Positions 1-64,000 of a DNA stretch of 64,000 nt are shown here, one piece after another (positions within the stretch are counted from its first letter, which is position 1; each line of letters opens with the position of its first letter). The stretch lies in the NCBI RefSeq assembly GCF_025380365.1, contig NZ_JAOCQF010000006.1, forward strand, positions 36,299 to 100,298, in the 5' to 3' direction. The DNA comes from Albidovulum sediminis. Its GTDB lineage: Bacteria > Pseudomonadota > Alphaproteobacteria > Rhodobacterales > Rhodobacteraceae. A model generated the notes under the pieces. It made no database searches. It saw only the letters and a list, made by a program, of their open reading frames with translations, and was not told the DNA's origin. The position numbers and the translations under genes were made by a program.

Positions 1-755
1 TCAAGGAGATGTTCCGCGCGGTCGATGTCCTGATGGTCGACGATGTCCAGTTCATCGCCGGAAAGGACTCGACGCAGGAGGAGTTCTTCCACACCTTCAA
101 CGCGCTGGTAGACCAGAACAAGCAGATCGTGATCTCCGCCGACCGCGCGCCCGGCGAGATCAAGGACCTGGAGGAGCGGATCAAGAGCCGCCTGCAATGC
201 GGCCTGGTGGTCGACCTGCATCCGACCGACTACGAGTTGCGGCTGGGCATCCTTCAGCAGAAGGCCGAAGCCTACCGCGCCCGTCACGGTGGCCTGGAAA
301 TGGCCGATGGCATCCTCGAGTTCCTCGCTCACCGGATCACGACCAACGTCCGCGTGCTGGAAGGCGCGCTGACACGGCTTTTCGCCTTCGCCTCGCTGGT
401 CGGGCGGGAAATCACGCTCGACCTCGCGCAGGATTGCCTCGCGGACATCCTGCGGGCCTCCGAGCGCAAGATCACGATCGAGGAGATTCAGCGCAAGGTC
501 GCGGAACACTACAACATCCGGCTGTCCGACATGATCGGGCCCAAGCGGATGCGCACCATCGCCAGGCCCCGCCAGATCGCGATGTATCTTGCCAAGAACA
601 TGACCACTCGCTCCCTGCCCGAGATCGGACGCCGCTTCGGCGGGCGCGATCACACCACGATCATGCACGGCATCCGCAAGATCGAGGAGTTGAAGGGAAG
701 CGACAGCCAGCTGTCCGAGGATCTGAGCCTGCTGCGGCGGCTGCTGGAATCCTGA
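1..755 (+). CDS. dnaA: Chromosomal replication initiator DnaA, C-terminal part (5' end outside window)
   Basis: The reading frame is open from the window edge (codons in phase from base 3), so only the last ~250 residues are present. They begin just before the Walker B strand of the AAA+ domain (VLMVDDVQF), continue through the sensor and lid region, and end with the DNA-binding domain IV, which carries the DnaA signature [12 protein letters not shown]. DnaA binds DnaA boxes at oriC and opens the duplex for loading of the replicative helicase. dnaN and recF follow on the same strand, the classic order. No cluster of DnaA boxes was noticed between dnaA and dnaN, so oriC is probably elsewhere. 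Identification is secure; the true start lies upstream of the window. Confidence 0.97.
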
Positions 756-878
756 CCCGCCGCGCACGGCCCTGGCCTTTGTTCAGGCGGGGCCTGCCTC
801 AGGTGCGCAGGAGGGATACTTCTTGAGCGTTGGGAAAAATTTGTTAATCCTGCCCTCCCGGCAAATCAGGGGACGGAA

Positions 879-1997
879 ATGAAGATCAGCATCGAACGCG
901 CGACCCTTCTAAAGGCGGTCGGGCAGGCCCAGTCGGTGGTCGAGCGGCGGAACACGATCCCGATTCTCGCCAACGTGCTGATCGAGGCCGAAGGCAGCAC
1001 CGTCAGTTTCCGCGCCACTGACCTCGACATCGAGGTCGTGGACCGGGCGCCTGCGCAGGTGGAACGGGCGGGTGCCACGACCGTATCGGCGGTCATGCTG
1101 CATGAAATCGTGCGCAAGCTGCCCGACGGCGCCCTGGTGCAGATCACCTCCGACGCCGCCGCAGGCCGCCTGACGGTCGAGGCGGGGCGATCCACATTCT
1201 CGCTCGCAACGTTGCCCAGGGAAGATTTTCCGGTGATGGCATCGTCGGAATACACCGCCAACTTTTCGGCGCCCGCCCCGGTTCTCCGGCGGCTGTTCGA
1301 CAAGTCGAAGTTCGCCATCTCGACCGAGGAAACCCGGTACTACCTGAACGGCGTCTACATGCATGTGGCCACGGGCGAGGGCGGCCCGGTGCTACGCTGC
1401 GTGGCGACCGACGGGCACCGTCTGGCGCGCATCGACGCGCCCCTGCCCGAAGGGGCGCAGGGCATGCCGGGCGTCATCATTCCGCGCAAGACCGTGGGCG
1501 AGTTGCGCAAGCTTCTGGACGACGACGAGTCGAACATCGCCGTCTCGGTCTCCGAAACCAAGGTGCGTTTCGCCACGCCGGCGATCACGCTGACCTCGAA
1601 GGTGATCGACGGGACGTTCCCGGACTATACGCGCGTCATCCCCGTCGCGAACACCCGCCGGCTTGAGGTCGACGCGGCCGAGTTTGCCAAGGCCGTCGAC
1701 CGTGTGGCCACCGTGTCGTCGGAACGGTCGCGCGCGGTGAAGCTGCAACTGGACGAGGATCGCCTGGTGCTTTCCGTCAACGCACCCGATGCCGGTGCGG
1801 CCGAAGAGGAACTGGCGGTCGCCTATGGTGACGATCGCCTGGAGATCGGGTTCAACGCGAAATACCTGCTGGAGATCGCCAGTCAGGTCGACCGGGAAAA
1901 TGCGGTGTTCCTCTTCAACTCCTCCGGCGACCCGACCCTGATGCGGGAAGGCAACGACATGTCCGCGGTCTATGTCGTGATGCCGATGCGCGTCTGA
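879..1997 (+). CDS. dnaN: DNA polymerase III beta sliding clamp
   Basis: This 372-aa protein has the normal length for the beta clamp. It starts MKISIERATLLKAVGQAQSVV and ends YVVMPMRV, both typical of the family, and the body shows the three-fold repeated clamp domains. The clamp dimer encircles DNA and tethers polymerase III and other clamp partners. It lies 123 bp downstream of dnaA; that gap contains a short run rich in A/T (about 833-848), but I could not define a convincing promoter there. The start ATG follows GGGGACGGAA, an adequate ribosome binding site. Confidence 0.98.
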   Translation: MKISIERATLLKAVGQAQSVVERRNTIPILANVLIEAEGSTVSFRATDLDIEVVDRAPAQVERAGATTVSAVMLHEIVRKLPDGALVQITSDAAAGRLTVEAGRSTFSLATLPREDFPVMASSEYTANFSAPAPVLRRLFDKSKFAISTEETRYYLNGVYMHVATGEGGPVLRCVATDGHRLARIDAPLPEGAQGMPGVIIPRKTVGELRKLLDDDESNIAVSVSETKVRFATPAITLTSKVIDGTFPDYTRVIPVANTRRLEVDAAEFAKAVDRVATVSSERSRAVKLQLDEDRLVLSVNAPDAGAAEEELAVAYGDDRLEIGFNAKYLLEIASQVDRENAVFLFNSSGDPTLMREGNDMSAVYVVMPMRV

Positions 1998-2037
1998 TTG
2001 GCTGCCCGGCCGGAGCCTCGATCGAAAGGCACAAGAC

Positions 2038-3153
2038 GTGCCGCGACTTGCCGTCGATAACCTGCTGATCTCGCATTTCCGTTCGCACCGCCGGACGGAA
2101 ATGGCTTTCGAAGGCCGCCCGGTCGCTATCTTCGGGCCGAACGGGGCCGGCAAGACCAATATCCTCGAGGCGCTTTCCCTTCTGTCGCCCGGGCGCGGGC
2201 TGCGACGGGCGGGCGCGGAGGAGCTTGCGAGGCGGCCCGAGTCGCTAGGCTGGAAGATCCGCGCCTCGGTGGACTGCATCGGTCAGGTCCACGAGATCGA
2301 GACCTTTGCCGAACCCGGCAGCAGCCGGTCGGTTCTCGTCGACGGCAAGCCGGTCGCGCAGGCAGTTCTCGGTCGGATCGTCCGCATGCTCTGGCTCGTG
2401 CCGGCGATGGACCGGCTCTGGATCGAAGGTGCAGAGGGCCGGCGCCGCTTTCTGGACCGGATGACCTTGTCCTTCGATCCCGGCCACGCCGAGGCTGTCC
2501 TGACCTATGAGAAGGCCATGCGGGAAAGGAACCGGCTGCTCAAGGACGACGTGCGCGATCCGCGCTGGTATGGCGCGCTCGAGGCGCAGATGGCGGGGGC
2601 GGGCGCGGCCATTCAGGCTAGCCGCCGCGCAGCCGTGGATCGCGTGACAGCGGCCCAGACGGGGACGGAAGGTGCGTTTCCGAAGGCCGATCTGACGATC
2701 GTCGCGCCCGAGGGAGAGGAGGCCATCGACGGCGCCGACGCCCTTGCGGAGGCACTGGCCCGGGGCCGGTCACGCGACATTGCTGCCGGACGAACACTGA
2801 CCGGGCCGCACCGGACCGATCTGGCCGCGATCTATGCGGCCAAGGGCACACCCGCAGCGCAGGCGTCCACGGGCGAACAGAAGGCGCTGTTGCTGTCGCT
2901 CGTGCTTGCCAACGCCCGTGCCCTGGCGGAGGATTACGGCGCCCCTCCGATCCTGCTTCTGGACGAAGTGGCTGCACATCTCGATGCGGGCCGCAGGGCC
3001 TTGCTTTACGACGAGATCTGTGCACTCGGCGCGCAGGCGTTCTTGACCGGGACGGGGGCGGACCTGTTCGAAGGCCTGGGCGCCCGCGCGCAGGTCTTCG
3101 AGGTCGCCGACACTGACGGCCAGTCCCGCGCCGTCGAAAGGACCATCGCATGA
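2038..3153 (+). CDS. recF: DNA replication and repair protein RecF (GTG start)
   Basis: A 371-aa SMC-like ATPase of standard RecF length. The Walker A motif GPNGAGKT is at residues 33-40, and a late ILLLDEVAAHLD segment supplies Walker B and the D-loop. RecF acts with RecO and RecR to load RecA at single-stranded gaps. The start is GTG at 2038; the protein then reads PRLAVDNLLISHFRSH, matching the usual RecF N-terminus, so a later ATG would remove conserved residues. It sits 40 bp after dnaN. Its stop codon overlaps the start of the next gene in an ATGA arrangement, implying translational coupling. Confidence 0.95.
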   Translation: MPRLAVDNLLISHFRSHRRTEMAFEGRPVAIFGPNGAGKTNILEALSLLSPGRGLRRAGAEELARRPESLGWKIRASVDCIGQVHEIETFAEPGSSRSVLVDGKPVAQAVLGRIVRMLWLVPAMDRLWIEGAEGRRRFLDRMTLSFDPGHAEAVLTYEKAMRERNRLLKDDVRDPRWYGALEAQMAGAGAAIQASRRAAVDRVTAAQTGTEGAFPKADLTIVAPEGEEAIDGADALAEALARGRSRDIAAGRTLTGPHRTDLAAIYAAKGTPAAQASTGEQKALLLSLVLANARALAEDYGAPPILLLDEVAAHLDAGRRALLYDEICALGAQAFLTGTGADLFEGLGARAQVFEVADTDGQSRAVERTIA

Positions 3154-3593
3154 CCCCCCAGCGCGTCACCCTGATTACCCTTGGCGTCGATGACATCGCC
3201 CGTTCGCGCGCCTTCTACGAGGCGCTTGGCTGGCAACCCGCAGAGGCGCATGAGGAGGTCGTCTTCTACCAGATGCATGGGGCGGTCTTGGCCCTGTTCG
3301 GTCGTTCGGCCCTGGCTCAGGATCAGGGGCGACCGGCTGCGCTTCTCGGCACCGGGGCCATCGCGCTCGCGCAGAATTTTCCGACCGAGGCAGAGGTCGA
3401 TGTCGCCTGGTCGGCGGCATTGGCGGCAGGGGCAACCCCTCTGAAGGCGCCGGAAAAGGTCTTCTGGGGTGGCTATTCGGGTTACTACGCCGACCCCGAT
3501 GGGCACGTCTGGGAACTTGCCATGAACCCGTTCTGGCCGCTCGCGCAGGACGGCAGCCTGACGCTGCCGCTGCGCCCCTCGGAAAGCCCCTGA
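3150..3593 (+). CDS. VOC-fold (glyoxalase/bleomycin-resistance-like) protein
   Basis: A 147-aa single-domain protein. It opens with a strand and helix typical of the VOC fold (LITLGVDDIARSRAFYEALGW) and ends with the matching second-half signature GYYADPDGHVWELAMNP. VOC proteins are small metal-dependent enzymes or ligand-binding proteins; the substrate here cannot be deduced. The ATG overlaps the recF stop by four bases, so it is probably co-translated with recF. The combination looks like a chance operon partner rather than a replication function. Family call is firm, function unknown. Confidence 0.85.
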   Translation: MTPQRVTLITLGVDDIARSRAFYEALGWQPAEAHEEVVFYQMHGAVLALFGRSALAQDQGRPAALLGTGAIALAQNFPTEAEVDVAWSAALAAGATPLKAPEKVFWGGYSGYYADPDGHVWELAMNPFWPLAQDGSLTLPLRPSESP

Positions 3594-3665
3594 AATCCCG
3601 TTGAATGTTCCGCGCCGGCGTGCAAGCGTCGCGCCGCATGCCACGGACGGATTTCGCAGGTTTTC

Positions 3666-6807
<3,142 letters not shown>

Positions 6808-7046
6808 TCGGGCCGCTGCCGCAGTGCGGCGTCCCCGGTATCCGGCCTTGTCAAAGGATCGGGATCGAGTTGCGACCTCTGGTCGCGCAGAGGTGATCCG
6901 GCGGCGCCGGACGTGTCGCTCCTGTCTGCATATCGGTCGGAATAGCGGCAATAGGACCGTGCTGCAGTTGCATGATGCGCCGACACTGCCTAAGCTTGGC
7001 GCAACTCCGGCAAAGACCGGAGTGGGATGAACACGGGGAGAACGAA
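6808..7046. other. Intergenic region between gyrB and the polyamine-type ABC transporter
   Basis: About 240 bases without a supportable gene. Some short G/C-rich inverted repeats occur just after gyrB (GCCGC and GCGGC around 6811-6830), but none is followed by a T run. The promoter of the transporter operon must lie here or upstream, yet no convincing -35/-10 pair was found. Confidence 0.5.
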
Positions 7047-8147
7047 TTGACCGACCACGGTGCCGGGGACGCGTTTGTCCTATTCGAGAGGGTCCAGAAA
7101 AGCTACGACGGCGAAACCCTCGTGGTGAAGGACCTGAACCTGTCCATCGCCAAGGGTGAATTCCTGACGATGCTCGGGCCTTCCGGTTCCGGCAAGACCA
7201 CCTGCCTGATGATGCTCGCCGGGTTCGAGACGGCCACCCACGGCGAGATCAGGCTGGCCGGGCGCCCGATCAACAACATTCCGCCGCACAAGCGCGGAAT
7301 CGGCATGGTGTTCCAGAACTACGCGCTGTTTCCGCACATGACGATCGCCGAGAACCTCGCCTTCCCGCTCGAGGTTCGCAAGATGGGCAAGTCGGAGCGT
7401 GAGGAGAAGGTTCGCCGCGCGCTCGACATGGTGCAGATGGGCAAATTCGGCGGCCGTCGCCCGGCGCAGCTTTCTGGCGGCCAGCAGCAGCGGGTCGCAC
7501 TTGCCCGCGCGCTGGTGTTCGAGCCTGAGCTTGTCCTGATGGACGAACCCCTCGGCGCGCTCGACAAGCAGCTGCGCGAGCATATGCAGTTCGAGATCAA
7601 GCGCATCGCCGATGGCCTCGGAATCACCGTGGTCTATGTGACCCACGACCAGACCGAGGCGCTGACGATGTCGGACCGCGTCGCCGTCTTCAACGACGGC
7701 GTGATCCAGCAGCTTGCCCCGCCCGACAAGCTTTACGAGGAGCCGGAGAACAGCTTCGTCGCCCAGTTCATCGGCGAGAACAACACCCTGGAAGGCGTGG
7801 TCAAGGAGATCCGGAACGGCGTTGCGCTGGTCGAGCTTGACGACGGCGAGCTGATCGACTGCAAACCGGTCAACGTGTCGCGGCCGGGTGAGCGGACGCG
7901 CGTTTCGATCCGCCCCGAGCGGGTCGAGATGAACAAGGCGCGGCTTCAGCCGGGCGCCCATACGCTCAAGGCGGAAGTGCTTGAGTTCATCTACATGGGC
8001 GACATCTTCCGGACCCGCCTTCGCGTGGCCGGGAACGACGAATTCGTGGTCAAGACGCGCAACGCGCCGGATCAGCGCCGGATGCAGCCCGGCGAACAGA
8101 TCGAAATCGGCTGGTTGCCCACCGACTGCAGGGCGCTTGACGCCTGA
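7047..8147 (+). CDS. potA: ABC transporter ATP-binding protein, spermidine/putrescine type (TTG start)
   Basis: A 366-aa ATPase of the PotA/CUT1 type. The Walker A motif GPSGSGKT is at residues 44-51. Further in are the Q-loop region, the signature LSGGQQQR, Walker [13 protein letters not shown] and the switch histidine in [13 protein letters not shown]. The C-terminal third is a TOBE regulatory domain. I choose the TTG at 7047 because GGGGAG lies just upstream and the encoded [16 protein letters not shown] matches family N-termini; in-frame ATG codons near 6972 lack a ribosome site. It energises import by the binding protein and two permeases encoded next. The exact polyamine or related substrate is inferred from family only. 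Confidence 0.92.
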
Positions 8148-8156
8148 CGAACTGGG

Positions 8157-8178
8157 CGGGGCCTTTCCCGGGGCCCCG
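8157..8178 (+). promoter_or_regulatory. Short G/C hairpin between ATPase and binding-protein genes
   Basis: CGGGGCC (8157-8163) and GGCCCCG (8172-8178) can form a 7-bp stem with an 8-nt loop, starting ten bases after the ATPase stop. There is no T run, so it is more likely an mRNA-processing or stability element than a full terminator. Confidence 0.35.
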
Positions 8179-8217
8179 GATCGCCCTTTGATTTCGGGAA
8201 CCGATAGGGAGACATAA

Positions 8218-9312
8218 ATGAAAACCACCCACCTGCTTCTCGCAACGTCTGCGCTGGCCATGTCGGCCGGTGCGGCCAGTGCGGTCGACCTGACCTTCGT
8301 GTCCTGGGGCGGCGCCTACCAGGAATCGCAGCTCAAGGCCTATGCCGAGCCCTACATGGCGGCGCACCCCGACGTGAACATCATCTGGGACGAAAGCTCG
8401 GCCGAAGCCGTGGCCAAGCTGCGGGCGATGAACGAAGCCGGCAACCTGACCTGGGACCTCGTCGACGTGACGGTGTCGGACTCGATGCGTCTGTGTGACG
8501 AAGGGCTCGCCCGTCCCATCGATGGCGCGACGGAACTTGCCGCCGCCCCCGATGGGACCGACGCCGACACCGACTTCGGCGCCACCCGCGTGAACGAGTG
8601 CTTCGTGCCGCAGATCGTCTATTCGACCACCTGGGGCTACCGCACCGACCTCGTTGGCGATACGCCTCCGACCTCGGTCTGCGATGTCTTCGACCTCGCG
8701 AAGTATCCCGGCAAGCGGGCGATGCAGAAGCGTCCGATCGACAACGTCGAATGGGCGCTCTACTGCGACGGCGTTGCCAAGGAAGACATCTACAGCGTGC
8801 TGTCGACCGACGAGGGCGTCGCGCGCGCCTTCGCCAAGCTCGACACGATCAAGGACCAGGTCGTCTGGTGGACCGCCGGTGCTGAAACGCCGCAGCTTCT
8901 GGCCGATGGCGAAGTGGTGATGGGCTCGACCTTCAACGGCCGTCTGTTCTCGGCCATCGCCGAGCAGAACCAGCCGATCGGGATGCTGTGGGACATGCAG
9001 TCCTACGACATCGACGGCTGGATTGTGCCGACGGGCCTGTCGCCCGAGAAGGAAGCGATCGTGATGGACTTCCTGATGTTCGCGACCGACACGCAGCGTC
9101 TGGCCGATCAGGCCAAGTACATCTCCTACGGCCCGGCCCGCGCATCTTCGGCGCCGCTTGTCGGCAAGCATGAGGCGCTTGGCATCGAAATGGCGCCGCA
9201 CATGCCGACCGACCCGGCCAACGCCACCAACGTGCTTCACTACGACTACACCTGGTGGGCGGATCATCGCGACGACATCGATGCGAAGTTCCAGGCCTGG
9301 CTTGCCCAGTGA
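8218..9312 (+). CDS. Periplasmic substrate-binding protein of the polyamine-type ABC importer
   Basis: A 364-aa protein with a clear Sec signal peptide (MKTTHLLLATSALAMSAGA, cleavage near ASA-VDL). The mature part starts DLTFVSWGGAYQESQ, characteristic of PotD-like and related family 1 extracellular solute-binding proteins. It delivers the ligand to the two permeases encoded downstream. It starts 70 bp after the ATPase gene with a good ribosome site (AGGGAGACATAA). It is flanked by hairpins on both sides, a common arrangement for making more binding protein than permease. The ligand (spermidine, putrescine or another cationic or organic compound) cannot be fixed from sequence. Confidence 0.9.
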   Translation: MKTTHLLLATSALAMSAGAASAVDLTFVSWGGAYQESQLKAYAEPYMAAHPDVNIIWDESSAEAVAKLRAMNEAGNLTWDLVDVTVSDSMRLCDEGLARPIDGATELAAAPDGTDADTDFGATRVNECFVPQIVYSTTWGYRTDLVGDTPPTSVCDVFDLAKYPGKRAMQKRPIDNVEWALYCDGVAKEDIYSVLSTDEGVARAFAKLDTIKDQVVWWTAGAETPQLLADGEVVMGSTFNGRLFSAIAEQNQPIGMLWDMQSYDIDGWIVPTGLSPEKEAIVMDFLMFATDTQRLADQAKYISYGPARASSAPLVGKHEALGIEMAPHMPTDPANATNVLHYDYTWWADHRDDIDAKFQAWLAQ

Positions 9313-9323
9313 TCTGATCTGAC

Positions 9324-9349
9324 GGGGCGGGGCCTTGCGGCCCCGCCCC
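9324..9349 (+). terminator. Strong 11-bp hairpin after the binding-protein gene
   Basis: GGGGCGGGGCC (9324-9334) pairs perfectly with GGCCCCGCCCC (9339-9349) around a TTGC loop. It begins 11 bases after the binding-protein stop and 48 bases before the permease start. No T tract follows, so partial termination or 3'-end protection of the upstream message is the likely role. Confidence 0.65.
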
Positions 9350-9397
9350 CCATTCGTTTGTCGATTTAGCAACGAGACAAGACCAAACGGGGGGATG

Positions 9398-10669
9398 ATG
9401 AGCGAGACAACCCACGCCGGCCCCATGCTGGCCGCGGACGGAACGCCGCTGAAGCGCTCTCTGGCCCGCGCCTTGCGCCGCCAGAAGCTCAGGGCGCTCG
9501 CCTTGATCGCGCCCTTGCTGATCTTCGTTCTGTTGACCTTTGTCACGCCGATCGTTTCGATGCTTTGGCGTTCGGTCGAGAACGCGATCGTCCCGGAGAC
9601 GCTGCCGCTGACGGTCGAGGCGCTGAAGGACTGGGACCCCACCCGAGGCGAACTGCCGGAAGAGGCAGTCTTTGCCGCCATGGTCACCGATCTCCAGGCC
9701 GCCGTTAAGGCCAAGACCCATACCAAGCTCGGGACCCGGCTGAACTACGAGAACCCCGGGATCTCCTCCCTGTTTCGCTCGACGGGCCGTAACGTGGGCA
9801 AGTGGGACCTGGCCGCGGATGGCCCGTTCAAGGAAAAGCTGATCGAGGCGGACAAGGGCTGGGGCGATATCGAGGTCTGGAAGACCCTGCAACGCTATAG
9901 CGGGCACTACACCGCCGGCTACTTCCTGAACGCCGCGGACCTCGAAAATACGGCCGAGGGCATCCAGCTGCGCCCGGAAGAGCAGCGCATCTACATGACG
10001 CTGTTCATACGCACGATGTGGATGTCGCTGATGATCACCGGATCATGCCTTCTGCTCGGCTATCCGGTCGCCTGGCTTCTGGCCAACCTGCGGGCGTCGA
10101 CGTCGAATGTCCTCATGATTCTGGTGCTGCTGCCGTTCTGGACCTCGCTTTTGGTGCGAACCTCGGCCTGGAAAGTGCTTCTCCAGCAGCAGGGCGTGAT
10201 CAACGACCTGCTGGTGTGGGTCGGGCTGGTCGATGATGCAAACAGGCTGGTGATGATCAACAACCAGTTCGGCACCATCATCGCCATGACGCATATCCTC
10301 CTGCCGTTCATGATCCTGCCGCTCTATTCGGTCATGAAGACGATCCCGCCCAGCTACCTGCGTGCGGCGAAGTCGCTGGGGGCCACCAACTGGACGGCGT
10401 TCTGGCGGGTCTATTTCCCGCAGTCGGTCCCCGGGATCGGCGCGGGTTCGATCCTCGTGTTCATCCTTGCGATCGGTTACTACATCACGCCCGAACTGGT
10501 GGGCGGCACGCAGGGCGTGTTCATCTCCAACCGGATCGCATTCCACATATCGTCGTCGCTCAACTGGGGGCTTGCCGCTGCGCTGGGGACCATCCTGCTC
10601 AGCCTCGTGCTGCTGCTCTACTATGTCTACGACAAGATCGTGGGCATCGATAACGTGAAGCTGGGGTAA
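9398..10669 (+). CDS. ABC transporter permease, PotB-like, with a large periplasmic loop
   Basis: A 423-aa inner-membrane permease starting at the second ATG of an ATGATG pair, 4-9 bases after a GGGGGG ribosome site. After the first transmembrane helix (around LIAPLLIFVLLTFVTPIVSM) comes an unusually long hydrophilic stretch of roughly 140 residues before the next helix, predicted periplasmic. The C-terminal half carries the binding-protein-dependent permease domain with its EAA-like loop (RAAKSLGATNWTAFWRVYFP). It pairs with the next permease and the ATPase encoded at 7047. Comparable long loops occur in some alphaproteobacterial relatives; E. coli PotB (about 275 aa) lacks it. Confidence 0.88.
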   Translation: MSETTHAGPMLAADGTPLKRSLARALRRQKLRALALIAPLLIFVLLTFVTPIVSMLWRSVENAIVPETLPLTVEALKDWDPTRGELPEEAVFAAMVTDLQAAVKAKTHTKLGTRLNYENPGISSLFRSTGRNVGKWDLAADGPFKEKLIEADKGWGDIEVWKTLQRYSGHYTAGYFLNAADLENTAEGIQLRPEEQRIYMTLFIRTMWMSLMITGSCLLLGYPVAWLLANLRASTSNVLMILVLLPFWTSLLVRTSAWKVLLQQQGVINDLLVWVGLVDDANRLVMINNQFGTIIAMTHILLPFMILPLYSVMKTIPPSYLRAAKSLGATNWTAFWRVYFPQSVPGIGAGSILVFILAIGYYITPELVGGTQGVFISNRIAFHISSSLNWGLAAALGTILLSLVLLLYYVYDKIVGIDNVKLG

Positions 10670-10674
10670 GGGAC

Positions 10675-11892
10675 ATGACCATCAGGACTTCCATCGTCCC
10701 GACACCGAGCCTTGCGGGATTTACCCTACCGATCAACGCCGTTGCTGGCGCGCTTCTCGGCTATCTGGTCGGGACCGCCAAGGGCAACCCGGTCCTTGGG
10801 GCCGCCGCCGGTGCCGTCTTTGCGGCGCTTCTTGCGCTCGTCATCCTTCGCTTTGCCCCTAAGCGTAGCCTGGGCCGCCTGGCCGGTGCCGTCATCACTG
10901 GCGTGGTCGGACTCGCGCTGGCAGGAATTGCCGGACTGGTCTTCGGCGCGCTGGTCGGTCTTGTCCTGAGCTGGCTTGCCTACTGGCTGCACACCGGGGA
11001 CTACCGTTCCAACGTTCCGGTCTACGCGACATCGGGCGACGTGCTCTGGAGCAATACCTTCCGATTGATCTGCGGTCTGATCTTCTTTTTCCTGATCGCG
11101 CCCATCGCGGTGGTCATTCCGCTAAGCTTCAATGCAGAGAATTTCTTCACCTTCACTCCGGCGATGCTCGCTCTCGATCCCGATGGCTACTCGCTGAAGC
11201 ATTACCAGGACTTCATGACCAACCCTGACTGGCTCAGGCCGCTGAAGAACTCTTTCATCATCGCGCCTTTCGCCACCATCATCTCGGTGTCGCTGGGCAC
11301 GCTGGCCGCGATCGGGCTTTCCCAGAGCCACGTTCCCGGGCGCCGGGCGATCATGGCCATCCTGATTTCCCCGATGATCGTGCCGCTGATCATCTCCGCC
11401 ACCGGCATGTTCTTCTTCTACTCCGGGCTGGGCGTCTTCCTTGAGGATACGCTTCATTTCTCCAAGGATCTGTCGGGCTACATCAAGGTGATCCTGGCCC
11501 ACGCCGTGCTGGGTATTCCGTTCGTCATCATCACCGTCACCGCGACGCTGGTCGGCTTCGACCGTTCGCTGACGCGGGCGGCGGCCAACATGGGTGCGGG
11601 ACCGGTCCGCACGTTCTTCAAGGTGCAGATGCCGCTCATCCTGCCGGGCGTCATCTCGGGGGGGCTGTTTGCCTTCATCACCTCGTTCGACGAGGTGGTG
11701 GTGGTTCTGTTCGTCGGCTCGGCGGTGCAGAAGACGCTGCCATGGCAGATGTTCACCGGCCTGCGCGAGCAGATCTCTCCCACCATCCTGGCCGTCGCGA
11801 CGATCCTCGTGGTGATCTCGATCCTGCTGCTCACCACGCTTGAACTGCTGCGCCGCCGGTCCGAGCGGCTGCGCGGGATGAGCCCGAGCTAA
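10675..11892 (+). CDS. ABC transporter permease, PotC-like, with a glycine-rich N-terminal membrane extension
   Basis: A 405-aa permease, well above the ~265 aa of classical PotC. Residues ~15-105 form extra hydrophobic segments rich in glycine and alanine (for example AGAVITGVVGLALAGIAGLV), before the normal first helix near RLICGLIFFFLIAPIAVVI. The rest is a standard permease domain with the EAA-like loop RAAANMGAGPVRTFFKVQMP. It begins five bases after the preceding permease stop, so the two are translated together. The function of the extension is unknown; it could help assembly with the enlarged partner permease. Confidence 0.88.
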   Translation: MTIRTSIVPTPSLAGFTLPINAVAGALLGYLVGTAKGNPVLGAAAGAVFAALLALVILRFAPKRSLGRLAGAVITGVVGLALAGIAGLVFGALVGLVLSWLAYWLHTGDYRSNVPVYATSGDVLWSNTFRLICGLIFFFLIAPIAVVIPLSFNAENFFTFTPAMLALDPDGYSLKHYQDFMTNPDWLRPLKNSFIIAPFATIISVSLGTLAAIGLSQSHVPGRRAIMAILISPMIVPLIISATGMFFFYSGLGVFLEDTLHFSKDLSGYIKVILAHAVLGIPFVIITVTATLVGFDRSLTRAAANMGAGPVRTFFKVQMPLILPGVISGGLFAFITSFDEVVVVLFVGSAVQKTLPWQMFTGLREQISPTILAVATILVVISILLLTTLELLRRRSERLRGMSPS

Positions 11893-11909
11893 GCCTGGGC
11901 GATGGGCCA

Positions 11910-11935
11910 CCGGCATCCCGCTGGCGGGATGCCGG
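11910..11935. terminator. Bidirectional hairpin between convergent permease and DUF1989 genes
   Basis: CCGGCATCCCGC (11910-11921) and GCGGGATGCCGG (11924-11935) are perfect inverted copies with a minimal loop. The hairpin lies 18 bases after the permease stop and directly abuts the stop codon of the minus-strand DUF1989 gene, so it probably ends transcripts from both sides. Confidence 0.7.
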
Positions 11936-12793
11936 CTATCCGGCTCCGTGGCTGCGGTCGTAGGCGTTGACGGCTGCCGGCGACCAACCCGCAAGGCTGC
12001 CGGGAGCCGGTTCGAATATCTCCACAAGCAGCGGGTGGCACGCCGCGGCATCGCTGGAATGTTCCGATGAGCAATCGCCTCCGGGGCACGCGGACAGGGC
12101 ACCCAGAAGATCGATTTCCGCAAGAAACTCAAGGTAGTCGCCCGGGCGAACCGGGCTGGCCTTCATGAAATACTGGCCCGTATCGGGGGTGAAGCCCGTG
12201 CACATGAAGACATTGAGAACGTCGTGAACAAGTGGCTCAACCTCCTGCAGGGGCCTCCCCGTTTCGACGGCGAGCGCCCGCGTCAGGTTCGAGTGGCAGC
12301 AGTGGTGATAGGTGCCGCCGGACAGAAGCCGGTGGGTGTAGGGATCGCAGCGGGTGCCGATCACGTCGTGGACGCGCCCGCCATAGGGATCCGTCCCGTA
12401 CCATGAAAGCGTATCCTCGATCACCGTCGCCATCGGCCGCAGGTAGGGAAGGCAGGACCAGAGCCGGTCTCCCTCGGAGACGTGGGTTCCATGCAATGCG
12501 CGGGTCTTGCCGGAAAAGAACCGTTCGGAAAGGTCCGAGGCGTTCCAGAGGTTGAGATCGCCGACCTGCGGTCCCTTGATCGAGGTGATCCGGAAGAAGT
12601 GGCCGGCGGGAACCCGGAAGCTGCGCGCCTCGCGCGGGGGCACCGTCACCTCTTCCACCTTGCGCGCGCCGACGCGCGCGGAGCGGTAGAGCGCGAGGTC
12701 GGGCTGCGGCAACCCCTCGTCGGGATAGCAGATCACCGGGCGGATCTGCCTGCGCATTTCCGCATCTGCAGGCATGGTGTCGGTCCTGGCCAT
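11936..12793 (-). CDS. DUF1989 family protein (urea carboxylase-associated type)
   Basis: A 285-aa soluble protein with features of the DUF1989/urea-carboxylase-associated family: an early cupin-like stretch around PPREARSFRVPAGHFFRI, the segment GDLNLWNASDLSERFF, and histidine/cysteine motifs YHHCCHSNL and FMCTGFTPDTG that may bind metal. Family members occur near urea or allantoin degradation genes and near ABC importers for nitrogen compounds. Here it converges on the polyamine-type importer, which fits a nitrogen role, but the reaction is not established. The ATG at 12793 has a good GAGGGG ribosome site. Confidence 0.8.
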   Translation of the reverse strand: MARTDTMPADAEMRRQIRPVICYPDEGLPQPDLALYRSARVGARKVEEVTVPPREARSFRVPAGHFFRITSIKGPQVGDLNLWNASDLSERFFSGKTRALHGTHVSEGDRLWSCLPYLRPMATVIEDTLSWYGTDPYGGRVHDVIGTRCDPYTHRLLSGGTYHHCCHSNLTRALAVETGRPLQEVEPLVHDVLNVFMCTGFTPDTGQYFMKASPVRPGDYLEFLAEIDLLGALSACPGGDCSSEHSSDAAACHPLLVEIFEPAPGSLAGWSPAAVNAYDRSHGAG

Positions 12794-12866
12794 TGCGCTC
12801 CCCTCGTGCTTTCCGCTACGACCCTAGCCTGCGGCGAAAGCCCAGGTCAACGCACGCGCCGACTTT

Positions 12867-13964
12867 CTACTGCACGATGAAATCGGCATGCAGGGCGCCG
12901 GCGGCGTGGATACTTTTCAGGATGTCGATCATGTCGCGAGTCGACACGCCGAGTGCATTCAGCCCTGCAACCACCTCGGACAGCGACGACCCTGCGGCCA
13001 CCTCTGCCAGCCCCGTGCCCGCTTCCTCCTCGATCGCGGCGCGGGTGCGCGGAACCAGGATCGTCTCGCCTTCGGAAAACGGGTTCGGCTGGACGGCGAC
13101 GGGCGCCTCCTCAATCCTCAGAGTCAGCCCCCCCTGGCTGACAGCCACGCGACTGATGCGGACGTCCTCGCCCATCACGATGGTGCCGGACCGCTGGTCC
13201 ACTACCACGCGCGCGCGACGCTCGGGTTCGACAAGCAGGTTCTCGATCCGCCCAAGCGCATGCGCGGTCGACCGCAGGCCGGTGGAGCCGATGTCCAGCG
13301 TGACCGTTCCGGGATCGACCATCACGGCCACGGGCCGGCCAAACTCACCGTTGACGGCGGCCTCGATGCGCTCAGCGGTGGTGAAGTCGGGGGTGCGCAG
13401 GGCGATCCTTATCGTGCTCAGCGACGCCAGCTCGAACTCCACCTCGCGTTCGACGCGGGCGCCAAGGGGAATGAAGCCCGCTGTCGGCACCCCTTGCACG
13501 ACCTTGGCCCCGTCCCCCTCCGCCTCGGCGCCGCCCGCAACGATGGCACCCTGGGCCACCGCATAGATCTGGCCATCCGCCGCGTTGAGGGGCGTCATCA
13601 CCAGCGTGCCGCCCAGAAGGCTTTTCGCGTCCCCGATCGCAGAAACCGTGACGTCGATCCGACTGCCGGCGCGCGCGAACGGGGGAAGGGCCGCGGTCAC
13701 TAAGACCGCCGCCACATTCTTGGGGCGGAATTGCTCCCCGGTCACGTTCACGCCCATCCGCTCGAGAAGGTTCGACATGATCTCTTCGGTGAAGGGGGCG
13801 TTGCGGATGCCGTCGCCGGTGCCGTTCAGCCCGACGACAAGCCCGTAGCCGACCAGATCGTTGCCGCGCACACCGTCGAACTCCGCAAGATCCTTGATGC
13901 GCACGGGCGCGGCGCTGATGCCCTGGGCGACGAGCAGAAGCAGGAAGGCAAGCGCGAACCTCAT
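12867..13964 (-). CDS. flgI: Flagellar P-ring protein FlgI
   Basis: A 365-aa protein of normal FlgI length with a signal peptide (MRFALAFLLLLVAQGISA). The mature N-terminus is the family signature VRIKDLAEFDGVRGNDLVGYG, followed by GLNGTGDG. FlgI assembles in the periplasm as the ring around the flagellar rod at the peptidoglycan layer. Its start overlaps the flgL stop (ATGA at 13961-13964), so it is the last gene of a translationally coupled flgE-flgK-flgL-flgI series. Confidence 0.95.
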   Translation of the reverse strand: MRFALAFLLLLVAQGISAAPVRIKDLAEFDGVRGNDLVGYGLVVGLNGTGDGIRNAPFTEEIMSNLLERMGVNVTGEQFRPKNVAAVLVTAALPPFARAGSRIDVTVSAIGDAKSLLGGTLVMTPLNAADGQIYAVAQGAIVAGGAEAEGDGAKVVQGVPTAGFIPLGARVEREVEFELASLSTIRIALRTPDFTTAERIEAAVNGEFGRPVAVMVDPGTVTLDIGSTGLRSTAHALGRIENLLVEPERRARVVVDQRSGTIVMGEDVRISRVAVSQGGLTLRIEEAPVAVQPNPFSEGETILVPRTRAAIEEEAGTGLAEVAAGSSLSEVVAGLNALGVSTRDMIDILKSIHAAGALHADFIVQ

Positions 13965-14977
13965 CTCAGGTACTCCAGCAGCGACATGTTGGAGAGACGC
14001 GCGGTCATCGTGTAGATCAGTTCCAGCTGTCCCCTCGCCGCTTCGAGGGCAGAGGCCGTCTCGTAGGGGTCCGCCGCGACGATCCTGCTGCGCGCGATCT
14101 CGAGGGCCGTGGCCTCTGCCTGGTTCCGCGTTGCGGCAGTTTCAATCGCCGCCTCCACAGATCCGACCTGTCCGCGCAGTTCCGAAAGCTTGGTTCCCGT
14201 CGACAGAAGCGTTTCGCCGGCGTGCCGCAAGACCTGCGCCCGCCCCGTCGTGTCGCCTGCAAGCATCCCCTCCGCGACCAGCGCCCCGAGGGCGAGCCCC
14301 TCGATCGCGCGCCGGATTTCCGGGCTGGCAGCCGTGACCCGGAAGGACGCGCCTTCGCCTTCTCCGATCGGGAACGGGCCGCCAGCGGCATCCGTTCCAC
14401 CATAGGCCAGGTCGCGGAAGCCGCCCCCTCCGGCGGGGGCATCGAACCAGTCCCGGATCGCAGTCAGGGTATCGCTGGCACCGGTCAGCCCGGCAGTCGC
14501 CGTCCTCAGCGCGGAGAGGATCGCATCGGACCCGGCCAGCGGCTTCTGGTCGGTTGCCGCCCCGGAAAAAAGGTAGCGGTCCCCGATGTTCGCATTCAGC
14601 GCGGAGACCGCCGCGTCAAGCTGCTGCCGCGCGGTCGCCGCCGCGCTGTCGACGACGGCACCGGTGCCGAGGGTTCCGGCCGAGACAAAGGTGTTTCCGG
14701 CGTCTTCGGAAAGGCCCTGCACCGTGGCCAGGGCGGTCTGCACGCCGGTCCCGATCAGCGCGGCCTCATCCGTCGCGGTCTTGTAGCTGGCGAGGATGCC
14801 AAGCGACCGTTCGATGCCCGAAAGCATCTTGTAGTCGCCCCCGCTGGCGGCGGCCAGGTCCGCGCGCCGTCCGGTCGAGAGTTCTTCCGTCAGCCGTGCG
14901 AGCCGTTGCTCCGAAGCAGCGCTCGATCGCCGCAGGAACTGAGCCTGTGCCAGATCACCCAAGGACACGCTGTTCAT
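13961..14977 (-). CDS. flgL: Flagellar hook-filament junction protein FlgL
   Basis: A 338-aa protein with flagellin-like ends: an N-terminal coiled-coil region (MNSVSLGDLAQAQFLRRSS, then ERLARLTEELSTGRR-like sequence) and a C-terminal helix with ARGQLELIYTMTARLSNMSL. FlgL forms the second junction layer between hook and filament. I use the ATG at 14977, eight bases after a GGGA site. A TTG at 14983, overlapping the flgK stop, is an alternative that adds two residues. Gene order next to flgK supports the call over a flagellin. Confidence 0.9.
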   Translation of the reverse strand: MNSVSLGDLAQAQFLRRSSAASEQRLARLTEELSTGRRADLAAASGGDYKMLSGIERSLGILASYKTATDEAALIGTGVQTALATVQGLSEDAGNTFVSAGTLGTGAVVDSAAATARQQLDAAVSALNANIGDRYLFSGAATDQKPLAGSDAILSALRTATAGLTGASDTLTAIRDWFDAPAGGGGFRDLAYGGTDAAGGPFPIGEGEGASFRVTAASPEIRRAIEGLALGALVAEGMLAGDTTGRAQVLRHAGETLLSTGTKLSELRGQVGSVEAAIETAATRNQAEATALEIARSRIVAADPYETASALEAARGQLELIYTMTARLSNMSLLEYLR

Positions 14978-14979
14978 GG

Positions 14980-16434
14980 TCAAATTCCCAGAAGTTGCTG
15001 GATCAGTTCGTCCATCGTCTGGATCACGCGGGCGTTTGCGGAAAACGCCTGCTCCACCAGCAGAAGGTTCTGCAGTTCCGCGTCGGTGTCGACGCCGCCG
15101 GCAAGCTCCAGATCGCTCAGCGCGGACTGGCGGGCCGCAGAGTGGGCACCTGCGGCTTCGGCCGAAAGCCGCGCGCCGGCGATCTGGGAGGCGATGTCCG
15201 CGGCAAGGCCAGCGGCGGACCGCGCCGCGCCGATGAAATTGCCCGACGCCGGAACGCGCGTCCGGGCGAGGGCATCGGCGAGCGCCTGCAATCCCGTCGC
15301 ATCGCCTACGGGGCCCGGCGTTGCCGCCCCCAAGCCGTCGCGCAGGCGCCAGAGGGCGCCGCCTTGCGCCGGGTCTGCCAGCGCGCTGAAGGCGATCCGT
15401 CCGGCTAGGCCGGTCTCGTTCGCGGTGTCGACGGGGCCGCCCGCATCGGTGAAGATGCCGGGCGCGCCGGGTGCGAGCGTGGGATCGGCACCCGGGCCGC
15501 CGAAGCGTTCGATCAGGTCGCGCGCCAGCGAATCGAACTGCGCCTGCGCCGACGGGGCGATCTGGTCGCGCACGGCCAGCAGGGCGCCGAGGCTTCCGCC
15601 ACCAAGCGGCCCTTCGTCAGACGACGGAACGGGCATGCCGTTCACTGTCAGACCCGAAAGCGCGCCCGATCCGAGCGTCATTTCCGGCACGATCGTCGCC
15701 ACGGCGGAAAATCCGATCTCGGCGGGGTTGCCCTCCAGCAGGATGGTGCCGCCGGTGGTGAACAGCGCGATCTGGTCATGGTCGCGGGCGACCTCGCGCA
15801 CGGGGACGATCCGGGCAATCTGATCGACCAGAACCTGCCGCTGATCCATCAGGGCCAAAGCGTCGCGGCCGGCGCTGCGATAGGCCAGGATGTCGGCATT
15901 GAGCGTGTCAACCTGTCGCAACGTCGTGTTCAGGACCTCGACCCGGTCCGCGATGTTGCGGTCCGCCTCCATGCGGATGTCCTGCATCTCGTCCGTCAGG
16001 TCGTTCAGCGTCCCGGCCAGGGCCTTTGCGCGATCCGCAACCGATTGCAGCCGCGACTCGCTGTCGGGGCGTGCGGCGGCAAGGACCAGCGCCTGTTCCA
16101 GGTCCGAGATACGGGCGGAGAGCGAGCCCGCTTCCGTCGGATCGCCGATGGCTGCCTCGATCCGGGCCAGGGTATCGGTGCGCTGGCTGGCATTTCCGGT
16201 TTCAGCGTCTGCAAGGCGTCGGTCGCCGATGACGGCCTTGTCCACCAGACGCGTGACCCCGACGATGCGCACACCCGCGCCATCGCCGCCGAGCGAGGCC
16301 GCGGACAGTTGCACCTCCCGCCGCCCGTATCCGGGCGTCAGCGCGTTGGCGACGTTCGCCGCGACCACATCGGCCCGCCGCGAGGCGGCGGTGAGGCCGG
16401 TCAGGGCGTTCGACAGCGCGGATGAGATGCTCAT
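14980..16434 (-). CDS. flgK: Flagellar hook-associated protein FlgK
   Basis: A 484-aa protein starting MSISSALSNALTGLTAASRRAD. The motif ANVANALTPGYGRRE is the rod/hook family signature of FlgK-like proteins. The C-terminal helix (LLLVEQAFSANARVIQTMDELIQQLL) is the matching terminal coiled coil. FlgK forms the first hook-filament junction ring. It starts 21 bases after flgE and its stop overlaps the possible TTG start of flgL. Confidence 0.94.
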   Translation of the reverse strand: MSISSALSNALTGLTAASRRADVVAANVANALTPGYGRREVQLSAASLGGDGAGVRIVGVTRLVDKAVIGDRRLADAETGNASQRTDTLARIEAAIGDPTEAGSLSARISDLEQALVLAAARPDSESRLQSVADRAKALAGTLNDLTDEMQDIRMEADRNIADRVEVLNTTLRQVDTLNADILAYRSAGRDALALMDQRQVLVDQIARIVPVREVARDHDQIALFTTGGTILLEGNPAEIGFSAVATIVPEMTLGSGALSGLTVNGMPVPSSDEGPLGGGSLGALLAVRDQIAPSAQAQFDSLARDLIERFGGPGADPTLAPGAPGIFTDAGGPVDTANETGLAGRIAFSALADPAQGGALWRLRDGLGAATPGPVGDATGLQALADALARTRVPASGNFIGAARSAAGLAADIASQIAGARLSAEAAGAHSAARQSALSDLELAGGVDTDAELQNLLLVEQAFSANARVIQTMDELIQQLLGI

Positions 16435-16455
16435 GGCCTGGCCCGCTCAGCGTCG

Positions 16456-17766
16456 CTAGCGCTTGATGTTGGTGGTTTCTTGCAGCATGTCGTCCACCGT
16501 CTGGATGACCTTCGCGTTCGAGGAGTAGGCGCGCTGGGTCTGGATCAGCGCGGTCAGTTCGGCCGCGACATCGGTGGCCGATCCTTCCCGCGCGTAACCG
16601 ACGACCGCGCCGGTCGGGCCGTCGCCGGCATCCCAGAGGAAGAACGAACCCGAGTCGGGCGAGACCTGGAAGGTCTGGTTGTTGAGCGCGATGAGCCCGT
16701 TCGGATTCGGCACGTCCACGACCGGGATCTGGTAGATGCGCCGGGTGAAGCCGGTGTCGAAGGTGGCGGTGACGAACCCGTTGTCGTCGACCTCGACGGT
16801 GGTCAGATTGCCCACCGGCGAGCCGTCCTTGGAAATCGCGGTCGGCGCGAAGTTGTCGGAAAGCTGGGTCAGCCCGTTGGCATCGCCCAGCTTGCCGATC
16901 GTCATCGCAATCGGCCCGCCGGCAACCGTCAGGTCGAGCGAACCGGTGGCCGGATCGTAGGCGCCGCCAGAAACGGTCGTCACCGAGGCCAGGGTGCCGC
17001 CATTGGCGCGGGTGTCGTCGAAGGTCAGTGTGTACTCGCCGATGAGTGCGCCGTTCTGCGCGGAATCGCGGATCTGCATCGTCCAGGCGTTCGAGCTTCC
17101 GGTGGCGGGAACGGTCGGCGTGAAGGTGATATCGAGTGTGTGAGAGGTGCCGAGATTGCCGAAATACTCGACCGAAAGCGGCAGGGCGTTGCCTGCAGCC
17201 TCGGCCTCGGTCGCGGTGGCGGGCAGGTTTACGCCAAGGTTCATCGTCGTCGTCGGATCGCCTGCCGTCTGGTTCGCGGTGATGACCACCGGCCGAAGGC
17301 CGGAGACGGTATCGCGCGGCAGGACCGGGATAGACCCGTCCGCATTCGCCGGCCAGCCAAGCAGCACGAGCCCGGATTCGGTCCTGAGCACGCCGTTTGC
17401 ATCTGGCCGGAACGCGCCCGTCGTGGTCATCATCAGGGGCTGCGCGCCGCCGGTGAATGAGTTCAGCGAAACGGCGGGTGTCACCGGCAGCATGCCGCGG
17501 CCTGAAATCGCCAGGTCGAGCGCGTTGTTGGTGGGCACCAGCGCCCCCTGTTCATCGATGAGCCGCGATGTCGCGGCCCGGACGCCGCCGGCGGAATAGG
17601 TACCTGCCCCACGTGCCTGATTGATCACGAAGTTCTCGAAATCGGTCGAGGCGCGCTTGTAACCGAAGGTGCCGGAGTTGGCGATGTTGTCGGAAATTGT
17701 CGCCAGCCGTGTGGCGTTCGCGCTGAGGCCGGCCACCCCGGCATTGAGCGAGGACGAAATGGACAT
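16456..17766 (-). CDS. flgE: Flagellar hook protein FlgE
   Basis: A 436-aa protein from the ATG at 17766 (MSISSSLNAGVAGLSANATR); an upstream in-frame ATG at 17805 would add 13 atypical residues. It has the N-terminal rod/hook motif ATISDNIANSGTFGYKR and a C-terminal helix ending VIQTVDDMLQETTNIKR. FlgE subunits form the flexible hook. It lies between motB and flgK. A CtrA-like half-site pair lies 55-70 bases upstream (17821-17836), which would fit CtrA control of motility genes in this bacterial order. Confidence 0.94.
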   Translation of the reverse strand: MSISSSLNAGVAGLSANATRLATISDNIANSGTFGYKRASTDFENFVINQARGAGTYSAGGVRAATSRLIDEQGALVPTNNALDLAISGRGMLPVTPAVSLNSFTGGAQPLMMTTTGAFRPDANGVLRTESGLVLLGWPANADGSIPVLPRDTVSGLRPVVITANQTAGDPTTTMNLGVNLPATATEAEAAGNALPLSVEYFGNLGTSHTLDITFTPTVPATGSSNAWTMQIRDSAQNGALIGEYTLTFDDTRANGGTLASVTTVSGGAYDPATGSLDLTVAGGPIAMTIGKLGDANGLTQLSDNFAPTAISKDGSPVGNLTTVEVDDNGFVTATFDTGFTRRIYQIPVVDVPNPNGLIALNNQTFQVSPDSGSFFLWDAGDGPTGAVVGYAREGSATDVAAELTALIQTQRAYSSNAKVIQTVDDMLQETTNIKR

Positions 17767-17820
17767 GATGCCGCCTTTCTGCTGCTGCGTCCCAATCGCA
17801 ACCACAGTGGCGGCTTGCGC

Positions 17821-17836
17821 TTAATATCCGCCTAAC
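17821..17836 (-). promoter_or_regulatory. Candidate CtrA box upstream of flgE
   Basis: On the plus strand the bases read TTAA, seven bases, CTAAC. This differs from the CtrA consensus TTAA-N7-TTAAC at one position. It lies 55-70 bases upstream of the flgE ATG. CtrA control of flagellar genes is known in alphaproteobacteria; use of this site is inferred. Confidence 0.4.
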
Positions 17837-17855
17837 GACAGATAACCTTTTCTTT

Positions 17856-18707
17856 TCAGATATCTGACCGGATGAGAATCAGTTCGATCCGGTTGTTCCG
17901 CACCGCCATCGGATTGCGATAGGCATGCTTGCGATCGGCGTGGCCCGTGACCCTGGCCAGCCGGCTTCCCGCAAGCCCCTCGTCCTCGAGCATCTGGCGG
18001 ACGCGCATCGCGCGACTGGTCGAGAGATCCCAGGACGGATCCTCGATCAGGACCTCGGGAAGCGACGCGATGTGGCCGTTGACCGCGATCGGGTTTTCGA
18101 CAAGACCGAACACCTCTGCCACGACCTCCACCAGGGCCCCGGCCAGTTCCGTCGGGTCATCGGTGCGGGCGACGAACAGTGGTTCGTCCTCCAGATCGGA
18201 GATCTCGACCACGAGCCCCTCGTCGGTCAGGCGTGTCTGGACATGCCTGAGCAGATTGTCCATGACCGCGCTTTCGCCGCCAAGTCCCATCAGAGCTTCC
18301 TCGATTTCCCGGGCGTGTTCGGAGAACTTGCCGCTTTCTTCGGTCTCGTCCTGCGTCTCGGTGCCGGTCTGGCCCAGCGCCTGATGCTCATCCGAAGGCT
18401 TGAGGCTCGAGGCGCCGGTTCCGTTCTGCGCGATCTGGTCTTCGGAAAAGACGCTTTCCCCCCCGAACGAACCATCCCCGCCGCCCGAGATCCGGCTGAG
18501 CGGAATTGTCGGGCTGAAATAGTCCGCGATCCCCTTGCGCTGCTTTTCCGTCGTCGCGTTCAATAGCCACATCAGCATGAAAAAGGCCATCATCGCGGTT
18601 ACGAAGTCGGCATAGGCAACCTTCCACGCCCCACCGTGGTGCCCGCCGCCGTTGACGACCTTCTTGCGCTTGATGATGACCGGCGCGGCATCGTTCCGCC
18701 CTGCCAT
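17856..18707 (-). CDS. motB: Flagellar motor stator protein MotB
   Basis: A 283-aa protein with one N-terminal membrane helix, residues ~34-50, within AYADFVTAMMAFFMLMWLLN. Asp33 of the YADF motif is the proton-carrying aspartate of the stator. The C-terminal half is an OmpA-like peptidoglycan-binding domain (VNGHIASLPE, then STSRAMRVRQML and VTGHADRK, with NRIELILIR at the end). MotA is not in the window, so the stator genes are split. It lies upstream of flgE on the same strand, separated by 89 bases, and has its own CtrA-like half-site pair at 18756-18771. Confidence 0.93.
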   Translation of the reverse strand: MAGRNDAAPVIIKRKKVVNGGGHHGGAWKVAYADFVTAMMAFFMLMWLLNATTEKQRKGIADYFSPTIPLSRISGGGDGSFGGESVFSEDQIAQNGTGASSLKPSDEHQALGQTGTETQDETEESGKFSEHAREIEEALMGLGGESAVMDNLLRHVQTRLTDEGLVVEISDLEDEPLFVARTDDPTELAGALVEVVAEVFGLVENPIAVNGHIASLPEVLIEDPSWDLSTSRAMRVRQMLEDEGLAGSRLARVTGHADRKHAYRNPMAVRNNRIELILIRSDI

Positions 18708-18755
18708 CCCACCAGTTCCTTTCCTTCACCCGCTGACGACCCTATGACCAAACCC

Positions 18756-18771
18756 CTAACACAGGGCTAAC
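18756..18771 (-). promoter_or_regulatory. Candidate CtrA box upstream of motB
   Basis: The plus strand reads CTAA, CACAGGG, CTAAC: two CtrA-like half sites with the correct seven-base spacing and T-to-C changes at the first position of each. It is 49-64 bases upstream of motB, nearly the same placement as the flgE site. It lies in the divergent gap shared with pxpB. Confidence 0.35.
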
Positions 18772-18835
18772 CGCGCCGGGTTTACTCCGCCCGAGTGGCT
18801 GCTATGTGTGGGGCGGGTCCTGCGGAGAGGGGGAG

Positions 18836-19585
18836 ATGGCGGCGCAGTCGGGCGGATTTCCGATGATTCGGACACTCGGGCTGACCGGGCTTCTGGTCAG
18901 TTTCGGGGACCGCCTGTCGGAACCTGCGAACCGTGCCGCGCTGGCGTTTCGGGCCGCCGTCGAGAACGAGGCATGGCCCGGGGTGGAGGAAACCTCGACT
19001 TCGCTGGCATCGGTGTTCCTCCGGTTCGATCCGGTCTCGGTCGCGCCGGCCGATCTGCGCCACCGGATCGCGCAGCTTCTTGCCGCGCGCGACTGGCTGG
19101 CGGCGCCCTTGCCTGCGAACCGGAGGCGCTGGCGCATTCCCACCGTCTACGGGACCGATCTCGCCCCGCAACTTCACGAGGCCGCCGCCGCGGCCGGCAT
19201 GTCCCCGGAAGATGCCATCGCGGAGCTGTCGCGCACCACGGTGCGCGTCCTGACCATCGGCTTCGCCCCCGGCCAGCCCTATCTGGGAGAGCTTCCGCCG
19301 GCATGGGATATCCCTCGCCAGGTGGCGCTGACCCGGAGAGTGCCCGAAGGTGCGCTTGTCGTCGCAATCCGGCAGTTCGTCCTTTTCTCGGCAGCGACAC
19401 CGACCGGCTGGCGTCACATCGGGCAGACGGCGTTCCGTGCCTTCCGGCCCGAAAGCGCCGAACCCTTTCCGCTGAGACCGGGGGACGAGCTGATCTTTCC
19501 CGCCATCGGACGAGAGGAGTACGAAGCCCTTCGGGCAGCCGATACCACGGGTGACGGCGGCGCCGAGCGGGAGTTGATCGGATGA
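18836..19585 (+). CDS. pxpB: 5-oxoprolinase subunit PxpB (KipI-like)
   Basis: A 249-aa protein from the ATG at 18836, eight bases after GGAG; an upstream ATG at 18806 is possible but poorly placed. The KipI/PxpB fold is indicated by LVSFGDRLSEPANRAAL near the N-terminus and the motif GFAPGQPYLGELPPAW in the C-terminal half. PxpB, PxpC and PxpA together hydrolyse 5-oxoproline to glutamate using ATP, a repair step for a spontaneous glutamine/glutamate product. The stop overlaps the pxpC start (ATGA). Confidence 0.9.
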   Translation: MAAQSGGFPMIRTLGLTGLLVSFGDRLSEPANRAALAFRAAVENEAWPGVEETSTSLASVFLRFDPVSVAPADLRHRIAQLLAARDWLAAPLPANRRRWRIPTVYGTDLAPQLHEAAAAAGMSPEDAIAELSRTTVRVLTIGFAPGQPYLGELPPAWDIPRQVALTRRVPEGALVVAIRQFVLFSAATPTGWRHIGQTAFRAFRPESAEPFPLRPGDELIFPAIGREEYEALRAADTTGDGGAERELIG

Positions 19586-20595
19586 GCGAGTTGATCGTCA
19601 TCCGCTCCGGCCCGGCGGTCACGGTGCAGGACGGCGGCCGTCCCGGCCTGCTGGCTGAGGGCCTTTCGCGCGGTGGCGCGGCCGATCCCGATGCCCTCGC
19701 CGAGGGGGCGGCGCTTCTGGGCCAATCCCCCGATCTCGCCGCGCTCGAGATGGCGGGGTATGGCGGGGCCTTCGCGGTGACCTCCGCGACGCGCCTGGCG
19801 CTGACCGGCGCGCCGATGCGGGCCGACGTCGACGGGCGACCGGTTGCCTGGAACGGGTCGCACGTGATCGGGCCGGGACAAGTGCTGACCATCGGCGGCT
19901 GCGAACGCGGGGCCTACGGCTATCTTCACCTCGCCGGCGGGATCGCGACCGCGCCGGTGCTGGGATCGCGCGCCGCGCATCTGGTTGCCGGAATCGGCGC
20001 CGCTGTCGCGGCCGGCGCGCGCCTGCCCCTCGGATCCGATTCCGGCGGGCACGCAGGCATGATCCTCGACGTGGAGGAGCGTTTCTCGGGTGGCGAGATC
20101 CGGATCGTCCACAGCGCCCAGACCGCGCTTTTCCCTCAGGCGGAGCGCGAGAGGTTCACCGCGACAGAGTTCGTGCGCGACGACCGCGCCAACCGGATGG
20201 GGATGCGCCTGACGATGGCAGGCGCGGGTTTCTCGGCGGAAGGGCAGTTGTCGATCCTGTCAGAGGTCATCGTGCCCGGCGACATCCAGGTGACCGGCGA
20301 CGGCACGCCCTTTGTCCTGCTGCCCGAATGCCAGACCACGGGCGGCTATCCACGCATCGGCACCGTGATCCCGGCCGATCTGCCACGGGCCGCCCAGGCC
20401 GGCCCCGGCGCGCGGCTGCGGTTCCGCTTCGTCGGGCTGGAGGAGGCGCTGGCAGCCGAACGGCAGCACCGCGCCGTGGTGCGCAGCCTTTCCCAGCGGG
20501 TGCGCCCGGCCATCCGCGACCCGCGCGACATTCCCGACCTTCTGTCTTATACGCTGATCGGCGGCATGATCTCCGCCCAAGACGAGGAGCCCTAG
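19582..20595 (+). CDS. pxpC: 5-oxoprolinase subunit PxpC (KipA-like, biotin-dependent-carboxyltransferase fold)
   Basis: A 337-aa protein with the family opening VTVQDGGRPGLLAEGLSRGG and a conserved end around PRIGTVIPADLPRAAQ. It corresponds to the AHS2/KipA subunit that pairs with PxpB. The ATG overlaps the pxpB stop by four bases, and the stop codon directly abuts the pxpA ATG at 20596, so all three subunits are translationally coupled. Confidence 0.92.
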   Translation: MSELIVIRSGPAVTVQDGGRPGLLAEGLSRGGAADPDALAEGAALLGQSPDLAALEMAGYGGAFAVTSATRLALTGAPMRADVDGRPVAWNGSHVIGPGQVLTIGGCERGAYGYLHLAGGIATAPVLGSRAAHLVAGIGAAVAAGARLPLGSDSGGHAGMILDVEERFSGGEIRIVHSAQTALFPQAERERFTATEFVRDDRANRMGMRLTMAGAGFSAEGQLSILSEVIVPGDIQVTGDGTPFVLLPECQTTGGYPRIGTVIPADLPRAAQAGPGARLRFRFVGLEEALAAERQHRAVVRSLSQRVRPAIRDPRDIPDLLSYTLIGGMISAQDEEP

Positions 20596-21366
20596 ATGAC
20601 CCGCAGCGTCGACCTGAACGCCGACATGGGCGAAAGCTTCGGCCCGTGGAAGATGGGCGAGGATGCCGCCCTGCTCGACATCGTGTCCTCGGCCAACATC
20701 GCCTGCGGATTTCACGCGGGCGACCCCGACGTGATGGCCGCGACCATGCGGCTTGCCGTCGAACGGGGGGTCGGCATCGGCGCCCATCCGGGCTTTGCCG
20801 ATCTGCAGGGGTTCGGTCGGCGGCGGATGCACCTTCCGAAGGACACGCTCGCAAACCTGGTGCGCTACCAGCTTGGCGCCGCTCTCGCCATGGCCAGGGC
20901 CGCGGGCGGCGAGGTGCGCCACCTGAAGCTGCATGGCGCGCTGGCGAACATGGCCGCCGAGGATGTCGTCATGGCGCGCACCTGCTACGAGGCGGCACTT
21001 GATATCGCGCCGGACATCATCGTCATGGTGCTGGCCGCGACCGCGCAGCAGGAAGCCGCGCGTGAGCTTGGCTGCCATCTCGCCGCGGAGATCTTCGCCG
21101 ATCGCGCCTACAACGATGACGCGACGCTCGTGGATCGCAGCCTGCCCGGTTCGGTCATCCACGATCCCGCCGTGGCGGGCCCCCGTATCGCCCGCATGGT
21201 CAAGGCGGGCGCGATTATCACCGAGGCAGGGAAGCAGATCGCGACCCGCATCGACACGATCTGCCTGCACGGCGACGGCGCGACGGCGGTGAAGATCGCG
21301 CGCTCGGTCCGCGAAAGCCTGCTGGCCGAGGGGATCGAGGTGCGTCGGTTCGCCGCCATGCGCTAG
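20596..21366 (+). CDS. pxpA: 5-oxoprolinase subunit PxpA (LamB/YcsF family)
   Basis: A 256-aa protein with the LamB/YcsF signature: VDLNADMGESFGPWKMGEDA at the N-terminus, SANIACGFHAGDP and a central VRHLKLHGALANMA. It is the subunit that binds 5-oxoproline. Length and order (pxpB-pxpC-pxpA) match bacterial operons of proven 5-oxoprolinase. About 150 bases separate it from the molybdenum hydroxylase genes. Confidence 0.94.
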   Translation: MTRSVDLNADMGESFGPWKMGEDAALLDIVSSANIACGFHAGDPDVMAATMRLAVERGVGIGAHPGFADLQGFGRRRMHLPKDTLANLVRYQLGAALAMARAAGGEVRHLKLHGALANMAAEDVVMARTCYEAALDIAPDIIVMVLAATAQQEAARELGCHLAAEIFADRAYNDDATLVDRSLPGSVIHDPAVAGPRIARMVKAGAIITEAGKQIATRIDTICLHGDGATAVKIARSVRESLLAEGIEVRRFAAMR

Positions 21367-21515
21367 CGCAGGCCGAACCGCGTTGACGCGATTTCCGGCC
21401 CGCTCTAGGGTGGCTGGGCTAAGCCTCCCGGCGATCGTGGACGGGCCGAACGGCGACCCCAGGGGCGCCGCACGCCGCGTTCCGGAGCCTGGACCAACAG
21501 GATGAGAACGATCTG

Positions 21516-22379
21516 ATGCAATACGTGGCTGCGAAAACGGCGGACGAGGCCGTGGCGCTTCTGGCCGGCCATTCCGGCATGGCGCGTGTGCTGGCCGGAG
21601 GGACCGACCTTCTGGTGCAGCTCAAGTCCGGCATGGTCGAACCCGACCTTGTCGTCGATATCAAGCGCATTCCGGGGATGAAGGACATCACGCCCGAGGC
21701 CGGCGGCTTCCGCATTGGCGCGGCGGTGTCGGGCGCGGAACTGGGCGAACACGCGGGCGTCTGCGCCCTGTGGCCGGGGGTTGTCGAAGGGTTCAACCTG
21801 ATCGGCTCCACCCAGGTGCAGGGCCGGGCCACGATGGCCGGGAACCTCTGCAACGCCTCTCCGGCGGGCGACGCGGTGCCCTCGCTTGTCGCGGCCGACG
21901 CGATCGCGCGCATTCACGGCCCGAACGGCAGCCGCGACTGCCCGATCGGGGACATCCCCGCCGGCCCGGGCCGCACTACCCTCGCGAAGGGCGAGATCGT
22001 CACCTCGATCTTCCTGCCGGCGCGCCCGGCGCGCGCCTCCGACGCCTACCTGCGCTTCATCCCGCGGACCGAGATGGACATCGCGGTGGCCTCGGCCGGG
22101 GTCAGCCTCGTGCTTGCCGCGGATGGCGCGGTCGCAAGCGCGCGCGTCGCGCTGGGCGCCGTGGCCCCGACCGTCCTTCTGGCAGAAGAGGCGGCAAGGG
22201 TGATCGTGGGCACGAAGCTTGACGATGACACGCTTGCGCGGATGGCGGCGGCCTGCTCTGCCATCTGCAAGCCCATCACCGACAAGCGCGGCACGATCGA
22301 GTTCCGCACGAAGACGGCCGGCGTCATGGCCAAGCGCGCCGCCCGTATTGCCTATGACCGCGCCGGAGCGAAGACATGA
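21516..22379 (+). CDS. FAD-binding subunit of a molybdenum hydroxylase (CoxM-like)
   Basis: A 287-aa protein with the FAD-binding motifs of the xanthine dehydrogenase family medium subunit: VLAGGTDLLVQLKSG near residues 27-41 and ATMAGNLCNASPAGD near residue 110. It passes electrons from the iron-sulphur subunit to an acceptor. The stop overlaps the start of the 2Fe-2S gene by four bases (ATGA). The M-S-L gene order is that of coxMSL, but the large subunit argues against CO dehydrogenase. Confidence 0.92.
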   Translation: MQYVAAKTADEAVALLAGHSGMARVLAGGTDLLVQLKSGMVEPDLVVDIKRIPGMKDITPEAGGFRIGAAVSGAELGEHAGVCALWPGVVEGFNLIGSTQVQGRATMAGNLCNASPAGDAVPSLVAADAIARIHGPNGSRDCPIGDIPAGPGRTTLAKGEIVTSIFLPARPARASDAYLRFIPRTEMDIAVASAGVSLVLAADGAVASARVALGAVAPTVLLAEEAARVIVGTKLDDDTLARMAAACSAICKPITDKRGTIEFRTKTAGVMAKRAARIAYDRAGAKT

Positions 22380-22852
22380 AGACGATCCACGTATCCACCA
22401 CCATCAACGGCGACCCGGCCGAATTCATCTGCACGCCGGACGAGACGCTTCTGGACGTGCTGCGCAACCGGCTGGGCCTGACCGGCGCGAAGGAAGGCTG
22501 CGGCACCGGCGACTGCGGGGCCTGTTCGGTCACCGTGAACGGCCGGCTGGTCTGCTCCTGCCTGGTGCTGGGCGCCGAAGCGCAGGACGCCGAGATTTCC
22601 ACGATCGAGGGCATGGCCGACGCCGACACGCTGCACCCGCTTCAGCGCGCGTTCATCGAGCATGCGGCGCTGCAGTGCGGCATCTGCACGCCGGGCATCC
22701 TTGTCGCGGCAAAGGCGCTACTGGAGAAGAACCCCGATCCTTCGGACGAGGAACTGCGCTACTGGCTGGCCGGCAACCTTTGCCGCTGCACGGGCTATGA
22801 CAAGATCATCCGCGCCGTCCAGGCGGCAGCGGCCGAGATGAGGGGGGCTTGA
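22376..22852 (+). CDS. 2Fe-2S subunit of a molybdenum hydroxylase (CoxS-like)
   Basis: A 158-aa two-cluster ferredoxin-like subunit. The plant-type cluster is bound by GCGTGDCGACSV and a following cysteine in RLVCSCLV; the second cluster by QCGICTPG and LCRCTGYDKI. It relays electrons from the molybdenum centre to FAD. It is one base from the large-subunit start and overlaps the preceding gene, so the three subunits are made together. Confidence 0.94.
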   Translation: MKTIHVSTTINGDPAEFICTPDETLLDVLRNRLGLTGAKEGCGTGDCGACSVTVNGRLVCSCLVLGAEAQDAEISTIEGMADADTLHPLQRAFIEHAALQCGICTPGILVAAKALLEKNPDPSDEELRYWLAGNLCRCTGYDKIIRAVQAAAAEMRGA

Positions 22853-22853
22853 T

Positions 22854-25097
22854 ATGGCCTTGGACAGCTACCAGAAACGCACATTCAAGCAGGTCGGCAC
22901 CCGGCCCAACCGTCCCGACGGCGTCGACAAGGTCACCGGGCGCGCCATGTACGGCGCCGACGCCACCGCGCCGGGCATGCTGCACGCGAAGGTGCTGCGC
23001 AGCCCGCACGCCCATGCCCGCATCGTGTCGATCGACACCGCCGCGGCCGAGGCGCTGCCGGGGGTGAAGGCGGTGGTCACCGCCGCCGATTTCGGTGTGC
23101 CGGAGGATGCGTTCCTTCGTGACGTGCAGGATCACTGCATGGCGCGGGAAAAGGCGCTTTACGACGGCCACGCCGTTGCCGCCGTCGCCGCGACCACCCT
23201 CGCCGCCGCCAAGGCGGCGCTGAAGCTCATCAAGGTGCAGTACGAGGTGCTGCCCCACGTCACCGACGCGGACGAGGCGATGAAGCCGGGCGCCCCGGTG
23301 GTGCAGGCGGGCCGCGCCTATGAGAACGTGCCCGCCGGCATGTCGGAGAACGTGACCCACCATTGCGAATTCGGTCATGGCGATCTCGACGCCGGGTTCG
23401 CGAAGGCGGACCACATCATCGAGCGGCATTTCAAGACCGCCGCCACCCATCAGGGCTACATCGAGCCCAACGCCTGCCTTGCGTCCGTCACCTCCGACGG
23501 CAAGGCGGAGCTTTGGGTCTGCACCCAGGGGCAGTTCTTCTACCGCACGCTCTGCGCCGCGATCCTGGGGATGGAGGCAAGCCAGCTGCGCGTCACCGCA
23601 TCGGAGATCGGCGGCGGCTTCGGCGGCAAGACCATGGTCTACATGGAACCCGTGGCACTCGCGCTGTCGCGAAAGGCAGGTCGTCCGGTCAAGCTGGTCC
23701 TGACGCGGGACGAGGTGTTCCGCGCGACCGGCCCGACGGTGTCGTCGTCGATGGATGTCAAGATCGGCATGACCAAGGACGGGCGCATCACCGCAGGTCA
23801 GGCGGTGTTGCGCTATTCCGGTGGGGCCTTCCCGAACACGACCGTCGACATGGGCGCGCAGGCGGCCTTTGCCGCCTACGATCTCGATGCGGTCCGCACC
23901 TTCGGCTGGAACGTCATGACCAACCGCCCGAAGGAAAGCGCCTACCGCGCGCCGGGGGCGCCGCTCTCGATCTACGGGGTCGAAAGCGTGGTGGACGAAC
24001 TCTGCCAGCACTTCGGCCTTGATCCGCTCAAGGTTCGCCTGCTCAACGCCGCGACGGAAGGAACGAAGTCCTCCTACGGGCCGACCTTCCCGGCGATCGG
24101 CCTAAAGGCGACGCTTGAGGCGGCGCTGGCGCATCCGCATTACTCGGCACCGCTCGGGACCAACCAGGGACGCGGGGTTTCCTGCGGCTTCTGGTTCAAC
24201 TTCGGCGGCAACACCTGCGTCAGCCTGTCGGTCAACACCGACGGCACAGTGGGCGTGACCGAGGGCAACCCCGACATCGGCGGTTCGCGCGCCTCGATCA
24301 GCCTGATGGCGGCGGAGGAACTGGGCATCCCCTACGAGAAGATCCGCACCATCGTCGCGGACACCTCCTCGCTCGGCTACAACGACGTGACCGACGGCAG
24401 CCGCGTGACCTTCGCCGTCGGCCTTGCCACCATCAAGGCCGCGCGGGACGCGATCAGGAAGATGTGCTCGCGCGCCGCGAAGATCTGGGGCATCGACGAG
24501 GAAGCGGTGGAATGGGTCGACGGTGCCGCCGTGCCCGCCGGGCCCAACGCCGGGAAATTCCCGCCGATGACGCTGGCCGAAATCGCGGCGGTCTCGGCCG
24601 AGACAGGGGGCCCGATCTCGGGCCACTATGAGGTCAACGCGGATGGCGCGGGCGTCAGCTTCGGCGTTCACCTTTGCGACATCGAGGTGGACCCGGAGAC
24701 GGGCGCCAGCAAGGTCCTGCGCTACACCGTGTTCCAGGACGCGGGCAAGGCCGTGCACCCTTCCTATGTCGAGGGGCAGATGCAGGGGGGCGCGGTGCAG
24801 GGCATCGGCTGGGCGCTGAACGAGGAATACATCTACGGGGCGGACGGCAAGCTCCAGAACCCCGGTTTCCTCGACTACCGCATCCCGGTCTCGTCCGACC
24901 TGCCGATGATCGACACGGTCATCCTGGAGATTCCGAACCCCGGCCACCCCTACGGCGTGCGCGGTGTCGGCGAAACCGGGATCGTGCCGCCGCTCGCTGC
25001 CACGGCGAACGCCGTTTCGCGGGCGGTGGGCGTGCGGATGACCGAACTTCCGATGTCGCCGCCCAAGCTCCTGAAGGCGCTGGAGGCGAAGGGCTGA
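22854..25097 (+). CDS. Molybdopterin-binding large subunit of a xanthine dehydrogenase-family hydroxylase
   Basis: A 747-aa catalytic subunit. Family motifs are GGGFGGKTMVYMEP, AYRAPGAPLSIYGVES, GGAVQGIGWALNEE and a C-terminal GVGETGIVPP that carries the expected catalytic glutamate. The CO dehydrogenase active-site loop (AYxCSFR) is absent; AYRAPGAP takes its place, so this is not a form I CO dehydrogenase. The substrate may be an aromatic or N-heterocyclic compound or an aldehyde, but nothing nearby decides this. No signal peptide is seen, so the enzyme is cytoplasmic. Confidence 0.92.
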   Translation: MALDSYQKRTFKQVGTRPNRPDGVDKVTGRAMYGADATAPGMLHAKVLRSPHAHARIVSIDTAAAEALPGVKAVVTAADFGVPEDAFLRDVQDHCMAREKALYDGHAVAAVAATTLAAAKAALKLIKVQYEVLPHVTDADEAMKPGAPVVQAGRAYENVPAGMSENVTHHCEFGHGDLDAGFAKADHIIERHFKTAATHQGYIEPNACLASVTSDGKAELWVCTQGQFFYRTLCAAILGMEASQLRVTASEIGGGFGGKTMVYMEPVALALSRKAGRPVKLVLTRDEVFRATGPTVSSSMDVKIGMTKDGRITAGQAVLRYSGGAFPNTTVDMGAQAAFAAYDLDAVRTFGWNVMTNRPKESAYRAPGAPLSIYGVESVVDELCQHFGLDPLKVRLLNAATEGTKSSYGPTFPAIGLKATLEAALAHPHYSAPLGTNQGRGVSCGFWFNFGGNTCVSLSVNTDGTVGVTEGNPDIGGSRASISLMAAEELGIPYEKIRTIVADTSSLGYNDVTDGSRVTFAVGLATIKAARDAIRKMCSRAAKIWGIDEEAVEWVDGAAVPAGPNAGKFPPMTLAEIAAVSAETGGPISGHYEVNADGAGVSFGVHLCDIEVDPETGASKVLRYTVFQDAGKAVHPSYVEGQMQGGAVQGIGWALNEEYIYGADGKLQNPGFLDYRIPVSSDLPMIDTVILEIPNPGHPYGVRGVGETGIVPPLAATANAVSRAVGVRMTELPMSPPKLLKALEAKG

Positions 25098-25100
25098 TCC

Positions 25101-25346
25101 ATGGTCAAGGTCCTGCTTTGGGGCACGCTCAGATCGGCGGCTGACGGGCAGGCGGAAGTGGAAGTGGCGGCGAGGACGTTCAAGGAACTTCTGGACGAAC
25201 TCGTCGCCCGCTACCCCGGACTTGAACCGCAGATCCGGCGCGGCGTCTCGCTCGCGCTGGACGGCAAGATCTACCGGGAGGCCTGGTTCACCGAGATCGG
25301 GCCGGACAGCGAGGTGGTCCTGATGCCCTACATGACCGGGGGATAG
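25101..25346 (+). CDS. MoaD/ThiS-family sulphur carrier-like protein
   Basis: An 81-aa ubiquitin-fold protein ending in the diglycine GG (MPYMTGG), the feature by which MoaD/ThiS proteins carry a thiocarboxylate. The N-terminus VKVLLWGTLRSAADGQAEVEV and the helix FKELLDELVARYPGLEPQI fit the fold. It starts three bases after the hydroxylase large subunit, so it belongs to that operon. It may be a dedicated sulphur donor for the cofactor of this enzyme rather than the housekeeping MoaD. Confidence 0.82.
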   Translation: MVKVLLWGTLRSAADGQAEVEVAARTFKELLDELVARYPGLEPQIRRGVSLALDGKIYREAWFTEIGPDSEVVLMPYMTGG

Positions 25347-25412
25347 GACGGTCACTGTTCCGTTTCGTGCGCGAATCCCATATAAGGGCGGACCTTGAAC
25401 CCCGGGACCGCC

Positions 25413-26594
25413 ATGAACGAAGCCACCGCCCCCATCACGCAGGATGTCGTGACCATCCCCCGCAAGCTGCCCGAAGGTGGCCGCGTGAACCTGATCGGGC
25501 TCACGCGGGACGAGTTGCGCGATGCGCTTGTCGCGGCCGGTACGCCCGAGAAACAGGCGAAGATGCGGGTTGGCCAGGTCTGGCAGTGGATCTATCACTG
25601 GGGCGTGCGCGACTTCGCGGGAATGTCGAACCTTTCCAAGGACTACCGCGCCCTTCTGGCCGACAGGTTCGAAATCTTGCTGCCCGAGGTCGTGACCCGT
25701 CAGGTGTCCGCGGACGGAACTCGCAAGTACCTGTTGCGCATCGCCGGCGGGCATGAGGTGGAAACTGTCTACATCCCCGAGGAAAATCGCGGCACGCTTT
25801 GCATTTCTTCCCAGGTTGGCTGCACGCTGACCTGTTCCTTCTGCCACACCGGCACGCAGAAGCTGGTCCGCAACCTGACGGCGGGGGAGATTGTCGGCCA
25901 GGTTCTGGTCGCCCGCGACGATCTGGGCGAATGGCCGAAGCCGGGCGAGCCCAAGAACGAGACGCGGCTTGTCTCGAACGTCGTCCTGATGGGCATGGGT
26001 GAGCCGCTCTACAACTTCGAGAACGTGCGCAATGCGATGAAGATCGTGATGGACGGCGAGGGGCTGACGCTGTCGCGCCGCCGGATCACGCTTTCCACCT
26101 CGGGGGTCGTCCCCGAGATCGCGCGCTGCGCCGAAGAGATCGGCTGCCTGCTCGCGGTCAGCTTCCATGCGACCACCGACGAGGTGCGCGACAGGCTGGT
26201 GCCGATCAACAAGCGCTGGAACATCGAAACGCTTCTCGGCGCCCTGCGTGACTATCCGCGGCTGTCGAACTCGGAACGCATCACCTTCGAATACGTGATG
26301 CTGAAGGGGGTGAACGACAGCGACGCCGATGCAAGGCGGCTGGTGAAGCTGATTGCAGGCATCCCGGCGAAGATCAACCTGATCCCCTTCAACGAATGGC
26401 CGGGCAGCCCCTATGAGCGGTCCGACTGGGAGCGGATCGAGGCCTTCGCCGACATCATCTACAAGGCGGGATACGCCAGCCCCATCCGCACCCCGCGCGG
26501 CGAGGATATCATGGCGGCCTGCGGGCAGTTGAAGTCGGCGACCGAGCGCGCACGCAAGAGCCGCGCCGAAATCGCGGCAGAGACCGGGCTCTAG
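25413..26594 (+). CDS. rlmN: Dual-specificity RNA methyltransferase RlmN
   Basis: A 393-aa radical-SAM enzyme started at the ATG at 25413; an in-frame TTG at 25395 would add six residues. The radical-SAM cysteines are in [11 protein letters not shown]. Other conserved parts are [36 protein letters not shown] and [15 protein letters not shown], and the late cysteine in [10 protein letters not shown] is the methyl-carrying residue. It methylates C2 of A2503 in 23S rRNA and of A37 in some tRNAs. It ends one base from the convergent antiporter gene, with no terminator visible. Confidence 0.95.
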
Positions 26595-26595
26595 C

Positions 26596-27846
26596 TCAGC
26601 GATCCTCGTTTGAATCGGGGTTTGACGGGCCGGCCGGGACGGGCCGCCGCAGCCCGCGAAACAGGATCGGGTTGACCAGGATCGACACCAGCGCACCGGC
26701 CACCACGAGGTCGCGCGCCTCTGTCGGCACGATCGCCAGATTGACCGCCATCACGATCAGGATGAACGAGAACTCGCCGATCTGCGCCAGCGCCGCGGCG
26801 ATCGTCAGGGCGACCTGCCGGTCGTGACCGAACGCGCGGACGATGCCAAGCGCCGCCGCGGACTTGACGCCGACGATGATGAGGACCGTGACGATCACGG
26901 AAACGGGCTGCTCCCAGATCACGGCGGGATTGAACAGCATGCCCACGGAGACGAAGAAGAGGACGGCGAAGGCATCGCGGAAGGGCAGCGTGTCCTTCAT
27001 CGCCTGCGCCGAAAGGGTCGACCCCGCCATCACCATTCCGGCGAAGAAGGCGCCAAGCGCGAAGGACACGCCAAAGACCTGCGCGGCCGTGAAGGCGACG
27101 CCAAGCGCGATGGCGAGCACCGAAAGCCGGAACAGTTCCCGCTGCCCTGTCATGGCGGTCAGTTCCAGCATCCGCGGGATCACCCGCCGCCCGACGACCA
27201 GCATCACCGCGACAAAGGCCGCCACCTTGCCCGCCGTCACCAGAACCGTGGCGCCAACCGCGCCCAGCCCGAGTCTTGCGGCCTCGACCATCTCGGCCTC
27301 AAGCGGCTGGGCCTGCCCGCCCAGAAGACCTGCGAGCGGCGGAATCATCACCAGCGCCAGGACCATGGCCAGATCCTCGACGATCAGCCAGCCGACAGCG
27401 ATGCGGCCCTGGGGCGTCGTCACCAGATCGTGTTCCTGAAGCGCGCGCAGCAGGACCACGGTCGAGGCGACCGACAGGGCCAGCCCGAAGATCAGCCCGC
27501 CGCCGACGCCCCAGCCGAGAAACCAGCCCAGCGACAGGCCTGCCAGGGTCGCCACCGCGATCTGGCCGAGCGCGCCGGGAACGGCGATGCCCTTCACCGT
27601 CCAAAGCTCCTTCATCGAGAAATGCAGCCCCACGCCGAACATCAGCAGGATCACGCCCATCTCGGCCAGTTGGGCGGCGATTTCCTGGTTGGCGACGAAT
27701 CCCGGGGTGAAGGGCCCGATGGTGACGCCGGCCGCGAGGTAGCCGGCGATCAGCGGAAGCTTCAGCCGATGCGCCACAAAGCCGAAAAGACACGCCAAGC
27801 CAAGGCCCACCGAGATCGTGGTGATGAGGGGCATGTCGTAGTGCAT
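26596..27846 (-). CDS. CPA2-family cation:proton antiporter (YbaL/KefB-like, no TrkA domain)
   Basis: A 416-aa membrane protein with about 12 hydrophobic segments. It contains LIAGYLAAGVTIGPFTPGF, the helix GVILLMFGVGLHFS and FGLALSVASTVVLLRAL, all typical of CPA2 exchangers. The cytoplasmic TrkA-N domain that follows in E. coli YbaL and KefB is absent; the protein ends soon after the last helix with RRPVPAGPSNPDSNEDR. It probably exchanges K+ or Na+ for protons; the cation is not predictable. The ATG at 27846 follows an AGAGGA ribosome site. Confidence 0.88.
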   Translation of the reverse strand: MHYDMPLITTISVGLGLACLFGFVAHRLKLPLIAGYLAAGVTIGPFTPGFVANQEIAAQLAEMGVILLMFGVGLHFSMKELWTVKGIAVPGALGQIAVATLAGLSLGWFLGWGVGGGLIFGLALSVASTVVLLRALQEHDLVTTPQGRIAVGWLIVEDLAMVLALVMIPPLAGLLGGQAQPLEAEMVEAARLGLGAVGATVLVTAGKVAAFVAVMLVVGRRVIPRMLELTAMTGQRELFRLSVLAIALGVAFTAAQVFGVSFALGAFFAGMVMAGSTLSAQAMKDTLPFRDAFAVLFFVSVGMLFNPAVIWEQPVSVIVTVLIIVGVKSAAALGIVRAFGHDRQVALTIAAALAQIGEFSFILIVMAVNLAIVPTEARDLVVAGALVSILVNPILFRGLRRPVPAGPSNPDSNEDR

Positions 27847-28040
27847 CGGTCCTCTTCTCGCGGGGACGGCTGATGGGCTGGATGGGGATCAAGAACAGGG
27901 CTTGGCCGGCCCTGCTACCAGAAAAGCACATATGTGACAGGCCGCAAGGATCAAGCGGTGGCGCCTTCGTCGCGGTCACGAAACTCCCGGTTTTGCAACA
28001 GGATGTTTCATTTTCACCGCACCCCTGATAGCGGTTGCGC

Positions 28041-29249
28041 ATGCCTGCGCCCTTGATCTCCAACGCGGCTGCGCGCCGCCTGTTCCTTGACCGTCACGCC
28101 CTGGCCGAACAGCCGGCGGGACCGGCGAAGGGTGACGATCTGCTGGCGCTGATCGACCGGCTTGGCTTCGTCCAACTCGACAGCATCAATACAGTCGAAC
28201 GGGCGCACCACATGATCCTGTTCGCGCGCCGGACGGCCTACCGGCCCGAAAACCTGGCGCGTCTGCACGACCGCGACCGCAAGCTTTTCGAGCATTGGAC
28301 GCATGACGCCTCGATCATACCGGTGTCGTTCTTTCCCCATTGGCGGCTCCGGTTCGCGCGTGACGAGGCGCGTCTGCGCGAACGATGGGCGAAATGGCAC
28401 GGAGAGGGCTTCGACACGCAGTTCGACGCGGTGCTGGAGGAGGTCGCCCGGCGCGGCCCCGTTTCCACCGCAGATGTCGGTGAGGCGGAGGAGCGCAGTT
28501 CCGGCGGCTGGTGGGACTGGAACCCGTCGAAGATCGCGCTGGAATACCTCTGGCGGGTCGGAAGGCTGTCCGTCGTCCGGCGCGACGCGTTCCGCAAGAT
28601 CTACGATCTGACGGAGCGGGTCGTGCCCGGCGAACACCTCGCGCCGGTGCCCGAGCCTTGGCAGACGGTCGACTGGGCCTGCAACGCGGCGATCGACCGG
28701 CTGGGCTTTGCCACCTCGGGAGAGATCGCGGCCTTCCTCGCCAAGGTCACGCCGGCGGAGGCGAAGGACTGGTGCGCGGCGGCCCTTCGGCGCGGCGAGA
28801 TCGTGGAGGTCGGGGTTGAGGATGTCGACGGGCAGGTTCGCCGTTCCTTCGCCCGACCCGGCTTCGGAGCGGGTTCCGATCTGCCCGACCCGCCCGGCCG
28901 CATCCGCATCCTCAGCCCGTTCGATCCCGCGCTGCGCGACCGGAACCGAGCAGAGCGGCTGTTCGGGTTCCACTACCGCATCGAGGTCTTCGTCCCGGAG
29001 GCGAAGCGCAAGTACGGCTACTATGTCTTTCCGGTGCTGGAAGGTGCCCGCATCATCGGGCGCATCGACATGAAGGCCGACAGGCAGTCCGACCGGCTGG
29101 CGGTGCGCGCCTTCTGGCCGGAGGCCGGCATCCGCATGGGCCCGCAGCGCCGCGACCGGCTTGAGGCGGAACTGGACCGCATGGCCCGCTTCGCCGGCGT
29201 TTCGCGGATCGACCTTGCCCCGGACTGGCTGCGCGAGACCCTTGCCTGA
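28041..29249 (+). CDS. Winged-helix DNA glycosylase-like protein, YcaQ (AlkX) family
   Basis: A 402-aa protein from the ATG at 28041 (a TTG at 28035 would add two residues). It contains LGFVQLDSINTVERAHHMI; the QLD there matches the Q-x-D catalytic motif of the E. coli YcaQ branch, which unhooks interstrand DNA crosslinks. The conserved HASIIPVSFFP-like stretch (DASIIPVSFFPHW) and FGFHYRIEVFVPEAKRKYGY are also typical. No other repair gene is adjacent. It is divergent from the antiporter gene across 194 bases and convergent with the LOG gene. Confidence 0.85.
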   Translation: MPAPLISNAAARRLFLDRHALAEQPAGPAKGDDLLALIDRLGFVQLDSINTVERAHHMILFARRTAYRPENLARLHDRDRKLFEHWTHDASIIPVSFFPHWRLRFARDEARLRERWAKWHGEGFDTQFDAVLEEVARRGPVSTADVGEAEERSSGGWWDWNPSKIALEYLWRVGRLSVVRRDAFRKIYDLTERVVPGEHLAPVPEPWQTVDWACNAAIDRLGFATSGEIAAFLAKVTPAEAKDWCAAALRRGEIVEVGVEDVDGQVRRSFARPGFGAGSDLPDPPGRIRILSPFDPALRDRNRAERLFGFHYRIEVFVPEAKRKYGYYVFPVLEGARIIGRIDMKADRQSDRLAVRAFWPEAGIRMGPQRRDRLEAELDRMARFAGVSRIDLAPDWLRETLA

Positions 29250-29251
29250 GC

Positions 29252-30070
29252 CTATTCGCGGAAGCCGTCGGACCAGTTTCCGATGATCTCCATGGCCTCT
29301 TCGGCGCTTTCGACGAACCGGAAAAGACCGAGGTCGTCGGCCGAGATCGTGCCGGCGTCGGCCAGCGCCTGCCAGTTGATGACCTTTTCCCAGAATTCCC
29401 TGCCGAACAGCAGGAATGGTATGCGCCGCATCCGGCCGGTCTGGATCAGTGTCAGGGATTCGAACATCTCGTCCAGCGTTCCAAAGCCGCCCGGAAAGAT
29501 GCAGATTGCGCGGGCGCGCATCAGGAAATGCATCTTGCGAACCGCAAAGTAGTGGAAGTTGAAGCAGAGGTCGGGGGTTACATAGGCGTTCGGCGCCTGT
29601 TCGTGCGGCAGCACGATGTTGAGCCCGATCGAATGGCCGCCAGCCTCATGCGCGCCGCGATTGCCCGCCTCCATGATGCCCGGCCCGCCACCCGTGACGA
29701 TGACGTTTTCGCGCCCGTAGCTCTGCATGCTCTTCTCTGTGATCATGCGGGCAAGCTTGCGCGCCTCTTCGTACCAGACCGCCAGCGTATCGGCGGCCTT
29801 GCCCTTCTCCTCGCCCATGGCGGGAATGCGCGCCGAGCCCATCAGGACGATGGTGGATTCGATGCCGCGCTCGTCCATGATCATCTGCGGTTTCAGGAGT
29901 TCGAGTTGCAGGCGGACCGGGCGCAGTTCCTCCCGGCACATGAAGTCGCTGTCGGTGAAGGCGAGCCGGTAGGCCGGCGCGCGCGTCTGCGGCGTGTCGG
30001 GGATGCGGTCGGCCGCCTCCACGTCCTGCTGGCTGTGGCGGAACGGATGGCTGCGGGGTTCTTCGGTCAT
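29252..30070 (-). CDS. LOG-family protein (cytokinin riboside 5'-monophosphate phosphoribohydrolase-like)
   Basis: A 272-aa Rossmann-like protein with the LOG signature PGGFGTLDEMFE and the preceding GGGPGIMEAGNRGAHEAGG. Members cleave nucleoside 5'-monophosphates to free base and ribose phosphate; older databases call them lysine decarboxylase-like. It carries an N-terminal extension of about 70 residues before the core strand ESTIVLMGSAR, as in the longer bacterial LOG group. Its stop lies two bases from the convergent YcaQ-type gene. Confidence 0.88.
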   Translation of the reverse strand: MTEEPRSHPFRHSQQDVEAADRIPDTPQTRAPAYRLAFTDSDFMCREELRPVRLQLELLKPQMIMDERGIESTIVLMGSARIPAMGEEKGKAADTLAVWYEEARKLARMITEKSMQSYGRENVIVTGGGPGIMEAGNRGAHEAGGHSIGLNIVLPHEQAPNAYVTPDLCFNFHYFAVRKMHFLMRARAICIFPGGFGTLDEMFESLTLIQTGRMRRIPFLLFGREFWEKVINWQALADAGTISADDLGLFRFVESAEEAMEIIGNWSDGFRE

Positions 30071-30145
30071 CTGGCGCTTCCTTGTCCGGTCTTTGCTTCA
30101 GCCCTATAGCTTTCATGCCCGGCTGGCCAGTAACGGAGTGCGGAG

Positions 30146-31066
30146 ATGGATTGGCGCAAGGAAATCGAGGCGGCGGCGGCGCGCATCGGGCCGCATGTGC
30201 TGCAAACGCCGGTGATCGTCGCCGACCCCGGTCTGGGCTTGCCGGTCGAACTGAAGCTGGAGCACTTGCAGCACACCGGCAGCTTCAAGGTGCGGGGCGC
30301 CTTCAACACCCTGCTGTCGCAACCCGTCCCCGCCGCCGGGGTCGTGGCGGCGTCGGGCGGCAATCATGGCGCGGCGGTGGCGCATGCGGCACGCGCGCTT
30401 GGCCACAGGGCACAGATCTTCGTGCCCGAGATTGCCGGCCCCGCGAAGATCGCGCTGATCCGGGAAACCGGCGCGAACCTGACTGTCGTGCCCGGCGCCT
30501 ACCAGAACGCGCTCGAGGCCGCGCAGGCGCATGAGAGGCAGACCGGCGCGATGCAGGTCCATGCCTACGACGCGCCGGCAACGCTGGCCGGGCAGGGCAC
30601 CATCCTGCGCGAGTGGGAGGCGCAGGGGCTCGCCGCCGATACCGTGCTGATCGCGGTGGGCGGCGGCGGCCTGATCGGCGGCGCGCTCGGCTGGCTGCAA
30701 GGCCGCCGCAAGGTGGTCGCCGTCGAACCGGAGCTTGCGCCGACGCTCAACCGTGCGCTTGTCGAGGGCGCCGATGCCGAGGTCGAGGTCGGCGGCGTTG
30801 CCGCGAATGCGCTGGGTGCGCGCCGTATCGGCCGGCTTTGCCACGGACTGGCAGTCGAGGCGGGCATCGTCTCGGTCCTCGTGACGGACGATGCGATCCT
30901 TTCGGCGCAGCGCCTTCTGTGGCGCCGCCTTCGCCAGTTTGTCGAACCCGCGGGCGCGACCGCGCTTGCCGCCCTTGTTTCGGGAGCCTACCGCCCCGCC
31001 CCGGGCGAGCGCGTCGCCGTCTTGGTATGCGGTGCCAACGTCGCGCCGGATCCGCTCGAATCCTAG
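30146..31066 (+). CDS. Threonine/serine dehydratase-like PLP enzyme
   Basis: A 306-aa fold-type II PLP enzyme. The PLP lysine is in [13 protein letters not shown], the substrate loop is [15 protein letters not shown], and the phosphate-binding loop is [11 protein letters not shown]. There is no C-terminal ACT domain, so it is not the feedback-regulated IlvA. It would deaminate L-threonine or L-serine to a 2-oxo acid. It is also similar to serine racemases and to 3-hydroxyaspartate dehydratases, so the substrate is uncertain. A good ribosome site (CGGAG) precedes the ATG. Confidence 0.85.
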
Positions 31067-31140
31067 TCGCATTGCGCCGACCGGGATTGCACCTTATGGA
31101 CCATACGCGACGGAACCAGGAAGCCGGAGGGGAGCCGCCC

Positions 31141-31968
31141 ATGTCGAACGCCCAGCTAGAAGCCGCCATCGAATCCGCGTGGGACGCACGCGATACGATC
31201 ACGCCCGCGACCACGGGCTCAGCCCGAGAGGCGATCGAGGAGACACTGAATGCCCTCGACGGCGGAAAGCTCCGCGTGGCGGAGCGGCAGGCGGACGGTC
31301 GCTGGCATGTGAACCAGTGGGCGAAGAAGGCCGTCCTTCTGGGTTTCCGGCTGAAGGACATGGAGCTTCAGGGGGGTTCGGCCCAGGGCGGGTCGTGGTG
31401 GGACAAGGTCGACAGCAAGTGGAAGGACTGGGACGATAGCCGGTGGCGCGCCGCCGGCTTCCGTGCCGTTCCCAACTGTGTCGTGCGCAAGTCCGCCTAT
31501 ATCGCGCCGGGCGTCGTCCTGATGCCGTCGTTCGTGAACCTGGGCGCCTATGTCGATTCCGGCACGATGGTCGATACATGGGCGACGGTGGGATCCTGTG
31601 CCCAGATCGGCAAGAACGTCCACCTGTCCGGCGGCGTCGGCATCGGTGGCGTGCTGGAACCGATGCAGGCCGGCCCCACCATCATCGAGGACAACTGCTT
31701 CATCGGGGCCCGCTCCGAAGTGGTCGAGGGCTGCATCGTGCGCGAAGGCTCGGTGCTGGGCATGGGGGTCTTCATCGGCAAGTCCACGAAGATCGTGGAC
31801 CGTGAAACCGGCGATGTGATGTATGGCGAGGTGCCGCCCTATTCGGTCGTCGTGGCGGGGTCGATGCCGTCGAAGGGGGGCATCAATCTTTATTGCGCGG
31901 TGATCGTGAAGAAGGTCGATGCGCAGACCAGATCGAAGACCGGAATCAATGAACTCCTGAGGGATTGA
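31141..31968 (+). CDS. dapD: Tetrahydrodipicolinate N-succinyltransferase
   Basis: A 275-aa enzyme, the normal DapD length, beginning [18 protein letters not shown] after a strong GGAGGGGAG ribosome site. The C-terminal two thirds are hexapeptide repeats of the left-handed beta helix ([20 protein letters not shown], then [10 protein letters not shown] and [20 protein letters not shown]). It makes N-succinyl-2-amino-6-oxopimelate in lysine and diaminopimelate synthesis. It follows the dehydratase gene by 74 bases and may be co-transcribed with it. Confidence 0.96.
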
Positions 31969-32019
31969 AGCCTGCCGATCGCACCATCAGGGGTTGATGG
32001 AGGCGCGGTGAAATAAATT

Positions 32020-32072
32020 ATAGGTTGCCAAATCGAGAAAATACACCCATAGGTTGCAAAATCTATGGGTGT
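32020..32072 (+). promoter_or_regulatory. Direct repeat and tetraloop hairpin in the leader of the Hint-protein gene
   Basis: ATAGGTTGCCAAATC (32020-32034) recurs as ATAGGTTGCAAAATC (32049-32063), with one mismatch. The second copy lies in a 13-bp stem: bases 32043-32055 pair with 32060-32072 (one G-T wobble) around a GCAA loop. The first copy can also pair with the 3' arm through ATAGGTT, giving two mutually exclusive folds. The stem ends 28 bases before the start codon. No T run follows, so it looks more like a leader element than a simple dapD terminator. Confidence 0.5.
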
Positions 32073-32100
32073 GTGGCGGTATTCCTGACGGGAAACGGCA

Positions 32101-33204
32101 ATGGCAACGACGTTTACGGTATTCTCACTCGGTATTCTTCCTGACTTCGACACGGTTGAAGGCGATAACACCGCGGAAAACCCGAATGCCATCATCGGCA
32201 TGACCTTTGGCGGCGTCGGCGATCCCCTGTTCCAGACCGCGGCAACCTGGTCCCCCGGGACCGGAGGGTTTGGCCGCGGGACCAGCACTTCCTACGATTT
32301 CGACAACACGCCTGCCGAGAACTTCCGCATCAATGGCGGCGCGAACCAGGTCTATGACAGCTCGCTCGTCTACGACGCGACGATCACCTATATCGATGGT
32401 ACGACCGCGAACATCACGGCGGTGATCGCCCAGGACACCAACGGCAATACCTATTGGGTGCCCGAGTTCTCCAACAATGCCGATCAGGCCGCGATGGAAG
32501 CCAAGGCGATCCGTTCGCTGACCATCAACGCGCTGACGGGGAACGAGGATACCTATACGGGTTTGACCGGCGATCGCGATCCCTGGGACATCGTCGTGAC
32601 CTGCTTCACCCCCGGAACGCCGATCCTGACCCCCGAGGGGGAAAGGATGATCGAGACGTTTGCCGTGGGCGACCACGTGGTGACGCGCGATCACGGGCCG
32701 CAGCCGATCCGCTGGATCGGGCGCACCCGCACCCGGTCCGAAGGCAAGCTGGCCCCGATCCGGATCGAGGCCGGGGCGATGGGCGCGCAGATGCCAACGC
32801 AGACCATTCTTGTCTCGCGCCAGCATCGCATGATCGTCCGCTCCCCCATCGCCGACAGGATGTTCGGTGCCGACGAGGTTCTGGTTCCCGCCATCCAGCT
32901 TGTCGGGATGGACGGGGTGTCGATCGCCGCGGAAGGCGGCGAGGTCGAGTACATCCATCTGATGTTCGATCGCCACGAGATCATTCTGGCGGCCGGGGCG
33001 CCGACGGAAAGCCTTTATGCCGGCCCCCACGCCCGCCAGGCGATGGGCCGGGACGCGGTCGAAGAACTGGAAACGCTCTTCCCCGGGATATTGGAACGGG
33101 TCGAATCGCCCGCGCGGCCCCTTTGCAGCGGAAAGCCCGCCCGGCGTCTGCTTGAGCGGCATGTGAAGAACCGCAAACCCCTGGTTGCGGCGAGTGCCGC
33201 ATAG
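32101..33204 (+). CDS. Hint-domain (hedgehog/intein-like) protein
   Basis: A 367-aa protein. Residues 1-165 are a compact acidic Gly/Asn/Asp/Thr-rich region. From Cys168 begins a Hint_2-type domain: CFTPGTPILTPEGERMIETF, then VTRDHGPQPIRWIGRTRT and SRQHRMIVRSP. No signal peptide is seen, so export by a type I system is possible, as suspected for similar proteins in Rhodobacteraceae. Hint domains self-process at their first cysteine; whether this one splices, cleaves or is inert is unknown. It stands alone between dapD and a flavin monooxygenase gene, and its leader carries a paired repeat and hairpin. Confidence 0.85.
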   Translation: MATTFTVFSLGILPDFDTVEGDNTAENPNAIIGMTFGGVGDPLFQTAATWSPGTGGFGRGTSTSYDFDNTPAENFRINGGANQVYDSSLVYDATITYIDGTTANITAVIAQDTNGNTYWVPEFSNNADQAAMEAKAIRSLTINALTGNEDTYTGLTGDRDPWDIVVTCFTPGTPILTPEGERMIETFAVGDHVVTRDHGPQPIRWIGRTRTRSEGKLAPIRIEAGAMGAQMPTQTILVSRQHRMIVRSPIADRMFGADEVLVPAIQLVGMDGVSIAAEGGEVEYIHLMFDRHEIILAAGAPTESLYAGPHARQAMGRDAVEELETLFPGILERVESPARPLCSGKPARRLLERHVKNRKPLVAASAA

Positions 33205-33282
33205 CCGAGGTCGGGGGCGGTCCCGGCATGGGATGACGGCCGGAAGCGGCGGTTTGGCCACCGTTCGAGGTCTTCCCAAGCA

Positions 33283-33315
33283 AGTCATTGATTAGCTTTT
33301 GACTAATCAATGACT
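33283..33315. promoter_or_regulatory. Perfect 13-bp inverted repeat, candidate operator
   Basis: AGTCATTGATTAG (33283-33295) and CTAATCAATGACT (33303-33315) are perfect inverted copies with a seven-base centre (CTTTTGA). The A/T-rich stem in a G/C-rich genome, 150 bases upstream of the monooxygenase start and 79 after the Hint gene, suggests a dimeric regulator's operator rather than a terminator; there is no T run. Confidence 0.5.
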
Positions 33316-33466
33316 ATGAATGCATTACTTGCGATTATTCAGAGGATCGGCAAATGTGCCGTCGCGCACAGGAACTGACCGTCTGACATTTCGATATCTG
33401 CTCGTGGTCCTGCCGGGAAAAGGCAGCGGTGTCAGGGTTCCTCTGCGCATGGACAGGGAGGGTTCC

Positions 33467-34726
33467 ATGCCGGTTGAGACAATCGATACGCTGGTGATCG
33501 GGGGCGGTCAGGCGGGCATCGCGATGAGCGAGCATCTGGGCTCCGGCGGCGTGCCGCATATCGTTCTGGAACGCCGCCGCATCGCCGAACGCTGGCGTTC
33601 GGAACGCTGGGACTCGCTCGTGGCCAACGGCCCTGCGTGGCACGACCGCTTTCCGGGCATGGAGTTCACAGGCATCGCACCGGATGCCTTTCCGGGCAAG
33701 GAGCGGGTGGCGGACTATTTCGTCGACTACGCGGAAAGGATCGGGGCACCGATCCGCTGCGGCGTGGAAGTTACGCGGCTTGAACGCAATCCTGGCCGGC
33801 GAGGATTTCGCGCCGAGACGACGCACGGCGTGATCGAGGCAGAGCGGGTGGTGGTCGCCACGGGCCCCTTCCAGCGGCCTGTTATGCCGCAGATCGTGCC
33901 TGCCGAGGCGGGCGTGGTCCAGATCCACTCCACCGCCTATCGAAACCCCGGCGCGTTGCCCGATGGTGCGGTTCTCGTGGTCGGAGCCGGGTCCTCCGGC
34001 GCGCAGATCGCCGAGGAACTCCTGCGGGCGGGGCGGAAGGTCTATCTGTCCGTCGGGCCGCACGACCGGCCCCCGCGCGCCTATCGCGGCCGCGACTTCG
34101 TCTGGTGGCTCGGCGTTCTCGGCAAGTGGGATGCCGCCGCGCCCGCACCGGGGACCGAGCATGTCACCATCGCGGTCAGCGGCGCGAACGGCGGGCGGAC
34201 GGTCGATTTCCGGCGGCTGGCGGCCGAGGGCATGATCCTTGTCGGGCGGACCGAGAGGTTCGCGGACGGACGGCTGAGCTTCGCCCCCGACCTTGCGACC
34301 AACATCGCCAATGGTGACGCCAACTATCTTTCCGTTCTGGATGAAGCCGACGCCTTCGCCGCGCGCAACGGGCTCGACCTGCCCGAGGAGCCCGAGGCGC
34401 GGCGGATGTGGCCCGAACCCGCCTGCGTGACCGATCCGATCCGGTCGCTCGACCTGGCCGAGGCGGGCGTTGCGTCCATCATCTGGGCGACGGGCTTTGC
34501 CCCGGACTACGGCTGGGTCGGAATCGACGTCTTCGACGACCGCGGCCGCCCCCGCCACCAGCGCGGCGTGTCGCCCGAGCCGGGGCTCTACTTCCTTGGG
34601 CTCTCCTGGCTCTCGCGGCGGGGATCGGCCTTCATCTGGGGGGTCTGGCACGACGCGAAGCACCTGGCCGACCAGATCGCGATCCAGCGTAACTATCAGG
34701 CTTACAGGGGCCCGGACGGGCGATAG
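33467..34726 (+). CDS. Flavin-containing monooxygenase-like NAD(P)/FAD oxidoreductase
   Basis: A 419-aa protein from the ATG at 33467 after an AGGGAGG ribosome site; an upstream open frame from 33320 lacks conserved sequence. It has two dinucleotide-binding motifs: VIGGGQAGIAMSEHLG at the N-terminus for FAD and VVGAGSSGAQIAEELL for NADPH. The stretch ATGFAPDYGWVGIDVFD is also typical of this COG2072 (CzcO-like) group. The substrate is unknown. It lies about 150 bases after the inverted repeat at 33283 and 32 bases before the RidA gene, with which it may form an operon. Confidence 0.88.
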   Translation: MPVETIDTLVIGGGQAGIAMSEHLGSGGVPHIVLERRRIAERWRSERWDSLVANGPAWHDRFPGMEFTGIAPDAFPGKERVADYFVDYAERIGAPIRCGVEVTRLERNPGRRGFRAETTHGVIEAERVVVATGPFQRPVMPQIVPAEAGVVQIHSTAYRNPGALPDGAVLVVGAGSSGAQIAEELLRAGRKVYLSVGPHDRPPRAYRGRDFVWWLGVLGKWDAAAPAPGTEHVTIAVSGANGGRTVDFRRLAAEGMILVGRTERFADGRLSFAPDLATNIANGDANYLSVLDEADAFAARNGLDLPEEPEARRMWPEPACVTDPIRSLDLAEAGVASIIWATGFAPDYGWVGIDVFDDRGRPRHQRGVSPEPGLYFLGLSWLSRRGSAFIWGVWHDAKHLADQIAIQRNYQAYRGPDGR

Positions 34727-34758
34727 AGTGCCGTCGGGCGCGAAGAAAGGGACAGACC

Positions 34759-35175
34759 ATGGCGCACTACCGCCACCGCAAGTTCAACACCCGGGAAACC
34801 TATCCCGAACAGAAACTCGACAACGACCTGTGCCAGGCCGTGGTCACGCAAGGGGGCCGCACGATCTGGATGCGCGGGCAGTGCCCGCAGGACCTGGATA
34901 CCGCAAAGAACATCGAAAGCCACGACCCCGCAGAGCAGACACACAGGGTGATGCAGAACATCCGCCAACTGATCGAGGAATGCGGCGGGCGGATGGAGCA
35001 TCTGGTGAAGGTCGTGGTCTACATCACCGATGTCCGTCACCGCGAGGCGGTCTATCGCACGATGGGCGAGTACCTGAAAGGCGTGCATCCGGTGTCCACC
35101 GGGCTGGTCGTCAGCGCGCTGGCGCGCCCCGATTGGCTGGTCGAGATCGACGCAACCGCCGTCATTCCGGACTGA
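34759..35175 (+). CDS. RidA/YjgF-family protein
   Basis: A 138-aa RidA-fold protein. The conserved arginine lies in ALARPDWLVEIDATAV, and HPVSTGLVVSALARP matches the trimer-interface region. RidA proteins deaminate reactive enamine/imine intermediates from PLP enzymes. It is not the short housekeeping RidA, having an N-terminus (MAHYRHRKFNTRETYPEQ) like the larger RutC-like groups. It is followed by DUF1028, LysR and ArgE genes, an arrangement suggesting amino-acid or amide catabolism. Confidence 0.86.
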   Translation: MAHYRHRKFNTRETYPEQKLDNDLCQAVVTQGGRTIWMRGQCPQDLDTAKNIESHDPAEQTHRVMQNIRQLIEECGGRMEHLVKVVVYITDVRHREAVYRTMGEYLKGVHPVSTGLVVSALARPDWLVEIDATAVIPD

Positions 35176-35187
35176 GGCCGGCGAAGG

Positions 35188-35208
35188 CCGGGGGTTTCAC
35201 ACCCCCGG
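35188..35208 (+). terminator. G/C hairpin, copy 1 of an intergenic repeat
   Basis: CCGGGGGT (35188-35195) pairs with ACCCCCGG (35201-35208) around TTCAC. The flanking sequence to about 35240 (GGACCCCCGTGGGATAC, then a purine run) resembles, in reverse complement, the repeat at 38120-38171. It lies 13 bases after the RidA stop. Confidence 0.55.
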
Positions 35209-35250
35209 ACCCCCGTGGGATACTTGGAAAAAGAAGAAGGAACGGCGCGG

Positions 35251-35925
35251 ATGACCTTTTCGCTGGTGGCGCGGTGCGAGCGCACGGGCATGTTCGGTGT
35301 GGCGATCTCGTCCTCGTCGCCCGCCGTGGCGGCGCGATGCTCTCATGCCCGTGCGGGCGTGGGCGCAGTCGCGTCCCAGAACGTGACGGACCCGGCGCTT
35401 GGGCCGCTCACGCTCGACCTGATGGAGCGCGGGACATCCGCCGCGGAGGCAGTCGCCGAAGTGCGCAGGCAGGCGGCGTTCATCGAGTATCGGCAGATCC
35501 TTGCCGTGGACGCTTCGGGGGTGACCGCGATTCATTCGGGGCCGAATGCGCTTGGCATCTGGGCCGGGGCGCAGGCGAAGAACGTGGCCTCGGGTGGAAA
35601 TCTTCTGGCCAATGACAACGTGCCGAGGGCGATCGTGGATGCCTTTCTGGCGGCGCAGGGCCATCTGGGCGATCGCCTGGTGGCAGCGCTGCGGGCAGGC
35701 CTTGCTGCAGGTGGTGAGGCTGGGCCGGTCCATTCCGCCGGTCTGAAGATCGTGGACCGCCTGTCCTGGCCGCTTGCCGATCTGCGCTGCGACTGGACCG
35801 AGGCTTGCCCCGTCGAGGCGGTTGCCGCCGCCTGGGACGTCTATCGCCCGCAGATGGCGGCCTATGTCCAGCGCGCGCTCGACCCCCGTGCGGCACCTTC
35901 CTACGGCGTGCCGGGCGACGAATGA
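35251..35925 (+). CDS. DUF1028 family protein (Ntn-hydrolase-like)
   Basis: A 224-aa protein from the ATG at 35251 (MTFSLVARCERTGMFGVAI), following a purine-rich AGAAGAAGGAA stretch. The N-terminal segment up to GVGAVASQNVTDPALG and the later ASGGNLLAN are diagnostic for DUF1028, which has an Ntn-hydrolase-like fold. Function is unproven. DUF1028 genes often accompany RidA and M20 peptidase genes, as here. It lies after a hairpin and 42 bases before the LysR gene. Confidence 0.86.
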   Translation: MTFSLVARCERTGMFGVAISSSSPAVAARCSHARAGVGAVASQNVTDPALGPLTLDLMERGTSAAEAVAEVRRQAAFIEYRQILAVDASGVTAIHSGPNALGIWAGAQAKNVASGGNLLANDNVPRAIVDAFLAAQGHLGDRLVAALRAGLAAGGEAGPVHSAGLKIVDRLSWPLADLRCDWTEACPVEAVAAAWDVYRPQMAAYVQRALDPRAAPSYGVPGDE

Positions 35926-35967
35926 GCGGGCTTGCCGCGCGCCCTCCTGCGGCGGCATGATCCGGCC

Positions 35968-36921
35968 ATGCCGATGCGTTTCACCCTTCGCCAGCTCGAA
36001 TACCTGATTGCGGTCGGTGAAACCGGATCGGTCGCGGCTGCAGCGGAGAAGGTAAATGTCTCCTCCCCGTCGATCTCGGCTGCCATCGCCCAGCTGGAGG
36101 CCGAGTTCGGCCATCAGCTGTTCGTGCGCAAGCACGCGCAGGGGCTGGCCCTGACGCAGACGGGGCGGCTGCTTGTGGCCCAGGCGCACCGGGTTCTGGC
36201 CGAAGCGCGCGCGCTGAACCGGCTTGCGGACGAGGTTTCAGGGCGGGTGCAGGGCACGCTGACGCTGGGCTGCCTTCTGACCTTCGCGCAGCTGATGGCG
36301 CCGCAGTTGCGCCGCGGCTTCGAATCGCGCCACCCCGGCGTAAGGGTTGGCCAGCGGGAACTTGACCAGCAGGAGATCTTCGCAGGAATTCGGGACGGCA
36401 CGCTCGACCTGGCCCTGACCTATGATCTCGACATCCCGCGGGAACTGGTGTTCGTGCCCCTCGCGTCGCTGCCGCCCTATGCGATGATGGCTGCCAGTCA
36501 CCCGCTCGCGGGCCTGGACCACGTGTCTCCTTCGCAGCTTGCGCACTACCCCATGGTCCTGCTCGACCTGCCGCACAGTACCGACTACCTGTTGTCCTTC
36601 TTCAAGGCCGAAGGCATCCGCCCCCGCATCGTGGAGCGGACAAGGGACATGGCTGTGCTGCGCAGTCTGGTCGCGAACGACTTCGGCTATGCGATCGCCA
36701 ACATCCGGCCTCTCAACGAAAATGCGCCGGATGGGAGGCCGCTGCGGTTCGTCCCATTGGCGGGCAGCAACCGGCCGATGGTCATGGGGCTGCTCATGTC
36801 CGAAGGCAGCGAAACGATCCTGACCGTACGCACCTTCGTGGATCATTGCCATGAGTGCATCACCGAGGACAGCGTGCCGGGTCTGCGGATGAAGCCCATG
36901 CCGGGCAACACGGGAGGCTAG
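35968..36921 (+). CDS. LysR-family transcriptional regulator
   Basis: A 317-aa regulator from the ATG at 35968 (MPMRFTLRQLEYLIAVGETG). The N-terminal winged helix-turn-helix contains GSVAAAAEKVNVSSPSISAA and IAQLEAEFGHQLFVRK; the remainder is the ligand-binding domain (GCLLTFAQLMAPQLR). Such regulators usually respond to a metabolite of the adjacent pathway. It lies on the same strand between DUF1028 and argE, with no divergent partner, so it probably regulates its own operon. Confidence 0.9.
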   Translation: MPMRFTLRQLEYLIAVGETGSVAAAAEKVNVSSPSISAAIAQLEAEFGHQLFVRKHAQGLALTQTGRLLVAQAHRVLAEARALNRLADEVSGRVQGTLTLGCLLTFAQLMAPQLRRGFESRHPGVRVGQRELDQQEIFAGIRDGTLDLALTYDLDIPRELVFVPLASLPPYAMMAASHPLAGLDHVSPSQLAHYPMVLLDLPHSTDYLLSFFKAEGIRPRIVERTRDMAVLRSLVANDFGYAIANIRPLNENAPDGRPLRFVPLAGSNRPMVMGLLMSEGSETILTVRTFVDHCHECITEDSVPGLRMKPMPGNTGG

Positions 36922-36924
36922 GGC

Positions 36925-38085
36925 TTGAGCCGGACCATCGACCTACTGCACCGCCTTGTCGGCTTCCCCACGGTCAGCAGCGACAGCAACCTGGCGCTGA
37001 TCGACTGGGTTCAGGGGTTCCTGCAGGGCCTTGGCGCGGAGGTGTGCCGCATCGACGACGCGACCGGGCGAAAGGCGGGGCTCTTCGCGCGTATCGGCCC
37101 GCCGCAAGGTGCTGGCGTCCTGCTTTCGGGACATACGGATGTCGTTCCCGCTGCAGGTCAGGACTGGAAAGGCGATCCCTTCCGCCTCAGGATCGACGGC
37201 ACCCGCGCCTATGGCCGTGGCACCACCGACATGAAGGGGTTCCTGGCCGCGATGCTTTCCGCCGCCGAGCGCGCCTCTACCGCGCGCCTCGCGGAGCCGC
37301 TGAAACTCGCGTTCTCCTGGGATGAGGAGGTGGGCTGTCTGGGCATACCGCAGATGCTGCCTTCGCTGGCCCCCAGTATCGGCATGCCGAGATTTTGCAT
37401 CGTGGGGGAGCCCACGTCGATGCAGATCGCCCTTGGCCACAAGGGCAAGGTGGCGCTCAGGGCAACCTGCCACGGACAAGGCGGCCACTCCGCCATGGCG
37501 CCCGATTACGTCAATGCGGTCCATCTGGCCGCGGACTTCATCAATGCCCTGCGCGCAATTCAGGATCGGTTTGCGCGCGAAGGTGCACGGGATGACGGCT
37601 ACGGCATTCCCTACGCAACCGTTCATGCGGGCCGGATCTCCGGCGGCACCGCGCTCAACATCGTGCCGGATCGTGCGGTCATCGACTTCGAGATCCGTTA
37701 TCCAGCCTCACAGCCACTGGGGCCGGTCGAGGCCGCGGTCGCCGCTGCGGCAGCGGCCACGGCCCTGCCGTTCCGTGACCGCTTTCCCGAAGCCCGGATC
37801 GAGGTCGAGACGGTCAACGCCTATCCCGGACTCGGCCCGACCGCGGACCAGGATGCGCTTCGGTGGATGCACGGTCTCGTGCCCGGGGCCCGCACCTGCA
37901 AGGTGCCCTACGGGACCGAGGCGGGGTACTTCGCAGCGTCCGGTATTCCCAGCTTCGTCTGCGGGCCCGGCTCGATGGACCAGGGGCACAAGCCGGACGA
38001 GTTCATCGAGCTTTCGCAACTTGCCGCCTGTGACGCGATGCTCGACCGGCTGATAATGGCGCTCTCGTCCGACAGAACCGCCTGA
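36925..38085 (+). CDS. argE: Acetylornithine deacetylase-like M20 peptidase (TTG start)
   Basis: A 386-aa zinc-dependent M20 hydrolase of ArgE length. Metal ligands sit in LLSGHTDVVPAAGQDW, GRGTTDMKGFLAAML, DEEVGCLG, VGEPTSMQ and MDQGHKPDE. The start is TTG at 36925, seven bases after GGGAGG, and the first residues SRTIDLLHRLVGFPTVS match ArgE. The gene follows the LysR stop by three bases. Because it sits with RidA and DUF1028, it may act on another N-acyl amino acid rather than serve arginine synthesis. Confidence 0.86.
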   Translation: MSRTIDLLHRLVGFPTVSSDSNLALIDWVQGFLQGLGAEVCRIDDATGRKAGLFARIGPPQGAGVLLSGHTDVVPAAGQDWKGDPFRLRIDGTRAYGRGTTDMKGFLAAMLSAAERASTARLAEPLKLAFSWDEEVGCLGIPQMLPSLAPSIGMPRFCIVGEPTSMQIALGHKGKVALRATCHGQGGHSAMAPDYVNAVHLAADFINALRAIQDRFAREGARDDGYGIPYATVHAGRISGGTALNIVPDRAVIDFEIRYPASQPLGPVEAAVAAAAAATALPFRDRFPEARIEVETVNAYPGLGPTADQDALRWMHGLVPGARTCKVPYGTEAGYFAASGIPSFVCGPGSMDQGHKPDEFIELSQLAACDAMLDRLIMALSSDRTA

Positions 38086-38150
38086 CCGAAAACGAAAGGC
38101 CCGCCGAAGCGGACCTGTCTTTCATTCTGGTGCATATACTCTGCGGGGGT

Positions 38151-38171
38151 GCGGGGGTGCAAAACCCCCGC
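38151..38171. terminator. Bidirectional hairpin, copy 2 of the intergenic repeat
   Basis: GCGGGGGT (38151-38158) pairs with ACCCCCGC (38164-38171) around GCAAA. It lies between the convergent argE and etfA stops, nine bases before the latter. Sequence upstream (38120-38150, a pyrimidine-rich start then GGGGGTGCGG) matches the reverse complement of the element at 35188-35240. Confidence 0.65.
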
Positions 38172-38179
38172 TGCCGCGG

Positions 38180-39106
38180 TCAGAGTTTCTCGACCAGTTC
38201 CGGCACCACGGTGAAGAGGTCGCCCACAAGGCCGTAGTCGGCGACCTGGAAGATCGGCGCCTCCTCGTCCTTGTTGATCGCCACGATGACCTTGCTGTCC
38301 TTCATCCCGGCGAGGTGCTGGATCGCGCCCGAGATGCCGACGGCCACGTATAGCTGCGGCGCCACCACCTTGCCGGTCTGACCGACCTGCCAGTCGTTCG
38401 GGGCAAAGCCGGAGTCGACAGCCGCGCGGCTGGCGCCCACGGCCGCACCAAGCTTGTCGGCCAGTTTCTCGATCAGCGCGAAGTCGGACTGCGAGCCGAC
38501 TCCGCGCCCGCCCGAGACGACGATCTTCGCCGAGGTCAGTTCAGGCCGGTCCGAGGTCGCGACCTTGTCCTCGACCCAGGCCGAAAGGCCGGGGTTCGCC
38601 GCCGCGGCGATGGTCTCGACCGCAGCCGAACCGCCCTGGCCCGCCGGATCGAAGGTCGAGGTGCGGATCGACACCACCTTCTTGCCGTCCAACGATTTCA
38701 CCGTCTGGATCGCGTTGCCGGCGTAGATCGGGCGTTCGAACGTGTCGGCGTCGATCACGCCCGAAACGTCCGAGATCACCATCACGTCGAGAAGGGCCGC
38801 CACGCGCGGCAGCACGTTCTTCGCGTCGGTCGTCGCCGGCGCGACGATGTGGCTGTAGTCGCCCGCGATCGAGGCGATCAGCGCCGCCGTCGGTTCGGCC
38901 AACCGATGCCCGAGCGAGGGATCCTCGGCGCAGAGCACCTTCTTCACCCCGTCAAGCTTCGCGGCATCCTGCGCGGCTTCCGCGGCGCGGGCGCCCGCGC
39001 AAAGAACCGTCACCTCGCCCAGCATCTTCGCCGCTGTGAGCGCCTTGGCGGTCGCATCAACCGAAAGATGGCCGTCGGTCACTTCGCCCAGAAGAAGAAC
39101 AGCCAT
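38180..39106 (-). CDS. etfA: Electron transfer flavoprotein, alpha subunit
   Basis: A 308-aa protein from the ATG at 39106 ([15 protein letters not shown]). The C-terminal FAD-binding region is complete: [60 protein letters not shown] and [22 protein letters not shown] accepts electrons from acyl-CoA and other dehydrogenases and passes them to ETF:quinone oxidoreductase. The start overlaps the etfB stop (TGATG), so the subunits are made together. Confidence 0.96.
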
Positions 39107-39867
39107 CAGATCACCCCCGCTTCGTCTTTCAGTTTCGCGATCAGTTCGTCGACCGAACCGACCTTCACGCCCGCCTTGCGGCCCGCCGGCTCGACCGTCT
39201 TGACGATGGTCAGGCGCGGGCTCACGTCGACGCCGTAGTCGGCCGCCGTCTTCTCCTCGAGCGGCTTCTTCTTCGCCTTCATGATGTTCGGGAGCGACGC
39301 GTAGCGCGGCTCGTTCAGGCGCAGGTCCACCGTCACGATGGCCGGCATCTTCACCTTGATCGTCTGCAACCCGCCATCGACCTCGCGCGTGACCACCGCG
39401 CTGTCGCCCTCGAACTTGAGTTCCGAGGCGAAGGCCGCCTGGCTCCAGCCGAGCAGGGCCGAAAGCATCTGGCCCGTGGCGTTCATGTCGTTGTCGATCG
39501 CCTGCTTGCCGCAGATAACCAGGCCGGGCTGCTCGGCGTCGACCACCGCCTTGAGGAGCTTCGCCACCGCCAGGGGCTCGATGTCGGTGTGCACGTCGGA
39601 CGCTGCCTCGATCAGGATCGCGCGGTCCGCGCCCATCGCCAACGCCGTGCGCAGCGTTTCCTGAGCCTGCTTCACGCCGATCGAGACGACGATGATCTCT
39701 TCCGCCTCGCCGCGTTCCTTGATCCGGATCGCCTCTTCGACGGCGATCTCGTCGAAGGGGTTCATCGACATCTTCACGTTGGCCAGATCGACGCCCGATC
39801 CGTCCGCTTTCACGCGGACCTTCACGTTGTAGTCGATCACCCGCTTCACAGGCACCAGTACCTTCAT
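39106..39867 (-). CDS. etfB: Electron transfer flavoprotein, beta subunit
   Basis: A 253-aa protein from the ATG at 39867 ([20 protein letters not shown]), nine bases after AGGAGA. The ETF-beta signature region reads [20 protein letters not shown], and [16 protein letters not shown] and [14 protein letters not shown] are also diagnostic. It binds AMP and forms a dimer with EtfA. A G/C hairpin at 39925-39953 separates it from the upstream cobalamin adenosyltransferase gene. Confidence 0.96.
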
Positions 39868-39924
39868 CGGCGTGCATCTCCTCAAGACCAGAGCCGCCCC
39901 CGGGGAGGGAACGGCATGAAAGCT

Positions 39925-39953
39925 CCCGCCGGTGTGTTAGCGATTCCGGCGGG
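39925..39953 (-). terminator. G/C hairpin between adenosyltransferase and etfB genes
   Basis: CCCGCCGG (39925-39932) and CCGGCGGG (39946-39953) form an 8-bp stem with a 13-nt loop, about 80 bases after the adenosyltransferase stop and 58 before the etfB ATG. There is no T run. It may separate the two transcription units. Confidence 0.4.
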
Positions 39954-40031
39954 CGGAGGACAGTGCAAAATCGACGCCGGGTGTCGCAGGGACGCCACGT
40001 TCGGAGATGTTAGCGACGGACTTGCGCGCGC

Positions 40032-40604
40032 CTAGCGATTTGCGCCGGGTACCCAGAGGATATCGGCCCGTCCCGCATCGTTTGCCATGCGCGCGGCGCA
40101 GAAGAACCAGTCCGACAGGCGGTTGAGGTAACGCACCGCGGCGGGGTTCACCCCTTCTTCCGCGGCCAGTTCCACTGCAAGCCGTTCCGCCCGCCGCGCC
40201 ACCGTGCGCGCAAGGTGCAGGTGTGCGGCCAGCGCCGAACCGCCGGGCAGGATGAAACTGCGCAGCGGCTCAAGGACCGACGTCATCGCGTCGATCTCCC
40301 GCTCCAGCCGGTCCACCTGCGCATCGATGACGCGCAGGACGGGAAAGCCGGCCTCTCCGTCCTTCTCCATCTCGGGCCGGCAAAGGTCCGCGCCAAGGTC
40401 GAACAGGTCGTTCTGGATGCGCCGAAGCTCGGCGTCGACCGCGCCTTCGGCGTGCAGGCGTGCCATTCCGATGACCGAATTCAGCTCGTCCACCGTGCCA
40501 TAGGCGGAAACGCGGACCGAGTGCTTGGCGACACGGGCGCCATTGCCAAGCGCGGTGTCGCCTGCGTCTCCGGTCCGGGTGTAGATCTTGTTCAGGACAA
40601 CCAT
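40032..40604 (-). CDS. Cob(I)alamin adenosyltransferase, PduO type
   Basis: A 190-aa protein with the PduO/MMAB motifs IYTRTGDAGDTALGNG at the N-terminus, SVRVSAYGTVDELNS, and a C-terminal RYLNRLSDWFFCAAR. It transfers the adenosyl group of ATP to cob(I)alamin, giving coenzyme B12 for methylmalonyl-CoA and ethylmalonyl-CoA mutases. Its start overlaps the stop of the twin-TM gene (TAATG). The location next to etfBA matches other Rhodobacteraceae. Confidence 0.93.
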   Translation of the reverse strand: MVVLNKIYTRTGDAGDTALGNGARVAKHSVRVSAYGTVDELNSVIGMARLHAEGAVDAELRRIQNDLFDLGADLCRPEMEKDGEAGFPVLRVIDAQVDRLEREIDAMTSVLEPLRSFILPGGSALAAHLHLARTVARRAERLAVELAAEEGVNPAAVRYLNRLSDWFFCAARMANDAGRADILWVPGANR

Positions 40605-40816
40605 TAACGCCCCCCGATGCCGCCGCGGATGAACACGAAAAGCAGGATCAGCAGCACCGCGATCGCCTGCGCGATGATGCGGTAGCGCATCAGGCGGTTC
40701 GCGTGCTTGCGGTTGAAGTCGCCGCCGCGCGCAAAGCCGCCGATGCCGATCATCAGGACGACCAGCACCGCCAGGCAGGCAAGGGCGACAACCAGGAACA
40801 GCGGATCATTCAGCAT
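40604..40816 (-). CDS. Twin-transmembrane (HIG1-like) small membrane protein
   Basis: A 70-aa protein from the ATG at 40816 (MLNDPLFLVVALACLAVLVV) after a CGGAG ribosome site. It has two hydrophobic helices (FLVVALACLAVLVVLMIGIGG and IIAQAIAVLLILLFVFI) around a short basic loop, FNRKHANRLMRYR. This layout is conserved in alphaproteobacteria and resembles HIG1 domains, linked to respiratory complexes. It is translationally coupled to the adenosyltransferase gene; its role is unknown. Confidence 0.82.
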   Translation of the reverse strand: MLNDPLFLVVALACLAVLVVLMIGIGGFARGGDFNRKHANRLMRYRIIAQAIAVLLILLFVFIRGGIGGR

Positions 40817-40894
40817 GGGGCACTCCGGCAGACGCTGCACATGTACTTGGTCCCCGCACCAAAGCGAAGCGCCAAATCGACGCTGGGCCTTGCG

Positions 40895-41725
40895 TCAAAG
40901 CCGGTCGAGAAAGGCGTCAAGCGCGCGTCCCGGCAGAATCCGGCGCAGGAACGCCATGACCTGGGTCGGTGTCGTCACCCGGTAGCGCGGCCGGGGGTTC
41001 GCCGTCGACAACGCCCTGAGCAGGACCGCGGTCACCGCGGAAGCCGGAAGTTCCCACCGGTCCGGCCCGCCCTTCTCGTAAAGCCGCTTGAGCAGCGTGG
41101 CCTCATACTGCGCCCGGCGGGCCGAGGCGCGCCAGTCGATCCAGCGTTCGAAATGCGGGATCGAGTTCATGCGGATCAGGCTCGTGATCGGGCCGGGCTC
41201 GATCAGCACGACGCGCACCCCGGTGTCGCGCATCTCCAGCCGCAGGACATCGGAAAGCCCTTCCATCGCGAACTTTGTCGCGACGTAGGCGCCTCGCCAC
41301 TTCAGCCCGGTGAAGCCGAGGACGGAAGAGCAGTTGACGATGTGGCCATGCCCCTGCGCGCGCATGACCGGGATCACGCGGCGCGTCAGGTCGTGCACGC
41401 CGAACAGGTTGGTCTCGAAAATCTCCCGCAGGGCGCCGCGCGGCAGGTCCTCGACCGCGCCGGGGCAGGCGAAGGCGCCGTTGTTGAACACCGCGTCCAG
41501 GGTGCCGCCGGTGCGCCGGAGGGTCTCGGCGACGGCGGCCTCGATGCTGGCCTCATCCGCGTAGTCGAGAACGAAGCTTTCAAGCCCCTCGGAGATGAGC
41601 CGATCGCAATCTTCCTGGCGTCGGCACGTCGCGAAGACACGCCAGCCCGCCCGCGACAAACCATGGGCGGCGTCATGGCCGATTCCCGACGAGCAGCCGG
41701 TGATGAGAATGGATCGTTGTTTCAT
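40895..41725 (-). CDS. Short-chain dehydrogenase/reductase (classical SDR)
   Basis: A 276-aa SDR from the ATG at 41725 (MKQRSILITGCSSGIGHDAA). The cofactor loop is TGCSSGIG, NNGAF corresponds to the NNAG motif, and the catalytic Ser and YxxxK lie in NCSSVLGFTGLKWRGAYVATK. The extended C-terminus (FLRRILPGRALDAFLDRL) matches SDRs of the YbbO-like group. Its substrate is unknown. A much longer open frame extends upstream to 42106 but runs through the divergent gap and is not supported. Confidence 0.88.
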   Translation of the reverse strand: MKQRSILITGCSSGIGHDAAHGLSRAGWRVFATCRRQEDCDRLISEGLESFVLDYADEASIEAAVAETLRRTGGTLDAVFNNGAFACPGAVEDLPRGALREIFETNLFGVHDLTRRVIPVMRAQGHGHIVNCSSVLGFTGLKWRGAYVATKFAMEGLSDVLRLEMRDTGVRVVLIEPGPITSLIRMNSIPHFERWIDWRASARRAQYEATLLKRLYEKGGPDRWELPASAVTAVLLRALSTANPRPRYRVTTPTQVMAFLRRILPGRALDAFLDRL

Positions 41726-41968
41726 GAGCTCGCCCAGCCTTGTTCTCGCCCATAGCGATAGTGCAAAGCGCCAGCGCCGGAAACGGCCTAATTTCAAGCG
41801 GCGTTTGTTGGCGATTCCGCGCCGCCTTCGCGAAAAGAAACAGCTCCGGCGCATTCGGGACACCTTTTCGCCACAAAGGATTTCTAGCCTCACGCATGGA
41901 TTGTGACCCGTTCGGAGACAGTTGCTGAGTCTCGCGCGGGGCGGGGTGAGAAAGCGGAACGTGGAGCC

Positions 41969-42349
41969 ATGGCGACTGCCGGAACCGGGACTGTGAACAA
42001 ATCGGGCCGACCCGTCGCAGCAACCGCTGTCGGGCTTGGCGCAGCTCTTGCGGAACTGGAGCAGGCGGCACCTGGCGTGGCAGTCGGCATCCGCATCGTC
42101 GGTCACGACAACCGCGTGCGGCGACTGGGCAATGCGGCGATGAACGCCGCGCTGGCCGGAGGTGTCGTCTTCGACCGGTGCTGCATCCTTGCCGATCTGG
42201 TGAACGGCCAGTCCTATCAGCGGCTCAGCGTCGTGGTCAGCGAACCGGCCGCCGGACTTGGCATCGGGGCGCGGATCGCACTCGTCGCGACCGGGCTCGA
42301 GGTGCTGAATCAGCTGGACAATCTGGGATCTGCCTCGGTCGCCGCGTGA
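41969..42349 (+). CDS. Small orphan protein, first gene of the GTPase cluster
   Basis: A 126-aa protein from the ATG at 41969, just after GTGGAG; a GTG at 41903 would add 22 atypical residues. I recognise no family. It is Ala/Gly-rich with helices near GLGAALAELEQAAPGVAVGI and a core FDRCCILADLVNGQSYQRLS followed by VVVSEPAAGLGIGARIAL, without signal peptide or long hydrophobic helix. It starts the plus-strand set that continues with three GTPases. Its last codons overlap a possible GTG start of the next gene. It may be an adaptor for the large GTPase, but that rests on position only. Confidence 0.6.
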   Translation: MATAGTGTVNKSGRPVAATAVGLGAALAELEQAAPGVAVGIRIVGHDNRVRRLGNAAMNAALAGGVVFDRCCILADLVNGQSYQRLSVVVSEPAAGLGIGARIALVATGLEVLNQLDNLGSASVAA

Positions 42350-42384
42350 CGGCCGGAGCGGTGGAGTGGGGAAAGGATAGTTGG

Positions 42385-44415
42385 ATGGTGCGCAACAGGG
42401 ATCTTCTCAGATCGGGCAACGTTGCCTTTTCCGGACTTGCGGGCACTTTCGCAGAACTGTCGGACACGCTCGACCGGCTTGCGGCTGTTGCCGATGAACG
42501 AACCGGCTCGCGCGCGGCGGCGTTGAAGGCGCGGCTCCAGGAGTTTTCGGCAAAGATCACCTTCGTCGGGCAGGTCAAGGCCGGCAAGTCGGCGCTGGCC
42601 AACGTCCTGACGGCGTCGCCGGCCTTGTTGCCTTCGGACGTCAACCCGTGGACCTCGGTCGTCACCACGCTTGCGATCAACACCAAGGCCCCAGTCGATG
42701 CAGAGGGGCCGGCCAACACCAAGGCGCGCTTCACCTTCTTCAACCGCGACGAATGGGACAATCTCGTGGTCGGCGGCGGGCGGCTGGGCGAACTTGCCGA
42801 ACGCTCCGGCGCGCAGGACGAACTGGCCGACATCCAGCGTCAGGTCGAAGCCATGCGGGAGGCCACCAAGGCGCGGCTGGGCAAGCATTTCGAGCTGCTG
42901 CTGGGTCAGCACCACGCCTATGGCTATGTCGATCCCGAACTGGTGGAACGCTATGTCTGCCTTGGCGACGAGGCCGACCTGCGGGAGACGAACGCCAAGA
43001 CCGGGCGATTTGCCGACATCACCAAGTCGGCCGAACTCTACCTTGATATCCCCGAGTATGACGTCTCGCTCACGCTGTGCGACACGCCGGGGGTCAACGA
43101 TACCTTCATGATGCGTGAACAGATCACGCTCAGAAGCCTTCGCGGTTCGGAGCTTTGCGTCGTGGTCCTGTCCGCCCATCAGGCACTGTCGACCGTCGAC
43201 ATGGCCCTGATGCGCATCATCTCCAACCTCGAGAACCGCCAGATCATCCTGTTCGTCAATCGCGTGGACGAGCTTCAGAACCCTGCGGAGCAGATCGACG
43301 AGATCCGCACCGGTATTCAGGCGACGCTGAAGAAGTTCAACATCGCCTCGGATGTCGCGATCGTCTTCGGCAGCGCCAAGTGGGGCGAAGCCGCCCTGAC
43401 CGGAACCCGTGACGGCCTTTCGTCCGACAGCCAGCGCGCGCTGGACGCCTATGCGGTGGCCCGCCCCGATCTGGCCGGGCGCGACGAATGGGAAACGGTC
43501 TGGAACCTGTCGGGCGTGCCCGGCCTTCTGACCGCGATCGGCGAGAGGGTGACAGAGGGTGCCGGCCGCCGGCTGTTGGAGCGTGTGCGCCGCAATGCCC
43601 GCAACCTGACGAACGAGGCGCGCGCCACGCTGATGGCGCGCCGTTCCGATGGCGGGGCCGTCACCGTCGACTTCGCGGGCCACTCCGCCACCTCGGTCAT
43701 GACGCAGCTTGCGGCCAAGTATGAGGCTGACGTTGCAGTCCTGTGCCAGCAGCTGCGCGACGACCTGATGCAACGGATGGAGACGTCGGAGTCGGGCTTC
43801 GTGAAGCGTGCGACGGATTCGCTCATCGAACATCTGGAACGGCACGGTGAAAGCGGCACCTGGCAGTACGATCCGACCGGACTTCGGGTGTTGCAGCGCG
43901 CCGCCTACCTGAGTTTCGCACGCGCCCTTTCGGCGCGGCTCTCCAAGCTTTACGAGGATGCGGCCCGCCATGTCGAGGCGATCTATGCCGCCGTGCTTTC
44001 GGGCGGCGTCGCCGATTTCCGGATCGAGGCGCCTCAACCGCCGCGCGTTCCCGCGCCGGTGGGCCTTGGCAAGACGCTCGCGCTCGACCTGCAAAGCACC
44101 TGGTGGCGCCGCTGGTGGCAGAAGCGTCGTGGCTATGAAGCCTATGCCAAGGACTATGCGCATCTGATCCGCGCCGAGGCGCATTCGATCACCAAGGATC
44201 TTGAGGAAACCCAGGTCGCCTCGGTGCTCGAGAACGCGCGCGCGATCCTGCGCGAGTTCCTGAGGGAGCATCAGGAGACCATCCGCAGGATCACCCAGCC
44301 CGATGCCGCGAACGCCGAGGACGCGCGCAAGGCGCTCGAGGTGCTGCAATCCGGAACCGATACCAGTGCCGCGTTCGGAGAGATCCTGCGCGGGCTTGAT
44401 GACATGGCAGCCTGA
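42385..44415 (+). CDS. Dynamin-like GTPase (large, cluster GTPase 1)
   Basis: A 676-aa P-loop GTPase from the ATG at 42385, seven bases after AAAGGA; a GTG at 42346 overlapping the previous stop is an alternative. G1 is GQVKAGKS (residues 62-69), G3 DTPG (233-236, in CDTPGVNDTF) and G4 NRVD (292-295). Residues ~440-676 are mostly alpha-helical. Within them a Trp/Arg patch, WWRRWWQKRRG (573-583), could insert into or bind a membrane, as paddle regions of bacterial dynamins do. No transmembrane helix is evident. It heads a set of three unlike GTPases and faces a kinase-phosphatase set. Family assignment to dynamin-like GTPases is good; role unknown. Confidence 0.82.
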   Translation: MVRNRDLLRSGNVAFSGLAGTFAELSDTLDRLAAVADERTGSRAAALKARLQEFSAKITFVGQVKAGKSALANVLTASPALLPSDVNPWTSVVTTLAINTKAPVDAEGPANTKARFTFFNRDEWDNLVVGGGRLGELAERSGAQDELADIQRQVEAMREATKARLGKHFELLLGQHHAYGYVDPELVERYVCLGDEADLRETNAKTGRFADITKSAELYLDIPEYDVSLTLCDTPGVNDTFMMREQITLRSLRGSELCVVVLSAHQALSTVDMALMRIISNLENRQIILFVNRVDELQNPAEQIDEIRTGIQATLKKFNIASDVAIVFGSAKWGEAALTGTRDGLSSDSQRALDAYAVARPDLAGRDEWETVWNLSGVPGLLTAIGERVTEGAGRRLLERVRRNARNLTNEARATLMARRSDGGAVTVDFAGHSATSVMTQLAAKYEADVAVLCQQLRDDLMQRMETSESGFVKRATDSLIEHLERHGESGTWQYDPTGLRVLQRAAYLSFARALSARLSKLYEDAARHVEAIYAAVLSGGVADFRIEAPQPPRVPAPVGLGKTLALDLQSTWWRRWWQKRRGYEAYAKDYAHLIRAEAHSITKDLEETQVASVLENARAILREFLREHQETIRRITQPDAANAEDARKALEVLQSGTDTSAAFGEILRGLDDMAA

Positions 44416-44429
44416 GGGGGGCTGGCAGA

Positions 44430-45836
44430 ATGACTGACAGGCAGAAAAGAAGACGGCGCCCCGTTTCCGCAGCCGGCATGACCCGGCTTGAAGGCTGGGC
44501 CAGCCGCAAGCCCTGCATCGCCCTGATGGGCGAGTTCAGCGCAGGCAAGACGACGCTGACAAACCTTCTGGTCGGCGAGGATGTCCTGCCGACGCGCGTC
44601 ACCGCCACCCAGCTTCCCCCGGTGTGGATGAGCTATGGCGAACCGCAGGCGTGGTACGTCGATACCGAAGGCCAGCGGCACGACCTGTCCTTCGATGACC
44701 TGCACGGGGTCCCGGTCGAGGGGGTCCGTTACATCCGCCTGTTCTGCAAGGGCCGCATCCTTGAGACCATCGACCTGATCGACACCCCCGGCATTTCGGA
44801 CCCGAACATCCCGAAGGCGGTCTGGGAAATGGCCGTCGGCTATGTCAACGCGGTGATCTGGTGCACCCATTCCACGCAAGCCTGGCGGGAATCGGAGCGT
44901 AGCGCGTGGGAATCCCTGCCCGAACGGCTGCGCGAGAACTCCATCCTGCTCGCAACCCGGTCCGACAAGCTGTTGCCGGCGGAACGGGAACGTGTCGCGC
45001 GCCGCCTTCGCCGTGAGGCGGGCGACATGTTCCGCAGCATCATCATGTTCTCTGCCCAGGATGCCTTGCGTGCGGCGAGCGTGGAGGACGCCGGGGATCT
45101 CTGGTCGGAAAGCGGGGGCGAGGCGCTTCTGGCGGCGCTGCATGAAGTGGCCCATGACATCATCGAGACGCGAAAGGGGATGCTGTCGCGCTATGCGGTG
45201 ATCGACGGCGACGGCGCCCTGCCATCACCGCCGCGCAATGTCCGCTCCATCCGGCCGAACCGCGTGGACCGGGAGGACGGCGCCACCCGCACCCGGCTGA
45301 GCCGGAACGATGCCGACTCCCTGCGGTCGCGCATCATGGACGACGAAACCGGCCCATCCGCGCCATCGGTTCGACCCGATGCCGAGGTCCTGCACCTGAG
45401 CTTCGCGCTGCGTGTCCCCAAGGCCGAGGAGGTCGAGCCGCATCAACCCGAAGCGGAACCCGATCGCGGTGCCAGCGAAGACGAGTCTGATGCCGCCCTC
45501 GCCGATACCGCGATGGCGCCGGAGACGAATGAGGCTTGCGACCTGCGGGACGGCGCGGAAACGGATCTCGTCGGGGAATGTGCAGACACTGACGCCGCCA
45601 CCCCGGACGATGGCGAGGAGCCCACGGACGACGGCGAAGCGGAAGAACAGGGTGAGGCGGAACCGCAATCCGCCGCGCGCCTCTGGCGCGAGGTGGTGGC
45701 GGCAGAGCCGGAGGTCCGGACCGTCCAGGACGTGATCGCCCTGTTCGAAAAGTTCCTGATCGCCGTGGATCGTGCCGAAGGGATCGAGCCTGAGGCCGGT
45801 CAGGGCGCGGACGGGGGCCTGCGGCGCCACGGGTAA
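44430..45836 (+). CDS. Dynamin-type GTPase with acidic tail (cluster GTPase 2)
   Basis: A 468-aa protein. G1 GEFSAGKT is at residues 34-41, G3 DTPG at 118-121 (in LIDTPGISDPNIP) and G4 TRSD at 176-179. The GTPase domain ends near residue 250. A basic/polar stretch then leads into about 100 acidic residues rich in Glu, Asp and Ala (about 325-425). The last ~45 residues hold a helix containing LWREVVAAEPEVRTVQDVIA. It starts 14 bases after the large GTPase. Paired dynamin-like GTPases of unequal size often work as heteromers; the acidic tail could be a docking or phosphorylation segment. The function is unknown. Confidence 0.8.
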   Translation: MTDRQKRRRRPVSAAGMTRLEGWASRKPCIALMGEFSAGKTTLTNLLVGEDVLPTRVTATQLPPVWMSYGEPQAWYVDTEGQRHDLSFDDLHGVPVEGVRYIRLFCKGRILETIDLIDTPGISDPNIPKAVWEMAVGYVNAVIWCTHSTQAWRESERSAWESLPERLRENSILLATRSDKLLPAERERVARRLRREAGDMFRSIIMFSAQDALRAASVEDAGDLWSESGGEALLAALHEVAHDIIETRKGMLSRYAVIDGDGALPSPPRNVRSIRPNRVDREDGATRTRLSRNDADSLRSRIMDDETGPSAPSVRPDAEVLHLSFALRVPKAEEVEPHQPEAEPDRGASEDESDAALADTAMAPETNEACDLRDGAETDLVGECADTDAATPDDGEEPTDDGEAEEQGEAEPQSAARLWREVVAAEPEVRTVQDVIALFEKFLIAVDRAEGIEPEAGQGADGGLRRHG

Positions 45837-45897
45837 AGGGACGCCCTTCGGGCACTGGAAAAAGCCGGCGCATGCCTGTAATCGGGAACCTGCGGAA

Positions 45898-45911
45898 CCG
45901 CGAAACCGCGG
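45898..45911 (+). promoter_or_regulatory. Small hairpin touching the ribosome site of the next gene
   Basis: CCGCG (45898-45902) and CGCGG (45907-45911) form a 5-bp stem with an AAAC loop. The second arm merges with the GGAGG ribosome site of the gene at 45921, so it could lower its translation. Confidence 0.3.
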
Positions 45912-45920
45912 AGGCAGGGC

Positions 45921-46310
45921 ATGGCGCTAAACGAACTGATGGATGGCACGCTTCAGGCACTGCCGGAATCTCTTGCGATCTGCTATGTGGACATGCCCGA
46001 AGAGTTGGTGCTCACCCGGCGAACCGTCCGGCCATTCAATCAGGAAACACTCGATGCCCTTGCCACGCTTGCTGCGCGGATGCTTGACGGGCGCGGGATT
46101 TCTTCGGCCTGGCGGCTTGCCACCAACGCCCCTGACGGCGCCAGCCCGGATGAGGCGGTGGTTCGCAACGGCGACCATACCTGCCTTTTCCTGCGGATGC
46201 CCGGACATGCCGACCATGCACTTTGCCTTGTCTGCCGCAGCGGCGCAGATGTCGCACTGGTGCGACTTGCGGGAAGGCAACTGGGGAAGGACATTGCAAA
46301 TGCTCTCTGA
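45921..46310 (+). CDS. Small cytosolic protein, possibly roadblock/LC7-like
   Basis: A 129-aa protein after a clear GGAGG site. The order of predicted elements (an N-terminal helix MALNELMDGTLQALPES, a strand AICYVDM, a long central helix TLDALATLAARMLDG, then strands around HTCLFLRMPG and HALCLVCRSG, and a final helix RLAGRQLGKDIANAL) resembles the roadblock/LC7 fold of MglB-type proteins. Those bind and regulate small GTPases, which would fit its place between GTPase genes. No database check was possible, so this is a fold suspicion, not an identification. Confidence 0.6.
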   Translation: MALNELMDGTLQALPESLAICYVDMPEELVLTRRTVRPFNQETLDALATLAARMLDGRGISSAWRLATNAPDGASPDEAVVRNGDHTCLFLRMPGHADHALCLVCRSGADVALVRLAGRQLGKDIANAL

Positions 46311-46360
46311 ATCCGCAGGATTCAGGCGCCGGAACGGATAGCGGAAGGGCGTCGGTCGCA

Positions 46361-47098
46361 ATGGCGGTCAGTCGTGAAATCATGTCGATCATGGCCGGGA
46401 TCGAGGCCTTGGCCGAACCGCGGCCCCATTCGGCGCGGCTCCTGCCCGGAAAGTCGGCGACCGCGCGGCTCGAGGCGATCCTGAGAACGATCAACGGTAC
46501 CGTTCTGCCGCGACGTCTGGTCTTCCGGTGCGATGGCGCAGACAGGATCGTGCTGCTTGCGCGCAGCGGCCGGCTGATCTCGCTCGAGGGAGGGGCCTTG
46601 CAGGCTCTGGATGAAATGGCGGCGGCGCTTGTGGGCCACGCACGCCTTGATGGCGTCCACCGCTTCGAGGTGCAACTGGCCGAAGATACCGATGCCGCCG
46701 TCGGGGTCTCGACCGCGGATCTTCGTTCGGCCTGCCTTGCCGCGCTTCGTTTGGCCGAGAGCGAGGACTCGGGCGATTTCGCCGCCCGGATGGAGGCGCT
46801 TGCGCTGGCCTCCGCCCGTATGGATGCCGCGGGGGGTATTGACGACCGCAAGGGCGAGGTCGCCCGTCTGCCCGGGGCGAACGACGCCGAACTGGTTTCC
46901 GACGTCGCTGCGGTGCGCGCGGCGATGCGCCACCTTGGCGGCGAGGGTCTGTTCGCGGTCGGCGCAGGCGAAGGCGACGCAAGTCGCTTTTTCCTCGTTC
47001 AGGATGGCGCGGATGCACGGATCGGTGTGACATTCCAGGGCAAGCTTGACCGGCTGATCCGTGCCTGGGCGGAAACCAGGCGGCCGGACAGCGCCTGA
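46361..47098 (+). CDS. Orphan protein of the GTPase cluster
   Basis: A 245-aa protein from the ATG at 46361; a second ATG at 46382 is possible and the ribosome site is weak for both. I recognise no family. It has no signal peptide or membrane helix. A middle stretch VFRCDGADRIVLLARSGRLI reads as paired strands, and the last part SRFFLVQDGADARIGVTFQG is similar in style, so it may contain two related alpha/beta modules. It sits between the roadblock-like gene and the third GTPase, at 50 and 27 bases respectively. Confidence 0.6.
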   Translation: MAVSREIMSIMAGIEALAEPRPHSARLLPGKSATARLEAILRTINGTVLPRRLVFRCDGADRIVLLARSGRLISLEGGALQALDEMAAALVGHARLDGVHRFEVQLAEDTDAAVGVSTADLRSACLAALRLAESEDSGDFAARMEALALASARMDAAGGIDDRKGEVARLPGANDAELVSDVAAVRAAMRHLGGEGLFAVGAGEGDASRFFLVQDGADARIGVTFQGKLDRLIRAWAETRRPDSA

Positions 47099-47125
47099 TC
47101 CGCGGCGCAAGCGAGGAGCGTGACG

Positions 47126-48439
47126 ATGGTGGCCTTTCCGAGAGCGGATACAGAAGCAGAGATCCTGCGTCGTTTTCTTGCCGTTCTGGACGGTGCCGCG
47201 GCACAGGGCGACCCCTCGCTTGAAAACGCGCGTGCGCAGGCGGAAAGCTACCTTTCCCGGCTCGAGGCTCCGGTGCGGATTGCCGTCGTCGGTCTTTCGC
47301 GGTCGGGAAAGTCGAGCCTCGTCAACCTGCTTGTGGGGGAAGCAGTCATTCCGACGCAGCCGCGCAAGTCGGTCATGCCGGCGGTCATCCTGCGTCACTG
47401 CGAGGGCAACCGCACGACGGCCAGCTGGTGGGATCGGGAAGACAGGGTCTTCGACGGTCTCGACCTGCAGGGCGCCTTGTCGGAATCCCCCGACATCATC
47501 TCGATCGGCATCGACTGCGAGGTGCTTCGGGACGTCTGGCTCATGGACCTTTCGGACCTGGAGGATTCGGGCGCCCAGGCCAACACGCTGTTCGTCCTCA
47601 ACCGTCTTGCCGACATGGTCGTCTGGTGCACCAACGCGGAAGACCCTTGGACGGCCGAGGAGCGCCACCTGTGGGGGCTGGTCCCGAAGGCTGTCCAACG
47701 CCGGGCGATCCTCGTGATGACCCACGCAGATCACCTGTCGGCCGGAACGCTTACGCCCACGCTCGAACGGCTGCAGACAACCGTCGGCGCGGCCTTCAGG
47801 AAGGTACTTCCCATTTCCATCAGCGATGCATGGCGCGCCTTGTTGGGAGAGGTGACGCAACCCGAGCGGGCATGGGTGGCAAGCGGGATCGAACCCTTCA
47901 TGGTTGCCATGATGGAAATGGCGGTCGACTGCCGCAAGACCGAGGTGGAGAAGGTGCGCCGTGGCATGGCGCAGCATCTGGAGCCCCTGCTGGCCCAACT
48001 TCCGGTGACGCCCGCGACGATCACGGCGCCGGCGCCGACTGCGGCAAGGGCCGAGCCACGGGCGGCCGCTGGGTCGAAATCCGATCCGGTTCCCCCCGCT
48101 GCCGGCCGGCCGGCACTTCAGCCGGTTCAGGCAAGCCCGGCCCTGCTTGCCTGGAAGAAGCGGGTCGAGGGCGTCCTGGACAGCCTGCGCACCGGCGTGA
48201 TCGAACAGGACGGGGAATTCCTGACCGCCGCGCAGGATGCGGTGTCGTTCTTCCTCGACGATCTGGCGATGTTGCGCGATCTGTCCGACGCGGATGCCTG
48301 GATCGAACGCGAGTTCCAGCGCGCGCAGGACCTGCTGATCCTGATGCAGTACGAAGGCGAGGCGTCGAATGCCGAAACGGCGGCCTTGCTTCTGGCGCAG
48401 CTGACCGACGGGCTGGCGCAATCCGGCGCGGCCGCCTGA
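47126..48439 (+). CDS. Dynamin-type GTPase-like protein with degenerate G3 (cluster GTPase 3)
   Basis: A 437-aa protein from the ATG at 47126, seven bases after GAGGAG. G1 GLSRSGKS is intact (residues 56-63), followed by VNLLVGEAVIPTQPRKS. The expected G3 DTPG is replaced by DLSD (141-144, in WLMDLSDLED), and G4 reads THAD (199-202). Loss of the G3 glycine and threonine suggests weak or absent hydrolysis, so it may be a nucleotide-bound scaffold or regulatory partner. A Pro/Ala-rich linker (about 300-345) leads to a C-terminal helical domain. It ends the plus-strand set; a hairpin follows. Confidence 0.78.
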   Translation: MVAFPRADTEAEILRRFLAVLDGAAAQGDPSLENARAQAESYLSRLEAPVRIAVVGLSRSGKSSLVNLLVGEAVIPTQPRKSVMPAVILRHCEGNRTTASWWDREDRVFDGLDLQGALSESPDIISIGIDCEVLRDVWLMDLSDLEDSGAQANTLFVLNRLADMVVWCTNAEDPWTAEERHLWGLVPKAVQRRAILVMTHADHLSAGTLTPTLERLQTTVGAAFRKVLPISISDAWRALLGEVTQPERAWVASGIEPFMVAMMEMAVDCRKTEVEKVRRGMAQHLEPLLAQLPVTPATITAPAPTAARAEPRAAAGSKSDPVPPAAGRPALQPVQASPALLAWKKRVEGVLDSLRTGVIEQDGEFLTAAQDAVSFFLDDLAMLRDLSDADAWIEREFQRAQDLLILMQYEGEASNAETAALLLAQLTDGLAQSGAAA

Positions 48440-48465
48440 CACCTTCGACGCGGGGCGTAAAAGAA

Positions 48466-48492
48466 CAGGGCCCGCGCGCGGCACGGGCCCTG
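48466..48492. terminator. Bidirectional hairpin between the two convergent gene sets
   Basis: CAGGGCCCG (48466-48474) and CGGGCCCTG (48484-48492) are perfect inverted copies with a nine-base loop. It lies 27 bases after the third GTPase and 28 before the stop of the minus-strand binding-protein gene. Confidence 0.7.
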
Positions 48493-48520
48493 GGATTGCA
48501 CGGCGCCCGAAGGCTGCCGG

Positions 48521-49624
48521 TCAGTTCGACATTTCCATCATCTTCTTGTTGTGCTCATCAAGCGTGCTCGAGATGATCGCATACCATTCGCCGGTATTGC
48601 GCATCTCGGTCAGGCCGCGGTTCAGGAGCGTGATGTACTGCTTGCCGAAGGGGTTCGACTTGTGGGTGATGAACGACATCGACAGCACCTTCGACAGGCT
48701 GGGGTTCTCGACCACGTCCGAACCGATCCCGAGCTTGGCGATGGCGTCGGCGGCAGACTGGACCTCCATCCCGGCCACATCTGCCGCGCCCGTCATCAGA
48801 GCCTCCATGCAATCTTCCGGCAGCACCGGGCGGACAAGCTCGATCGCGGGCGGGACCAGTCCCTCCTCCTCGAGGTCGAAGGTGAAATAGCCGTCCATCC
48901 GGCAGATGCGGGCGCCCTTGTAGTCCGCAAAGCTCGTCGCGCCGGCGAAGGCGCTGTCCTTCGTGGTGTAGTAGCCGACGACAGGCTCATAGACCGGCAG
49001 GGTCGAGTCGAACTGGTCGCAGCGATACTTCATCGAGTCGCTCAGAAGGTCCCGCTTCTCGCAGTTCGGCATGTACCAGCCAAGCCCGACGTCGAAGGCG
49101 CCGGTCGGAAGCAGCGTCTCAAGATGCGCCGCCCAGTCGTTGACGAAGGCCGTGGCATAGTCGCGCGTGTTGCCGCCGCGGTGCATCGCCGTCTCGGCCA
49201 GCCGGATCAGGAAGCCGCCGCCGTCAAGCGCCTCGTCGCTGAAAGGGGCGTAGTTGCCGCCGGCAAGGAACTTGACCGGCGGTTCGTAGGCGTTCGACTT
49301 CGGACGCTCCGCGGCAATCTTGTTCTGTTCCTCGATGATCTGGGCGGCGGTCGCGTCGCCGGCAATCGAGCCATCCGCGCAGGGCAGGTTCAGGACGGTG
49401 CCTTCCGTCAGCCCCGCCGGGTTGTCACCGATCACCTCGCGGTTGGCGTTGAATATGTTCTGATAGTCGCCCGTGCCGTAGGCGGCCTGTGCGATCGTGC
49501 CCAGCGTGTCGCCGGCCTTGACGGTGTAGGCCGTGCAAGCTTCCTGCGCGAGCGCAGAGGTTCCAAGCAGCAGTGCCGACGCCCCGCCAGCCGCGACACG
49601 GAAAAGGATTTGTCGAGATTCCAT
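48521..49624 (-). CDS. Secreted LysM plus solute-binding-domain protein 1
   Basis: A 367-aa protein with a signal peptide ending near ALA-QEACTAY. Residues ~30-85 are a LysM module (YTVKAGDTLGTIAQAAYG, then IFNANREVIG), which would bind peptidoglycan. From about 115 on is a family 3-like periplasmic binding domain (VKFLAGGNYAPFSDEALDGG to the end). The mature protein has exactly six cysteines, all conserved in the two paralogues downstream on the plus coordinate. No permease or ATPase is adjacent, so it is probably a sensor or receptor rather than part of an importer. It is the last gene of the kinase-led set. Confidence 0.82.
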   Translation of the reverse strand: MESRQILFRVAAGGASALLLGTSALAQEACTAYTVKAGDTLGTIAQAAYGTGDYQNIFNANREVIGDNPAGLTEGTVLNLPCADGSIAGDATAAQIIEEQNKIAAERPKSNAYEPPVKFLAGGNYAPFSDEALDGGGFLIRLAETAMHRGGNTRDYATAFVNDWAAHLETLLPTGAFDVGLGWYMPNCEKRDLLSDSMKYRCDQFDSTLPVYEPVVGYYTTKDSAFAGATSFADYKGARICRMDGYFTFDLEEEGLVPPAIELVRPVLPEDCMEALMTGAADVAGMEVQSAADAIAKLGIGSDVVENPSLSKVLSMSFITHKSNPFGKQYITLLNRGLTEMRNTGEWYAIISSTLDEHNKKMMEMSN

Positions 49625-49717
49625 GTTTCAGTCTCCGTATTCCTGAGTAAAGCACCGCCCGGGGCCGTGCGTGGCTAGAATGTGCGCGGGTCGGGGCAGC
49701 CGACTCGCGCAAAGCGG

Positions 49718-50818
49718 TCAGTTCTGTGCCAGCTTCTCGTTCGCTTCCTTGAGCGAGCTTGCGACGATTTCGTACCACTCGCCGCTGTCGCGCATCTCAT
49801 CGAGGCCGGCGTTCAGCTCTTCGATGAATTCCACCGCCCGCGGGTTCGTCTTCGACGCCATCGCCGAGATTGCCTGGATCGAGGTGACGAAGGCGTTCTC
49901 CACGAATTCGTCGCCCAGGCCGAGTTCCAGGCGAACCGACACCATCGCCTGGGATTCGACCGACATCACGTCGTAGGTGCCCTGCATCACGCCTTCGGCG
50001 CAATCGGCCAGAGTCGGCGGGATGGAGATCGTCACCGCGGGTTCGATCAGACCGGCCTCGTCGAGGTCGTGCATCGAGTAGCCTTCAGGCCGACAGATAC
50101 GCGCACCCTTGTAGTCGGCCAGCGTCTTCGCTGCGGCATAGGGGCTGTCGGCGCGAGAGAAGAAGCCGAACACGGCGTCGTAGAGCGACTTGGAGAACAG
50201 GTAGTTGTCGCAGAAGTCGCGCGTCATGTCCGACATGCTGTCGGTCTTGGTGCAGTCCGGCGCATACCAGGCCACGCTGAGGTCGTAGGCATTGAAGGGA
50301 AGCAGCACCGACATGTGCGAATCCCAGTCGTCGACCCAGCCCAGAAGATAGTCCCGGTCATTGCCCGCGCGGTGCATGGCCGTTTCCACGAGGCGGATCA
50401 GGAAGCCGCCGCCGGTCAGGCCCTCGTCCGTGAACGGATACCAGTCGCCACCGGTCACGAACTTCACCTTCGGCTTGTAAGCGTCGATCTGGACGGTGCT
50501 GCGGTTCTGCGCTTCCGCGGTCGATTTCGCCACGTCCGGACTTTCGTCCTCGGCGCTCAGACGCCCGTCGGGGCAGGGCAGGATCAGCTCGGTTCCGGGT
50601 TTCAGCCCCGAGATGTCGTTGCCGATCTTGTCGCGGTTGGCGTTGAACACGATCTGGTAGTCGAGGGTGCCATAGGCCTTGATGGCAATGTTGCCGATCG
50701 TGTCACCGTCCTGAACGACATAGGTCGAACAGGCCTGCTGCGCCGAGGCGGATCCGAAGAACGCGGCGGCGAGGAGGGCTGACGCCGGAAGTGCTTTGCA
50801 AGTGGAGCGCAAGATCAT
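49718..50818 (-). CDS. Secreted LysM plus solute-binding-domain protein 2
   Basis: A 366-aa paralogue of its neighbours, from the ATG at 50818 after AGGAGA. Signal peptide, then LysM (YVVQDGDTIGNIAIKAYG, IVFNANRDKIGND), an acidic linker and the binding domain starting VKFVTGGDWYPFTDEGLTGG. The six mature cysteines match those of the other copies: ACSTY, ILPC, APDC, RDFC, ARIC and LADC. Apart from one signal-peptide cysteine there are no others. Its ligand is unknown. Confidence 0.82.
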   Translation of the reverse strand: MILRSTCKALPASALLAAAFFGSASAQQACSTYVVQDGDTIGNIAIKAYGTLDYQIVFNANRDKIGNDISGLKPGTELILPCPDGRLSAEDESPDVAKSTAEAQNRSTVQIDAYKPKVKFVTGGDWYPFTDEGLTGGGFLIRLVETAMHRAGNDRDYLLGWVDDWDSHMSVLLPFNAYDLSVAWYAPDCTKTDSMSDMTRDFCDNYLFSKSLYDAVFGFFSRADSPYAAAKTLADYKGARICRPEGYSMHDLDEAGLIEPAVTISIPPTLADCAEGVMQGTYDVMSVESQAMVSVRLELGLGDEFVENAFVTSIQAISAMASKTNPRAVEFIEELNAGLDEMRDSGEWYEIVASSLKEANEKLAQN

Positions 50819-50941
50819 CTGCTGATCTCCTTTCGGTTCTTGGCCGCCCTTGGCGGGACTGGCCCTGATCTGAGGTTTCTGGGTTCGGGGGACTCTCTGC
50901 CGTGGTGGGGCCCGCTTCGTGCGAGAATCGGGCGGCAACGG

Positions 50942-52036
50942 TCAGTTCTTCTTCATCTCCTCCTCGGTCTGGGCCATCAGCCCGGCGGAGACGATGTCGA
51001 ACCACTCGCCGCTTTCACGCATCTCGGTCAGCCCGCGGTTGATTACGTCGAGAATTTCGCTGCTGTGCGGGTTCGACTTGTGAACCATCACGCGCAGGGT
51101 CTTGACCTGTGCGAGGTGGGGATCTTCGACGATGTCGTTCTTGAGCCCGAGGTCGGACAGCGCGTCAGAGGCCACCTGCACCTCGAGGTGCACGACATCG
51201 ACGGCGCCGGTTGCCAGCCCCTCGAAGCAGTCTGCCGGGGTGGCCGGCCGTACCAGCGTGATCGCCGGCTCGACCAGGCCGACCGAGGTCAGGCCCGAGA
51301 GAGAGTAGCTTTCGGGGCGGCAGATACGCTTGCCGACGAACTCCTCGTAGGTCTGTGCGGTCTCAAGCCCGCTGCCCTTGACCGCGAAGAAACCGTCGAC
51401 GATCTCGTAGAAGGACTCGGAGAAGTTGAAGTCAGTGCATCTGTAGGCGTCCTTCGGCGAAAGCACCCCCAGGTCGCCACAGTCCGGCTGGCTCCAGGGA
51501 AAGGTGGCATCGAAGGCCCGGCGCGGCAGCAGACTGTCAAGGTGCGCGCTCCAGTCGTTGACGAAGTCGATGGAGTAGTCCTGCTGCTTGTCACCGCGCA
51601 GCATCGCAGTCCGGACCAGCTTGGTGAAGATGCCGCCGTCCGGCAGATCCTCTCCGGTGAAGGGCGGGTAGTCGTTGCCGGTGACGAATGCGATCGCTGC
51701 CAGCGGGGTTGCGGCGGCTTCGGCCGTAGCCGCCGGGGCGGTGTCGGCGGGCGCTTCGGCGGCGGCAGGTGCGGGCGCGGAGGCCGTCTCGACGCAGGGG
51801 ATCTCGATCTGCTGCCCGACCTCGATCAGGTTGGGGTTGCTGCCGATGGCGGTGCGGTTGGCCTGGAAGATCTTCGAGAAATCGCCGTCGCCGAAGGCCC
51901 GTTTGGCGATGTTCGTCAACGTGTCGCCCCGCTTGATTGTGTAAGTCGAACATGCCTCCTGCGCGGCGGCGGAATAGGTGCCGGCCGACAGCGCAAGACA
52001 ACTGACCGCGAGGAGCCTCTGGAAGTCCGTTCGCAT
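50942..52036 (-). CDS. Secreted LysM plus solute-binding-domain protein 3
   Basis: A 364-aa paralogue and the most divergent of the three. Signal peptide, LysM (YTIKRGDTLTNIAKRAFG, IFQANRTAIGSN), an Ala/Pro-rich linker, and the binding domain from IAFVTGNDYPPFTGEDL. It shares the motif NDWSAHLDSLLPRRAFDA with its neighbours (NDWAAHLETLLP, DDWDSHMSVLLP). All six mature cysteines are conserved. It is the first of the three to be transcribed and lies 115 bases after the phosphatase gene. Confidence 0.82.
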   Translation of the reverse strand: MRTDFQRLLAVSCLALSAGTYSAAAQEACSTYTIKRGDTLTNIAKRAFGDGDFSKIFQANRTAIGSNPNLIEVGQQIEIPCVETASAPAPAAAEAPADTAPAATAEAAATPLAAIAFVTGNDYPPFTGEDLPDGGIFTKLVRTAMLRGDKQQDYSIDFVNDWSAHLDSLLPRRAFDATFPWSQPDCGDLGVLSPKDAYRCTDFNFSESFYEIVDGFFAVKGSGLETAQTYEEFVGKRICRPESYSLSGLTSVGLVEPAITLVRPATPADCFEGLATGAVDVVHLEVQVASDALSDLGLKNDIVEDPHLAQVKTLRVMVHKSNPHSSEILDVINRGLTEMRESGEWFDIVSAGLMAQTEEEMKKN

Positions 52037-52151
52037 GATGTTGCGCCCTTTCTCGAGCTTTGGGTTGCAGCGATCCTTTCGGCACCCTGGGGGCCGACCG
52101 GACCGGTTCTGATTTCGGGATTGGCCGCCGCGTCAGGGGGCCGCGAACTCG

Positions 52152-52919
52152 TTAACTGACCTTGATGACGGCAAAGGAAATGTTGTCCTGATCCGGATCC
52201 TCCAGAGACTGAACTTCTGCCATCAGCGCCTTGGCCAACTCGGCGCAGCTGTCTTCCTTGTAGCGATCGACGACCTGCTGGATCTCCGCGTCCGACAGGA
52301 ATTGCAGGCCATCGCTTGATGCAATGATGATATCGCCCGGACGCAGGGCCACGGGCGCCTTGCCACAGTCGATCCGCGGGATCGGCGCCCCCATCAGGAC
52401 CGATGTCAGGCAGTTACGGTCCGGGTGGTTGCGCGCCCTCTCCGGATCGAGCATTCCCGTGCGGACCATCAGGTCGATCTGCGGCGCCATGGAGTGGTCT
52501 TCGTTGACCTGCCGCAGCCTTCCGTCGCTGAAGACGTAGAGCGGAGAGTCCCCGACCGACACCCAGTGAAGGCGATCTTCCAGCAGCACCGGGGCGATCA
52601 GCGTCGTGCCCATCCCGGCGACGTCCCGATTGGCCGCGACGTAGGACGCGATGGTGTCGTTCGCGGCTGTCGTCACCTCGCGCAGGATCAGGGGAATATC
52701 CTCATCCTTGAGCGCATGTGGCTGCAGCCGCGCCTTCAGGCCGCGCGACACCTCGGTCACGACAATATTGCTGGCGACATCGCCCGCGGCGTGGCCGCCC
52801 ATGCCGTCGGCGAGGACGGCAAACCCAAGCGCGTGATCCTTGAGGAACGCGGTCGCTACCGCATCCTCCTGATACTCGCGCTTGCCCTTGTTGATGGCTG
52901 TTGCGACGTCATAACGCAT
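52152..52919 (-). CDS. PP2C-type protein phosphatase
   Basis: A 255-aa protein from the ATG at 52919 (MRYDVATAINKGKREYQEDA). Metal-binding aspartates are in YQEDA (Asp19) and VLADGMGGHAAGD (Asp38), with VGDSPLY, SSDGLQFLSD and a final DQDNISFAVIKV completing the PPM fold. It would remove phosphates from Ser/Thr residues placed by the adjacent kinase. The FHA gene ends 16 bases upstream of its start. A kinase-FHA-phosphatase trio is a known phospho-signalling arrangement, for example in type VI secretion, but no secretion genes are present here. Confidence 0.92.
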   Translation of the reverse strand: MRYDVATAINKGKREYQEDAVATAFLKDHALGFAVLADGMGGHAAGDVASNIVVTEVSRGLKARLQPHALKDEDIPLILREVTTAANDTIASYVAANRDVAGMGTTLIAPVLLEDRLHWVSVGDSPLYVFSDGRLRQVNEDHSMAPQIDLMVRTGMLDPERARNHPDRNCLTSVLMGAPIPRIDCGKAPVALRPGDIIIASSDGLQFLSDAEIQQVVDRYKEDSCAELAKALMAEVQSLEDPDQDNISFAVIKVS

Positions 52920-52935
52920 TGTTTCAATGTCTTTC

Positions 52936-53982
52936 TTACTCGGTTCCCCAGACGAAGTCCTCACCGCAGAAAGCGACGAAGGACATCGTGGTCTCCCCAA
53001 TGCGGATCAGGTCGCCGTCCGAGAGCGGCTCGGTGCTCAGTACCGGCTTGCCGTTCAGCCGGACGATGTTGGCCTTGCCGCCGTGCCCGAGGTAGAACTT
53101 GCGATCCTCGTCGTCGAAGGCGATCGCCGCATGGTTGTTGCGCGAGATCGAGTTGTCGCCGAAGTCAAGCTGGATCGCCTGGTCGTCGCCGCGCCCGATC
53201 TGCGACACGCCGGCACCGATGGCGATGGCGGTGCCACGGCCCGGGCCCTTGATGATCACGACCCAGCCGAAGGGGAACTCGCAGCGCCCGGTGTTGTCCT
53301 TCGCAGGGGCCTCGCGCTGGAACACATCCTCGATCCGCCCGTCAGAGCGTTCGAAGCCCAGGAAGGTGGTCTTGACCCGGCTTCCCCGGCGCGGAGAGGA
53401 CGAAACCGCAGCCTCGGGCTCGGATGCATTCGACTGCGGCTCGGACCGCGCTGCCGTCGGGGCGGGCGCGGGTGCGGGAACGGCGGCGGGAACCGGGGTG
53501 GCGGGCTTTACCGCGTTCTCCGGCAGCAGTCGCAGGATTTCGGCGATCGGCTCCCGGACGGGTTGCGGCTCCGTGGGCCGGATGGGCAGGATCGACGGCT
53601 CCGCCTGAGGCTCGGGGGCTGCGGCAGCATCCAGATCCAGCTCGGCGGTGTCGTCGACATCCAGGTCTTCCGCATCCGCATCAGCCTCTGGCAGAGGGGA
53701 GGTGACGGCCGCCCTTGCCGCCGCCATCACCAGTCTGTCGGCCTCGGCCTGTCTTTCGGAGTCATTGGTGCCGCGAAGCTGCTGCAGGACCGACTCGAAT
53801 GGCTCCACCATCAGGTGGGGATCGTCGAGGATGGGATCGGGCATCGCTGCTGGCTGCTCAGGTGAAGCGGCTTCGCCTTCGGGCGCCGCCGCCGCATCCT
53901 CCGGCCGCGCGGCTTTCCTGCGAGATACGAGATCAAAGGAAAAGCCCCTCTCGCTGAGCCCCGCCAACGGTCTAATACGCAT
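52936..53982 (-). CDS. FHA-domain protein
   Basis: A 348-aa protein from the ATG at 53982, eight bases after GAGG. The FHA domain is at the C-terminus (about 245-348), with the phosphopeptide-binding residues in IGRGDD (Arg264), SISRNNHA (Ser280, His284) and RLNGKPV (Asn311). The first ~240 residues are low-complexity: Ala/Glu/Asp/Pro-rich, with few predicted structured parts. FHA domains bind phosphothreonine, so this is the expected reader of the adjacent kinase. No membrane helix is present. Confidence 0.9.
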   Translation of the reverse strand: MRIRPLAGLSERGFSFDLVSRRKAARPEDAAAAPEGEAASPEQPAAMPDPILDDPHLMVEPFESVLQQLRGTNDSERQAEADRLVMAAARAAVTSPLPEADADAEDLDVDDTAELDLDAAAAPEPQAEPSILPIRPTEPQPVREPIAEILRLLPENAVKPATPVPAAVPAPAPAPTAARSEPQSNASEPEAAVSSSPRRGSRVKTTFLGFERSDGRIEDVFQREAPAKDNTGRCEFPFGWVVIIKGPGRGTAIAIGAGVSQIGRGDDQAIQLDFGDNSISRNNHAAIAFDDEDRKFYLGHGGKANIVRLNGKPVLSTEPLSDGDLIRIGETTMSFVAFCGEDFVWGTE

Positions 53983-54053
53983 GATCGTGACCTCACGTTC
54001 CAGAATTCTTGTTCGCGCGCGAAATGCGCAATGACACTCGTACTGAAACAGGT

Positions 54054-54074
54054 CCGGCCCCGGAGCGGGGTCGG
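54054..54074 (-). terminator. G/C hairpin between kinase and FHA genes
   Basis: CCGGCCCCG (54054-54062) pairs with CGGGGTCGG (54066-54074), with one G-T wobble and a three-base loop. It lies ten bases after the kinase stop. Without a T run it may reduce, not block, read-through to the FHA gene. Confidence 0.4.
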
Positions 54075-54083
54075 CAGAAAGCC

Positions 54084-56663
54084 TTACTTCGTCGCCAGCG
54101 CGTAGGTCGCGGACGCCTTGACGCCGCCACGCTCGATCTCGAACTGCGCGACGGTTTCCCCCTCGTTCGCCAGTTTGCCGACGGCATCTTCCAGGCTGTC
54201 GGCGTGAACAAGCGCGATGCCGGTGAGTGTCTCGGACAGGATCACGTCGCCTTCGCGCAAAGTGGTCGGCGCGCTGCCCGTGGCCTTGACGACCACCGAC
54301 CACCGGTCGCCCTCAACGCGCGCTTCGGTGACCAGTCCGCCGGCCAGGCTCACACGCCGCATCACCGGAACCGCAAGCTGAACGCGGTTGTACTGGCTGT
54401 CACCGGGCAGTTTGATCCGGACCGACGCCCGGGCCATTCCGTCACGTTCGACCGAAAGGTTGCGCAGGATCAGCGCCCCGACGTTCTGGGACGGCGACAC
54501 CGGGTTGCCGTTCACCGAGAAGATCGTCGTGCCTTCGCGAATCCAGTCGCCCGCGATCGAGAAATCGGCCGTCTCGTCGACCGAGCGGATGGTGGCGTAG
54601 TTGACGCCGCCGATGGTGCGGACGTTCGCAGTGAACGGAACGACAACGTCCCAGACCGCAAGCTCGACCTGGGACTCAGCCGGAACTGCGGGCGCAGTGG
54701 CCGCAACTTCCGCTGCCGGCGGTTCGGCGGCGGCAGTCTCGACGACCGGGCTTTCCGCGTCGGCGGTTGCGGTGGCTTCGGTTCCGGTCTCCACCACCGC
54801 GACGGGGGCCTCCGGTTCGTCGGTCACCGCGGTAGCGGCAGCTTCGACCGGCACCTCTTCCGGGGTTGGCGCGACTTGAGCGGCGACCGCGACCGTGGGT
54901 TCGGCCAGTTCGGCAACAGGGGCGACGGCGGCGACCTTCAGCGCTGCTGCCGCGACGGTTTCGGCCCTGTCTTCTGTCTCGGTCGCTACTGATGCGGTTG
55001 CCACGGGTGCGGTCGCTACCGGTACGGTCGCCAAGGGTGCGGTCGTGGCGGGGGCTTCGGCGGCCAAGGATACGCCTGCGACCTCAGCCGGGGCAGTCGA
55101 TGCATCCGCGGCGGGACTCTCCGTCGCGATGCCAGCCGGGACTTGCGCCTCCGCTGTGTCGGGGAAACCGGCGACAACGGCCGATGTCTCCTGCGGGATG
55201 GGCGCATCGGTCAACTCCGCCGCCGTCTCCTCTGCGACCGCGGGCACGGCTTTCACCGCAGGCGCGGGCGTAACGGAGGCCTGCTCTGCCGGGGCGGACG
55301 CCGTGGGCGATGCCGCTTCGGGCGAGGGCGTAGGCGGCGTGACGAGCGTATCGGCGCCATCCATGCGCAGCACGAAGTAGCCGAGCACCGCAAGCACCGC
55401 GACAGCCGATAGCCCCATCAGCAGGCCGCGCCCGGAACCGCCCCGCGCGGCAGGCAGCGGCTGAGGCTGAGGCTTGCTGGAAATCCTTGTCGGCTGCACC
55501 GGCGCGGGGGCGGCAGGCCCCGCCGCGGTTTCGGCCTCAGCGAGGTTCCGGACCTCCGGTTCCTTCGAAGGCGCGTCCGCTTCGGGCTGCCTTGCGACCG
55601 GGGCGCTGGCCACCTTCGGCTCTGCCGCAGATGCCTTCGGTTCCGGAAGCACAACTTGGACCTCGGGCTCCAGCGTCTGTTCGCTCAGCAGGCGGGACAC
55701 GGCAGCCAGCGGATCGGCATCGCGGATTTGCTGCGACGGATTGGCCAGCATTTCCAGCCATGCAGCCGCATTCTGGATGCGCCGACGCGGCACCGCATTC
55801 AATGCCTTGTCGATCGCCTCGAGAAAGCCCAGCGGGTATCCCGGGAACCGGCCCGAGAGGGCCTCGTAGGGGTCGGCGTTGCCTTCCGCGATCGCGGCAA
55901 GGCGGACCTGGCTGTTTGCCGGCGGCTGGCCGGTGATGGCGTGATAGAGCGTCGCCGCCAGCGCGTAGAGATCGCTCCACGGCCCTTGTTCGCTGCCGGC
56001 AATGTAGAACTCCTGGGGGGAATAGCCGTCCTTCACCACCCTGAGTGCCGACAGGGCGCGGCTGGCGCGTGTCGCTTCCTCGCGCGCGGCGCCGAAGTCG
56101 ATCAGGATCGGCTCGCCCTTCTTGTTGATCAGGATGTTGTCGGGCGAAATGTCACGATGCAGGATGCCGCTGTCGTGGATGAAGCCCACCGCCGCCAGCA
56201 GCTTGTGGGTCATCGTCACGATCTTCGACGGAGTCATCTCGATGGCCGGGTCATCGATCATGTCCAGAAGGTCGCGCCCGTCGATGAAGTCGATGGCCAT
56301 ATAGGCGGTGTCGTTGTCCTCGAAGACCTGATGCACGCCGACGATGTTGGGATGGGCAAGCTTGGCCAAGCTGCGCGCTTCCTGCACGAACAGCTTGACG
56401 ATGGAGCGGAATTCAGCCTGGTGCGCACGCGACCGCGCGCCCACGATGGTGTCGCTGCGGCGGCAGAAGTTTCCGGGAAAGCACTCCTTGATCACCACAT
56501 CGCGTTCAAGGCTGTCCTTGGCCAGGTAGGTGATCCCGAAGCCGCCGCTGTTGATGAACCGCGTGATCGTGTACTGCCCCTGAAGCAACTTCGTGCCGGG
56601 CTTGAGTTCGTCAACGAACTCCTCCCGTGCAGCTTGCTCAGCGGCGAGTTGCGGTGCAGTCAT
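54084..56663 (-). CDS. Membrane Ser/Thr protein kinase with periplasmic PDZ-like domains
   Basis: An 859-aa protein from the ATG at 56663, after GGGGAAG. The N-terminal kinase domain (about 31-300) has the loop NSGGFGITYLAKD, the ATP lysine Lys59 in VVIKECFP, HRDISPDN (169-176) and DFG (189-191). The usual catalytic-loop lysine after HRDx is Ser here, as in other kinases of this GGFGITYLA group. One membrane helix follows at about 413-433, then an Ala/Thr/Val/Pro-rich linker to about 670. Residues 674-859 contain two PDZ-like units (around WIREGTTIFSVNGNPVS and TLREGDVILSETLTG). The topology puts the kinase in the cytoplasm and the tail in the periplasm, near the LysM proteins it is encoded with. 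Confidence 0.88.
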   Translation of the reverse strand: MTAPQLAAEQAAREEFVDELKPGTKLLQGQYTITRFINSGGFGITYLAKDSLERDVVIKECFPGNFCRRSDTIVGARSRAHQAEFRSIVKLFVQEARSLAKLAHPNIVGVHQVFEDNDTAYMAIDFIDGRDLLDMIDDPAIEMTPSKIVTMTHKLLAAVGFIHDSGILHRDISPDNILINKKGEPILIDFGAAREEATRASRALSALRVVKDGYSPQEFYIAGSEQGPWSDLYALAATLYHAITGQPPANSQVRLAAIAEGNADPYEALSGRFPGYPLGFLEAIDKALNAVPRRRIQNAAAWLEMLANPSQQIRDADPLAAVSRLLSEQTLEPEVQVVLPEPKASAAEPKVASAPVARQPEADAPSKEPEVRNLAEAETAAGPAAPAPVQPTRISSKPQPQPLPAARGGSGRGLLMGLSAVAVLAVLGYFVLRMDGADTLVTPPTPSPEAASPTASAPAEQASVTPAPAVKAVPAVAEETAAELTDAPIPQETSAVVAGFPDTAEAQVPAGIATESPAADASTAPAEVAGVSLAAEAPATTAPLATVPVATAPVATASVATETEDRAETVAAAALKVAAVAPVAELAEPTVAVAAQVAPTPEEVPVEAAATAVTDEPEAPVAVVETGTEATATADAESPVVETAAAEPPAAEVAATAPAVPAESQVELAVWDVVVPFTANVRTIGGVNYATIRSVDETADFSIAGDWIREGTTIFSVNGNPVSPSQNVGALILRNLSVERDGMARASVRIKLPGDSQYNRVQLAVPVMRRVSLAGGLVTEARVEGDRWSVVVKATGSAPTTLREGDVILSETLTGIALVHADSLEDAVGKLANEGETVAQFEIERGGVKASATYALATK

Positions 56664-57051
56664 TGTCGCTTCCCCAACAAGTAAACGGTCGCCTGCCTCA
56701 GTCGGAATTGTGTCTGGTTGGACAACAGCCGCGCGATGCAGAAACATTCCTTCGCTTTTACAGTGTTGAGGTTCTGTCAAAGAAAGGGGCGAAAGTAGGG
56801 CGCAGTGTGGGCGTAAAGGCGAATTCAGACCGCAAGGCCCGGAAACCGCAAAATTGTGTATGATTATGCGACAATTCATCAACGCCGCCCCTCGCGTTCC
56901 AGGCGCATTTCCGTCGGACAAGGCGGTGCGCCGCGGCGCAAGCCAGGGCCGCCAACGGCACGATTCCCGGATCGCGCCGCGCCCCCATCGGGCATGGCCG
57001 TCGCCCTCTTTCCCGGTTTACCCGAACGCATCGGGCGGCTAAACATCGGCC
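56664..57051. other. 388-base divergent promoter region between kinase and parC
   Basis: No gene is supportable here. A/T-rich sequence is concentrated at 56740-56880. An inverted pair, AATTGT (56852-56857) and ACAATT (56871-56876), surrounds 13 bases that include a TATGAT hexamer (56859-56864) and, on the minus strand, CATAAT. No matching -35 element was found at the standard distance on either strand. Both the kinase and parC promoters should lie in this interval. Confidence 0.5.
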
Positions 57052-59367
57052 ATGAGCAGCACCGACGGCAACGAGCCCGCAAGCGGGCCGATCCAGACAT
57101 CAGAACCCCTGAGCCGCGCGATCGGCGAGCGCTACCTGACCTATGCGCTTTCGACGATCATGCACCGCGCGCTGCCCGATGCACGCGACGGGCTGAAGCC
57201 CGTGCACCGCCGCATCCTGTTCGCCATGCGCGAACTGCGCCTGTCATCGACCGGGGGATTTCGCAAGTCGGCGAAGATCTCGGGCGACGTCATGGGCAAC
57301 TACCACCCTCACGGCGACGCGGCGATCTATGACGCGATGGCGCGCCTTGCCCAGGATTTCAACGTCCGCTATCCGCTCGTGGACGGGCAGGGCAACTTCG
57401 GCAACATCGACGGCGACAACCCCGCAGCCTCTCGCTACACCGAGGCGCGGCTGACGGCCGCGGCCGAGGCGCTGATGGAGGGGTTGGCCGAGAACGCGGT
57501 CGATTTCCGCCCCAACTACGACGGCACGCTGGAAGAGCCGGTCGTTCTGCCGGCGGCCTTCCCGAACCTTCTGGCCAACGGGTCCAGCGGTATCGCGGTC
57601 GGCATGGCGACGAACATCCCGCCGCACAACATCCATGACCTTGTGGATGCGTGCCTTGCGATGATCAAGGACCGCGACATCGGCGACGATGCGCTGGTTG
57701 CCCTTGTACCCGGGCCGGATTTCCCGACCGGCGGCGTCATCGTCGAACCGCGCGCCTCGATCCTCGACGCCTACCGGACCGGACGCGGCGCGTTCCGCCT
57801 GCGGGCCCGCTGGCAGGTGGAGGATCTGGGCCGCGGCACCTGGCAGATCGTCGTTACCGAAATCCCCTACCAGGTGCAGAAGTCGAAGCTGATCGAACGC
57901 CTCGCCGAGGTCATCCAGACCAAGAAGGTTCCGCTTCTGGCCGATGTGCGCGACGAAAGTGCTGACGACATCCGCATCGTCCTTGAGCCGCGATCGAAGA
58001 ACGTCGAACCCGAGATGCTGATGGGAATGCTGTTCCGCAACTCGGACCTGGAGACGCGCTTCAGCCTGAACATGAACGTGCTGATCGACGGGCGCACCCC
58101 GAAGGTCTGTTCGCTGAAGGAGGTGCTGCGCGCCTTCCTCGATCACCGGCGCGAGGTTCTGATCCGCCGGAGCCGGCACCGGATGGAGAAGATCGATCAC
58201 CGGCTTGAGGTTCTGGAGGGCTTCATCACCGCCTTCCTGCATCTGGATCGCGTGATCGACATCATCCGCTACGACGCCGACCCGAAGGCGGCGCTGATGG
58301 CCGAGGACTGGGCTGTCAGGCGTGCCCGGGCAGCGTCCGAGGCGGATTACGTCTCCCCCCTCTCGCTGCCGCACAGCGACGACGGCCTGACCGAGGTTCA
58401 GGCCGAGGCGATCCTGAACATGCGGCTGCGCAGCCTGCGCCGGCTGGAGGAAATGGAACTGCTGAGGGAGCAGGACGCCCTCATGCGCGAGCGGGCCGAA
58501 CTCGACGATCTCCTGTCCTCCGAGGGGCAGCAGTGGAAGCGGATCGCGGCGGAACTCAAAGAGGTTCAGAAGCAGTTTGGAAAGGACGCCCCCGGCGGCG
58601 CGCGCCGCTCCGTCTTCGCCGACGCCGCCGAAGCGGAGGATGTCCCGCTTGAGGCGATGATCGAAAGGGAGCCGATCACCGTCATCTGTTCCCGTATGGG
58701 CTGGATCCGCGCGATGAAGGGGCATCAGCAGCTGGACGCCGAGGTCAAGTTCAAGGACGGCGACGAGGGCCGGTTCCTTTTCCACGCGGAGACGACCGAC
58801 CGGATTCTGCTGGTCGGCAGCAACGGCCGCTTCTTCACGCTTCTCGGGGCCAACCTGCCCGGCGGGCGCGGCATGGGTGAACCGGTGCGCCTGATGGTCG
58901 ACCTTCCGAACGAGGCCGACATCGTCGATCTGCAGATCTTCCGGCCGGGTGAAAGACTGCTGGTCGCCTCGACCGACGGAGACGGCTTCATCGTGGCTTC
59001 CGACGAGGTTCTGGCGCAGACGCGCGCCGGGAAGCAGGTCCTGAACCTGCGCGACGGCGCGAAGACGCAGGTCTGCAGGAAGGTCGCGGGCGATCACGTC
59101 GCGGTCGTCGGCGACAACCGAAAGCTCTTGGTCTTCGCGCTCGACGAACTGCCGGAAATGGGGCGTGGCAAGGGTGTTCGGCTTCAGAAATACAAGGATG
59201 GCGGGCTGTCGGATGCCACCACCTTTGTCCTTGCCGATGGCCTCAGCTGGAAGGATCCCGCCGGACGCACCCGCACCGAAACCGATCTGACGGAATGGCT
59301 TGCCAAACGCGCAACCGCGGGCAGAATGGCGCCACGCGGCTTCCCGCGCGACAACCGCTTCACCTGA
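57052..59367 (+). CDS. parC: DNA topoisomerase IV subunit A
   Basis: A 771-aa type IIA topoisomerase A subunit. [20 protein letters not shown] is typical of the start of the breakage domain, and the catalytic Tyr129 lies in [21 protein letters not shown] marks the helix-4 region, where the residue aligned with E. coli ParC Ser80 is Ala90 and that aligned with Glu84 is Asp94. The C-terminal part is a degenerate beta-pinwheel ([15 protein letters not shown]) without a clear GyrA box, and the length fits ParC rather than GyrA. ParE is not in the window. It decatenates daughter chromosomes. Confidence 0.94.
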
Positions 59368-59382
59368 CGGAGGGCGCATCGA

Positions 59383-60573
59383 ATGCAGCCGGGTATCGCG
59401 ACAAGCGTTGTCTATACCGGCGAACGGCGCGCCCTTTTCGGACTGGCCTTCCGCACCGCGCTTCTGACGGTCGTCACCCTCGGTATCTATCGCTTCTGGG
59501 CCAAGACGCGCATCCGGAAGTACATCTGGTCTTCAGTCGCGCTCGATGGCGACCGCCTGGAATATACCGGCACCGGACTTGAGAAGTTCCTGGGATTCCT
59601 GGTCGCCGTGGTCGTCCTTGCGATCTATCTCGGCATCGTGCAACTCCTCCTCTTCTACTTCGGCCTGCACTTCGTCGTCGAACCGATGAGCCAGGAAGAG
59701 GCCCTGATGCAGCTTGCGGTGGTCTACATCTCGCTTCTGGCGGTTCTGCCGCTGATGATCTTCGCCAGCTACCGCGCGCGGCGCTACATGATGGCGCGCA
59801 CGCGCCTTCGCGGCATCCGCTTCGGCATGGATTCGGCCGCATGGGGTTATGTCTGGCGCGCGATCCTGCACTATCTGGCGACCGGGCTGACGCTGGGCAT
59901 CCTCTTGCCGCGCCAGACCTTCTGGCTTGAGAAGTACAAGACGGACAGGAGCTATTATGGCGATGCGCGGTTCGAACAGGGCGGGCGCTGGACGCAGCTT
60001 TACCCGGCCGCGATCCATCTTCTGATCGGCGCGCTGATCCTGATCGCAGGCGTCGTGCTCGGCATCCTGACGGAGGATCCCGAACGCGCCGTTCCGGTCG
60101 CGATGCTGGGCTATGGCTGGGGCTTCTTCGGCTGGGCCTTCTACGCCGTCCGAAGCCGCCGCTATCTTGACAGCCGGAAGTCTCTGGGCGGGCTCGTCGG
60201 CTTTGTCGCGGAGCCGCGGGTCGGGCGGGTGATCGGCATCTATGCCCTTGGCTCGCTCGTGGTTGGCCTTGCGGCGGGGGGGCTGTTTCTGGTGGTGGGC
60301 GGCTCTGCCGCGATGGTTGTCGGCGCCATATCCGGGGACGGGGGGACCGGACCCGCGGGCATCGTCATCGTCGCGGTGCTCTACCTTGGCGTCTTCGCCG
60401 TCTTCAGCGCCCTGACGCTGGCCTTCATCGTCCAGCCGCTCATCGCGCATTTCTGCGAAACGACTACGGTGCTGAATGCCGCAGCCTTGTCGGGCATCCG
60501 CCAGCGCGCCCACGACCGGGGGGCGGATGCGGAAGGCTTTGCCGATGCGCTCGACATCGGCGGGGCGATCTGA
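59383..60573 (+). CDS. DUF898 (YjgN-like) membrane protein
   Basis: A 396-aa protein with about eight hydrophobic helices. It contains LTVVTLGIYRFWAKTRIRKY and, in the middle, YLATGLTLGILLPRQTFW; the motif T-LGIYRFW-KTR is the DUF898 hallmark. Function is unknown; members are inner-membrane proteins. It begins 16 bases after parC with a CGGAGGG ribosome site and ends ten bases before a membrane metallopeptidase, suggesting joint expression of the last two. Confidence 0.88.
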   Translation: MQPGIATSVVYTGERRALFGLAFRTALLTVVTLGIYRFWAKTRIRKYIWSSVALDGDRLEYTGTGLEKFLGFLVAVVVLAIYLGIVQLLLFYFGLHFVVEPMSQEEALMQLAVVYISLLAVLPLMIFASYRARRYMMARTRLRGIRFGMDSAAWGYVWRAILHYLATGLTLGILLPRQTFWLEKYKTDRSYYGDARFEQGGRWTQLYPAAIHLLIGALILIAGVVLGILTEDPERAVPVAMLGYGWGFFGWAFYAVRSRRYLDSRKSLGGLVGFVAEPRVGRVIGIYALGSLVVGLAAGGLFLVVGGSAAMVVGAISGDGGTGPAGIVIVAVLYLGVFAVFSALTLAFIVQPLIAHFCETTTVLNAAALSGIRQRAHDRGADAEGFADALDIGGAI

Positions 60574-60582
60574 CGGCCCGGA

Positions 60583-61707
60583 ATGCGTGACCCGGACGGA
60601 CAGATTGCGGCGACCTTCTACGACGGGGTAACCGCGGCCCGGCATCCGGTGAGGATCGCACCGACGAGCGACCGCCTGGGCCTTGCCATCCTGTTCGAGG
60701 AACCGGGGCGAGCGTCAGTCGTCTGGCCCTTCGACCGCATCCGCGCCCTGGCGGATCAGGCCCACCGGGAAAGCCTTGTCCTGACACTGCACACGGACAG
60801 TGAGGACGAGACGCCACGCGATCCGGCCCGGCTTGTCGTCGCTGATGCCGATGCGGTGGCCTGGTTCCGTCGCACCCGGCCCTCCTTGTTTCAGCGCGAC
60901 GTCCGGCCAGGGAACCTGCGCAGGGTCGCGATCTGGCTGGCGGCCGCGGCCGCGGCGGTTCTACTGATGCTCTACGTGATCCTGCCGGGGCTTGCAGACT
61001 ACCTGGCCGACCACATCCCGCCGGAGCGCGAAATTGCCTTCGGTCGCGCCGTGATGACGCAGGTCGAATACCTCTTTGCCGATGGCGCGGTCAGCTTGGT
61101 CTGCACCGACGAAAAGGGGCAGGCGGCCCTGGACCTCATGACGGAACGTCTGACCGCCGGACAGGACATTCCCTACACACTCGATGTCCGGGTTTTCGAC
61201 CTTGCGATGCCCAACGCCTTCACCGCGCCGGGCGGGCAGATCGTGATCTTCCGCGGCCTTCTGGATGAGGCGGAGAACGCTGAGGAGGTCGCCGGGGTTC
61301 TCGCGCACGAGATCGGGCACGCCGTCCACCGCGACCCGACGCGGCTGACGCTGCGCGCGGCAGGTTCTGCCGGCATCCTGTCCGTCGTTCTGGGCGATAT
61401 CTCGGGCGGCACGCTTCTGGGGGTCGCGGGCGAACACCTGATGCAGGCGTCCTACACGCGTGAGGCCGAGACGGCGGCTGACGCCTACGCTCTGATGCTG
61501 CTGAATGATTCCGGGATCCCTGCCGGGCCGCTGGCGGATTTCTTCGACCGGATCGCCGTTCTCACGGACGGGATGCCGGAATACCTGTCCTCCCACCCCC
61601 TCAGCGCGGGACGCGCCGAGGCGATCCGTTCAGGGGCCTGGGCCGAGGCCGATGCGCATGTGCTGGGGGCAGAGGACTGGAAGTCGCTGCGGGACATCTG
61701 CGACTGA
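60583..61707 (+). CDS. M48-family zinc metallopeptidase
   Basis: A 374-aa protein. One membrane helix lies near residues 110-130 (WLAAAAAAVLLMLYVILPGL). The zinc-binding HEIGH is in VLAHEIGHAVHRDPTR, and the third ligand region is YTREAETAADAYALML. M48 peptidases of this kind (HtpX/Oma1/YcaL-like) act in envelope protein quality control. The N-terminal ~100 residues form a soluble extension of unknown purpose. The gene follows the DUF898 gene by nine bases. Confidence 0.9.
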   Translation: MRDPDGQIAATFYDGVTAARHPVRIAPTSDRLGLAILFEEPGRASVVWPFDRIRALADQAHRESLVLTLHTDSEDETPRDPARLVVADADAVAWFRRTRPSLFQRDVRPGNLRRVAIWLAAAAAAVLLMLYVILPGLADYLADHIPPEREIAFGRAVMTQVEYLFADGAVSLVCTDEKGQAALDLMTERLTAGQDIPYTLDVRVFDLAMPNAFTAPGGQIVIFRGLLDEAENAEEVAGVLAHEIGHAVHRDPTRLTLRAAGSAGILSVVLGDISGGTLLGVAGEHLMQASYTREAETAADAYALMLLNDSGIPAGPLADFFDRIAVLTDGMPEYLSSHPLSAGRAEAIRSGAWAEADAHVLGAEDWKSLRDICD

Positions 61708-61744
61708 GTTCGGGTCCCCTGCCGGTTGCACGGCGCCTTCGCGC

Positions 61745-63112
61745 TCAGATCCGCTCCACCTCAAGCCAGACCCCGCCCTGTGGGCGCAGGGTCAGAATCA
61801 GCACCGGATCGGGGTCGCGCCCCGGCACGCGCGAGAAGCGGAACCGCGCGAGAAGCGTGGCAAGGACGATCACCGCTTCCTGCAGGGCGAACGAGGCGCC
61901 GATGCAGATGCGCGGCCCGGCGCCGAAGGGCAGGTAGGCGAAGCGGTCGATCGCCTTCGGATCGGCGAAGCGGTCGGGATCGAAACGGTCGGGATCGCGC
62001 CAGAGCAGGTGGTTGCGATGCAGCGCGTAGATCGGCAGCATCACCGTGTCGCCCGGCCGGACCTCTCGCCCGCAAAGCCGGTCGGCCTTCCGGGCTGTGC
62101 GCGACAGGAACGCCGCGGGCGGATAAAGCCGCAACGCCTCGTCGATGATCTGGCGGATGTATGGCAGGCTGTCCAGATCGGCCGCACCGGCCGCCCTTGC
62201 ACCCAGGACCGCCTGCGCCTCGGCCCGGGCGCGATCCTGGACCGCCGGATCGAAGGCGCACAGGTAAAGTGCCCAGGCCAGTGTCAGCGCCGTCGTCTCA
62301 TGCCCCGCGACGATGAAGGTCAGCAGGTTGTCGCGCAATTCGGCCGTGTCCATCCGCCGGCCGGTTTCCGGGTCCACGCCTTCGAGCAGCAGGTCAAGAA
62401 GGTCGGGCGCGGGCCGCGGCCCGGATTTCCGCCGCGCCTCGATCGCTGTGTCGGCCACGCGCTTCATGTCGCGCATCGCCGGGCCGGAGACGAGCCGCCC
62501 CGGCCGTGGCACCCAGGGCGGCGCACCGACGATGTCGAGCAGCGATATCCGTGCGGTCTGGGCGATGTAGGCGTCTATGGCCCGATGAACGGCGGCGCGG
62601 TCGAAGGCCTCGCCGCCTGAAAAGGTGACGTCCGAGATCACCTCGAACGTCGTCGTCACCATCTCCTGATAAAGGTCGGCCGCCCGGCCTGCCTGACCGG
62701 CGATACGGGCGCTTGCGCGTTCGGCCGCCGCGGTCATCACCGGGGCCAGCGCGGTCACGTTGCGCGGCGAAAAGGCAGGCGCCGCCGCGCGCCTCTGCCA
62801 GTGCCAGTGGGCGCCTTCCGCGATGAACAGGCTTTGCCCGATCGCCGGCGCCAGGATAAGCTTGGTCACGTCCGACTTGGGGTAATCCTCGACCCGGTCC
62901 TTCAGGATGTGCCGGTTCGCCTCCGGGTCCATCACCATGTGCCAGCGCTTGCCGGTGCGGCCCGAGACGATGGGCTGGCGGGTGGCAATCTCGGGGATCA
63001 GTCCCAGCAGGTTGCGGCGCGCGGTGCGGAACGACCCCCATATCCCCATCGGCGCGGTGACGAGGCGCACGCGCGGCGGAAGTTCGGCCAGGGGGGACAT
63101 GTCGGTGTGCAT
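61745..63112 (-). CDS. Cytochrome P450
   Basis: A 455-aa P450 from the ATG at 63112; the ATG at 63100 is a good alternative with AGGA at better distance. Conserved parts are the I-helix LLTFIVAGHETTALTLAW, the ExxR region DEALRLYPP, RFDPDRFADP and the heme loop FGAGPRICIGASFA. It has no N-terminal membrane anchor, so it is a soluble bacterial form. Substrate is unknown, and no ferredoxin partner is adjacent. A gene for an orphan lipoprotein diverges from it. Confidence 0.92.
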   Translation of the reverse strand: MHTDMSPLAELPPRVRLVTAPMGIWGSFRTARRNLLGLIPEIATRQPIVSGRTGKRWHMVMDPEANRHILKDRVEDYPKSDVTKLILAPAIGQSLFIAEGAHWHWQRRAAAPAFSPRNVTALAPVMTAAAERASARIAGQAGRAADLYQEMVTTTFEVISDVTFSGGEAFDRAAVHRAIDAYIAQTARISLLDIVGAPPWVPRPGRLVSGPAMRDMKRVADTAIEARRKSGPRPAPDLLDLLLEGVDPETGRRMDTAELRDNLLTFIVAGHETTALTLAWALYLCAFDPAVQDRARAEAQAVLGARAAGAADLDSLPYIRQIIDEALRLYPPAAFLSRTARKADRLCGREVRPGDTVMLPIYALHRNHLLWRDPDRFDPDRFADPKAIDRFAYLPFGAGPRICIGASFALQEAVIVLATLLARFRFSRVPGRDPDPVLILTLRPQGGVWLEVERI

Positions 63113-63215
63113 CCTGGGGCCGAATATAGCGCATGCGGACGGGGCGCCAAGCCGGGGACGTTGCAGGTCCACCACGAAGCCGCTAAGCCTTGTCAAAGCC
63201 CGAGCCGAGGATGCC

Positions 63216-63833
63216 ATGACGTTTCTGACCCGAGCAGCCGCCTTTTCCCTTCTTCTCGCGATCGCATCGGCCTGCACCCCCGCAGACCAGAAGCCGGTGA
63301 CACCGCTGGGCAACTTCGCGCTTGGCTACAACATCGTCATCGCCAAGAACGCAAAGCCGGTCGGCCCCTCGCGCCAGGCCACGGCTGAGGAGTGGGAAGC
63401 CGCGATCAGGAAGGAAGTGGAGGCGCGCTTTTCCAGGCAGACGGGCGAGAAGCTCTATCACATCGGGATCGGGGTCGATGCCTATGCGCTGGCCGTGCCC
63501 GGCATCCCGATCGTGCTGTCGCCCAAGTCCGTTCTGGCCATCACCGTCAACGTCTGGGACGACACCGCGGGCCGCCGCGTGAACGCCGAGCCGCGGCGCT
63601 TTACCGTCTTCGAGCGGTCGTCGGGTGCGACCTTCATCGGCTCCGGCCTGACCTCGAGCAAGGAGGAGCAGATGCAGCGGCTTGCCTCGAACGCGGCGCT
63701 CAAGATCGAGGAGTGGCTGGCCCAGAACGAGGCGTGGTTCACGCCCGAGGCAGCGGCGGCGCGCGCGCTTCTCCCGCGCGAGGATCAGGCGGCGCCGGAA
63801 ACAGCCCCGGAAGAGGCCGCAACAACCAACTGA
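63216..63833 (+). CDS. Orphan secreted protein, probably a lipoprotein
   Basis: A 205-aa protein from the ATG at 63216, after GAGGA. The N-terminus MTFLTRAAAFSLLLAIASAC reads as a signal peptide ending in a lipobox-like IASAC, so Cys20 is a likely lipidation site. The body contains YNIVIAKNAKPVGPSRQAT and HIGIGVDAYALAVPGIPIVL, with a Pro/Ala/Glu-rich tail. I recognise no family. It probably sits on a membrane surface; function unknown. Confidence 0.78.
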   Translation: MTFLTRAAAFSLLLAIASACTPADQKPVTPLGNFALGYNIVIAKNAKPVGPSRQATAEEWEAAIRKEVEARFSRQTGEKLYHIGIGVDAYALAVPGIPIVLSPKSVLAITVNVWDDTAGRRVNAEPRRFTVFERSSGATFIGSGLTSSKEEQMQRLASNAALKIEEWLAQNEAWFTPEAAAARALLPREDQAAPETAPEEAATTN

Positions 63834-63923
63834 CGCTTGATTTTTCGGGGCCGTGCCGATAGGCAGCGCGCGAACGAAAATGGGCTCCGCACGGGGCCCC
63901 CCAACCCATGAGGCGCCTCGGAC

Positions 63924-64000
63924 ATGGCAAAGGCAAAGTTTGAACGGACGAAACCGCATGTGAACGTGGGGACGATTGGCCACGTTGACCACGGGAAGAC
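63924..64000 (+). CDS. tuf: Elongation factor Tu, N-terminal fragment (3' end outside window)
   Basis: The last 77 bases encode MAKAKFERTKPHVNVGTIGH followed by VDHGK, the unmistakable start of EF-Tu including the G1 motif GHVDHGK. It delivers aminoacyl-tRNA to the ribosome. The 90 bases upstream contain G/C repeats (GGGGCCGTGC at 63847-63856 and GCACGGGGCCCC at 63889-63900) that can form a bulged stem, perhaps the end of the preceding transcript. Rhodobacterales often carry two tuf copies; which one this is cannot be told here. Confidence 0.93.
   Translation, partial: MAKAKFERTKPHVNVGTIGHVDHGK

Follow-up and report, generated by a model that had tools for sequence, protein, structure and literature searches.

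Gene Content of the Locus

Two convergent gene sets stand side by side in a window of 64,000 nucleotides of the Albidovulum sediminis genome, one encoding GTPases and the other a Ser/Thr kinase, an FHA protein, a PP2C phosphatase, and LysM proteins. The locus raises the question of whether these two arms form one system and, if so, what that system does. The first-pass annotation had described twelve open reading frames, whose order and strands were as claimed, with short gaps within each arm. The features are listed below in window coordinates.

41969..42349, plus strand: ORPH1, a small protein without a Pfam match, identified chiefly in one of the system's branches
42385..44415, plus strand: DYN, a large dynamin-like GTPase (Dynamin_N; G1, G3, and G4 motifs)
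44430..45836, plus strand: GTP2, the second dynamin-type GTPase (Dynamin_N; GTP-binding motifs)
45921..46310, plus strand: ROB, a predicted roadblock/LC7 (MglB-like) protein, from its predicted structure
46361..47098, plus strand: ORPH2, built of two parts, with a C-terminal half (137-243) predicted to be roadblock-like
47120..48439, plus strand: GTP3, the third dynamin-type GTPase, with the P-loop kept and a degenerate G3 (DLSD)
48466..48492, no strand assigned: hairpin separating the convergent arms, with a T-run on the minus strand only
48521..49624, minus strand: LYS3, LysM plus a solute-binding-like domain, with a signal-peptide-like start (judged by eye)
49718..50818, minus strand: LYS2, of the LYS3 family (Pfam)
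50942..52036, minus strand: LYS1, of the LYS3 family (Pfam)
52152..52919, minus strand: PP2C phosphatase (PP2C_2, DGMGGH motif)
52936..53982, minus strand: FHA protein (Pfam FHA), whose FHA domain closely follows a conserved Thr motif
54084..56663, minus strand: KIN, a Ser/Thr kinase (Pkinase) with one membrane segment (by eye) and a PDZ-like tandem tail

The branch in which ORPH1 is mainly recognised consists of the window, Ruegeria, Aliiroseovarius, Actibacterium, and their kin. The hairpin, earlier called shared and bidirectional, is real and has 12 pairs, but its single T-run and a fold that only mildly beats that of shuffled sequences (z -1.85, with 8 of 200 shuffles equally good) do not support calling it bidirectional. 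It looks terminator-like for the minus arm. An Rfam scan gave no matches and a promoter scan no sites.

Linkage across Genomes

The composition of the set and its linkage are conserved. The sample comprised 158 Rhodobacterales genomes chosen regardless of these genes. The large DYN was found in 62 of them and ROB in 57, every one a DYN genome. KIN (E ≤ 1e-40) was found in 64, five of which lack DYN, and it accompanies DYN in 59 of the 62 DYN genomes (in G094 via a weak match of 155.7 bits). With kinship ignored, the Fisher p values for co-occurrence with DYN are 1e-37 for ROB and 2e-33 for KIN. DYN was not found in any family other than Rhodobacteraceae at E ≤ 1e-30.

A single stretch carries eight families (the kinase, FHA, and PP2C, the three GTPases of dynamin type, the roadblock protein, and ORPH2) in 51 of the 62 DYN genomes: 45 of 61 before any extension, five Ruegeria-type genomes that became complete once extended, and the window itself. 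In the 45, the stretch lies on one strand and spans 8.1-13.9 kb; 42 have an identical gene order and the other three share another. The arms are convergent in the window and in Leisingera, divergent in Actibacterium (L008), and merged into one operon in Silicimonas and others, so the linkage withstands reordering. Because the same families co-recur in varied orders and orientations, the gene set is more than a product of chance.

It could be argued that the arms are independent and became neighbours by chance, since they converge in the window and the modules are separate in a few genomes (KIN-LYS-LYS stands on its own in L187 and L188). The one-strand clusters and the co-occurrence of KIN with DYN contradict this explanation, which is very improbable. 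The proposal of the first-pass annotation that the two arms make up one system is thus borne out, as they are found together in most DYN genomes rather than in a few. With moderate confidence, we favour the reading that this is one linked system of the Rhodobacteraceae, likely a membrane-remodelling machine switched by phosphorylation.

The GTPase Arm

DYN and GTP2 score above the Dynamin_N cut-off of Pfam (44.6 and 39.2 bits), and GTP3 falls narrowly under it (26.9 vs. 27). The G1, G3, and G4 motifs of DYN are each intact in 205 of 205 alignment rows. In GTP2, the P-loop is present in 155/155, DxPG in 150/155, and [NT][KR]xD in 133/155 rows; in GTP3 the motifs are only partly kept (G1 112/127, G3 50/127, G4 99/127). 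Of the three GTPases counted earlier, the third has kept its P-loop and has a degenerate G3 in the window. The DYN profile weakly matches 2j68 and 5owv, both solved structures of dynamin-like proteins from bacteria, the latter being the Campylobacter protein. DYN also has a conserved stretch rich in Trp and Arg (ALDLQ..WW.RWW.RR), a possible site of membrane contact.

The predicted structure of ROB matches MglB and other roadblock proteins, in agreement with the roadblock-like protein claimed at first, and a roadblock fold is predicted for it; Pfam gave no match up to E 1, Robl_LC7 included. ORPH2 had been treated as an orphan. This is corrected by the prediction of a roadblock-like C-terminal half; a sequence search of the PDB gave no matches. 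A protein search returned only five relatives of ORPH2, and neighbourhood mapping found it widely.

A doubtful but more serious alternative is that the GTPase assembly is a signal relay and not the output. Together with the roadblock proteins, DYN-GTP2-GTP3 would make up a scaffold docking on the kinase and setting its activity, by analogy to RdcA/RdcB acting on the cyclase DgcE, and the targets of the kinase would be unlinked. RdcA, a dynamin-like protein of E. coli, is reported to be soluble and to bind and activate DgcE (PMC6510439). The frequent degeneracy of GTP3 would suit a relay, as would G057, where KIN-FHA-(PP2C)-GTP3-ROB-ORPH2 is present without DYN. Against it, no part is more strictly conserved in its motifs than the large DYN, DYN and GTP2 alone are retained in kinase-less loci, and the Trp/Arg stretch suggests contact with the membrane.

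The Kinase, FHA, and PP2C Proteins

Pfam finds Pkinase, FHA, and PP2C_2 on KIN, FHA, and PP2C, respectively. The active-site motifs of both enzymes are conserved, as they are in two of the GTPases: KIN (Pkinase match 5e-29) has HRD.SP.N in 108/114 and DFG in 114/114 rows, and PP2C has DGMGGH in 74/74. The FHA domain scores 36.3, above the cut-off, and is directly preceded by a KT..LGF pattern in 102 of 107 rows. The canonical signature of an FHA phosphothreonine reader is GR ... SxxH. Its S[RK]xH element occurs in none of the 107 rows, and S[RK]xxH occurs in 98. A conserved Thr preceding the domain is a likeness to OdhI/GarA; the NCBIfam OdhI match is far under the cut-off (7.3e-5), and the KT..LGF motif is not that of OdhI/GarA.

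The KIN tail, at about residues 660-859, matches the tandem PDZ of DegP (E 4.7e-5) and is predicted to be an extracytoplasmic tandem PDZ. In this it is unlike the wall-sensing PASTA-type kinases (PknB/Stk1), as PASTA repeats gave no match in KIN up to E 1 and the NCBIfam score for a PASTA-type kinase is 130.2 vs. a cut-off of 450.

Kinase, FHA, and PP2C also occur in one cluster as PpkA-Fha-PppA of the type VI secretion system (T6SS). On the strength of these same three enzyme classes, the locus might be a relative of that threonine-phosphorylation pathway that still serves a secretion machine. However, the system shows no co-occurrence with T6SS: VipB is present in 44 of the 158 genomes and in 21 of the 62 DYN genomes (p 0.20), an association contradicted by the other 41, which have the dynamin without VipB. 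In the window's own genome VipB lies on another contig than the system (C11 vs. C17), and the annotation of the plasmid neighbourhoods examined lists no T6SS gene. Such a descent is the least probable of the explanations considered.

LysM Proteins and the Proposed Input

The three LysM proteins of the first-pass annotation can be refined to proteins with LysM plus a solute-binding-like domain. Pfam places LysM on all three, on LYS2 below the cut-off, and SBP_bac_3 at sub-threshold level on LYS1 and LYS2 only. Among 56 kinases scored, 25 are of the long type, which has a membrane segment and an outer tail, and 31 are short (four of the short ones were unscorable for a membrane segment, and three of the remaining 27 have a mean hydropathy above 1.5). 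LYS (>330 bits) is present in the genomes of 21 of the 25 long-kinase loci vs. 1 of the 31 short, a contrast whose Fisher value does not amount to replication because the tree shows a single change of this trait. In the short-kinase exception (G151), a second, long kinase adjoins two LYS genes. In all four long-kinase loci without LYS (G059, G043, G084, and G053), a PBP-OmpA gene adjoins the operon on the same strand. Long kinases thus accompany genes for wall-anchored binding proteins of the LysM or OmpA type. The periplasmic signal proposed earlier fits one branch, that of the long kinases, and for this reason LysM sensing is accessory and not core.

Plasmids and Neighbouring Genes

The system is found on plasmids in 18 records, and the whole set, checked with HMMs, is carried by a 32.8-kb plasmid of Leisingera aquaemixtae R2C4. 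Could it be a mobile anti-phage or stress-defence module that seals or kills the membrane upon infection? Its plasmid location, the patchy distribution of DYN in the sample, and a tree in which the window DYN groups with other genera and not with G106 of the same genus are in line with this. The same holds for weak PADLOC matches: DYN hits LeoA/LeoBC (6.6e-10, 9.2e-7), and KIN hits numerous kinase models of PD-T4-6; however, any Ser/Thr kinase domain would yield the latter. Across PADLOC and NCBIfam, the GTPase arm has weak or sub-cut-off matches only. Those recurring neighbours whose identity was established are not defence genes (GAPDH, hydrolase, methyltransferase, LysR, ABC ATPase, PBP-OmpA, and PilJ), several of them recurring within one genus and PBP-OmpA across genera, and in the annotated flanks on plasmids, genes of metabolism, transport, and stress predominate. 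DYN has no match in phage records, which speaks against a phage origin as well, and none was confirmed in viral contigs in a search for close relatives. A defence role is unlikely.

Comparison with Known Systems

No named system of this composition was found in the literature, as the first-pass annotation had stated, in a search that covered few subscription journals. Conservons (Cvn) of Actinomycetota resemble the present set in that their operons join a sensor of kinase type and a roadblock protein of MglB type to a GTPase (PMC13343842). However, conservons have a histidine-kinase-like sensor (CvnA) and a Ras-like GTPase, whereas here a Ser/Thr kinase, FHA, PP2C, and dynamin-type GTPases are found. 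The pairing of a roadblock protein with a GTPase also recalls the MglA-MglB polarity module, but the partners here are dynamin-type by best Pfam match, with no Ras-like GTPase recognised among the twelve genes.

RdcA-RdcB/DgcE offers the likeness of a dynamin-like GTPase with a small partner in signal transduction, but its target is a cyclase, and the accessible part of that report describes no Ser/Thr kinase, FHA, PP2C, or roadblock protein (PMC6510439). Bacterial dynamins work in pairs (PMC6104087), and at least two dynamin genes lie side by side in Cj-DLP1/2, DynA/B, LeoABC, and Nostoc BDLP. Unlike those pairs, the present set brings together three dynamin-type and two roadblock-type proteins. 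We know of no phosphorylation circuit in bacterial dynamin-pair operons.

Proposed Mechanism and Significance

In the long-kinase branch, which includes the window, periplasmic binding proteins would report a wall or ligand cue to the PDZ tail, and this would change the kinase activity; in the short-kinase branch, a cytoplasmic cue would drive the same core. The kinase may phosphorylate the conserved Thr preceding the FHA domain, and probably also residues of the GTPase arm, and PP2C would reset them. The phospho-state of FHA might then decide whether the roadblock pair permits GTP binding by DYN-GTP2, which GTP3 would join as a third, partly degenerate subunit. Once permitted, DYN-GTP2 would form an assembly at the inner membrane that tethers, bends, or repairs this membrane. 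Precedents are the pairwise action of bacterial dynamins and the relay of a signal by a dynamin-like GTPase in E. coli. The system likely reshapes cell membranes on the arrival of signals.

Tentatively, the whole may be read as a self-contained, plasmid-borne dynamin machine gated by phosphothreonine. Interchangeable wall-anchored binding proteins of the LysM or OmpA type would signal to a receptor kinase with a tandem-PDZ tail, this kinase and PP2C would write and erase marks read by the FHA adaptor, and two roadblock-type proteins would gate the dynamin trio. If true, these would be the first roadblock proteins controlling dynamin-like and not Ras-like GTPases, and the first bacterial membrane remodelling run by a Ser/Thr kinase receptor.

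The function and regulation of bacterial dynamins are a long-open question. The fixed-order unit described here names likely regulators of one dynamin family, namely a kinase, a phosphatase, an FHA adaptor, and roadblock proteins. The Leisingera aquaemixtae plasmid carries a natural short version, which could be removed in one piece. Should it prove right, this reading would unite Ser/Thr phosphorylation, roadblock regulation, and dynamins, which so far have been studied separately in bacteria.

Architecture of the locus

Twelve genes are found at 41969-56663 of the window, six on the plus strand and six on the minus strand, in two arms that converge on a hairpin. The plus-strand GTPase arm comprises ORPH1, the large dynamin-like GTPase DYN, GTP2, the predicted roadblock/LC7 protein ROB, ORPH2 and GTP3, and the minus-strand sensor arm comprises a Ser/Thr kinase (KIN), FHA, PP2C and three LysM and solute-binding-like proteins (LYS1-LYS3). 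Pfam assigns Dynamin_N to DYN and GTP2, with GTP3 a near-miss, and also matches Pkinase, FHA, PP2C and LysM; in the domain scan of the window proteins nothing in Pfam matched ORPH1, ROB or ORPH2. The hairpin (48466-48492) folds 1.85 s.d. better than shuffled sequences, and only its minus strand carries a T-run.

Elsewhere in the window, genes for a DUF898 membrane protein (59383-60573) and an M48 peptidase (60583-61707) lie downstream of a parC-like gene; in the neighbour comparison across loci, this pair did not recur beside the unit. ARAGORN calls a candidate tRNA-Pro(cgg) at 1515-1587 and a 69-nt tRNA-Ala(ggc) at 18976-19044, within open reading frames. The Rfam scan of the window found neither, so the tRNA-Ala call is probably false.

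Linkage of the two arms

The DYN protein search returned 1,915 proteins, and the organisms named among the best 120, which were examined, are Rhodobacterales, e.g., Ruegeria and Albidovulum/Defluviimonas. In the best 80 of 464 DYN loci the sensor arm adjoins the GTPase arm repeatedly, with differing gene orders. Since this set was picked by DYN similarity and is Ruegeria-rich, a gene-independent sample of 158 Rhodobacterales genomes (G numbers) was used, in which DYN is present in 62 genomes and 28 of 76 genera. Seventy regions around DYN, each up to 20 kb, were mapped by profile HMMs made from the loci then collected. With the window's genome excluded, 45 of 61 genomes have all eight core families on a single strand in a stretch of 8.1-13.9 kb (G013 included, although a contig end cuts its kinase), in the order KIN-FHA-PP2C-GTP3-DYN-GTP2-ROB-ORPH2 in 42 and DYN-GTP2-ROB-ORPH2-GTP3-KIN-FHA-PP2C in three. 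In five Ruegeria-type genomes the set was complete once the regions were extended. The eight families are thus linked in 51 of the 62 DYN genomes, window included, which supports the first-pass annotation's view of the two arms as one system. The linkage, composition and motifs of the system are direct observations. A second, diverged DYN copy lies between ORPH2 and GTP3 in Ruegeria, Roseovarius and Aliiroseovarius clusters (fetched regions L009-L042, L045-L049, L055-L056).

Among the remaining eleven genomes, G080 and G072 are interrupted by contig ends; in G071 and G041 ORPH2 is unrecognised at E<=1e-5 (E 5e-5 in G071); G155 has its kinases away from the DYN locus; G082, on a 15-kb contig, lacks GTP3, ROB and ORPH2; the modules of G057 are split; and G019, G063, G088 and G094 carry DYN-GTP2 only.

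ROB occurs in 57 genomes of the sample, all DYN-positive, and KIN (E<=1e-40) in 64, 59 of them with DYN (G094 by a weak match). Fisher tests of co-occurrence with DYN give 1e-37 for ROB and 2e-33 for KIN; because the genomes are related to one another, linkage persisting through different gene orders is the better evidence. Outside the window's family, DYN was not found at E<=1e-30 in wider samples of the class (385 genomes, 5 of the family listed) and phylum (299 genomes, 15 listed).

Separate modules and plasmids

Parts of the system also occur separately. G057 has two DYN-free clusters, KIN-FHA-GTP3-ROB-ORPH2 and KIN-FHA-PP2C-GTP3-ROB-ORPH2; partial clusters are KIN-FHA-PP2C-GTP3 (G060), KIN-FHA-PP2C (G133), KIN-PP2C (G008, G142) and KIN-LYS-LYS without the remaining families (G151, G155). 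Kinase-less DYN-GTP2 pairs adjoin a small, weakly roadblock-like gene, whose product matched Pfam Robl_LC7 in one of three scanned (E 0.035), aligned with ROB in hhalign at P 0.0018 with a probability of only 14.6%, and had a roadblock protein as its sole PDB match (E 0.88). Another kinase-dynamin pairing is found on a Rhodobacter sp. CZR27 plasmid (L211, 817-8844), four successive dynamin genes being followed by a sensor histidine kinase.

DYN is carried by 18 plasmid records, from Leisingera, Ruegeria or Rhodobacter only, all classed as non-mobilizable in PLSDB. All eight families were recognised by HMM on a 32.8-kb Leisingera aquaemixtae plasmid, as a complete eight-gene set, and on a 71.7-kb Leisingera plasmid, in a convergent layout resembling that of the window. 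A quick tree places the window's DYN among Ruegeria-type sequences, apart from that of same-genus G106, which suggests transfer.

GTPases, roadblock proteins, kinase and FHA

DYN keeps the P-loop, DxPG and [NT][KR]xD in 205/205 alignment rows and GTP2 the P-loop in 155/155, whereas GTP3 is variable (G3 D[TL]PG in 50/127 rows; DLSD in the window). A roadblock fold is predicted for ROB (pLDDT 94.7), whose model matches solved roadblock proteins; the ORPH2 model (pLDDT 86.9) matches them over residues 137-243 only and with weaker scores, so that this part is predicted to be roadblock-like. A comparison of the two profiles gave no alignment.

KIN has HRD.SP.N in 108/114 rows and DFG in 114/114. 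Its long form bears a membrane segment and a predicted extracytoplasmic PDZ-like tail, whose profile matches the DegP tandem PDZ (E 4.7e-5); PDZ_6 matches 9/16 tails at E<=0.1 (best 1e-5), and the window tail's own PDZ matches fall under the cut-off. The FHA protein shows KT..LGF in 102/107 rows and an S-to-H spacing of the canonical plus one residue in 98/107. In L067 and L074 (Kangsaoukella, Silicimonas) the FHA reading frames, 617 and 592 codons, are about twice the usual length, the excess being N-terminal.

Input proteins

The LYS proteins match structurally known LysM proteins and, more weakly, amino-acid binding proteins. At a cut of >330 bits, chosen after the scores were seen, relatives occur in the genomes of 21/25 long-kinase loci vs. 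1/31 short-kinase loci, or 22/26 vs. 1/30 with the window added and partial L148 removed. The one short-kinase locus of this kind, in G151, is an exception whose genome also encodes a long kinase, with two LYS genes next to it. Counting weaker relatives raises the short-kinase class to 7/31, and weaker, near-full-length relatives occur in nine DYN-less genomes. As kinase length switches only once on the DYN tree, the association counts as one event; LYS-KIN adjacency in several arrangements is independent support for the link. Another use of the LYS family is seen in G004 (L195, a tandem pair), G058 (L196) and G141 (L197), dynamin-less genomes where no kinase was recognised near the LysM and solute-binding genes. 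C-terminal Asn, in 20/28 distinct LYS proteins (some near-copies), might, speculatively, be a PDZ ligand.

In G059, G043, G084 and G053, with a long kinase and no LYS, a gene whose product combines a periplasmic binding domain with an OmpA domain (PBP-OmpA) adjoins the operon on the same strand.

PBP-OmpA genes beside the operon
L120, 5070-6680
L123, 4932-6527
L125, 13416-15110
L136, 4527-6125
L213, 2648-4255

PilJ-domain genes lie at the operon in G053, G059 and G080, and their proteins were seen in L120, L136 and L146. The PBP-OmpA family is common overall (123/158 genomes); its close form (>470 bits) occurs at 29 places in 18 genomes, 18/18 with a long kinase. The PBP-OmpA protein is likely a stand-in for the LysM proteins. 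Because LYS-less long-kinase loci carry it and its close form keeps to long-kinase genomes, the position next to the PDZ kinase seems to be filled by either of two dissimilar binding proteins, both wall-anchored.

Known systems and proposed mechanism

Public records annotate these genes as 'dynamin family protein', 'serine/threonine-protein kinase' or 'protein kinase', 'FHA domain-containing protein', 'protein phosphatase 2C domain-containing protein', 'transporter substrate-binding domain-containing protein' and 'hypothetical protein'. Among the best matches of a literature search, no description of the kinase-phosphatase-FHA-roadblock-dynamin combination was found. Conservons are nearest in logic but differ in kinase class and GTPase class. 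A T6SS linkage was rejected (VipB absent from 41/62 DYN genomes, p 0.20).

In L050 and L052 (Sulfitobacter algicola, Pseudaestuariivita rosea), same-strand genes after the GTPase arm (~15400-21300) were named by eye as MotB-like, FlgE, FlgK, FlgL and FlgI. A link of the system to flagella or polarity is possible.

Two papers offer precedents: bacterial dynamins pair (PMC6104087), and RdcA/RdcB relay a signal (PMC6510439). We propose that the kinase, receptor-type or cytoplasmic, and the phosphatase would set the phospho-state of the FHA adaptor; the GTPase assembly could instead act upstream of the kinase. With the kinase upstream, the FHA adaptor would control how the dynamins, gated by the roadblock proteins, assemble at the inner membrane.
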